Assembly: GCA_003137135.1 (NCBI GenBank)
Contig: PLFB01000115.1
Span: forward strand, 25,848 to 57,953
Origin: Acetobacteraceae bacterium
Lineage (GTDB): Bacteria > Pseudomonadota > Alphaproteobacteria > Acetobacterales > Acetobacteraceae
Direction of reading: 5' to 3'
DNA length: 32,106 nt
Part shown: piece after piece, positions 1 through 32,106 of the stretch
How the letters are laid out: every line of letters starts with the position of its first letter
How positions within the stretch are numbered: position 1 is the first letter of the stretch
Program-made: the position numbers and the translations under genes
The notes under the pieces: model-generated
Seen by the model: only the letters and a program-made list of their open reading frames with translations
Database searches by the model: none
What the model was told of the DNA's origin: nothing

Positions 1-45
1 AAAAAAGTAACTTCTTTCTTCCTTGCTTTCATTCCTTCATTGATA
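1..45. repeat. Right end of a palindromic terminator repeat, cut by the window edge
   Basis: The first bases, AAAAAAGTAACTTCTTTCTT, match the right arm of the repeat found at about ten gene ends in this window. The left arm and core lie outside. It probably terminates transcription from the gene to the left. Confidence 0.6.
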
Positions 46-84
46 TGATCTAGCCTTTCATCTAGGGTTGAGCCTTGGGAGGAC

Positions 85-1185
85 ATGATGCAACTCGGCA
101 ACGTCATCAATGTGGGCCTCGGGCTGGCTTTCACGTTCTTTCTGCTCTCGCTGATCGCCAGTGCCATCCAGGAATGCATCGCCGGCGTGTTCAAATGGCG
201 CGGCACCTACCTGGCCAAGGCGCTGGACGTCATTCTCAGCAACGACCCGAACGCGACGTTCGGCTGGTACGGGATTGGCGACTGGCTCACGGCGCATCTG
301 ACCTCCCGTCCAGGCATGACGGAGGCCGACTTCAAGGCAAAAACCGTGCGCGCCGCCGGTCTCTTTCAACGCCCGCTGACACTGACGCCGGCCGCCTACG
401 CCGCCGGGCAAGCGGCCCGGGCCGCCGAGGCCGCCGCCAGCAAACCGCTCGACGATCTGGTCGCGGCGCTGCACGCCCACCCGCTCATCAAAAACGTGCC
501 GACGGATCTGCCCTCCTACATTTCCGGCAAGACCTTTGCCATGGCGCTGCTGTCCCTGCTGCGCGACGGCTCGCAGAACAGCCGGTTCACCCAGGTTGCA
601 ACGCAAATCAACGCGTTGCCGGATGGCGATTTCAAGGCAACCCTCAACACCTTCCTGCTCGACGCCGGGCACGATCTCGACAAATTCCGGGCCAACATCG
701 AATCCTGGTTCGACGGCGCGATGGACCGGCTGAGCGGCATCTACAAGCGCGTGTCGCAATACGCGCTGCTGATCATCGGCTTCATCCTGGCGGTCGCGCT
801 GAACGTCAACGCTTTGCATCTGGCCAATAATCTCTGGAACATGGACCCGGCTTCGCTCGCCGCTTTGGCGGACATCGCCGCGCAGGCGAAGGCGCCGGTC
901 GCGCAGCAAACCTGGTCCGATATCAGCACCAATCTGCACCAGTTGAATGGCCTCGGCCTGCCCATCGGCTGGCCGCAGGCGCCGGACTGGCAGGCGCTGC
1001 GCCAGCCTTCCTACTGGCCGGCGCATTTGCAGCATTTTGTCGGCCACCACGTCGCCGGCTGGCTCGTCACCACCGCCGCCGTCTCGTTCGGCGCGCCGTT
1101 CTGGTTCGACCTCATCCAGAAACTCGTCAACCTGCGCAGCGCCGGCCCCAAGCCGGGCAGCGCGGACAGCGCCACCCCAAACTGA
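85..1185 (+). CDS. Uncharacterised polytopic membrane protein
   Basis: This 366-residue protein has a hydrophobic N-terminal segment at about residues 6-28, a helical, Ala-rich middle, and two further membrane segments near residues 225-245 and 325-345. Recognisable blocks are WFDGAMDRLSGIYKR just before the second segment and GAPFWFDLIQKLVNLRSAG at the C-terminus; I associate these with an uncharacterised family of bacterial membrane proteins but know no function for it. GGGAGGA stands 1-7 bases before the ATG at 85, and a second ATG follows directly. The patatin-like phospholipase starts 26 bp downstream on the same strand, so the two are probably co-transcribed and may act together at the membrane. 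The pairing suggests, but does not show, a lipid-related role. Confidence 0.85.
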   Translation: MMQLGNVINVGLGLAFTFFLLSLIASAIQECIAGVFKWRGTYLAKALDVILSNDPNATFGWYGIGDWLTAHLTSRPGMTEADFKAKTVRAAGLFQRPLTLTPAAYAAGQAARAAEAAASKPLDDLVAALHAHPLIKNVPTDLPSYISGKTFAMALLSLLRDGSQNSRFTQVATQINALPDGDFKATLNTFLLDAGHDLDKFRANIESWFDGAMDRLSGIYKRVSQYALLIIGFILAVALNVNALHLANNLWNMDPASLAALADIAAQAKAPVAQQTWSDISTNLHQLNGLGLPIGWPQAPDWQALRQPSYWPAHLQHFVGHHVAGWLVTTAAVSFGAPFWFDLIQKLVNLRSAGPKPGSADSATPN

Positions 1186-1211
1186 AATCAAACCCACACC
1201 GGGAGACCACA

Positions 1212-2420
1212 ATGCCCTACAAAATACTTTCCCTCGACGGCGGCGGCGCCTGGGCCATCATCGAAGTCATGGCCCTGATGAAGATTTTTGGCGAAAAGGC
1301 CCAGGGCCACGACGTCTTGCAGGAATTCGACCTGGTGGCGGCCAATTCCGGCGGCAGCATCGTGCTCGGCGGCCTGGTGGAAAACCTGCCGCTCGGCACC
1401 GTGCTGAACTATTTCAACGACCAGGCCAAGCGCCAAAGCATCTTTTCGCCCACCGATTCCTGGGGCGACAAAACCCTGGAACTGCTGCTGAGCATCGGCC
1501 CGAAATACAGCGCGGCGGCGAAACTGCCGGCGCTGGAAAACCTCATGCCGGAAACCGGCAACACGCCGGTCGCCGGTATTACCGCCGGCGTTATCGGCCC
1601 TGCCGGCAAGCCGGTGCGCCTGATGATCGTCGGCTTCGACTATGACCGCAACCGCGCGGCGTTTTTCCGCTCAGTCCCGGTCACCGGTCCGGCGCTCGGC
1701 GTCACCTACCCGGCCAGCATCACCATGGCCGAGGCGATCCACGCCTCCACCAACGCGCCGATCAATTATTTCGACGCGCCGGCGGTCTTTCCGGAGCGGC
1801 CGGAGCGCTACTGGGACGGCGGCGTCAGCGGTTTTAACAACCCCGTGCTCGCCGCGGTGACGGAGGCGCTTACGCTCGGCGTCCCGCCCGCGTCCATCGC
1901 CGCCCTCAGCCTCGGCACCGCGACCGTGCAATTGCTGACTGGCTCGGCCGGCCAGGCGGCCTCGCCCTACTACACGGCATGGCAAGGCTCGAGCCTGGTG
2001 AACGATTTGCAGAAAATGGCGGCGTCCATCCTGGACGACCCGCCGGACTCCGCCAGCTTCATCGCCCACGCCATGACCCGCGGCGACGGCGCCTTCCCGG
2101 GGCCGGCCGTCAGCCGCATCGTGCGCATGAACCCCTCGGTCGCCCCCGCCGTCAACGCGCAAGGCCAGTTGGTCCCGCCCGGCGGCATGACCCCCGATTC
2201 CTTCCAGGCGCTCTGCAAGATCAACATGGACGCGGTCAAGCAAACCGAGGTGGACGCGATCACCGCCTACGCAAAACTCTGGCTCGGCAACCAGGCGCCC
2301 AACCAGTTCATCCACACCGACGGCGCCAACCCACCCACGACGCTCGGCTACAAAACCTTTGCCGAAGCCCTCGCCGCGTGGCAGGCGCTCACGCAGGACG
2401 CATCAAAGGAAGTTGCGTAG
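1212..2420 (+). CDS. Patatin-like phospholipase (lipid acyl hydrolase)
   Basis: This 402-residue protein should hydrolyse acyl esters of phospholipids or neutral lipids with a Ser-Asp dyad. The oxyanion-hole motif is SLDGGG (D9-G12). The nucleophile elbow is A-N-S-G-G with Ser46, a variant of GxSxG whose first Gly is Ala. The catalytic Asp is in YWDGGVSG (D202), the DGG form typical of patatins, followed by FNNP. The length fits a single-domain bacterial patatin with a C-terminal extension. GGGAG lies just before the ATG. It is the second gene after the membrane protein. No signal peptide is seen, so it is probably cytoplasmic or at the inner face of the membrane. CBASS-type effectors also carry this domain, but no nucleotide cyclase is next to it here. 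Confidence 0.88.
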   Translation: MPYKILSLDGGGAWAIIEVMALMKIFGEKAQGHDVLQEFDLVAANSGGSIVLGGLVENLPLGTVLNYFNDQAKRQSIFSPTDSWGDKTLELLLSIGPKYSAAAKLPALENLMPETGNTPVAGITAGVIGPAGKPVRLMIVGFDYDRNRAAFFRSVPVTGPALGVTYPASITMAEAIHASTNAPINYFDAPAVFPERPERYWDGGVSGFNNPVLAAVTEALTLGVPPASIAALSLGTATVQLLTGSAGQAASPYYTAWQGSSLVNDLQKMAASILDDPPDSASFIAHAMTRGDGAFPGPAVSRIVRMNPSVAPAVNAQGQLVPPGGMTPDSFQALCKINMDAVKQTEVDAITAYAKLWLGNQAPNQFIHTDGANPPTTLGYKTFAEALAAWQALTQDASKEVA

Positions 2421-2427
2421 AATGCTG

Positions 2428-2594
2428 AAAGAAAGCAGCGCTTTTTGAAAAAAGCGCGCAAAAACTTTTGCGAGCTGCGGGCGGCGGGGCGGGGAGTGCC
2501 ATTCATCGCCTCCGTTGGAGGCGATGAATGGCCCTCCTGGTCCAAAAGCCCGCAGTTAATAAAAAAACTTTTTTTCAAAAAAGTAACTGCTTTC
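2428..2594. repeat. Palindromic terminator repeat between convergent genes
   Basis: The left arm is AGCGCTTTTTGAAAAAAGCGC-like and the right arm reads ACTTTTTTTC, AAAAAAGTAACTGCTTTC. Between them is a perfect 16-bp stem (GCCATTCATCGCCTCC, about 2498-2513) with a 3-base loop and its complement at about 2517-2532. The element separates the convergent patatin and LysR genes. The LysR reading frame ends inside its right arm. Confidence 0.8.
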
Positions 2595-3497
2595 AACCTC
2601 CGCCGCGATGAACGCCGCGACAGCGCGCACATGTGCCGCTTTGCGGTTGTCCTCGTGGATATGCATGAAGAACGATCGCGTCAGCGAAACCGCCTCGGGC
2701 AGCACCGGCGCCAGTCCCGGCTGGCCGGCGGCGATGAACACCGGCAGCACGCATAAGCCGCCGCCGGCCAGCGCCGCGTGCATCTGCGTGATGAGATTCG
2801 TGCTGCGGATGCGCGGATTGATTTTGTCGCCGATCAGGCTGAGGTAGTTCAGCTCCGGCGTGAACAGCATGTCCTCGATATAGCCGATGAAATCGTGCTG
2901 TTGAAAATCCGCGGCGCTGGTGATGGGCGGGTGCGCCGCGAGATAGTTTTGCGCGGCATAGACCAGAAGCTGGTAATCGGTGAGCCGGCGGGAGACGACG
3001 CGCGCATGATCCGGCGAGGTCAGGCTGATCACGATATCCGCCTCGCGCTTGGACAGGCTGAACAGCCGCGCGGTCGCGAGCAATTCCACTTCCAGATTCG
3101 GATGCAGCGCCGCCAGTTTTTGAATGCGGGGCGCCAGAAAAAACGTGCCAAAACCGTCCGGCGTGCCGATGCGGACGGTGCCGGAAATCGCCGGCTTTTC
3201 GGTCTGCATCGCGGCCGCCGCCAGAAAACTCGCCTCCATGGCCTCCGCGATCGGCTGCAGCCGCTCGCCGACCGCGGTGAGCGCGTAGCCCAGGTTGCTC
3301 CGGAAAAACACCTTTACCGCCAGCCTGTCCTCCAGGCGCTGGATATGCCGGGCGACGGTGGTGTGGTCGGTGTCCAAAACCTCGGCCGCGCCGGACAGCG
3401 TGCCCAGCCGCGCGACCGCCAGGAAATGGCGCAGATCATCCCAATGATGTGCCGCCTTACGGCGCGGCAAAGCGGGCCGTCGCGTGTTTATGCACAA
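2556..3497 (-). CDS. LysR-family transcriptional regulator
   Basis: This is a 313-residue DNA-binding regulator. The winged HTH covers about residues 19-78 (WDDLRHFLAVARLGTLSGAA, then TTVARHIQRLEDRL) and the rest is a periplasmic-binding-like co-inducer domain (VRIGTPDGFG onward). The only starts are weak: TTG at 3497 is given here, another TTG lies at 3470, and no ATG precedes the HTH; neither has a clear ribosome site. The last residues (YFFEKKFFY) are encoded by the right arm of the palindromic repeat, so the native end was overrun or replaced by the repeat. It is divergent from cysE, the usual arrangement for a LysR protein and a target, but the effector is unknown. Confidence 0.88.
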   Translation of the reverse strand: MCINTRRPALPRRKAAHHWDDLRHFLAVARLGTLSGAAEVLDTDHTTVARHIQRLEDRLAVKVFFRSNLGYALTAVGERLQPIAEAMEASFLAAAAMQTEKPAISGTVRIGTPDGFGTFFLAPRIQKLAALHPNLEVELLATARLFSLSKREADIVISLTSPDHARVVSRRLTDYQLLVYAAQNYLAAHPPITSAADFQQHDFIGYIEDMLFTPELNYLSLIGDKINPRIRSTNLITQMHAALAGGGLCVLPVFIAAGQPGLAPVLPEAVSLTRSFFMHIHEDNRKAAHVRAVAAFIAAEVESSYFFEKKFFY

Positions 3498-3696
3498 TCA
3501 AAACGCCAGAATGCCAGTTCATTCCGCGAATTATCGCAGAGACGCGAAACCCGGCAAGACCGGACCGGCGCGCGAACGGCGCCGCGGCGATGACAGGAGC
3601 TAATTTTCTACCGGCACGATAGACTTATACCCCTTGCCATGGCATGGTTTACCAACCAATTTCAACGCAACAGAAAGATTTAGGGACCAGCACGAG

Positions 3697-4596
3697 ATGA
3701 GCGCGACGGCACAAGACCAACCGCGGCAATTGCGGGCATCGCTGGCCAGCCTGGCGCCGGCCGACGGCACCAGGCGGGATAGCCAGGTGCTGGCCGACAT
3801 GCTGTGGGCGCGGCTGCGGCAGGAAGCCAAGGAAGCGCTGGAACGCGCGCCTTTGCTGGCGCCGCTGTTCGTGGATTCCATCCTGAACCGCCGCTCCTTC
3901 GAGGCGGCGATTTTTCACCGCGTCGCGACCCGGCTGAAAAACGACATCGTCGGCGCCGGCGTGATCGTGGATGCGTTCTACCGCGCCACCGAAGCCGCGC
4001 CCGCGCTGATCGGCGGCCTGCGCGCCGACATCGCCGCGGTGGTGGAGCGCGACCCCGCGACCGAACGGCTGATCGAGCCGTTTTTATATTTTAAGGGTTT
4101 TCATGCGCTGCAGACGCATCGCCTGGCGCACTGGCTGTGGAAAAACGGCGAGCGCGACTTCGCGCTCTACCTGCAAAGCCGCTCCTCCGATGTGTTCCAG
4201 ACCGACATCCACCCGGCCGCGCGCATCGGCGCCGGCGTGTTTCTGGACCACGCCACCGGCCTGGTGGTGGGCGAGACGGCGGTGGTGGAGGACGACGTGT
4301 CGCTGCTGCAGAACGTGACATTGGGCGGCACCGGTAAGCAGGCCGGCGACCGGCACCCAAAGGTGCGGCGCGGCACCATCATCGGCGCCGGTGCGAAAAT
4401 TCTGGGCAATATCGAAATCGGCGAGCGCGCGCGCATCGCCGCCGGCGCGGTGGTGATCGCCCCCGTGCCGGCGGGCGCCACGGTGGCGGGCGTGCCGGCG
4501 AAAATTTTGCGCGTCGCGGAAGCCGCCGAAGTGGTGGCGGGGTTTGGCGATTTTTTAACGGCGCCGTTGAGTGGCGGGTTTGATTTTTCGATTTAA
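3697..4596 (+). CDS. cysE: Serine O-acetyltransferase
   Basis: It makes O-acetylserine from serine and acetyl-CoA, the first committed step of cysteine synthesis in the cytoplasm. The helical SATase N-terminal domain (about residues 20-165) contains AFYRATEAAPAL-like sequence and FLYFKGFHALQTHRLAHWLW. A left-handed beta-helix of hexapeptide repeats follows, with DIHPAARIGAGVFLDHATG, where Asp184-His185 form the catalytic pair, then VVGETAVV, QNVTLGGTGK and GAGAKILGNIEIG. An in-frame ATG at 3634 would add 21 residues that do not look conserved; ATG 3697 has AGGGA about 15 bases upstream and is preferred. With 299 residues it is slightly longer than E. coli CysE (273). It is convergent with the next gene. 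Confidence 0.95.
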   Translation: MSATAQDQPRQLRASLASLAPADGTRRDSQVLADMLWARLRQEAKEALERAPLLAPLFVDSILNRRSFEAAIFHRVATRLKNDIVGAGVIVDAFYRATEAAPALIGGLRADIAAVVERDPATERLIEPFLYFKGFHALQTHRLAHWLWKNGERDFALYLQSRSSDVFQTDIHPAARIGAGVFLDHATGLVVGETAVVEDDVSLLQNVTLGGTGKQAGDRHPKVRRGTIIGAGAKILGNIEIGERARIAAGAVVIAPVPAGATVAGVPAKILRVAEAAEVVAGFGDFLTAPLSGGFDFSI

Positions 4597-4666
4597 AAAA
4601 GCAGAACGGCAGTGACTTTTGAAAAAAGCGCCCTGCCTGGGGTAAAAAACTCTTGCTCCTGGGGGC
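4597..4666. repeat. Half copy of the palindromic terminator repeat
   Basis: Only a left-type arm is seen: GCAGTGACTTTTGAAAAAAGC, then GCGCCCTGCCTGGGGTAA, then AACTCTTGCTCCTGGGGGC. The last two blocks match the left arm of the copy at 8088-8274, so the two share a recent ancestor. It separates convergent cysE and the CrtC-like gene. Confidence 0.65.
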
Positions 4667-4690
4667 ATTTGGATCGGGATTGCCATTACC

Positions 4691-5683
4691 TCACAGCGTT
4701 AAACCGCTGAGCGGGCGGGTTCGTTCCAGCCACCCGTAACCAATTTCACCGTCCCATAGGAACTTGGCGGGACATTCGAGGACGACGCAGCTGGTTTTGT
4801 CCGCGTGGTCAACCCCCGCACGCATCCCGACGGGGCGCAGAAGTTGAAACGGCACATAAGACGCTGTGATGATTTCCCAAGGAATGTCGATGCGCCCGCC
4901 CCCGCACTCAAGACTGATGACGCCGCTGGCGGGATTGCCCGCGAGATCTGCAAGGGTTGGAATCTCGAGCGGATGCGCCACGTGCATCGTCGCATCCCGG
5001 CGGATGTGACCTTCGAGGATTCGCCGGTCGCCGCGCGTGACTTCGAGGAGCGAAAAAACGCGGCCGCTGGGAAACGCGGCGTGCGCCCAGGTTTCCGAGT
5101 CCAAGGTGGTGAAAGTGCGCTGACTTACCGAGTGGTCGCGATAGCCGGTGCAGTCGATGTCGAAAGCCTCTTGGCCGATTTTTACAACACCGCGCATTCG
5201 CCCGGCATGCTCAAGATGCATGCGCTCAGACGGCAGGCTGGATTTATGCATGTTGAAGACCGGTTCGATCGCCTCGAAGAGCAGATCATACGCCATCTCC
5301 TCCAGCACTTCATCGCCGATGGCGCGCTGGCGCAAATCCGCGGGTTCGGCGCGTTGCGCCGCCCCATCGAAGGTAAGGCGCCAGAGCTTTCCTGGAATGA
5401 GCGGCTGGTAGTGGTAGTGGCCGTTACGCGCTTCGCTCAGGCTGACACCCAGAGACCGGTTCGCATAGGCCGATCCGTCCGGCAGATAGAGCAATGAGAG
5501 ACCTTCCCAGATGCGCCGATTGGGCTGCAGCCGCCCGAGATGGCCGAAAATGCTGACATTGGTTTTTGGATCATGCATGGTCCACGCGATGTTCTCCGTC
5601 CAGTCCGGTTTGCCCTCCGGGATGCTGGTGCGGATGCGATCGAGCGCGGGGTCCGTTTCAAAATAGGAAGGGTCCTGGTCCAA
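4691..5683 (-). CDS. CrtC/AttH-like (lipocalin-fold) protein, divergent paralogue
   Basis: This 330-residue protein has no signal peptide. It carries GYRDHSVSQR at residues 180-189, the counterpart of the RDHSWGVR motif in the two long paralogues at 14829 and 17239, with the Trp-Gly replaced by Val-Ser. It ends with a GYGWLERTR block. The arrangement resembles the hydroxyneurosporene synthase (CrtC)/AttH superfamily, a double lipocalin-like barrel whose known member hydrates carotenoid double bonds. The start is a TTG at 5683, well supported by GGAGGAAA 6 bases upstream. A GTAA-N6-TATA box lies 108 bp upstream at 5791. It is the most divergent of four such paralogues in the window. Binding or hydration of a hydrophobic substrate is inference. 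Confidence 0.75.
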   Translation of the reverse strand: MDQDPSYFETDPALDRIRTSIPEGKPDWTENIAWTMHDPKTNVSIFGHLGRLQPNRRIWEGLSLLYLPDGSAYANRSLGVSLSEARNGHYHYQPLIPGKLWRLTFDGAAQRAEPADLRQRAIGDEVLEEMAYDLLFEAIEPVFNMHKSSLPSERMHLEHAGRMRGVVKIGQEAFDIDCTGYRDHSVSQRTFTTLDSETWAHAAFPSGRVFSLLEVTRGDRRILEGHIRRDATMHVAHPLEIPTLADLAGNPASGVISLECGGGRIDIPWEIITASYVPFQLLRPVGMRAGVDHADKTSCVVLECPAKFLWDGEIGYGWLERTRPLSGLTL

Positions 5684-5790
5684 CGAAGTTTCCTCCAGTC
5701 GTGGGCGATTGGGTTGCCGATCGTGGTGAGGGCTATATCATGGCCGTCCTGTCGGAGCATCGCGGATCGGCGGGCGGCGTCCGACAATAA

Positions 5791-5804
5791 GTAAGTGTAC
5801 TATA
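5791..5804. promoter_or_regulatory. GTAAGC-type operator box
   Basis: GTAAGTGTACTATA matches the shared 14-bp dyad consensus GTAAGCATGCTTAC at 9 of 14 positions. It lies in the 352-bp divergent gap 5684-6035, upstream of the CrtC-like gene. The rest of the gap shows no open frame I would call, apart from the second box at 5958. Confidence 0.45.
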
Positions 5805-5957
5805 CGCAGGCCGTCATTTCCTGGGAAGGGGCAACGCGGAAGCTACCTTCCGGCGCATGCCGTCTCCGCCGCCGAAGTTTTTGCGGCGCGTTTTCGTCAG
5901 CCGCGGGCCAGTGACGCACCTGCAAGCGGGCGACGGCAAGCCGGGCCGGTATATTTA

Positions 5958-5971
5958 GTAAGCATATTGAC
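5958..5971. promoter_or_regulatory. GTAAGC-type operator box overlapping a candidate -35
   Basis: GTAAGCATATTGAC is a clear copy of the shared dyad. Its right end overlaps TTGACT (5967-5972), which is 17 bases from TAGCCT, a possible though weak sigma-70 promoter for the small gene at 6036. A repressor bound here would block the -35. Confidence 0.5.
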
Positions 5972-6035
5972 TATTTGCCCGGGTCACCGTAGCCTGGCGT
6001 TACCAGAACGTCCACATAAGCGAAAAGAGTCCGCC

Positions 6036-6242
6036 ATGGAGGAATATTCCAGCCAGGTCGTTGCTTACGAATATACCGAAATTGAGTCCCTGTCGGGCAA
6101 TAGGGAATACATTATCGGCCCGTGCCATGAGTGCGCCGTCGATGCGAGCGGTTCATTGCCGATCTGGGTCAACATATTATATTTTGTATTGTTCATCGTG
6201 GGGGCGAGCCTGGTTTGTTATCTCGGCTGGAATCCGTTTTAG
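6036..6242 (+). CDS. Small single-pass membrane protein
   Basis: The product is 68 residues: an acidic, polar N-terminal half (MEEYSSQVVAYEYTEIES) with a CHEC motif (residues 34-37), then one hydrophobic helix at about residues 44-65 (IWVNILYFVLFIVGASLVCY) and a short WNPF tail. I do not recognise the family. The frame is open from 5967, but ATG 6036 is the first start that gives a compact protein; the ribosome site is weak (AAAAGAG). Base composition is lower in GC than the neighbours. A GTAAGC box and possible promoter lie 65 bp upstream, which supports it being a real transcribed gene of the regulon. The Cys-His-Glu-Cys motif could bind a metal; this is a guess. Confidence 0.55.
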   Translation: MEEYSSQVVAYEYTEIESLSGNREYIIGPCHECAVDASGSLPIWVNILYFVLFIVGASLVCYLGWNPF

Positions 6243-6342
6243 ATTGATTTGATGCCTCACAAATCCATTCAGTTTTAGCAAGATTTGCCTCAAGACAGTG
6301 CCATGAGACCGTCATCCGTCTAGAAATTTTGAGGAATCTTCA

Positions 6343-7287
6343 ATGCGCGTGCTGATTTTCGGTGCAAGCGGCTATATCGGGAAACGGACCGCCATACGAT
6401 TGCTGGAAGCAGGCCACGACGTCACCGGCTACGTGCGGAGCGAGCCAAGCGCGCAGCAGGTCAGGGCGCTCGGCGCCGCCGCCATCGTCGGCGATCTTGA
6501 AGACAAGACCATGATCGATGCGGCGCTGGCGGCCCATGACGCGGCGCTGTGGCTGGCGCAATTGGCGTTGCCGGATGAAAAACGCGTCATCGGCGACTAC
6601 CTCCGGGCGCTGCGGGCGAGCGAAAAAATCTTTATTTTCACAGGCGGCGCCAGCGTGCTCTCCGAGCCGACACGCGGCGAATGGTCCGAGACAAGTTTTG
6701 CCGAGACCGACAGCATTCTGCCGCGCGCGCCGCTCGCGATCAGGGCGGAGACGGAATATATGGTGCGCACCGCCATGCAGTCCGGCGTCAAATCCATGGT
6801 GGTCCGGCCGCCCTTGGTATTCGGCCATGGCGGCTGCAAGGTCATCTCGGACATCTACCACAGCGCCCGCAGGACCGGTGCGGTCTGCTATGTCGGGCGC
6901 GGGCTGAATGCCTATTCCAGCGTTCATGTCGATGATCTGGCGGAGCTGTTCGTGCTGGCGCTCGCGCGCGGGCGGGCGGGCGCGCTGTATCATTGCGTCG
7001 CCGGAGAAGCCTCGTTCCGCGCCATGGCGACGACCATCGCCGGGCGGCTTGGCGTCGGCACGAAAAGTGTCAGCGTCGAAGAAGCGCAGCAGATATGGGA
7101 CAAGTTCAGCGGCGCCACCGTGTTCGCGTCGTGCAGCCGGCTGCGCGCACCCCTCGCCCGCGCGGAACTTGGCTGGCGGCCCAGCCCGGAACTGGCCGAT
7201 ATTCTTGAGGAATGCGAACACCCCGCTTACGCCACGGAGACCGAGCGTACGCTCGCCTCCTGGATCAAGCCGGCGAGCATTGGCTGA
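6343..7287 (+). CDS. NAD(P)-dependent epimerase/dehydratase-like atypical extended SDR
   Basis: The 314-residue Rossmann-fold protein opens with RVLIFGASGYIG, whose GASGYIG (residues 7-13) is the extended-SDR dinucleotide motif. VVRPPLVFGHGG and SVHVDDLAEL are the usual later landmarks of NAD-dependent epimerases and dehydratases. The active-site YxxxK is not recognisable: the segment reads RAETEYMVRTAM. It is therefore better described as an atypical SDR, possibly an NmrA-like sensor, or an enzyme using other residues. GAGGAA lies 6 bases before the ATG. The TetR gene follows 113 bp downstream on the same strand. Substrate is unknown. Confidence 0.85.
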   Translation: MRVLIFGASGYIGKRTAIRLLEAGHDVTGYVRSEPSAQQVRALGAAAIVGDLEDKTMIDAALAAHDAALWLAQLALPDEKRVIGDYLRALRASEKIFIFTGGASVLSEPTRGEWSETSFAETDSILPRAPLAIRAETEYMVRTAMQSGVKSMVVRPPLVFGHGGCKVISDIYHSARRTGAVCYVGRGLNAYSSVHVDDLAELFVLALARGRAGALYHCVAGEASFRAMATTIAGRLGVGTKSVSVEEAQQIWDKFSGATVFASCSRLRAPLARAELGWRPSPELADILEECEHPAYATETERTLASWIKPASIG

Positions 7288-7400
7288 TCAGGGCGCCGGC
7301 GCCACCCGGAAGCCCGTGCGCGATTATAGCGATTTTACAAAGGCACGGTTATTCACTACCATCGGGCCATGGTTTGACGCGATTTCGCAGCAAGGTTGGG

Positions 7401-8111
7401 ATGAACACCGTAAAACCGAAGATCGTAAAACCGAAGCGCGGGACGGCGGAAAAAAACCAGAGCGCAAGAAAACCATCAGATTCCAAAGCACGCATCCTGG
7501 CCGCCGCCACCCGGCAATTCGCGGACCGCGGATTCGAGGGCGTGGTGATCCGCGATATCGCGAAAGCGGCCGATGTGACGCTGCCGACGATCTATCACTT
7601 CTTCGGCGACAAGCGAAAATTGTACGAACAAACCTGTATCGAAATCTTCGAAAAGCAGAACGCGGTGCTGCAAGAGGCGCTGCGGGCCGCGGATGATCCG
7701 GCCACGCGCCTGTGGCGTTTCACGGCGCAACTTTTGTCAATCCTGATCGAAGACAATGAATTCGCGCGGCTGCTGCAACGCGAATTGCTGGAACAGGATC
7801 ATTCGCTGATTGACGATCACGTCCGGCTATCGCTGCAGCCGCATTTCAAGATGTTGTCGGCGGCGGTTACGGAAATTACCGGCAAGCAGGATTCGCTCGA
7901 CCGCAGCATCGCGATCTATTCTTTGGCGTATGGCCTGTCCACCTTGCGGCCGATCTGGCAGGTCTTGAATGGCAAAAAACCCGTGAAATTAAAGACGCCG
8001 CTGGCGACGACAAAGCTGGTTCTCAGCCTGGCGATTCCCGAGATCGATTGGGACGCGCCGAAGCCGGCGCCAGGCGGCGCAAAACAGAAAGAAAAACAGT
8101 TACTTTTTTGA
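7401..8111 (+). CDS. TetR-family transcriptional regulator
   Basis: This is a 236-residue repressor-type protein. After a basic tail (about 28 residues) comes the TetR HTH, residues 30-76: ILAAATRQFADRGFEG, IRDIAKAADVTLPTIYHFFG, DKRKLYEQ. The C-terminal helical ligand domain follows. The frame is open back to 7212 inside the previous gene, but ATG 7401 with AAGG just upstream gives the normal length. The last residues (EKQLLF) and the stop codon come from the palindromic repeat. It is the only TetR-type gene in the window and so the obvious candidate to bind the GTAAGC dyads, but no box lies directly upstream of it. Confidence 0.92.
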   Translation: MNTVKPKIVKPKRGTAEKNQSARKPSDSKARILAAATRQFADRGFEGVVIRDIAKAADVTLPTIYHFFGDKRKLYEQTCIEIFEKQNAVLQEALRAADDPATRLWRFTAQLLSILIEDNEFARLLQRELLEQDHSLIDDHVRLSLQPHFKMLSAAVTEITGKQDSLDRSIAIYSLAYGLSTLRPIWQVLNGKKPVKLKTPLATTKLVLSLAIPEIDWDAPKPAPGGAKQKEKQLLF

Positions 8112-8274
8112 AAAAAAGGCGCCCCGCCTGGGGTAACCAAAAAACTTTTGCTCCTGGGGGCTTGGCATGACGGTGTCGATCAAGTCCGCCGGCCGGTGGA
8201 CTTGATCGACACCGTCCTGCCAAAGCCCACAGGAGCAAAAGTTTTTGCGCGCTTTTTTTAAAAAGCGCTGCTTG
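8088..8274. repeat. Palindromic terminator repeat with a long near-perfect cruciform
   Basis: The outer arms are AGTTACTTTTTTGAAAAAAA and GCGCGCTTTTTTTAAAAAGC. Between them, 8140-8246 forms a nearly perfect inverted repeat of about 53 bp per arm, including AAAACTTTTGCTCCTG, GACGGTGTCGATCAAGTCC and their complements, with a few mismatches. It separates convergent genes, and both the TetR gene and the 8258 gene end inside it. Confidence 0.85.
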
Positions 8275-9085
8275 TTCCTCGCCTAGCAAATACAGTGCTC
8301 GCCGGCTGGCGCGCGGTCGCCGAATCCTCGGCCACCAGCAGGCTCACGCCATAGCAAACCAGCAATCCCATACCCAGGCTGACCACGCCCGCGGCCGAGG
8401 TCAGCGCCAGCGTGCTGGCATTCGTATTGAGCGCGACCCAGACCGGTGCCGCGATCGCGCCATTGGTCGCGCAGGCGATCATCCAGCAGAGCGGCACCAC
8501 CACGATCTGCCGCCAGCCCGTGAGCACGGCGGTGAGCCGGAACGCAATGCCCGCCACGGTCAATGGCATCAGCGCGTTCACAAAAGTCCACCACAGCGGG
8601 AATTTGGCGATCACGAAGGGCTGATTGCCGAAATAGGTGTACATGGGCCGCGGCAGGTTGAGCCCCGGCATTTCGAGCGCAATGTTGACAATCGCAAACG
8701 CGCCATAGAGCACAAAGACGCCGCGTGACGCGATGCCGCGCCGAAAAATCAAGTAGGCGATCAAGGTCTGGCCGCCGACATACCACGCATAGACCGCCGG
8801 CATGTAGGACGGGATGGTAACCCCCCAGGCGGTAAGGAACGATTCCGAACCGATGGCGGGAAACCAGCATTTGCCGAGCACGTCGACGATCGGCTCGTCG
8901 AGGCTGGTGAGCGCGCCGCCGGCGAGAAACAGCAGACCGATCGGCGAGCCGGAGTCGCGCCAGAATTTCAGCGCGATGATCGCCATCATCGCGACCAGCG
9001 CCCAGTTGATCGTGGTCATCCAGAACTGCGCGGCGGCGGGCATGACCATGCCAACCGGCGCCACCAGGGGAAGTGTCGAGATCAT
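8258..9085 (-). CDS. Polytopic membrane protein of unknown function
   Basis: The 275-residue protein is almost entirely hydrophobic, with about seven membrane segments (for example FWMTTINWALVAMMAIIAL and VFVLYGAFAIVNIALEM). Polar conserved-looking stretches are SLDEPIVDVLGKCWFP and SYMPAVYAWYVGG. A faint resemblance to AveC-type spirocyclase membrane proteins came to mind, but I cannot support it. The ATG at 9085 has AGGAGG 7-12 bases upstream. It is the last gene of the five-gene operon, 5 bp after the previous stop. The final residues and the stop codon lie in the palindromic repeat. Confidence 0.78.
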   Translation of the reverse strand: MISTLPLVAPVGMVMPAAAQFWMTTINWALVAMMAIIALKFWRDSGSPIGLLFLAGGALTSLDEPIVDVLGKCWFPAIGSESFLTAWGVTIPSYMPAVYAWYVGGQTLIAYLIFRRGIASRGVFVLYGAFAIVNIALEMPGLNLPRPMYTYFGNQPFVIAKFPLWWTFVNALMPLTVAGIAFRLTAVLTGWRQIVVVPLCWMIACATNGAIAAPVWVALNTNASTLALTSAAGVVSLGMGLLVCYGVSLLVAEDSATARQPASTVFARRGTSSAF

Positions 9086-9090
9086 CGTTG

Positions 9091-9780
9091 TCAGCCCTCC
9101 TTGGCTTGTTTGTTGATCGCAATGACCGTGAAGACATAGAACAGCACGAGCCAGGTGAAGAACGCCGTCACCACCAGCCAAAAACCCAGCAGCCCGGTCC
9201 AGGTAAAGGGGCCGGTCTGGAAAAACGGGATCAGCGCGCCGGGCAGATCCGCCAGAGCCAGCCAGATGGACCAGAAGCCGAGCCAGCGCGGGTAGATATG
9301 GTTACCGCTGCCGTCGTTGAGGATGCAAATCCCGACGGCCAGGTTCTGCACGATGACGGTGCCGACGCCGCCGATGATCATGAACCAGGAGAGGTCATTG
9401 AAAACCATGATCACATCCGCCGGCGTGCCGGGGCGGTAGGAGATCGCCAGCCAGCAAAACGCCGGCAGCTCGACCGCGATGACGCCGAGCACCGAGGCCA
9501 TCAGCTGCAGATCCGCCATCACATGGTTAGGCCCTTCGATCCGCCGCAGTTGCGCCGCGATGACGACCGAGATGCCGACGAAAAGCGGTGATGAAAGCAT
9601 CAGCAATTCCAAGCCGATGCGCAGCCGCGTGTTGCCGGTGAACATCGCCACCACCGCGTCGGGCGGCAGAGTGGGCGCCGGCGGCGGCAGCCAGCCGGGC
9701 AGCAGAAACAGGCCGATCAAAGTCGTCAGCATGATCACCGGCGTGGTATGCGCGCAGATCAACTGGTTGCGTGTGTTCAT
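9091..9780 (-). CDS. Polytopic membrane protein of unknown function
   Basis: The product is 229 residues with about six membrane segments: VIMLTTLIGLFLLPGW, a long polar loop, LMLSSPLFVGISVVIAA, LMASVLGVIAVELPAFCWL, FMIIGGVGTVIVQNLAVG, WSIWLALADLPGALIPFF and LLGFWLVVTAFFTWLVLFYV. I do not recognise the family. GAGGGTGGG precedes the ATG at 9780. It lies 24 bp after the COX4-like gene and 5 bp before the next membrane protein, so all are one transcript. With the oxidase subunits upstream it could be part of a membrane redox complex, or a membrane enzyme acting on a hydrophobic substrate. Confidence 0.78.
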   Translation of the reverse strand: MNTRNQLICAHTTPVIMLTTLIGLFLLPGWLPPPAPTLPPDAVVAMFTGNTRLRIGLELLMLSSPLFVGISVVIAAQLRRIEGPNHVMADLQLMASVLGVIAVELPAFCWLAISYRPGTPADVIMVFNDLSWFMIIGGVGTVIVQNLAVGICILNDGSGNHIYPRWLGFWSIWLALADLPGALIPFFQTGPFTWTGLLGFWLVVTAFFTWLVLFYVFTVIAINKQAKEG

Positions 9781-9804
9781 GTCCCACCCTCGATTTTTTG
9801 TTGC

Positions 9805-10086
9805 TCAGCTGACAATGCGCGCCTGCCATTGCAGGATCAAAATGGCGGCGGCGACGGTGGCGATCCAGGCGTCGCAAAAAAATTTCAGGAGGAGCGGCGC
9901 ATACTTGATCTCCATGAAATCGCACATCACGAAGCGCATTTTGATCGCCGCGATGACAATGATGACGGCCGCGGTGCGGGAACTGGCGGCCGCGCCGTCA
10001 TTGCCAAGCCAACAGGAGATCAAGGTCGCCATAAACAGCAAGGCCATGATGACGGTGATCCGGCGGCGGAATAAAACCATCACCAT
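9805..10086 (-). CDS. Cytochrome c oxidase subunit IV-like small membrane protein
   Basis: The 93-residue protein has three membrane helices. The central block IKMRFVMCDFMEIKYAPLLL is the hallmark of prokaryotic subunit IV (COX4_pro/NorF-like) proteins, which normally sit beside a subunit III. Its start lies one base after the stop codon of the subunit III gene, a tight coupling that supports a complex. No subunit I or II gene is present nearby, so it is either an accessory subunit of an oxidase or nitric-oxide-reductase-type enzyme encoded elsewhere, or a module repurposed for this operon. Confidence 0.8.
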   Translation of the reverse strand: MVMVLFRRRITVIMALLFMATLISCWLGNDGAAASSRTAAVIIVIAAIKMRFVMCDFMEIKYAPLLLKFFCDAWIATVAAAILILQWQARIVS

Positions 10087-10087
10087 G

Positions 10088-10675
10088 TCATCCGATCAGA
10101 TACAGCAGGGCAAACAGCATGATCCAGAGAATATCGACGAGGTGCCAAAAGCTCGCGGCGGATTCGAGCAACACGAAATCCGCCGTTCGGGTCGCCGGCC
10201 GGCCAAGGCGCAGACCGGCCCAGCTCATCACGCCGATCGCCGCCAGCACATGCACCAGGTGGATGCCGGTCAGCGCAAAATAGTAGGTGAAGAACAGGTT
10301 GGTGTTGGGCGTGATGCCGGCCTGAAATTTTTCGGCGTAGTCGAAATATTTCAGCACACAGAACGCCACCGCGCAGAGCAGCCCGGGCAGGACGCAGAAC
10401 CGTGCGATGCGCGGCCGGTCCAGCCGGGCGGCCTGCACGGCGGAGGCGATGAACCAGGAGCTTGCCAGCAGCAGCAATGTCGCGGCGAGCCCCAGCGCCT
10501 GGTTCATCGCCGGGCGCGCCGCTTCGAACAGGGTCAGATTTTGCGCGCGGTCATGCGCATAGACCACGAACATGAAGCCGAACAGCGCCATGTCCGCGCA
10601 GATCAGCGACCATAACGCCGGCTCGCCGGGCCAATGGCCCGCTTCGTGACGCGTCGCCGCCAAGCATTCAGTCAT
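10088..10675 (-). CDS. Heme-copper oxidase subunit III-like (NorE/CoxC-type) protein
   Basis: This is a 195-residue integral membrane protein with about five helices. The family marks are visible: LWSLICADMALFGFMFVVYA at the first helix, FFTYYFALTGIHLVHVLAA, and SAASFWHLVDILWIMLFALL at the end. The length is that of short, five-helix NorE-type subunit III proteins. It starts 9 bp after the FAD oxidoreductase gene without a good ribosome site, so translation is probably coupled. Subunit III does not carry the redox centres, so this protein alone cannot reduce oxygen. Why it is in an operon with a desaturase-like flavoprotein is open. Confidence 0.87.
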   Translation of the reverse strand: MTECLAATRHEAGHWPGEPALWSLICADMALFGFMFVVYAHDRAQNLTLFEAARPAMNQALGLAATLLLLASSWFIASAVQAARLDRPRIARFCVLPGLLCAVAFCVLKYFDYAEKFQAGITPNTNLFFTYYFALTGIHLVHVLAAIGVMSWAGLRLGRPATRTADFVLLESAASFWHLVDILWIMLFALLYLIG

Positions 10676-10684
10676 GGCGCGGCA

Positions 10685-12025
10685 TCACGCCTGGACCAGC
10701 GCCATCGCGGCCTGCGCGGCGCGCTCGCCCTGCACGACGCAGGTGTTCACCGAGGATGGCGCATAGAGGTCGCTGGCGAACAGCACGCGGCTGCCCGGCT
10801 TTTCCTGGGCCTCGAACCGCCCGATGGCGGCGCATTGCCCGGGTTCCGTGATGGTCGCGGCATATTTCCAGCGCTCAGCGTGCTGAATCTCGATCATCCC
10901 GGAAAAGCCCGGAATGATTTTGGCGATGCGCGGGATCGCATCGGCAAAAATTTCCTCGTCCGTGGCGTGCAGCATGCGCTGACCCCAGGCATCATCAAAG
11001 AACGCCGAAACCAGGCCCTTTTCCGCCGGCGCCCGGCCCGGACCTTTGAGGTGGTCCATGACCAGGGCGGCGAGATGCGGATCGACCGGGGCCGGCACCT
11101 GCACGATCAGCGCCTGCACGTCCGGCACGCGGCGCAGGCCGAAATGCAGATTGACGCTGGTGGAATATCGCATATTGGCGAGATAGCCGAGTTGTTCCTG
11201 GCTCAGCATCGTCCGGCACAAATCAGCGACCACCTTGCCATCCGCGGCGACGATGGCGATGTCGGCGGAGGCGGTGCGCGCCGTACCCTCGGCATCGGTG
11301 AACGTCACCACAGCCTGATCGCCGTCCTGCGCGACCTGGTTGACCTGCACGCCGTATTCGACCGGCAAGGTCGCGGCCACCGCCGCCGCGAGTTGGTCCA
11401 TGCCGCCCTTGATGCAAAAGCTTGAATCGCTGCTGAGGTTTTTCATGAACCAGAAAAACTCGATGATCGAGGTTTCGTTTGCATTGTTCAGATATAGCGT
11501 GCGCAGGGACGGCTCGACGACGTAGTCGAGCAGTTCCTTGTCCAAGTGACGGGCGGCGTATTGCGCGACGTTGCCGCTGTCGAAGGCGGCGGCGGCGGAG
11601 ATCGTATCGAAACCGAGCGTGTTTCGGGCGCGCCACAAATCAAAGCTGATCCGCAGCAGGTTGAGCTTGCTGCGCCAGCCGATCAGCGATGTTTTCATCA
11701 GGCTGACCGCGAGCTGGCTCATATCGAGGTAGTGGATTTTGCCGTCGCGCGGCACCGCGATCTGGCCGGCGAGCTGGTCGATCAGGCCGTCCAGCCGCGC
11801 ATCGGCGATCAGTTTCAGGACGGCCTTGTAGCTGGAGGGCAGCACGCCGGCGCCCACATCGATCACAAACCCGCCTTGCCGCACCGTCCGCATCCGTCCG
11901 CCGGCGATGGTCTGGCGCTCCAGAATGCGCACGTCCCAGCCGGCCTCGCGCAGACGAAAACCCGCCGTCACGCCGCCGATGCCGGCGCCGATGACGATGG
12001 CGCGCTTTTTGACGTCCGTTTTCAT
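10685..12025 (-). CDS. FAD-dependent oxidoreductase, phytoene desaturase/protoporphyrinogen oxidase-like
   Basis: The 446-residue flavoprotein begins with AIVIGAGIGGVTAGFRLREA, whose GxGxxG is at residues 13-18, followed by the second FAD motif LERQTIAGGRMRTV. The C-terminal GSRVLFASDLYAPSSVNTCV, then GERAAQAAM, is the usual FAD-closing segment of the amine oxidase/CrtI superfamily. Known members desaturate or oxidise hydrophobic polyenes, porphyrins or amines. It is the first gene of the five-gene minus-strand operon, with GGATAAGG before the ATG. Substrate cannot be read from the sequence; an isoprenoid or alicyclic compound would fit the CrtC-like proteins nearby, which is inference. Confidence 0.87.
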   Translation of the reverse strand: MKTDVKKRAIVIGAGIGGVTAGFRLREAGWDVRILERQTIAGGRMRTVRQGGFVIDVGAGVLPSSYKAVLKLIADARLDGLIDQLAGQIAVPRDGKIHYLDMSQLAVSLMKTSLIGWRSKLNLLRISFDLWRARNTLGFDTISAAAAFDSGNVAQYAARHLDKELLDYVVEPSLRTLYLNNANETSIIEFFWFMKNLSSDSSFCIKGGMDQLAAAVAATLPVEYGVQVNQVAQDGDQAVVTFTDAEGTARTASADIAIVAADGKVVADLCRTMLSQEQLGYLANMRYSTSVNLHFGLRRVPDVQALIVQVPAPVDPHLAALVMDHLKGPGRAPAEKGLVSAFFDDAWGQRMLHATDEEIFADAIPRIAKIIPGFSGMIEIQHAERWKYAATITEPGQCAAIGRFEAQEKPGSRVLFASDLYAPSSVNTCVVQGERAAQAAMALVQA

Positions 12026-12116
12026 TGCCTTATCCGCTTCCTCGTTTGGCGCTATCGGCCAGCTCCTGCAAAGAATGTGTCTAGCGTTGGGGGAAACAAA
12101 TGTCGATAGGCTTATC

Positions 12117-12130
12117 TTGTGCGTGCTTAT
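12117..12130. promoter_or_regulatory. Weak candidate operator half-site
   Basis: TTGTGCGTGCTTAT keeps the right half (TGCTTAT) of the GTAAGC dyad but not the left. It is 92 bp upstream of the FAD oxidoreductase operon. It is listed because of its position; the match by itself is weak. Confidence 0.2.
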
Positions 12131-12152
12131 CTTTTAAGTACGAGGGGCCTTA

Positions 12153-12300
12153 GGGAAGAAAGCAGTTACTTTTTTGAAAAAAAGTAACCAAAAAACTTTT
12201 GATTTCCCCGGCCTTTGAGCGGCCACAGTTTGGCCGCTCAAAGGCCGGGGAAATCAAAAGTTTTTTGCGGAGCTTTTTTTCAAAAAAGCGACCTCTTGCT
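12153..12300. repeat. Palindromic terminator repeat with a perfect 36-bp stem
   Basis: The outer arms are AGCAGTTACTTTTTTG/AAAAAAAGTAACC on the left and a TTTTTTTCAAAAAAGCG form on the right. Inside, 12190-12225 and 12231-12266 are perfect inverted complements of 36 bp, including GATTTCCCCGGCCTTTGAGC, around a 5-base loop. Runs of A and T flank both sides, so it resembles a factor-independent terminator in both directions. It lies just downstream of the minus-strand CrtC-like gene. Confidence 0.88.
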
Positions 12301-12309
12301 TAACGCGCC

Positions 12310-13284
12310 CTAGCCGGGCTTATGCCAGCCATCCTCGATGACGCCGCGCGCCAGGTTTTTTGGCCGGCGCTTGCCCTGCATGATATTCGCGGTCGTTTCG
12401 AAATTCGCGATGCCGACAAGCTCACCGCAGGTGACGCGGGTCATCGTATCGACGCAGGCTATGCCGTGATGGAACGAAACGGCGCAGGGCGCCAGCGCCT
12501 CGAATTCGAGGTCCAGCGTCTCGCCGGTCATCAGCGTCACCTTGGCGTGGCCACCGCGGATGCATAGCGCGTCGGTCTCGACATAGGCCACGATGTCCAG
12601 CGTTTTGGTGAAGGTCACGGTATCGCCACGCACCACCCAGCCGAATTTCGCCATCGAGTCATCGGTGGTGTGCCAGGAGAGGAAGCAAAAAGAGAGTTCC
12701 TTGCCGAACACGCCGGCCAGCCAGCGATGCGAGAGCAGCGTGTCCCAGGCCCGGCTGCCCCAGCCGGCATCGCGGAAGCCGAGCGCGTCCACCTGATAGG
12801 TCTTGCCTTTGACCGTCAGCGTGCCGGTGACCGCGCCGGCGACTTCCATATGCGCCGGCGCGAATTCCGAAATCGCACCCTTCTTGGGGTAGCAATCGAT
12901 GCTGGCGTGGAAATCATGCACCCGCAGCGTGGAGGCGATGCCGTCATCGTTGATGGTCCACACGCAATCGCCGTCATAGTCATAGCGATGCGTGCCATCG
13001 CCGCTGCCAAAGCCGGTGGGGGACTGGTCCTGCGGCGTGACCGGGAGATAGCTGGTCTTTTTAAAAATCCCTTCGGGTGTCGCGGTAAAACTCCACAGCG
13101 CGATTTTTCCGCCGCCCGGCTGACCCAATTCGTGCCCGATCCGGTAAAACCCGCCGATCGATTGTTTCAGATCCCACCACAGCAGGACGACACTCTCTTG
13201 CCAGAGCGGGTCAGGGCCGGGCTTGTGTGACCCCAAATCCTTCGGGCCGTAGATTTCCACGGAACCACCGCCAAGAACTTCCAT
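12310..13284 (-). CDS. CrtC/AttH-like (lipocalin-fold) protein
   Basis: The 324-residue protein carries the shared motif as GFRDAGWGSRAW at residues 169-180 (R171, D172, W175, G176, R178), followed by SHRWLAGVFG. An N-terminal half rich in beta strands (VVLLWWDLKQSIGGFYRIGH) and a C-terminal half of similar character fit the two-barrel CrtC/AttH arrangement. Known CrtC adds water to a terminal isoprenoid double bond; most family members have no assigned function. GGAGGATGGC precedes the ATG. It is divergent from the kinase gene at 13476, and an AACG-N2-CGTT box lies 33 bp upstream. It is not close in sequence to the 14829 and 17239 paralogues. Confidence 0.78.
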   Translation of the reverse strand: MEVLGGGSVEIYGPKDLGSHKPGPDPLWQESVVLLWWDLKQSIGGFYRIGHELGQPGGGKIALWSFTATPEGIFKKTSYLPVTPQDQSPTGFGSGDGTHRYDYDGDCVWTINDDGIASTLRVHDFHASIDCYPKKGAISEFAPAHMEVAGAVTGTLTVKGKTYQVDALGFRDAGWGSRAWDTLLSHRWLAGVFGKELSFCFLSWHTTDDSMAKFGWVVRGDTVTFTKTLDIVAYVETDALCIRGGHAKVTLMTGETLDLEFEALAPCAVSFHHGIACVDTMTRVTCGELVGIANFETTANIMQGKRRPKNLARGVIEDGWHKPG

Positions 13285-13316
13285 GCCATCCTCCTTTGCG
13301 TCCAGATTTATGTTTT

Positions 13317-13326
13317 AACGAGCGTT
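13317..13326. promoter_or_regulatory. AACG-N2-CGTT box, CrtC-like side
   Basis: AACGAGCGTT with its flank GTTAGATAGAC repeats, in the same direction, the sequence at 13433 (14 of 18 bases alike). It lies 33 bp upstream of the CrtC-like start at 13284. The two boxes frame the divergent promoter region 13285-13475. Confidence 0.4.
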
Positions 13327-13418
13327 AGATAGACGATTTGGCCGCCGCCTTCAACCGGATTCGCGGCCGCCCGGGACGCGGTGCATGCGCCGCCGCATGA
13401 CGTATCGATGAAATTTTT

Positions 13419-13447
13419 TTGACGCTGTATCGAACGTACGTTATACA
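13419..13447 (+). promoter_or_regulatory. Sigma-70-like promoter with an operator in its spacer
   Basis: TTGACG (13419-13424) is separated by exactly 17 bases from TATACA (13442-13447). The spacer holds the perfect 10-bp palindrome AACGTACGTT (13433-13442). Transcription would begin about 13454, giving a leader of about 22 bases with GGGGAA before the kinase ATG at 13476. A repressor on the palindrome would occlude RNA polymerase. Confidence 0.6.
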
Positions 13448-13475
13448 GACGCAAAGACCAACGGGGAACGATCCA

Positions 13476-14729
13476 ATGAGCGATGACGCGATGGCGGCGA
13501 ACTTGCCGGAACGCTATTTGATGAATGTCACGGAAGCCTTGCGCGACCGCATCCTGCCGGAACTTTCGGGGGCGGCGCGGGACCGTTTGCAGGAATGCAT
13601 GACCATCATTGCCCGTGTCGTCAGCTTCCTGCCGCAAGCCGCCGCGCCCGAGGCGAAGGACGCCGCGCATCACGGCGCGCTGCTGGACGCGGCGGAGACG
13701 CAATTCGCCGATATGGAAAGCGCGATCTTCCATCCCCCGGCGGTCGTGGACAGCCGCACATTCAGCGCCGAGAAGCTGGCCGCCTATTTGCGCGGCCACG
13801 AGCTTGGCGGCCCGCACACCACGCTGACGAGCGCCAAGGTCCTGGCCGGCGGCCGCTCCAAACAGACCGTGCTGGTCGCGCAGACCGGCGCCGCCGGCCT
13901 GCCGGAAATGCTGGTCATCCGGCAGGATTGGTCGAGTGCCGTCACCGGCACCTCGGTGGTGACGGAATTTGAATTGCTGCGCCGGGTCGCCGGCGCCGGG
14001 CTGAAGGCGCCGATGCCGCTGATCCTGGAAACCGACCCCGCCATCCTCGGCTCGCCGTTTCTGGTCATGCAGCGCATGCCGGGCGCGCCGCGCGGCGATA
14101 TTTTCCATCCGCCTGCATCGGAACGGCTGGCGCTCGACCTCGCGCAACAGCTCGCCTTGCTGCACGCGCTGCCGGTTGCTGAGTTCGACGCGCTGGGCGT
14201 GCCGACCGAGGCTTTTTCCAAGGACCAGTTGCGCCAGGGGCTGGCCGGATTCCGCGAAACCTATGGCGCCATCGGGCTGCCTTCGGCAACGATCAACGCC
14301 GCCTTCGACTGGCTGGAAGCGGCGATTCCCACTGTCGATGGCGCGCGCGCGCTCACGCATAACGATCTTGGCTGCCATAATTTCCTGATCGACGGCGAGG
14401 ATTTGAGCGCGATTCTGGACTGGGAGCTGGCGCATATCGGCAACCCGGCCGCCGACCTCGGCTATATCAGGAATTTTGTCGGCAAAATGACCTCCTGGGA
14501 GCGGTTCATGGCCGCGTACGAGGCCGCCGGCGGTCCGAAGATCACGCCGGAAACGGTGGATTTTTATACGATATGGTGCGGCGTGCGGCTGTTCTGCCTG
14601 TTGATGAAAGCGCGCGCCGGTGTCGCCATGGGGATGGTGCAGGACACCGAGATCACCTATGCCTGCGCGCATTTCATTCCCCAGCAGCACCACGTCCTCT
14701 CCATCGAACTGCGTAAGATATTGTCGTAG
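13476..14729 (+). CDS. APH-fold phosphotransferase with an N-terminal helical domain
   Basis: This 417-residue protein has two parts. Residues 1-95 are helical (YLMNVTEALRDRILPELSG, then RLQECMTIIARVVSFL). Residues 100-417 are an aminoglycoside-phosphotransferase/ACAD10-type kinase with the catalytic loop LTHNDLGCHNFLI (D297, N302) and the metal-binding AILDWELAHIGNP (D315). All core kinase residues are present. Related proteins phosphorylate 4-hydroxyacyl-CoAs (LvaA and the kinase part of ACAD10/11). ATG 13476, with GGGGAA upstream, is preferred to the open frame from 13419, which is promoter. The N-terminal domain resembles the separate protein at 20106. Substrate is inferred from the CoA-metabolism context only. 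Confidence 0.85.
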   Translation: MSDDAMAANLPERYLMNVTEALRDRILPELSGAARDRLQECMTIIARVVSFLPQAAAPEAKDAAHHGALLDAAETQFADMESAIFHPPAVVDSRTFSAEKLAAYLRGHELGGPHTTLTSAKVLAGGRSKQTVLVAQTGAAGLPEMLVIRQDWSSAVTGTSVVTEFELLRRVAGAGLKAPMPLILETDPAILGSPFLVMQRMPGAPRGDIFHPPASERLALDLAQQLALLHALPVAEFDALGVPTEAFSKDQLRQGLAGFRETYGAIGLPSATINAAFDWLEAAIPTVDGARALTHNDLGCHNFLIDGEDLSAILDWELAHIGNPAADLGYIRNFVGKMTSWERFMAAYEAAGGPKITPETVDFYTIWCGVRLFCLLMKARAGVAMGMVQDTEITYACAHFIPQQHHVLSIELRKILS

Positions 14730-14820
14730 AAAAAAGCAGCGCTTTTCGAAAAAAACCTCGCCGCCGCGCAGCGCACCAAAAGTTTTTTGGTTACTTTTTT
14801 TCAAAAAAGTAACTGCTTTC
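14730..14820. repeat. Palindromic terminator repeat between convergent genes
   Basis: The left arm is AGCAGCGCTTTTCGAAAAAAA and the right arm AAAAGTTTTTTGGTTACTTTT, TCAAAAAAGTAACTGCTTTC. This copy has a short, GC-rich centre without a long hairpin. It fills the whole gap between the kinase stop and the end of the CrtC-like gene. Confidence 0.78.
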
Positions 14821-14828
14821 TTACCGAC

Positions 14829-15956
14829 TCACGGCATGAGCTTGACGACGTCGCCGATGGCGATGAAGGGCATATAGCCGAACCCCGCCTGCCCGTTGAC
14901 CTGGACCCGCACGGCGACCTCCCGGTGGTTTGGCCGCAATCGGCGCCCGTCCGGCATCACCACCTCTTCGGGGTCGGAAATGTCGTAGGTGTCGATCTCG
15001 CTCAACAGGCCGGCGCTGCGCCACACGCCCTGACCCTTGCCGTCATCATAGCCCGCATCATAGCCGAACCCCTTATACGCCCACGGGCGGGCCGCCGGTT
15101 CGGCGACGATGTCGTAGTGCCGGCCATCCTCCGTGACCGCGTGCACATGCAGCCGCCGGGGCGCCCGCGTGCCGGGAAAGGTTTTTACGTCCCACTCATA
15201 GGATTTCACTTTCGAGGCGCCGCCGGACGGCGGCCCGATATGGCCGGTGACATAGATCCCCTGCCCCTCGGCATTTTCGATCACCTGGATGCCGCCGCCG
15301 AGGTCGTCGCCGGCCATGAAGCCGACATAAAACAGCAACAGCCCCTTGCCGCCGGCGCGCGCCGCCGAGGGGAAATTATCCGTCACCCCCGGCAAAGGCG
15401 GCTCGAACCCGCCGACACCAGGCCGCACGCCCCAGCTATGGTCGCGCCAGCCAAACCAGCGCGCCGCGGCAAAAGTGCTGCCCTCGATCTGGAGCGTCCC
15501 GCTGGCGGTCATCAACTGATTGAACCGCAGATAATCCTGCGTCACCCGCCCAAAGGCGCGGTGCAGATGCGGCTCCTCCAGCACCGGCTCCATGAATTTC
15601 TCAAAAACCATATCGAACTGAAACGGCGCATCATTGGCCTCCAGGATATAGCGGATTTCCTGAAACGGTTTGACGATTTCGATGCGCAACGGCCCCAGCG
15701 CCTGCGACATGTCCGGCCGCAATTCGCGCGACATGCGCAGATTATGCTGCCGCGCCTGCGCCACGTGCACGGCGGCAAAGCCATCCATCACGTTCATATT
15801 CTTATAGGCCGCCATGCCGAGGATCATCCCGGCGCCGCCATCCGGCGCGGACGCGGTGACGACCGTGCGATCAAAAAAGCGGTGATCGCTGGTGGCGCAC
15901 AATTCAAACGGCAGGGCGGCTTGATGCATGAAGCTTTCGTCAAGGGCCGTCAGCAT
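14829..15956 (-). CDS. CrtC/AttH-like (lipocalin-fold) protein
   Basis: The 375-residue protein begins with LDESFMHQAALPFE, TSDHRFFDR and YKNMNVMDGFAAVH. The central motif is WFGWRDHSWGVRPGVGGFEP (R171-R178), and the C-terminal part has KGFGYDAGYDDGKGQGVWR and GFGYMPFIAIGD. Nearly every block recurs in the paralogue at 17239, so the pair arose by duplication; by eye about 45% of residues agree. CrtC hydrates carotenoids, and RDHSWG is in the position of its conserved His/Trp motif. CGGAG precedes the ATG. No signal peptide is seen. A GTAAGC dyad lies 101 bp upstream at 16057 and is shared with the divergent hydratase-like gene. Confidence 0.8.
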   Translation of the reverse strand: MLTALDESFMHQAALPFELCATSDHRFFDRTVVTASAPDGGAGMILGMAAYKNMNVMDGFAAVHVAQARQHNLRMSRELRPDMSQALGPLRIEIVKPFQEIRYILEANDAPFQFDMVFEKFMEPVLEEPHLHRAFGRVTQDYLRFNQLMTASGTLQIEGSTFAAARWFGWRDHSWGVRPGVGGFEPPLPGVTDNFPSAARAGGKGLLLFYVGFMAGDDLGGGIQVIENAEGQGIYVTGHIGPPSGGASKVKSYEWDVKTFPGTRAPRRLHVHAVTEDGRHYDIVAEPAARPWAYKGFGYDAGYDDGKGQGVWRSAGLLSEIDTYDISDPEEVVMPDGRRLRPNHREVAVRVQVNGQAGFGYMPFIAIGDVVKLMP

Positions 15957-16056
15957 GGTTTTACTCCGGCAAGGTATGAGAGCAGTAAATCCCGGTGGCC
16001 GCGGCGCCTGGCGGTAACGCGTGACTTAAGGCGGTTTCTTCCCATCACGCAAGGCG

Positions 16057-16070
16057 GTAAGCCTGCTTAT
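16057..16070. promoter_or_regulatory. GTAAGC-type operator box inside a larger dyad
   Basis: GTAAGCCTGCTTAT differs from the consensus GTAAGCATGCTTAC at two bases. It lies within an outer inverted repeat, CAAGGCGGT (16050-16058) and ACCGCCTTG (16084-16092). It is in the 324-bp divergent gap 15957-16280 and could serve both the CrtC-like gene and the hydratase-like gene. Nothing else recognisable is in the gap. Confidence 0.55.
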
Positions 16071-16280
16071 GATCATCTACCTCACCGCCTTGCCGGGCGT
16101 CTGTCAAGGCATTATAGAAATAATCATGCCGCGGCGTCCATCCAGCCGGGTTTCTCAAAACCCGCGACCGCGGGATCAACAAGAGGGAAGCGATGTGCTG
16201 GAAGGACGACCCAGGCGGATGAAATCGGCGGCAGACCGATGCTATGACCGCAACACCAAACCACAACGGAACACGCCCGC

Positions 16281-17072
16281 ATGACAAAATACGAATCGAT
16301 CCTGGCCGAAACCGATGGCCACGTTCTGCAGATCACGCTCAACCGCCCGGAAAAACTGAACGCGATCGACGAGCAGATGCACCACGATCTGATCGCGGTG
16401 CTGCAAGGCCTGCAGGGTCAGTCCGAGATCCGGGCCATCGTTCTGGCCGCCAACGGCAAGCATTTTTCCGCCGGCGGCGACCTCAACGAGGTCTTTCGCA
16501 TCCAGGCCGACGCCGCGGTCCGCAAGCGATTCCATGAGCAGGGGCTGGCGCTGATGCGCACGCTGATGGACAATGTCATTCCCGTCGTGGTGGCGCTGCA
16601 TGGCGACGCGCATGGCCTGGGCGCCAATATCGTGCTGACCGGCGACGCGGTGGTGGCGCAGCCGAAGGCGAAGCTGTCCGACGCGCATGTGGTGGCCGGC
16701 ATGGTCGCGGGCGATGGCGGCTGCGTCGTCTGGCCGCAGGCCATGGGCATGCTCTGGGCCCGGCGCTATCTGCTGACCGGCCAGCACATCACCGCCGAAG
16801 CCGGTTATGCGCGCGGGCTGATCACCGACCTGGTGCCGACGGCCGAAGAGGTTCTGCCCGCCGCACGCGCCATCGCCGCGCGCATCGCCGGCCTGCCGCC
16901 GCTCGCCGTGCAGCATACCAAGCGCGCGCTGAACCGGGTGACGCAGCAGCGCGCCGGCGAAGTGTTCGACTATTCCCTGGCGCTCGAACAGATCACGCTG
17001 CTGTCGAGCGACATCCGCGAAGCGGTTGAGGCTTTCAAGGCCAAGCGCCCGCCCGTCTATAAGGGCGAGTGA
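16281..17072 (+). CDS. Enoyl-CoA hydratase/isomerase-fold (crotonase) protein
   Basis: The 263-residue crotonase-fold protein would act on a CoA thioester. ITLNRPEKLNAID, the oxyanion-hole segment HFSAGGDL (residues 61-68) and GDAHGLGANIVLTGD are typical. Both catalytic glutamates of classic enoyl-CoA hydratase appear replaced: the first by Asn116 (GLGANI for GGCEL) and the second by His136 (LSDAHVVAG for FGQPEI). A DxH...GDGG form of this site recurs in many annotated hydratases whose chemistry is unproven, so isomerase, hydrolase or lyase activity is equally possible. The ATG at 16281 has only GGAA upstream. It is transcribed away from the CrtC-like gene at 14829. Confidence 0.85.
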   Translation: MTKYESILAETDGHVLQITLNRPEKLNAIDEQMHHDLIAVLQGLQGQSEIRAIVLAANGKHFSAGGDLNEVFRIQADAAVRKRFHEQGLALMRTLMDNVIPVVVALHGDAHGLGANIVLTGDAVVAQPKAKLSDAHVVAGMVAGDGGCVVWPQAMGMLWARRYLLTGQHITAEAGYARGLITDLVPTAEEVLPAARAIAARIAGLPPLAVQHTKRALNRVTQQRAGEVFDYSLALEQITLLSSDIREAVEAFKAKRPPVYKGE

Positions 17073-17090
17073 TGCCGGCCGGCCAAGGAT

Positions 17091-17230
17091 TCAGGCGGGA
17101 TCGATGAACACCGCGCCGTCCGCGATCAAGACCGGGTAGGTCCGCAGCTTTTCCGTTTCGCTCACTCACGCAAACCATGCCGCGCAAGGCGGCGAGGTGG
17201 ACGTGGCGGCGCCACGGCGCCCGAATGGAA
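17091..17230 (-). pseudogene. C-terminal remnant of a Rieske [2Fe-2S] ferredoxin-type gene
   Basis: Read on the minus strand, this stretch encodes an in-frame tail ending VSETEKLRTYPVLIADG, AVFIDPA and a stop. LRTYPV-x-x-x-DG-x-VF is the usual end of small Rieske ferredoxins and NirD-like proteins. Upstream in the same frame, APWRRHVHLAAL resembles the degraded CPWHxxxFDL second cluster-binding loop, with the Cys lost, and no start or first cluster loop (CxH) is found before the neighbouring gene ends. It occupies the gap between two convergent genes. I read it as decay of a Rieske gene, perhaps once part of an oxygenase in this pathway. Confidence 0.5.
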
Positions 17231-17238
17231 ATCGCCCA

Positions 17239-18378
17239 TCATTCAAAACGGTAGCGATGATTCTCTCCCACAAAAATCAAGGGAATATAGGCAAATCCTG
17301 GATTTCCGTTGATCGTCGTCCGGCAATGCTGCTCGCGATGGCTGGAGCGCGAAATCGTTCCGTCGGCCAGCCGCGGGCGTCCCAACTCGCTCACGTCATA
17401 GGCGTCATACTCCAGCATCGGCTCGGCCGAACGGTACACGCCCATGCCCTTGCCGTCGTTAAAGCCACCGTCATATCCGAGACCCTTGAATATCCATGTG
17501 CGCCCGATCGCCTCGTTCCGCGCCTCGAAATGTTGCCCGTCCTCGGTTTCGAAACGAATCGTCATGACGGAAAAATCGCGGCTGCCGCCGACGAATTCGA
17601 TGTCGTATTCGGCATCGGCGACTTTGAGATTGCGCCCATCCGGCCAGCCGACATGGCCGGTGAGGTAGATTCTGCCGCCCTGGCCATTTTCAATGAGCGA
17701 GATATAGCCGCCAAATTCGGCCGTCGAGAAGCCAAAGCCGAACAGCATCAGGCCTTTGCCGCCCGAGCGGATCGCCGAAGGGAATGTCCCCTGGCCGCCG
17801 GTTCCGGTAAACGGGTCCCAGCCGCCGACATTTGGCCGCACACCCCAGCTATGGTCCCGCCACATATACCAGTCCCGCACCGCGATTTCCTCGCCATCGA
17901 TGCCGATCGTACCGTTAAGAAACCCATTCTGGCAGTAGCGTAAATAATCCGTCGCCAGCCGGCCATCGATCCGCCCCTCATGCTTATCTTCCAGATGCGG
18001 GGCCAGCGTGGCCTGAAAGGTGACGTCGAAATGATGCGGATAGCCCGGACCAGGTTCGAGAATATAGCGGCGGGATTTTAACGGCTCGATGATCTCGGTT
18101 TTGAACGGGCCGATCTCGGTCGTCATGTTTGGCCGCAGCCCACGCGTCAGGCGCAGATTGTGCTGCGTTTTGCTGTCACGCTGGACGGCGGCGAAGCCGT
18201 CAACCACATTCATGTTTTTGTACACACCAATGCCCATGACGATGCCCGCACTGCCGTCCGGCGCAAACGCGGAGTTCATCAGCCGGTCGAAGAAGCGATG
18301 GTCGCTGACCGCGGCATGTTCAAACGGCAGCGATGCCTGGTGCATCAGGGTTTCGTCGAGCGCTGAAAGTTTCATCAT
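17239..18378 (-). CDS. CrtC/AttH-like (lipocalin-fold) protein, close paralogue of 14829-15956
   Basis: The 379-residue protein repeats the landmarks of its paralogue: LDETLMHQASLPFE, SDHRFFDR, YKNMNVVDGFAAVQ, WYMWRDHSWGVRPNVGGWDP (R174-R181), KGLGYDGGFNDGKGMGVYR and GFAYIPLIFVGE. It lies directly after the VOC gene, whose stop codon touches its ATG, with AAAGGAG in the end of that gene. The two are one operon under the GTAAGC box at 18861. A second ATG at 18375 is also possible. A role in binding or hydrating a hydrophobic CoA ester or free terpenoid is inferred from the superfamily only. Confidence 0.8.
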   Translation of the reverse strand: MMKLSALDETLMHQASLPFEHAAVSDHRFFDRLMNSAFAPDGSAGIVMGIGVYKNMNVVDGFAAVQRDSKTQHNLRLTRGLRPNMTTEIGPFKTEIIEPLKSRRYILEPGPGYPHHFDVTFQATLAPHLEDKHEGRIDGRLATDYLRYCQNGFLNGTIGIDGEEIAVRDWYMWRDHSWGVRPNVGGWDPFTGTGGQGTFPSAIRSGGKGLMLFGFGFSTAEFGGYISLIENGQGGRIYLTGHVGWPDGRNLKVADAEYDIEFVGGSRDFSVMTIRFETEDGQHFEARNEAIGRTWIFKGLGYDGGFNDGKGMGVYRSAEPMLEYDAYDVSELGRPRLADGTISRSSHREQHCRTTINGNPGFAYIPLIFVGENHRYRFE

Positions 18379-18825
18379 CTATGCTCCTTTATTTGCGTCC
18401 CAGAGCTCCAGCTGCTCGAACAGCTCGATCAAATTGCCGCTATTATCGCGAAAAAACGCAAACGCCGCGAACGGGCCGGTGCCGTGATGCACGATATCCA
18501 CGTGGCGGCGCCGCAGTTCCGCGACCGCCGCCGCCATATCGCGCACCGCAAAGGCGACGTGTTTGGTGCCATGCGTGCGCAAATCCTCCTGCACATCGCT
18601 GCGCGCGGCCGGCAAGGGTGCCGCATGTTCAGGCTGGAACAGTTCAACGCGCAGCACGCCGCGGCGCAACATCGCGACATCCGCCGGCACCGACGCAACG
18701 CGCCGCCGCCACTCAGCCTCAAAGCCCAGCGTCTCGCGGTACCAGCGTATCGAAGCCTCCAGATCCGGAACGCTGAATGCAACGTGATGGTAACGGATAT
18801 CAATGCCGTCGATCGGATCCGTCAT
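18379..18825 (-). CDS. VOC-family (glyoxalase/bleomycin resistance/dioxygenase fold) protein
   Basis: This 148-residue protein is made of two beta-alpha-beta-beta-beta modules: RYHHVAFSVPDLEASIRWYR and KHVAFAVRDMAAAVAELRRR. The four expected metal ligands are visible: H14, E61 (RVELF), H89 (KHVAF) and E134 (LIELFE). It could therefore be an active metalloenzyme such as a methylmalonyl-CoA-epimerase-like or glyoxalase-like protein. A GTG at 18855 would add 10 residues, but ATG 18825 with GGAGA 5 bases upstream is the better start. It leads the operon with the CrtC-like gene and is controlled from the divergent region 18826-19049. Confidence 0.88.
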   Translation of the reverse strand: MTDPIDGIDIRYHHVAFSVPDLEASIRWYRETLGFEAEWRRRVASVPADVAMLRRGVLRVELFQPEHAAPLPAARSDVQEDLRTHGTKHVAFAVRDMAAAVAELRRRHVDIVHHGTGPFAAFAFFRDNSGNLIELFEQLELWDANKGA

Positions 18826-18860
18826 GGATGTCTCCAAGTTTTTGGTCTCTGTCACGTATC

Positions 18861-18874
18861 GTAAGCATGCTATT
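18861..18874. promoter_or_regulatory. GTAAGC-type operator box
   Basis: GTAAGCATGCTATT matches the consensus GTAAGCATGCTTAC at the first eleven positions. It lies 36 bp upstream of the VOC gene start, on the minus-strand side of the divergent region. Confidence 0.6.
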
Positions 18875-18936
18875 GCTTTTGATCGGCGATCCAGCCTAAC
18901 ATAGGTCCGGTCCAGTTCACAAGCCGCGACTTATTG

Positions 18937-18950
18937 GTAAAGTTGCTTAC
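18937..18950. promoter_or_regulatory. GTAAGC-type operator box
   Basis: GTAAAGTTGCTTAC is a GTAA-N6-TTAC dyad 100 bp upstream of the kinase-like gene at 19050. TACTAT at its right edge could be a -10. Together with the box at 18861, each arm of the divergent promoter has its own site. Confidence 0.6.
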
Positions 18951-19049
18951 TATCGCGGTCAAGACCGGATTTAAAGCGAGGAAACCGAGGGGCATCGCCA
19001 AGGCGATGCCGACGTTGATTGGCCAGACAAGAAGCGACGGATTTACAAA

Positions 19050-20102
19050 ATGGATGAACGCGCGCTCAGCGCCTACCTAACGTCGAATTTTGGCGAGAAA
19101 ATTCAGGTGACCAGCGCGGCGCAAGCCTTTCCCGGAATGTCGCGCGAAACCTGGCTGATCAACATCACACGCGGCGGCCGCAACGACGGTGTGGTGGTGC
19201 GGATGGACCCGCCGGGCGGTGGGCTGGTGCCGACACCGCTCAAGTTCGAATATGATGTTTTTACGCTGTTGAACCGCACATCAGTGCCGGTCGCGCAGGT
19301 CTATTGGTTCGATGAAGCGCCGGACATCTCCGATGGCCGCCCGCTTTTCGTGCGCGCCATGGTGGACGGCGTCACCTATCCGCCCGGCCTGCAGGACGAC
19401 ACGGACGCAGCCGCCGAACGCCGCAAGCGCGTGGTGCTCGAATATATCGAAAAGATTTCCATCGTGCACAGACTCGACTGGAAAACCCATGGCTTCGATC
19501 AGATCATGCCGGCACCGGCGTCGCCCGAAGCCGCCGCGCGCTCGGAATTGCAGCGCTGGACGCAGCTCTGGCGGGACACGCGCAGCGATCCCTTCCCGGT
19601 GATGACCGAAGCGCTGTATTGGCTCGCCGAGCATGCGCCGCCGCGTGCCATGGCGGTCAGTCTCTGCAAGGGCCAGACCGGCATCGGCGAAGAAATCTGG
19701 CGCGACGATAAGATCGTCGCGCTGAGCGACTGGGAACTTGCCCATATCGGCGATCCGCTCAACGACCTTGCGCAGTCGCAGGGCATGTTGAACATGTGGG
19801 ATCGTGAAAAGATTCTCCGGCATTACGAAGCCTGCACCGGCTTTTCCGTGCCGCGCGAAAACATGGCATTCTTCACCGTGCTGGGACTTTTCATCTCGGC
19901 GCTGGTGCTCAACCAGGGCCTGCCGGGGTTCAATGCCGGCGTCAACGGGCGGCTGCCGAGGGCGACACTCGGCCTCGGGAAAGTCAAAATCTATGAGCAT
20001 ATGCTGGGCGCGATGATCGACATGGACCTTGAGGAAGCGGCGGCTTTTGTGCACGCCAATCGCCCGAATCCCTATCACAACAAAAAAGTCAGCGGGAGCT
20101 AG
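19050..20102 (+). CDS. APH-fold phosphotransferase-like protein with altered catalytic loop
   Basis: The 350-residue protein has the ACAD10/11-kinase-like fold: FPGMSRETWLINI as the nucleotide loop, VVVRMDPPGG, EYDVFTLL, and ALSDWELAHIGDPLNDLA, in which D227-W228 keep the metal-binding Asp. Where active kinases read HGDxxxxN, this one reads CKGQTGIGEE (residues 206-215): the His is Lys207, the catalytic Asp is Gln209 and the metal-binding Asn is Glu214. It is therefore either a pseudokinase or an enzyme of different chemistry. I recall KGxNGxGEE-type relatives, so this may be a conserved subfamily rather than decay. It is followed 3 bp later by the helical protein at 20106. Confidence 0.85.
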   Translation: MDERALSAYLTSNFGEKIQVTSAAQAFPGMSRETWLINITRGGRNDGVVVRMDPPGGGLVPTPLKFEYDVFTLLNRTSVPVAQVYWFDEAPDISDGRPLFVRAMVDGVTYPPGLQDDTDAAAERRKRVVLEYIEKISIVHRLDWKTHGFDQIMPAPASPEAAARSELQRWTQLWRDTRSDPFPVMTEALYWLAEHAPPRAMAVSLCKGQTGIGEEIWRDDKIVALSDWELAHIGDPLNDLAQSQGMLNMWDREKILRHYEACTGFSVPRENMAFFTVLGLFISALVLNQGLPGFNAGVNGRLPRATLGLGKVKIYEHMLGAMIDMDLEEAAAFVHANRPNPYHNKKVSGS

Positions 20103-20105
20103 ACC

Positions 20106-20591
20106 ATGCAGCCCACCGCAAGAACCTTGATCGACCGGATCGCCGATGCGCTGGATGAGACGGTGCTGCCCTCGCTGTCGCAGGATAAATGGTCGGCGAG
20201 CACGGTGCGCAGCGCCGTGACCCTGCTGCGGCACCTGGCCAAGCGCGTCGAGCTGGAAGCCGCGATCATCGCGGCCGATACGGCGGATGCGCACACGGTG
20301 CTCACCGGCCTGCTGCCGCGCATCCGGCCAGGCGAGGATGCGGAGCTCAAAGCCAAGATCGCGGCGATCCTTGCGGATCCGGCGCCGCCATCCTTTGACA
20401 CGCCGGCGCTGGATGCCCAGAACACGCGCTACCAGGCCGTATTCGAGCAATTGTTGCGCGACCAGTATGACGGCGGCTGGACCAACGAGCAGGCGCAGCC
20501 CGTGCGCGGCGCGATTCGCGCCTATCTGAAACGCCGGCTGGCGCGGGAACGGGACATGTATATGCCGGAGTTTTCCGGGCCGCCCTTCTGA
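20106..20591 (+). CDS. Helical protein resembling the N-terminal domain of the 13476 kinase
   Basis: This 161-residue, mostly helical and soluble protein opens with TLIDRIADALDETVLPSLSQ and SAVTLLRHLAKRVE. This matches the start of the intact kinase at 13476 in pattern (ALRDRILPELSG, MTIIARVVSFL). So the same domain is fused to one kinase and separate from the other. It starts 3 bp after the kinase-like gene with GGGAG overlapping that gene's end, implying equal synthesis and probably a complex. The C-terminal part (YQAVFEQLLRDQYDGG, YLKRRLARERDMYMPEF) has no counterpart I can place. No catalytic motif is visible. Confidence 0.8.
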   Translation: MQPTARTLIDRIADALDETVLPSLSQDKWSASTVRSAVTLLRHLAKRVELEAAIIAADTADAHTVLTGLLPRIRPGEDAELKAKIAAILADPAPPSFDTPALDAQNTRYQAVFEQLLRDQYDGGWTNEQAQPVRGAIRAYLKRRLARERDMYMPEFSGPPF

Positions 20592-20626
20592 ACGCGAGAC
20601 TCATAAACTTTAGCGGAGGGAACTCG

Positions 20627-21409
20627 ATGTATATAAAGCTTGGCGAAACGGGGCGGATGCTGGACGGCAAGACGGCACTGATCGTGGGTGCCAGCCGCGG
20701 TATCGGTGCCGCGGTCGCGGAAGCGTGCGTCGCGAACGGCGCACGCGTGGTGCTGGCGTCCCGCACTGTCGATGACATGGCAGCGCTGGCCAGGACGTTT
20801 CGCGAAGCCGGCGGTCAGGCGCATGTCGTGGCCACCGACATCATGGACCCGGCGGCGATACAGCACGCCGTCGATGAAACCGTGCGCGTATTCGGCCGGC
20901 TGGATATCGCGGTGAACAATGCCGGCGTCAGCCAGGTGCGCGTCGATTTCGATCGGCTGAGCCTGGAGGCATTCGACCGGACGATGACCACCAATGTGCG
21001 GTGCCTGCTCACCGCCATGCAGTGCCAGATCAGGGCGATGCTGGAATCCGGTGGCGGGAGCATTGTGAATATCGCGTCGATCACCTCCGTCGTTGGCGTG
21101 CCCAACATGGCCGCCTATTGCGCCAGCCGCCATGCGATGCTGGGCATGACCAAAAGTGCAGCACTCGATTATGCGCAGCGCCATATTCGCATCAATGCGG
21201 TGGCGCCGGGGCCGACCATGACGGCGCAACTCAAAGCCGGCGGCGCGGCGACGCCTGAAGGTGCCGAGCGGATGCGCGTGTGCATCCCGATGGGCCGGTT
21301 TGGCGAGCCCCATGAAATTGCCGGCGCGGTGGTGTTCCTCAGTTCGGACGCCGCGTCCTTCATGACGGGTGTGTATCTGCCGGTGGATGGCGGCTACATC
21401 GTGCCTTAG
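20627..21409 (+). CDS. Short-chain dehydrogenase/reductase with YxxxR active site
   Basis: The 260-residue classical SDR has the cofactor motif GASRGIG (21-27), NNAG (97-100), the catalytic-Ser strand NIASITS (about 148-154) and the C-terminal PVDGGYIVP. The expected catalytic YxxxK reads Y164-C-A-S-R168, so the Lys is Arg (codon CGC). Arg57-like cofactor preference cannot be judged; ASRT after the second strand suggests NADP. Oxidation of a hydroxyacyl-CoA or cyclic alcohol would fit the context, but the Lys-to-Arg change may slow or alter catalysis. GGAGGGA precedes the ATG. It is the last gene of the three-gene operon that begins with the 19050 kinase-like gene. Confidence 0.88.
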   Translation: MYIKLGETGRMLDGKTALIVGASRGIGAAVAEACVANGARVVLASRTVDDMAALARTFREAGGQAHVVATDIMDPAAIQHAVDETVRVFGRLDIAVNNAGVSQVRVDFDRLSLEAFDRTMTTNVRCLLTAMQCQIRAMLESGGGSIVNIASITSVVGVPNMAAYCASRHAMLGMTKSAALDYAQRHIRINAVAPGPTMTAQLKAGGAATPEGAERMRVCIPMGRFGEPHEIAGAVVFLSSDAASFMTGVYLPVDGGYIVP

Positions 21410-21414
21410 CGTTT

Positions 21415-21510
21415 AAGCAAGACCTTCTTTTTTGAAAAAAGCAGCAAAAGTTTTTTGGTTACTCGAGGCGGGGCGCCATTTTTTCAAAAAAGTAACTGCT
21501 TTCTGCTTGC
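21415..21510. repeat. Palindromic terminator repeat, rearranged copy
   Basis: It contains CTTCTTTTTTGAAAAAAGC, AAAAGTTTTTTGGTTACT and the right arm TTTTTTCAAAAAAGTAACTG. The middle block GAGGCGGGGCGCC is the complement of a block in the left arm of the 8088 copy, so this copy is inverted or recombined internally. It lies downstream of the SDR gene and faces the small gene at 21525. Confidence 0.75.
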
Positions 21511-21524
21511 CATCATACAACCGG

Positions 21525-21698
21525 CTACCGTAATTTTTCGGCCCGGGAATTCACCTCAAAACTACGCCCGTTCACCACCATGCCCGGATAGCTCGCGGTC
21601 ACCGCCCCGGCCAAGAATTCGCTCGGAAAATTCAGCTTGGGTTGCGTCGCGCTTCCGTAAAATGTCGGTTCAAAACCTGTTCGGCGTTCAGAACTCAT
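21525..21698 (-). CDS. Possible small protein, 57 residues, unrecognised
   Basis: On the minus strand an ATG at 21698 opens a 57-residue frame with protein-like composition: MSSERRTGFEPTFYGSATQ, then PKLNFPSEFLAGAVTASYP, then GMVVNGRSFEVNSRAEKLR and TAG. No membrane segment or known motif is visible. An in-frame stop shortly upstream fixes this ATG as the first start; the ribosome site (GGCGGAAAA) is poor. Support comes from position: it ends 15 bp before a terminator repeat of the kind that normally separates convergent genes, and a GTAAGC box lies 103 bp upstream, between it and the divergent acyl-CoA dehydrogenase. Codon use is less GC-biased than in the neighbours. It may also be the end of a decayed gene. 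Confidence 0.4.
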   Translation of the reverse strand: MSSERRTGFEPTFYGSATQPKLNFPSEFLAGAVTASYPGMVVNGRSFEVNSRAEKLR

Positions 21699-21800
21699 TT
21701 TTCCGCCGGCCTATGCCATCTTTAGCCGGTCCCCGAAAAGCCTCGGCCCAAACGGGGAAATGCCCGAGCGAGGTCACCGTGACCTGCTTTTAAATAAGAA

Positions 21801-21814
21801 GAAAGTATGCTTAT
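21801..21814. promoter_or_regulatory. GTAAGC-type operator box
   Basis: GAAAGTATGCTTAT keeps the strong right half ATGCTTAT of the dyad. It lies between the small minus-strand gene (103 bp) and the acyl-CoA dehydrogenase start at 21932 (118 bp). The rest of 21699-21931 shows nothing else I can name. Confidence 0.5.
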
Positions 21815-21931
21815 CATCTGCGGGCGAATTTTAAAATTGGAGATCAGCCTATCGCGCTTGACGAGGCTTCTTTTGTCATGAAGCGCTCTGCCGTCTCCGG
21901 CAACGAACCCCACGGACCATGGAAATCAGAA

Positions 21932-23089
21932 ATGCAAATTGATCACACAGAACGCGGTATCTTCAACGAAAGTCATCATGCCTTTCGCGAGCAGGTGAGG
22001 CGCTTCTACGCTCAGGAGATCGAGCCCAACGTCGCGGCCTGGGAGCGTGACGGTGCGTTCGATCGTAACCTGTTCCGCAAAGCCGCGAAGGCCGGCATCC
22101 TTTGCCCCGGCGTGCCGGAAGAATATGGCGGCGGCGGCGGCGATATTCTGCATCTTGCGGTCTGCTACGAGGAGCACGGCTATTCACCGGCAGGTGCGAG
22201 CATCGATAGCGGGATCGATACCGACGCCTCCGCCTATATCATTCTGCTCGGCGGCACCGAGGCGCAAAAGCAATTCTGGCTGCCAAAATTCGCCAGCGGC
22301 GAGGTGGTGGGCGAAGGATTGTTTACCGAGCCTCATGCCGGCTCCGACATGACGGCGATGAAAACCACCGCGGTCCGACAGGGCGATCAATGGGTCATCA
22401 ACGGCTCAAAAGCCTGGATTACGAACGGCAACCATCTCGATCTATGCCTGCTGGTGGCCCGCATCAAGGAGGCCGGTGACACCAAACCAAAATTCGGGCT
22501 GTTTTTAATCGACGCCGACGCGCCTGGCGTGAGCAAGGGCAAACCGTTCCAGACCATGCTGCGCGGGTGTGGCAATCTGGGCGAATTGTTTTTCGAAAAT
22601 GTGCGCGTTGGTGACGACCGGGTGCTCGGCGGGCCTGGCGCCAGTGGACTCGGCCAGGCGGCGCGCACTCTCAGCATCACCCGCACGATTTTTGCCGCGC
22701 GCTCTGTCGCCGCTTGTGAACTGGCGTTTCATATGGCGCTGGACTACGTGAAAGATCGCCCGGCATTCGGCAAAACCCTGTTCGACCTGCCGGTGATAAA
22801 AGCCAAGCTCGCGCAGGTGAAAATGCGCATCGCGGTGGCGCGCGCCTTTGTGGATAAATGCCTGGTGGCGGCGCGCGACGGCCGCCTGACCGCGGAGCAG
22901 TCCTCCATGGCGAAACTCTGGTGCACGGAAATGGAGGTGGAGATCACCGATATCTGCGCGCATCTGCACGGCGCCATGGGTTTCAGCAACGAACATCCGA
23001 TTTCGAAAATGGTGGCCGCGGCGCGGGGCCATCGCTTTGCCATGGGGGTGTCGGAGATGCAGCTCGATACCATCGCGCGTCAGCTGTAG
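21932..23089 (+). CDS. Acyl-CoA dehydrogenase family protein
   Basis: The 385-residue flavoprotein should introduce an alpha-beta double bond into an acyl-CoA and pass electrons to ETF. Landmarks are GVPEEYGGGGGD, the FAD-contacting TEPHAGSD, NGSKAWITNG, DRPAFGKTL and HLHGAMGFSNEHPISKM. The catalytic Glu of the medium-chain type (YEGT) reads AMGVSEM (Met371), and the isovaleryl-type position reads SITR, so no canonical base is visible at either site. ATG 21932 is chosen over an in-frame ATG at 21878, which has no ribosome site and adds 18 unlikely residues. It resembles the ACAD at 27663 throughout, so the two are paralogues and may form a mixed tetramer. Confidence 0.88.
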   Translation: MQIDHTERGIFNESHHAFREQVRRFYAQEIEPNVAAWERDGAFDRNLFRKAAKAGILCPGVPEEYGGGGGDILHLAVCYEEHGYSPAGASIDSGIDTDASAYIILLGGTEAQKQFWLPKFASGEVVGEGLFTEPHAGSDMTAMKTTAVRQGDQWVINGSKAWITNGNHLDLCLLVARIKEAGDTKPKFGLFLIDADAPGVSKGKPFQTMLRGCGNLGELFFENVRVGDDRVLGGPGASGLGQAARTLSITRTIFAARSVAACELAFHMALDYVKDRPAFGKTLFDLPVIKAKLAQVKMRIAVARAFVDKCLVAARDGRLTAEQSSMAKLWCTEMEVEITDICAHLHGAMGFSNEHPISKMVAAARGHRFAMGVSEMQLDTIARQL

Positions 23090-23126
23090 TCGAGACTGGC
23101 GTGTCAGCGCGCGCTCTGAGCAAGTA

Positions 23127-23278
23127 AGCAAGAACTTCTTTTTTTGAAAAAAAGGCGCCCCACCCGGAGAAGCAAAAAACTTTTTGCTAATCTGGGCCAA
23201 GGGCGTTTCCACCGGCACGGTCCAAATTAGCAAAAGTTTTTTGGTTACTTTTTTTCAAAAAAGTAACTGCTTCCTTGC
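23127..23278. repeat. Palindromic terminator repeat between convergent genes
   Basis: The left arm is CTTCTTTTTTTGAAAAAAAG then GCGCCCCACCCGG; the right arm is GTTTTTTGGTTACTTTTTTT then CAAAAAAGTAACTGCTTCC. The core pairs AAAAAACTTTTTGCTAATCTG with CAAATTAGCAAAAGTTTTTT, imperfectly. It separates the convergent ACAD and NTF2-like genes. Confidence 0.82.
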
Positions 23279-23286
23279 TGGCCTTC

Positions 23287-23736
23287 TTATGCCCGCGTGA
23301 CCTTGACCGCCACCCGCGCCAGCCGGGTTGATTTGATCCGCCAGGCGCCGTCCACTTTCTCATAGCGCTCATGCTCGTAGCCGAATCCCTCGAGTGCCGT
23401 GTTGATGTTGCCGGGCGGCCAGGTGAGTTTATCCTCCTGCGCCCAGATGCCATGCGCTTCGGTTGCGGAGGTGATGGTGATTTCGGGCAAGAATGCACGG
23501 TCCGTCGAGGTGCCGTTGCCAAGCGCACGCTCCGCGAATTGCCGGATGACCTGGTTCCCGCGGTAAATTCCCTCTTCCGTGTTGATGATGCGGTCGGGGT
23601 TGCGCATGTCCATGACGGCGTCCTCGGTGAAAACCGCCTCGAAGTCATCCCATTGCTTGGTATCGAGAAACCTGTAGTAGCGGGCTTTCAACTGCTTGAT
23701 GTCTTCGATCGCGACCAGACGCTCGAGGTCATTCAT
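23287..23736 (-). CDS. NTF2/SnoaL-like protein
   Basis: The 149-residue alpha+beta-barrel protein has the usual start LVAIEDIKQLKARYYRFLDT, followed by WDDFEAVFTEDAVMDM, and ends with the strand-rich YEHERYEKVDGAWRIKSTRL. Proteins of this fold include ketosteroid isomerase, scytalone dehydratase, limonene epoxide hydrolase and many polar-pocket binding proteins. D34 in the KARYYRFLDT-KQWDDF region and the SnoaL_4-type pattern fit the dehydratase/isomerase group, but the reaction cannot be assigned. ATG 23736 with GGGAGAG upstream is preferred to the open frame from 23763. It is divergent from the racemase gene, with a possible operator between. Confidence 0.82.
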   Translation of the reverse strand: MNDLERLVAIEDIKQLKARYYRFLDTKQWDDFEAVFTEDAVMDMRNPDRIINTEEGIYRGNQVIRQFAERALGNGTSTDRAFLPEITITSATEAHGIWAQEDKLTWPPGNINTALEGFGYEHERYEKVDGAWRIKSTRLARVAVKVTRA

Positions 23737-23796
23737 GGCAATATCTCTCCCTTTCGCTTGCAAAGATTTTCATATCGGCTACAGTTGAGAAAAGTC

Positions 23797-23816
23797 GTAC
23801 GGATGCTCATTATGAG
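23797..23816. promoter_or_regulatory. Possible GTAAGC-type box with overlapping palindrome
   Basis: GTACGGATGCTCAT (23797-23810) fits the dyad loosely. It overlaps a perfect 13-base palindrome, GCTCATTATGAGC (23804-23816). It lies 22 bp upstream of the racemase start and 61 bp from the NTF2-like gene start. Confidence 0.35.
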
Positions 23817-23831
23817 CCTGTGGAGTGAAAC

Positions 23832-25022
23832 ATGCAACCGACAGGGAATGATCACCGCACGGCCGGGCACGCGTCGCATCCCATGGGTCCACTAACAGGC
23901 GTCAGAATCATCGAACTTGCCGGCATCGGTCCGGCGCCGTTCTGCGGCATGCTGCTGGCTGATCTGGGCGCCGACGTGCTGCGGATCGATCGCAAATCCG
24001 GCGGCGCGCGCTCGATCGAGATTGATCCGGCCGCCGATATCATGAACCGGGGCCGGCGTTCGATCGCAATGGATTTGAAACATCCCGCCGCGATCGCGGC
24101 ACTTTTAGAACTCGTCGAAACGGCGGATGTACTGATCGAGGGGTTCAGGCCTGGGGTGACAGAGCGGATGGGCGTGGGGCCGGAGGCGTGCCTGGCGCGC
24201 AACAAGCGGCTGGTTTATGGCCGGATGACGGGGTGGGGGCAGACGGGTCCGCTGGCGCAAAGTGCTGGGCATGATATCAATTATCTGTCGCTGTCGGGCG
24301 CGCTGCACATGATCGGGCGCAGGGGCGAAAAGCCGGTGCCGCCGCTGAATCTGGTGGGGGATATGGGGGGCGGCGGGCTGTATCTGGCGTTTGGCGTGAT
24401 GTGCGCGCTGTTTGAGGCGCAGCGTTCCGGCCAGGGGCAGGTGGTGGATGCCGCGATGGTGGAGGGTGCGGCGTTGCAGATGGCGGCGATTCTCACGATG
24501 CGCGCGATGGGGCATTGGCGTGATGAGCGCGGCGCCAATCTCACCGATAGCGGCGCGCATTTCTATGAGGTTTACGAGACCAGCGATGGCGGGTACATGG
24601 CGGTCGGCGCGATCGAGCCGCAGTTCTATGCGCTGCTGGTGCAAGGCGCCGGTCTGGATGCGGAACGGTTTACGCGGCAGATGGATGCCAGCGGCTGGGA
24701 TGATCTGAAGCGCGAGCTTGGAGATATCTTCAAGACAAAAACCCGCGCTGAATGGGAGCGGATCTTCGATGGCACCGATGCCTGCGTGACGCCCGTGCTT
24801 GCTGCCGGCGAGCTGGCCGCGCACCCGCATAACCGGGCGCGCGGCGTGTACCTGGATGACGGCATTTTGCAGCCGGCGCCGGGACCGAGGTTCAGCCGCA
24901 CCCCAGGTGCCATCCGCCGTCCGCCGCCGTTGCCGGGGCAGCATACCGATGAGGCTTTGGCCGACTGGGGGTTTGACGAGGCGCAGATCGAGCGGTTGCG
25001 CCGTGAAGGGGCGGTGGCCTAG
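23832..25022 (+). CDS. Alpha-methylacyl-CoA racemase (CaiB/BaiF family)
   Basis: This 396-residue protein interconverts R- and S-2-methylacyl-CoA, needed before ACADs that accept one isomer. All three catalytic residues of the racemase group, as known from mycobacterial MCR (H126, D156, E241), are present with identical spacing: H147 in AGHDINYLSLSG, D177 in NLVGDMGGGG and E262 in YMAVGAIEPQFYAL. The N-terminal PLTGVRIIELAGIGPAPFCG and LADLGADVLRID are the CoA-binding start of the family. ATG 23832 has GGAGTG upstream; ATG 23883 is an alternative that removes 17 residues. It implies that the pathway substrate carries a methyl branch next to the thioester, as in isoprenoid or steroid side chains. 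Confidence 0.92.
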   Translation: MQPTGNDHRTAGHASHPMGPLTGVRIIELAGIGPAPFCGMLLADLGADVLRIDRKSGGARSIEIDPAADIMNRGRRSIAMDLKHPAAIAALLELVETADVLIEGFRPGVTERMGVGPEACLARNKRLVYGRMTGWGQTGPLAQSAGHDINYLSLSGALHMIGRRGEKPVPPLNLVGDMGGGGLYLAFGVMCALFEAQRSGQGQVVDAAMVEGAALQMAAILTMRAMGHWRDERGANLTDSGAHFYEVYETSDGGYMAVGAIEPQFYALLVQGAGLDAERFTRQMDASGWDDLKRELGDIFKTKTRAEWERIFDGTDACVTPVLAAGELAAHPHNRARGVYLDDGILQPAPGPRFSRTPGAIRRPPPLPGQHTDEALADWGFDEAQIERLRREGAVA

Positions 25023-25070
25023 CTCAGACGGACGGGGCACCAAGACTTCGCGAGGACGTTCCGCTTTGGC

Positions 25071-25370
25071 CTATGGCGCCTGCCATTTCTCCACGATGAC
25101 GGCGCGGCTCTTCGCGGTGCCCAGACGGTGTTTTAACGCTGCCTGATATTCCGGGGAATAATACCATTCCTTCGCCGCCGCCACGGAGGCAAATTCAAGC
25201 GCCACCACCACATCCACCTCGTCGCCTTCGACGGTCGTCACCTCGCCGCCTGGCCGCGCCAGGAATGTCGGCTTGGCCGCGGCGACGGTTGGCAACCCAA
25301 GCCTGCGGTATTCGTCAATCTCGGCCTGGTCCGCGGGTTTTTCCACAAATACGATGTACAAAGCGCTCAC
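25071..25370 (-). CDS. DUF1330-family small protein
   Basis: The 99-residue ferredoxin-like alpha/beta-barrel protein has the DUF1330 pattern: LYIVFVEKPADQAEIDEYRR, FLARPGGEVTTVEGD, VVVALEFASVAAAKEWYYS and PEYQAALKHRLGTA. Members are small dimeric proteins found beside many catabolic genes; none has a firmly known reaction as far as I recall. The start is a GTG with a near-ideal CAGGAG 6 bases upstream; the frame continues to a TTG at 25388, which lies in the ribosome-site region. It is the last gene of the minus-strand set with the CoA transferase (54 bp gap) and is convergent with the racemase gene. Confidence 0.8.
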   Translation of the reverse strand: MSALYIVFVEKPADQAEIDEYRRLGLPTVAAAKPTFLARPGGEVTTVEGDEVDVVVALEFASVAAAKEWYYSPEYQAALKHRLGTAKSRAVIVEKWQAP

Positions 25371-25424
25371 TTCATTCTCCTGTTGCAATGTCTCGGCCCG
25401 CGCATTCGCCGTCCGCGTACCCTC

Positions 25425-27623
25425 TCAGCCCACGATCCGGCGGGCGAAATAATCCGCGATTTTATCCGCCGAAAAGCCCAGTTCCTGCAGAATGGCCGAC
25501 GTATCGGCGCCCAAGGCCGGCACGGCGTCGTGGCCCGAATGCGCGGCGCGCGAGAGCTGGAACAGCGTGCCCAGCATTTTCACGCCGCCATATTTTTGGT
25601 CCTGCCAGGTGACGACGGTTTTGCGCGCCGCCAGGCCTTCGTCCTGCAGCCAGATATTGCCGTCCTGCAGAACAGGTTCCGCCCAGACGCCGTGGCCGGC
25701 AAAGCGGCTGCAAAGGCTCTCGGTGGTCTCCCGTCGCATTGCAGCACCCAGCTTTTCGGATTCGGCCGCGGCCCAGGCGGCGCGGGGCGGAAAGCCGTCC
25801 AGGTCCAGCGCGCGCAGCAAGGCACCGGCCATCGCCTCCGAAGGTGCGAATACGGCGATCCAGCCATCTTCGGTCTCGTACACCGCCTCGGACGGATGAA
25901 AGCCGGTCTGTTGGTGGTTGAGCATTCGCGCGCCCTTAAAAGCGCCGCCGGCGTCGCGAAACAGTTCGGAGAGCATGAAAAATCCGGAATGCAACAGGCT
26001 GGTGCGCAGGCTGGCGCCCGCACCGGTCCGCCGGCGATGGATCAGCGCCAGCAGCACGGCGGCCGCGCCGCACAGACCGGCCGCGTAATCGATCATCGAG
26101 GAGCGGTTCCAGACCGGGGCGTTGCCCTCGCCGCCGGCTAGGTACTCAAAACCGCAAAAAGCCTGCAGCACCATGTCGTAACCGGGCCGCTGGCCGCTCG
26201 GGCCGGTGGAGCCGTAGCCGGTGGCTTCCAGGACGATGATGCCGGGTTTTTGCGCCTGCAGCGATTCGGGGTCCATGCCCAGACGCGCGGAAACGCCGGG
26301 GCGGTAATTGTTGATCACCGCGTCGGCGCTGGCGAACAAGCGGCGGACAATTTCCGCTCCCTCCGGCGTTTTCATATCGACGGCGATGGACCGCTTGCCG
26401 CGGTTGCAGCCGAAGAAGCAGCGCGGCACGTGGCGCGCGATGTCGCCGGTGAGGGCTTCGACCTTGATGACGTCGGCGCCGAGATCGACGAGCGGGAGAC
26501 TGCTGAAGGGCCCGGCCACCAGCGCGCCGAAATCCAGCACGCGCAGCCCGGCCAGCGGCGCGCTGCCAGCCGCCGGCGCGGCGGGCGGCGGGCCAGCGGT
26601 CCAGCTGGCGGCGAAGGGCGGGCCGGCATAGGTTTCGCCGCCGGGGGCTTCGCGCAGCAGCGCATTGTGCGCGACCTGAGGGTCGCTCCAGCATTCACCG
26701 GGCTGCAGCACGTTTTCCACCGCCACTTCGGCGGCGATGATCGCGGCCACCAGCTCATCGCTGTTGAAATTCGCGACGTGGGCGGCGAGCGTATCGACGT
26801 CGCCAAAATAATGTTTTGGCGGGCCGATGGGATTTGGAAAGCCCGCATCATCGATGGCGACGCTGGGATCGTCGATTTTGAGGATGCGGTACAGCCGCCC
26901 CTTCGAGCCGGCCGAGCCGAGCACGAAATGAATATATTTGCCGTCCTTGCAGCGGAAAATCAGCGGGTGCGGATCGCGCGGCATGACGAAGCGCAGCCGC
27001 CCATCGGGCTTGTCGCCCGCCACCCAGTAGGGCGTGCACCAGTTCAAAACGCCCTCGAACAGACTCACCGAGGCGACCTGGCCGCCGCCGCCCGCGAGCT
27101 TGCCGTAGAACGCGCCGAGCAGAGCCGAAAGCCCGAGCAGCGCCGCGCCATAATTCGCGGCGGCGAAGGCGGCGACGTAGGGTTTGTCCGAATAATGCTC
27201 GAAACAAAAACCCGAGCGCGCCTGCACGAGAATTTCGGCGGCCGGGCGGTCGTGAAACGGCAGGGAGTCGGGGTAGCCGGTGATGTTGAGGATGGTTAAA
27301 TCCGGATGCCGCGCGGCGATGCGCGCGGGATCCAGCCGCCAGGAGAATGCCGGAAAATCCTCGCCGCCCATGACGCATATATCCGCCTGCGCCAGCAGGG
27401 CCGCGACGCGCGGCGCCGATAGCGACGGGATTTTTTCGATGTCCTTCATGCCGTGCCATAGGCGATAGGCGGGATAGACGCCGTAAAAGGGATCCGTTTC
27501 CGCCTCGAGCCGAATGATGCGCGCCCCCGCCTCCGCCAAAACTTTCGTCACCAGCGCCGGCGCCATCCCACAACCCAGATCAAGCACGGTCAGGCCCTTC
27601 AGCACGTCCTCAATACCCGGCAT
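25425..27623 (-). CDS. Tandem-fused CaiB/BaiF CoA transferase
   Basis: At 732 residues it is twice the usual class III CoA-transferase length. The first unit (about 1-335) starts LKGLTVLDLGCGMAPALVTK; the second (about 350-732) starts LAGLRVLDFGALVAGPFSS and holds CNRGKRSIAVDM, RPGVSARLG, RPGYDMVLQAFCGFEYLAG and SSMIDYAAGL. The Asp that would form the acyl anhydride is D512 in the second unit; the aligned position in the first unit is Ala155 (FAAANYG), so that half seems inactive and may be structural. The family works as interlocked dimers, which a fused pair could imitate. GAGGG precedes the ATG. It follows the ACAD at 27663 by 39 bp in one operon. Confidence 0.88.
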   Translation of the reverse strand: MPGIEDVLKGLTVLDLGCGMAPALVTKVLAEAGARIIRLEAETDPFYGVYPAYRLWHGMKDIEKIPSLSAPRVAALLAQADICVMGGEDFPAFSWRLDPARIAARHPDLTILNITGYPDSLPFHDRPAAEILVQARSGFCFEHYSDKPYVAAFAAANYGAALLGLSALLGAFYGKLAGGGGQVASVSLFEGVLNWCTPYWVAGDKPDGRLRFVMPRDPHPLIFRCKDGKYIHFVLGSAGSKGRLYRILKIDDPSVAIDDAGFPNPIGPPKHYFGDVDTLAAHVANFNSDELVAAIIAAEVAVENVLQPGECWSDPQVAHNALLREAPGGETYAGPPFAASWTAGPPPAAPAAGSAPLAGLRVLDFGALVAGPFSSLPLVDLGADVIKVEALTGDIARHVPRCFFGCNRGKRSIAVDMKTPEGAEIVRRLFASADAVINNYRPGVSARLGMDPESLQAQKPGIIVLEATGYGSTGPSGQRPGYDMVLQAFCGFEYLAGGEGNAPVWNRSSMIDYAAGLCGAAAVLLALIHRRRTGAGASLRTSLLHSGFFMLSELFRDAGGAFKGARMLNHQQTGFHPSEAVYETEDGWIAVFAPSEAMAGALLRALDLDGFPPRAAWAAAESEKLGAAMRRETTESLCSRFAGHGVWAEPVLQDGNIWLQDEGLAARKTVVTWQDQKYGGVKMLGTLFQLSRAAHSGHDAVPALGADTSAILQELGFSADKIADYFARRIVG

Positions 27624-27662
27624 CGTATTGCCCTCGTTTCAAGTTTTGGGCCCGGCGAACCC

Positions 27663-28841
27663 TTAGATGCTGCGGGCGATGGTGAGGCGCTGGATTTCCG
27701 ACGTGCCCAGATAGATGCGATGGACGCGCGCGAACGCGTACATTTTCGAGATCGGGTACTCATCGCTGAAGCCGGCGCCGCCATGCAATTGCACGCATTC
27801 ATCCATCACGCGGCCCTCCAGTTCCGAAATCCAGAGTTTCGCCATGGCGCTCTCCACCGGGTCGCATTTGCCGCCGGCATTGCGCAGCAGCAGCCGGTCC
27901 AGGAAGGCGCGGCCGACGGCGATTTCGGTTTTCATCTGCGCCAGCTTGAACTGCGTGTTCTGGAAATCGATGACGGCCTGGCCGAAGGCTTTGCGTTCGC
28001 GCACGAAATCGACGGTGATCTTGAACGCCAGATCGCACGCCGCCATCATCCGCGCGCCGGTTGCCAGGCGGGAGGTGGTGATGGTGCCCAGCGCCGCCGC
28101 CATGCCGCGGCCCTCATCGCCGCCCAGCAAATTCGCGGCCGGGATGCGAACATCCTCGAAAAACACCTCGGAAACGCCGCCGGCGCTTTTCATCATCAGC
28201 TCGATCGGCTTGGAAACCGTGACGCCTTTGGTGCCCTTGATGGGCACGATGAACATGCAGATGCCGCCTTTGTTGTGGGCATCGGGCTCGGTCCGGGCGG
28301 CGACCACCAGCATGGTGATGATCGGCCCGTTGGTCATCCACATTTTCGAACCGTTCAGCACGTAATCGCCACCGTCCCGCTTCGCGGTGGTGCGCAGGCT
28401 GCGCACGTCGCTGCCGGAATGACCCTCCGTCACGCCGACTTCCGCGATCACGTCGCCGGACGCAAATTGCGGCAGCCATTCGCGGCGCTGCGCCTCGTTG
28501 CCGCCGAGCATCATTACATAGGACGTCGTATCCGTGCACAGCCCGCCTTCGAGCGCAGCACCCGCGAGGGAATAGCCATGTTCCTCGTAAAAAATCGCGT
28601 GGTGCAGAAAATCGCCGCCGCCACCGCCATATTCTTCCGGAATGCCGGCACAGAGCAGGCCGGCCTGCCCGGCCTTCTTGAACAATTCGGCCGGGAAGAA
28701 ACCGTCCTTCTGCCACTGCTTGATGTTCGGCTCAACCTCGGACTGAAAGAACCGCCGCGTGGTGGTGCGGTACGCCTCATGATGGTACTGAAAAATCTCC
28801 CGTCCATAGCCCAAAAGCGCGGTGGGTGGTGCAGAGTCCAT
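27663..28841 (-). CDS. Acyl-CoA dehydrogenase family protein
   Basis: The 392-residue ACAD has GIPEEYGGGGGDFLHHAIFY, TEGHSGSDVRSLRTTAK, NGSKMWMTNG, RERKAFGQAV and LHGGAGFSDEYPISKMYAFA. It is a clear paralogue of the 21932 gene product. The region holding the medium-chain catalytic Glu reads IYLGTSEIQ (Leu378 in place of Glu), and the isovaleryl-type position reads TTSR, so neither canonical base is present. It could work as the partner of another subunit, as in the mixed alpha2-beta2 ACADs of steroid degradation, where one subunit lacks the active site. GAGGAAAA precedes the ATG, and a GTAAGC box lies 59 bp upstream. It leads an operon with the fused CoA transferase and probably the DUF1330 gene. 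Confidence 0.9.
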   Translation of the reverse strand: MDSAPPTALLGYGREIFQYHHEAYRTTTRRFFQSEVEPNIKQWQKDGFFPAELFKKAGQAGLLCAGIPEEYGGGGGDFLHHAIFYEEHGYSLAGAALEGGLCTDTTSYVMMLGGNEAQRREWLPQFASGDVIAEVGVTEGHSGSDVRSLRTTAKRDGGDYVLNGSKMWMTNGPIITMLVVAARTEPDAHNKGGICMFIVPIKGTKGVTVSKPIELMMKSAGGVSEVFFEDVRIPAANLLGGDEGRGMAAALGTITTSRLATGARMMAACDLAFKITVDFVRERKAFGQAVIDFQNTQFKLAQMKTEIAVGRAFLDRLLLRNAGGKCDPVESAMAKLWISELEGRVMDECVQLHGGAGFSDEYPISKMYAFARVHRIYLGTSEIQRLTIARSI

Positions 28842-28899
28842 CGTTTTCCTCGCAATTTTTCATTCGCTTGGCTCAGCGCTAGCATATGTCGGCACTCAA

Positions 28900-28913
28900 G
28901 TAAATATGCTTAC
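28900..28913. promoter_or_regulatory. GTAAGC-type operator box
   Basis: GTAAATATGCTTAC is a GTAA-N6-TTAC dyad, one of the best copies. It lies 59 bp upstream of the ACAD gene that starts at 28841. Confidence 0.6.
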
Positions 28914-28950
28914 TATTCGCAAACGAGGCAATCGGGTGAACAAACGGAGG

Positions 28951-29091
28951 CAAGAAAGCCGCTACTTTTTTCGAAAAAAAGTAACCAAAAAACTCTCGTT
29001 TAAACGAGTCACAGCGCCTGCAATGCCTAGGACTCAAGGAATCAAGAGTTTTTTTGGTTCTTTTTTTGCAAAAAAAGAACTTCTTGCTTAC
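28951..29091. repeat. Palindromic terminator repeat
   Basis: The left arm is CTACTTTTTTCGAAAAAAAG, TAACCAAAAAACTCTCG; the right arm is AGAGTTTTTTTGGTTCTTTT and GCAAAAAAAGAACTTCTTGC. The right arm has changed TTAC to TTCT and GTAAC to GAAC together, keeping the hairpin. The core pairs only partly. It ends the acyl-CoA synthetase gene, whose stop codon lies within it. Confidence 0.82.
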
Positions 29092-30604
29092 TTTCATAGC
29101 GCTGTTTCAGCAGCCGCTTATAAATCTTGCCGGTTTCGTGCCGCGGCAGGTCGGTCGCGAAGTCGATCCGCCGCGGGCATTTGTAGTTGGCCAGGCGCGC
29201 GCGGCAGCAGGCGATCAGGGCCGCGGCAAGCTCAGGGCCGGCAGCCGCCGGATCGACCGGGTGGATGACCGCCAGCACCGCCTCGCCGAACTCCTCGTCC
29301 GGCACGCCGATCACCGCTGCATCCCAGACGTCTGGATGCGCCAGCAGAATATCCTCGACCTCCTGCGGATAGATGTTGACGCCGCCGGAGATGATCATGT
29401 GAGACTGCCGGTCAGTGAGGTACAGATACCCCTCGTCATCAAGATGGCCGATATCCCCCAGCGTGGAATAGCCTTCGGGCGAATAGGCCTGCGCGGTTTT
29501 CTCGGGGTCGCCGTGATATTCGAAGCGCGGTCCGCCTTCGAAATACACCAGCCCGTCCTCGCCATTCGGGCATTCTCCGTCCGGCCCGATGATGTGCACG
29601 CGGCCGACCACCGCCTTGCCAACCGAGCCCGGATGGCTCAGCCATTCATGGCTGTCCAGCGCGCACAGCCCGTTGCCTTCGGTGGCGCCGTAATTCTCGA
29701 ACAGAATCGGGCCGAGCCAGTCGATCATCGCCTGCTTCACGTCGCGGCCGCACGGGCCGGTGCCGTGAATCACCTTGCGCAGGCTGGAAAGATCGTAGGC
29801 GGCCCGGACTCGTTCCGGCAATTTCAGCAGCCGCACGAACATCGTCGGGACCAGGCTGACATGCGTGACGCGATACCGCTCGATCAGCGCCAGCGTGGCC
29901 AGCGCGTCGAATGCCTCCATCACCACCAGCGTGCCACCGGCGTGCCCGGTGACCATCGCATACCGCAGCCCGGCCGCGTGGTAGAGCGGCGAGGTGGACA
30001 AAAACACCGTTTGCTCGTCGAAGCCGTACAAATCCGACATGAACGCCATCACCGGCATCATCGACGTAATCTCCCCGTCCGGCAGCGCGGTTTTCACGCC
30101 TTTCGGGCGCCCGGTCGTACCGGAGGAATACATCATGTCCCGGCCCAGCGACTCATCGGGAATCGGCGCCGCCGGCAGCGCCGCCAGCGCGGCCTCGTAA
30201 CCCAAAAACCCGCTCGGCGGCGCGCCGGTGCAAACCAGCCTCTCAAGCCTTGCGAGACGGCCGGCCTCCATCGCCACGCCGGCATGAAGTTCGCTCGTGA
30301 ACAAAATTTTCGCCGCACTGTTCTCTAGAATATAGGCGATTTCCTCGGCCTTCAGCCGCCAAGAAACCGGCACCACATAGAGCCCGGCGCGCTGCGCCCC
30401 CCAAAATACTTCCAGAAATTCAGGGCGGTTTTCCAGCAATACCGCCAGCGCGTCACCCCGGCGCAACCCTTGCTCCCGCAAGAACCGCGCGATTTGGTTC
30501 GCCCGGTCCTCCAGCGCCCCGTATGACAGGCGGATGCCGGAACCGGCCATCACCACCGCCGACATTTCCGGCGCTTTCGCGGCCCACTGCCTTGGATGCG
30601 GCAT
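29042..30604 (-). CDS. Acyl-CoA synthetase (AMP-dependent ligase family)
   Basis: It activates a carboxylic acid to its CoA thioester through an acyl-adenylate. The 520-residue protein has the nucleotide loop MMYSSGTTGRPKGVK, the A5 motif ENYGATEG, the A7/A8 region YSTLGDIGHLDDEGYLYLTD and RQSHMIISGGVNIYPQEVE, and the catalytic Lys in ETGKIYKR near the C-terminus. The complete motif set argues for an active enzyme of the FadD3/FadD17-like group; the acid is unknown. GAGGAGGGAGAA precedes the ATG. The last residues (about EVLFLQKKNQKNS) and the stop are encoded by the palindromic repeat. It is divergent from the ACAD at 30778, with a dyad midway between them. Confidence 0.93.
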   Translation of the reverse strand: MPHPRQWAAKAPEMSAVVMAGSGIRLSYGALEDRANQIARFLREQGLRRGDALAVLLENRPEFLEVFWGAQRAGLYVVPVSWRLKAEEIAYILENSAAKILFTSELHAGVAMEAGRLARLERLVCTGAPPSGFLGYEAALAALPAAPIPDESLGRDMMYSSGTTGRPKGVKTALPDGEITSMMPVMAFMSDLYGFDEQTVFLSTSPLYHAAGLRYAMVTGHAGGTLVVMEAFDALATLALIERYRVTHVSLVPTMFVRLLKLPERVRAAYDLSSLRKVIHGTGPCGRDVKQAMIDWLGPILFENYGATEGNGLCALDSHEWLSHPGSVGKAVVGRVHIIGPDGECPNGEDGLVYFEGGPRFEYHGDPEKTAQAYSPEGYSTLGDIGHLDDEGYLYLTDRQSHMIISGGVNIYPQEVEDILLAHPDVWDAAVIGVPDEEFGEAVLAVIHPVDPAAAGPELAAALIACCRARLANYKCPRRIDFATDLPRHETGKIYKRLLKQRYESKQEVLFLQKKNQKNS

Positions 30605-30683
30605 CGTTGTTCTCCCTCCTCACACCCGGCCGGTGCCACGCCAGCCGATGCTTGCCAACGGCCGCATGGCCGATTAGTCTATC

Positions 30684-30697
30684 GTAATTATACGTAC
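30684..30697. promoter_or_regulatory. Possible GTAAGC-type operator box
   Basis: GTAATTATACGTAC keeps the GTAA left end and TAC right end of the dyad but not the GCATGC centre. It lies 80 bp from both the synthetase start and the ACAD start, in the middle of the divergent promoter region. Confidence 0.4.
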
Positions 30698-30777
30698 CAT
30701 AAGCTTCCATAATGCTTTGCGCCAGGGCCTGATGCCGGCGGCCGCCAGAATCATCAAAAACACAGGAGCGTCACAGG

Positions 30778-32007
30778 ATGAGTTTCGAACCATCGGAAAA
30801 GGTCAAGAAACTGCTGGGCCGCGTCGCGGAATTCATGGACGCCTATGTGTACCCCGCCGAAGCGGTTTTTGAGGAACAGCTCGCCGCGGCGAAAAACCGT
30901 TACAAATACCCGCCCATCATGGTCGAATTGCGCGCCCGCGCCAAGGCCGAAGGGCTGTGGAATTTCGCATTGCCCGAACGGCTCTCCGGTCTCGGCCTTT
31001 CGCTGTCCGAATTCGCGCCGATTTCCGAACTTTTGCAGCGCTCCGAACTCGGCGCCGAAGCCTGCAACTGCTATCCCGGCACCATCGGCAACATCCTGCT
31101 CCTGGACAGCTTTGCGGGCGAGGACGTCAAACAGCAATTCATGTGGCCGATGATCGAAGGCAAAATCCGCTCCTGCATCAGCATCACCGAAGCGGACGTG
31201 CCGTCATCGGACCCGACGCAACTGAAATTCCCGATCCGCCGGGACGGCGGCGACTACGTCCTGACCGGCAAAAAAGTCTGGGCCACCGCCTCCCTGCAGG
31301 AAGAATGCGAATTGCTGCTCGTGTTCGGCGTCACCGACCCGAACGCCGAGCGCCACGCCCGCCACTCCCTCGTCGCCGTGCCGCGCTCCGCCCCCGGCGT
31401 TTCGTTCGGCCGCATCGAAACGGTGTTCGGCTACGACCATGCGCCCTACGTCCATAACGAATTGTTTTTCGACAATGTGCGCGTGCCTTCCAGCAACATC
31501 ATCGGCAAGGAGGGCGCGGGTTTCGCGATGATCCAGCACGGGCTTGGCTTCAGCCGCATCCAGCTCGGCATGCACTCGATCGGCAGCGCCGAGCGCGCGG
31601 TGGCGCTGATGTGCCAGTGGTGCGACGAGCGCATCATCGGCGGCAAACCGCTCTCGGACCGCGGCGTGGTGCTGGACGCCATCGCGCGCTCGCGCATCGA
31701 AATCGACCAGGCCAGGCAGATGCTGCTGAAAACCGCCTACATCGTGGAAACCCACGGCACCAAGGCCGCGCGCAGCGAAATCGCCCAGTGCAAGGTGCTG
31801 GCGCCCAATATGGCGCTCGCGGTGCTGGACCGGGCGATCCAGTTTCACGGCGGCGCAGGCGTTTCGCAGCACACCCCGCTGGCCGCGATGTGGGCCTACC
31901 AGCGCGTGGTCCGCATCGGCGAAGGCGCCGACGAAGTGCACCGCGAGACGGTCGCGAAACTGGAATTGTCGCGCCAGCGCGAAGCCAGGGCGAAGGCGGC
32001 GGGTTAG
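30778..32007 (+). CDS. Acyl-CoA dehydrogenase, ACAD10/11-like
   Basis: The 409-residue protein differs from the other two ACADs in the window. The C-terminal RVVRIGEGADEVHRETVAKL is the mark of the ACAD10/11-like group (usually R-I-x-D-G-P-D-E-V-H); E382 stands at the medium-chain catalytic position. Other landmarks are ALPERLSGLGLSLSEFAPIS, CISITEADVPSSD, YVLTGKKVWATAS, VFGYDHAPYVHNELFFDNVR and FHGGAGVSQHTPLA. In mammalian ACAD10/11 and the bacterial lva system, such enzymes go with an APH-type kinase to process 4-hydroxyacyl-CoAs through a phosphorylated intermediate; kinases of that type are at 13476 and 19050 here. AGGAG lies upstream of the ATG. Confidence 0.92.
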   Translation: MSFEPSEKVKKLLGRVAEFMDAYVYPAEAVFEEQLAAAKNRYKYPPIMVELRARAKAEGLWNFALPERLSGLGLSLSEFAPISELLQRSELGAEACNCYPGTIGNILLLDSFAGEDVKQQFMWPMIEGKIRSCISITEADVPSSDPTQLKFPIRRDGGDYVLTGKKVWATASLQEECELLLVFGVTDPNAERHARHSLVAVPRSAPGVSFGRIETVFGYDHAPYVHNELFFDNVRVPSSNIIGKEGAGFAMIQHGLGFSRIQLGMHSIGSAERAVALMCQWCDERIIGGKPLSDRGVVLDAIARSRIEIDQARQMLLKTAYIVETHGTKAARSEIAQCKVLAPNMALAVLDRAIQFHGGAGVSQHTPLAAMWAYQRVVRIGEGADEVHRETVAKLELSRQREARAKAAG

Positions 32008-32027
32008 GGCGTGGTCGATTTAACTGA

Positions 32028-32106
32028 AGCAAGACTGCAAGAAAGCAGTTACTTTTTCTGAAAAAAAGTAACCAAAAAACTTTTGATTCTTACGTGCGGG
32101 GGAAAT
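32028..32106. repeat. Palindromic terminator repeat, cut by the window end
   Basis: The left arm AAGCAGTTACTTTTTCTGAA, AAAAAGTAACCAAAAAACTTT is complete and the core begins TGATTCTTACGTGCGGGGG. It follows the ACAD gene by about 20 bp and presumably terminates it. Confidence 0.78.

Follow-up and report, generated by a model that had tools for sequence, protein, structure and literature searches.

We have found nine copies of a short dyad in the window (the whole 32,106-nt stretch of DNA analysed here), all of them intergenic and concentrated in a CoA-type catabolic island, and observed that they match a dyad placed before MarR-family genes of the same genus. On this sequence evidence it is probable (roughly 0.6) that all nine act as operators for a single EmrR/SlyA-like regulator of the MarR family, which would be encoded off the contig. 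A single switch protein likely controls the pathway, and it probably belongs to the MarR family rather than being the TetR-family protein encoded among the genes of the island. Such regulation is of the normal bacterial kind and is newly seen here. Genes and dyads are listed in Table 1.

Table 1. Genes of the catabolic island and dyad sites, in window coordinates
Feature	Coordinates	Strand	Remarks
Rv3169/DUF7065-like protein	4691..5683	-	matches below curated cut-offs
NAD-dependent epimerase/dehydratase	6343..7287	+
TetR-family regulator	7401..8111	+	rival candidate; PF00440, E 1e-14
Rv3169-family protein	14829..15956	-	called CrtC-like earlier
enoyl-CoA hydratase	16281..17072	+
Rv3169-family protein	17239..18378	-
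glyoxalase-fold protein	18379..18825	-	start by gene call; longer ORF begins 18855
APH-fold kinase	19050..20102	+	sequence matches to solved ACAD11, 3ats/3att, 3dxp
small protein beside kinase	20106..20591	+	no accepted family; position presumably like that of LvaB
short-chain dehydrogenase	20627..21409	+
acyl-CoA dehydrogenase	21878..23089	+
SnoaL-like protein	23287..23736	-	start by gene call; longer ORF begins 23763
class III CoA-transferase	23832..25022	+
double-domain class III CoA-transferase	25425..27623	-	downstream of 27663
acyl-CoA dehydrogenase	27663..28841	-
AMP-binding acyl-CoA ligase	29042..30604	-
acyl-CoA dehydrogenase	30778..32007	+
dyad site 1	5787..5800		103 bp before 5683 (-) gene; earlier noted as 5791, register corrected
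dyad site 2	5958..5971		~64 bp before small ORF 6036; 371 bp before gene 6343 (+)
dyad site 3	16057..16070		between divergent 15956 (-) and 16281 (+)
dyad site 4	18861..18874		35 bp before 18825 (-) gene
dyad site 5	18937..18950		99 bp before kinase gene 19050 (+)
dyad site 6	21801..21814		63 bp before acyl-CoA dehydrogenase 21878 (+)
dyad site 7	23797..23810		between 23736 (-) SnoaL-like and 23832 (+) CoA-transferase
dyad site 8	28900..28913		58 bp before acyl-CoA dehydrogenase 28841 (-)
dyad site 9	30684..30697		midway between divergent acyl-CoA ligase 30604 (-) and acyl-CoA dehydrogenase 30778 (+)

A sequence-only reading of this DNA had listed nine dyads, and all nine were recovered at its coordinates between genes, except that the register of the first was moved four bases earlier, its score with a symmetric 20-bp matrix being 20.9 at 5787 and 10.4 at 5791. 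With this matrix the nine sites score 17.9-23.9 (13.9-21.4 when each is left out in turn), and the next separate matches in the window are one of 15.4 at 2559, which is a poly-A/T stretch at the LysR gene's 3' end, followed by one of 13.4. The exact sequence GTAAGCATGCTTAC does not occur in the window; at up to 3 mismatches from the 14-mer consensus there are 7 matches against 0.5 expected, a number reached by none of 100 shuffles. Six of the 7 are earlier-noted sites and the remaining one, at 9725, lies within an ORF, while the sites noted at 5791, 23797 and 30684 are more than 3 mismatches from the consensus. We also used an unsupervised finder of symmetric motifs on 25 intergenic stretches, with A/T runs masked and at most one site per stretch, and it returned the dyad as its sole motif (7 stretches, score 55.1). 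The same procedure gave no motif in 200 of 200 block shuffles, and a motif in 3 of 13 control sets drawn from this genome, the best of which scored 29.7 with 4 sites.

The half-sites of the window dyad are [G/A]TAAGC and GCTTA[C/T], and about 12 of the 15 island promoters are served by such dyads. Distances from dyad to nearest start are 21-210 bp, in agreement with the 22-211 bp claimed earlier, with the reservation that 5958 falls in this range only on the assumption that ORF 6036 (68 aa) is a real gene. As had also been noted, the patatin, LysR and cysE genes have no dyad in front of them, and the left 25.8 kb of the contig contains none (best score 12.8).

We examined the 4.2-Mb assembly, which comprises 285 contigs and has a completeness of 84%, for the same pattern. 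At up to 2 mismatches, window sites account for 6 of 9 distinct places in the genome; at up to 3 there are 62 matches, 47 of them off-window, compared with 44 for a reversed-pattern control. The dyad is thus no general promoter element, and the scan that the sequence-only reading had named as its own possible refutation showed no excess. A reading of the dyad as a core promoter element or common genomic motif rather than an operator can draw on the right half and its flank (TTACTAT), which resemble a -10 or -35 box, and the edge of site 1 shares two bases with a predicted -10 (TATAGT). Yet, in addition to the control-level frequency, the dyad has 4.0 of 7 pairs in symmetry, where intergenic 14-mers have 1.8, its distances to genes vary, and lone sites stand between divergent genes. 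This explanation is already refuted by the genome-wide counts, as far as sequence can refute it, and we regard it as very improbable. Still more improbable, to the point of being negligible, is that the dyads are remnants of a dispersed repeat. Another dispersed intergenic repeat does exist in the region (without masking, the motif finder returned only this T/A repeat, ACTTTTTTGAAAAAAAGT, in the window and in a second catabolic contig, C269), but the flanks of the nine sites are unlike, being 29% alike on average and 37% at most against 68% for the core, with site 1 taken at 5787, and this refutes such an origin.

Many of the pattern matches elsewhere in the genome fall within genes. Of the 14 that score at least 15, 4 are in coding sequence and 10 between genes, and not all of these 10 stand upstream of catabolic genes. 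Off-window sites are seen before an enoyl-CoA hydratase (C76:33914, 20.5, of which site 2 is a near-copy) and before an acyl-CoA dehydrogenase (17.3). Taken together, local enrichment, intergenic placement, the lack of genome-wide excess and these outside catabolic sites give good support to what had been proposed from the sequence, a catabolic regulon in which one regulator serves many promoters.

The earlier view that the dyad has the form of a TetR-type operator was not supported. We observed that a similar dyad, ATAAGC-NN-GCTTAT, stands directly upstream of EmrR-type MarR genes in this genus, and that 23 of 23 such genes examined (57-100% identical to the EmrR of the window's own species, itself included) have a match of at least 14.5 with the window matrix near their start, as against 0.6% of shuffles. 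Three further EmrR loci (G008, G015 and G032) carry the dyad ATAAGCGCGCTTAT in the same place, found at a lower score or by pattern only, those of G008 and G015 reaching only 13.0 with the window matrix. The converse comparison was similarly selective: with a matrix built from EmrR sites of other species, the window sites rank 1-7, 10 and 15 of 32,087 positions, and with a de novo EmrR motif that used no window letters they take the first 5 places and 7 of the first 8, although the EmrR matrix gives low scores to 2 of the 9 (21801 and 30684). Both sets share the TAAGC-N2-GCTTA core and the TAT flank. They differ in that the EmrR dyad precedes the regulator gene, has a free centre and mostly T at the outer position, whereas the window sites prefer an AT centre and favour C, and no multi-promoter catabolic set was seen in the relatives searched. 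That the EmrR dyad is itself an operator is suggested by its conservation.

In the special case of this reading, the conserved EmrR of the species, whose gene lies on contig C156 before an emrA-like pump gene, would also control the island. The half-sites and NAT flank are identical in kind, GTAAGC half-sites occur in the EmrR sites of G005, G009, G017 and G031 also, and the species' own EmrR site is the top EmrR-matrix match (21.6) among the other stretches of its genome that were scanned. Against this, the window matrix gives the own EmrR site no more than 14.7, the centre preference differs, and the outer-base preference argues that the island regulator is not simply the conserved EmrR; a pattern search of G008, G015, G032 and G016 revealed no comparable multi-site cluster. 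We consider this special case doubtful.

The MarR reading must also be weighed against an intact TetR gene inside the island, 7401, the sole regulator seen in the island among the 20 proteins scanned and the nearest candidate named by the sequence-only reading. According to this alternative, the TetR protein would be the one that occupies the nine dyads, repressing the island and also, through 5958, its own operon. The gene lies in the island behind site 5958: 6343-7287 and 7401-8111 could share a transcript from the 5958 promoter, and there are TetR repressors that act on acyl-CoA catabolic genes through short dyads, for instance BkaR, with the core GTTA-N-T-N4-A-N-TAAC (PMC3920632). However, the nearest dyad is that at 5958, upstream of the preceding gene, and the stretch immediately before the TetR gene (7288-7400) contains none (best 7.6). 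The two TetR homologues nearest to it in the genus, in G008 and G032, carry another upstream dyad, CGGTTTTGGCCAAACCGG and a near-copy, which is weak evidence because the identity is only 35-36%. In a sample of 385 genomes of the class we found, besides the protein itself, no homologue with E <1e-20, at most 7 candidates being scored in any genome that offered more. Named genomes yielded 2 loci (33% and 29%) and plasmids 1 match (36%), and the homologues found are too distant for footprinting of the TetR operator. Finally, this alternative leaves unexplained why an EmrR-derived matrix picks out the window sites. We judge it a serious possibility, but an unlikely one.

If the regulator is a MarR protein, the nearest candidates for its gene would be the MarR genes on C269 and the EmrR gene on C156; the window's own contig C173, which is cut off at the window's right end, gave no MarR match. 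Over 68 kb of C269, 6 matches reach 11 or more with the EmrR matrix, and each is intergenic. Three precede a kinase homologue, a 497-aa gene and a glyoxalase-fold gene, one lies before a MarR gene (C269:1953, 51 bp upstream, 16.5 with the window matrix), and two occupy the gap that separates a second MarR gene from a divergent gene of 428 aa. The best-scoring model for the C269 MarR is NCBIfam SlyA, below its cut-off (64.9 against 120 bits). MarR genes are also divergent from homologous Rv3169/kinase operons in G008, G015 and G032, and when the intervening stretches of these three were read for the dyad there was no clear copy. Among catabolic-type MarR loci, an upstream match of at least 14.5 with the window matrix was present in only 2 of 14, C269:2011 (16.5) and G016:C14 (18.3, but 264 bp away), and in 1 of 8 when a shorter upstream stretch was used. 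At the thresholds used, the masked motif finder gave no motif in C269, G008:C6, G015:C49 or G008:C73, and other motifs in G008:C5 and both TetR-homologue regions.

Single matches were seen elsewhere in relatives. Orthologous sites before acyl-CoA dehydrogenase score 19.8 (G032:C28) and 19.5 (G008:C6), and one at G008:C5:13809 scores 21.1; these are hints only. Other pattern matches in relatives whose context was inspected lie in ribosomal-protein, metabolic or unassigned stretches.

The literature searched yielded no occurrence of the exact 14-mer and, among papers on MarR regulation of acyl-CoA genes, none whose available text obviously describes the present system. Four published systems permit comparison. 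SlyA, of the MarR family, has the consensus TTAGCAAGCTAA or TTAN6TAA, a short dyad with an AGC-N2-GCT centre as here, but its half-site is TTAGC rather than TAAGC and its targets differ (PMC5797941). CouR of Rhodococcus jostii RHA1 is a MarR repressor of a CoA-thioester catabolic pathway whose inverted repeat overlaps -35 boxes, one site serving divergent promoters, a likeness to the window; it differs in its dyad (cATTGA-TCAATg), in having its gene within its own regulon, and in its known effector, p-coumaroyl-CoA (PMC4737184). Two TetR-family systems resemble the island in part: mycobacterial BkaR has a local acyl-CoA-type regulon with a short palindrome, but another one, with dyads directly in the regulator's own promoter (PMC3920632), and EdcR of Caenibius tardaugens serves a catabolic cluster through a palindrome overlapping -10 boxes, but a longer one, TnnCnnTACnAnTnGTAnnGnnA, with a divergent regulator gene inside the cluster (PMC8700777).

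From the sites, their statistics, their concentration in the island and their match to the MarR-gene dyad, we infer binding by a MarR protein, repression, an effector and which MarR protein it would be. In the preferred reading, a winged-helix dimer would bind the two half-sites on or beside the promoter and would repress about 12 island promoters, several of them through sites common to divergent genes, along with a small number of genes elsewhere. The dimer would be released by some metabolite of the pathway, plausibly an acyl-CoA. More tentatively, and rather improbably as a whole, an EmrR-type operator, seen in the other species of the genus mainly before EmrR-type MarR genes, may have been multiplied to nine copies in one species, bringing the island and scattered genes under a MarR protein acting in trans, with the TetR protein in another role.

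In summary, uncharacterised CoA, kinase and Rv3169-family genes become one testable regulon, their shared substrate could be looked for through one switch, and the regulator to seek first is now corrected. Operator multiplication, if true, would be a recent case, and a traceable one, of a regulon built up through the spread of an operator; if the spread was from an efflux-type regulator, relatives without it would offer a before-and-after view of how a regulon forms.

All nine positions at which the sequence-only reading had placed a dyad were confirmed in the sequence; the first of them, reported there as 5791, gave a better fit at 5787 in a symmetric matrix over 20 bases built from the nine sites (hereafter the window matrix), in which the dyad continues outward to AT on either side. 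With the first site taken at 5787, scores of the nine ran from 17.9 to 23.9; below them, the highest-scoring separate positions in the window were a poly-A/T stretch at 15.4 and one position at 13.4. The original 14-mer, which was not found in a literature search, had 7 window matches at up to 3 mismatches where 0.5 would be expected, and none of 100 shuffles reached 7; six of these matches are listed sites and the seventh, at 9725, lies inside an ORF, while three listed sites differ from the 14-mer by at least 4 mismatches. A de novo motif finder, run with A/T runs masked and without knowledge of the dyad finding, returned the dyad as its sole motif, present in 7 of 25 intergenic stretches with a score of 55.1. 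The same finder gave nothing on 200 of 200 shuffles, and a motif came from 3 of 13 natural control sets, the best of them scoring 29.7 from 4 copies.

The earlier reading had conceded that it would fall if the motif were as common in unrelated promoters or within genes. Counting both strands, the degenerate 17-mer RTAAGYATRCTTAYNAT has 62 matches with up to 3 mismatches across the assembly, of which 15 are in the window; the 47 beyond it compare with 44 for a reversed-pattern control, and at up to 2 mismatches 6 of the 9 distinct places in the assembly are window sites. The dyad is therefore not a general promoter element, nor a word common in the genome. Among the off-window pattern matches scored with the window matrix, six places reach at least 17, and five of these are intergenic; four of the five stand 54 to 104 bp (site centre) before a catabolic-type gene, and the fifth, on contig C119, is without a catabolic-type gene nearby. 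The C76 site, TTAGTAAGTATTTTGACTAT, is approximately a copy of site 5958. At this locus (L183:2015, G000:C76:33914) the whole operator-promoter stretch is nearly identical to that at 5958, including the spacing to a -10-like box, and the C76 hydratase gene stands downstream of secretion- or pilin-like genes.

Coordinates of the dyad sites and associated features
Feature	Contig	Position	Remark
Nine dyad sites	C173 (window)	5787, 5958, 16057, 18861, 18937, 21801, 23797, 28900, 30684	
68-aa ORF	C173 (window)	6036-6242 (+)	directly behind site 5958; hydrophobic near end
TetR-family gene	C173 (window)	7401..8111 (+)	
Membrane-protein-like genes, amine-oxidase-like protein, DUF7065/7064 protein, one kinase	C173 (window)	8258-14729	no dyad site in block
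APH-fold kinase, then small protein	C173 (window)	19050-20591	
APH-fold kinase, then small protein	C269	L131:94-1598	
Enoyl-CoA hydratase	C76		off-window site upstream, score >=17
Acyl-CoA dehydrogenase	C63		off-window site upstream, score >=17
Glyoxalase-fold protein	C269		off-window site upstream, score >=17
Amidohydrolase	C269		off-window site upstream, score >=17
Dispersed intergenic repeat around ACTTTTTTGAAAAAAAGT	C173 (window)	2439, 4613, 8102, 12168, 14793, 21476, 23247, 28964, 32052	

All nine sites are intergenic; intergenic DNA makes up 14% of the region. Divergent gene pairs often flank the sites. The distances claimed earlier hold, at 21 to 210 bp to the nearest starts, provided that the start assigned to site 5958 is that of the small ORF at 6036; from that site to gene 6343 it is 371 bp. 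By a hand count from the gene calls, 12 promoters of the catabolic island, out of about 15 between 4691 and the contig end, have a site. A matrix scan found no dyad site in the 25.8 kb of contig left of the window. The 6343/TetR unit may begin with the 68-aa ORF. The small protein that follows the APH-fold kinase (152-161 aa) is without an accepted Pfam family, and the pair has an identical arrangement on C173 and C269, which we take to resemble that of LvaA-LvaB. Several copies of the ACTTTTTTGAAAAAAAGT repeat lie beside AACCAAAAAACTTTT; the repeat is also frequent on C269 and present where the window's contig ends. Its copies may be terminators, or it may be a repeat at which assembly breaks. 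Products of the island include acyl-CoA dehydrogenases, an acyl-CoA ligase, class III CoA-transferases, an enoyl-CoA hydratase, APH-fold kinases and Rv3169-family proteins. It is plausible that the pathway handles a hydroxyacyl-CoA, because kinase 19050 has sequence matches to solved ACAD11 and 3ats/3att, and the kinase domain of ACAD10/11 phosphorylates 4-hydroxyacyl-CoAs, according to PMC11342911.

The sequence-only reading took the form of the dyad to be that of a TetR-type operator and proposed the TetR-family protein at 7401 as its repressor. Such palindromes do exist: reports on BkaR (PMC3920632) and EdcR (PMC8700777) describe TetR repressors of catabolic genes with short palindromes, so dyad form alone could not decide between TetR and MarR. 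The 7401 gene is intact and inside the island, but a dyad directly upstream of it is absent. Its closest homologues in the genus (35-36%) adjoin a different dyad, CGGTTTTGGCCAAACCGG or a near-copy, found upstream of L079:16453 (genome G008) and L080:9225 (G032); similar half-sites occur near acyl-CoA dehydrogenase-like genes. Apart from the protein at 7401 itself, a sample of 385 genomes from the class yielded no homologue at E <1e-20, at most 7 candidates being scored in genomes with more. It is the comparison of dyads within the genus that moves the weight from TetR to MarR.

In 38 genomes of the genus, GTAAGCATGCTTACNAT at up to 2 mismatches gave 21 matches, or 19 distinct places, versus 5 in the control. 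Two of these places are window sites, six are at the start of an EmrR-type MarR gene, and 8 of the remaining 11 are inside crude ORFs. Where locus context was read, the MarR gene is followed by an emrA-like gene. From 60 MarR places listed, 30 were taken as loci and scored together with our genome's own EmrR; in this 31-locus set, 23 of 23 EmrR-type genes had, close to their start, a window-matrix match scoring 14.5 or more, a level reached by 0.6% of shuffles; 1 of 8 other MarR loci had one too. Three EmrR genes beyond the set (G008, G015 and G032) have the dyad ATAAGCGCGCTTAT, scoring 13.0 where measured. Conversely, with a matrix from EmrR sites of other species only, the window sites rank 1-7, 10 and 15 of 32,087 positions. 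Since those EmrR sites had been located using the window matrix, with a risk of circularity, the EmrR motif was also sought de novo without window letters, in 22 upstream regions of other species, and a site was found in 21. Applied to the window, this motif ranked dyad sites first to fifth and gave them 7 of the first 8 places, with the poly-A/T stretch taking the other. Several results count against a MarR reading: the outer base of the dyad is mostly C in the island and T in EmrR sites, 2 of the 9 window sites fit the EmrR matrix poorly, and 12 of the 14 MarR loci of catabolic type were without an upstream window-matrix match of 14.5. A MarR gene is divergent from the homologous Rv3169/kinase operon in three related species, and these loci showed no clear dyad copy. 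In G008 (L083:13809, contig C5) a strong dyad, GTAATTATGCGTATTAT, stands alone between a gene of short-chain dehydrogenase type and one for a small protein; its sequence is close to that of window site 30684.

A second catabolic contig, C269 (68 kb, three MarR genes), has six EmrR-matrix matches of at least 11, all intergenic, including the upstream regions of two of its MarR genes. At this threshold the 25.9 kb of contig preceding the window had 0 matches. Further stretches of the same genome, 272 kb in all and selected for their pattern matches or MarR genes, had 8, of which 5 were intergenic. Several C269 genes have a weaker relative of the dyad in front of them; loci L130-L133 of this contig carry Rieske oxygenase, kinase, amidohydrolase and glyoxalase-fold genes, and its MarR genes are SlyA-like. 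By gene context, the C269 proteins would be the best MarR match; by operator, it would be EmrR, whose own putative operator is read from conservation. No MarR match was found on the window's contig, which also speaks against the MarR reading; the actual regulator may be encoded in the 16% of the genome that the assembly lacks.

At site 5787 the edge of the dyad overlaps a predicted -10 box, TATAGT, with a -35-like TTCCCA. Site 5958 and the C76 site, compared by eye, have TTGACT in common, with TAGCCT or TAATCT 17 bases on, and the dyad would therefore cover the -35 box at both; the promoter scan listed none at 5958. PMC4737184 describes CouR, whose ligand is a CoA thioester and whose inverted repeat overlaps -35 boxes in the promoters that it controls. 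At window sites 5787 and 5958 the dyad would likewise touch or cover a putative promoter box. Because this layout is that of CouR-type repressors, the most likely mode is repression, in which a MarR dimer on the dyad would shut down the island promoters until released by a pathway metabolite. In kind, such a set of local operators across a catabolic cluster is well known.
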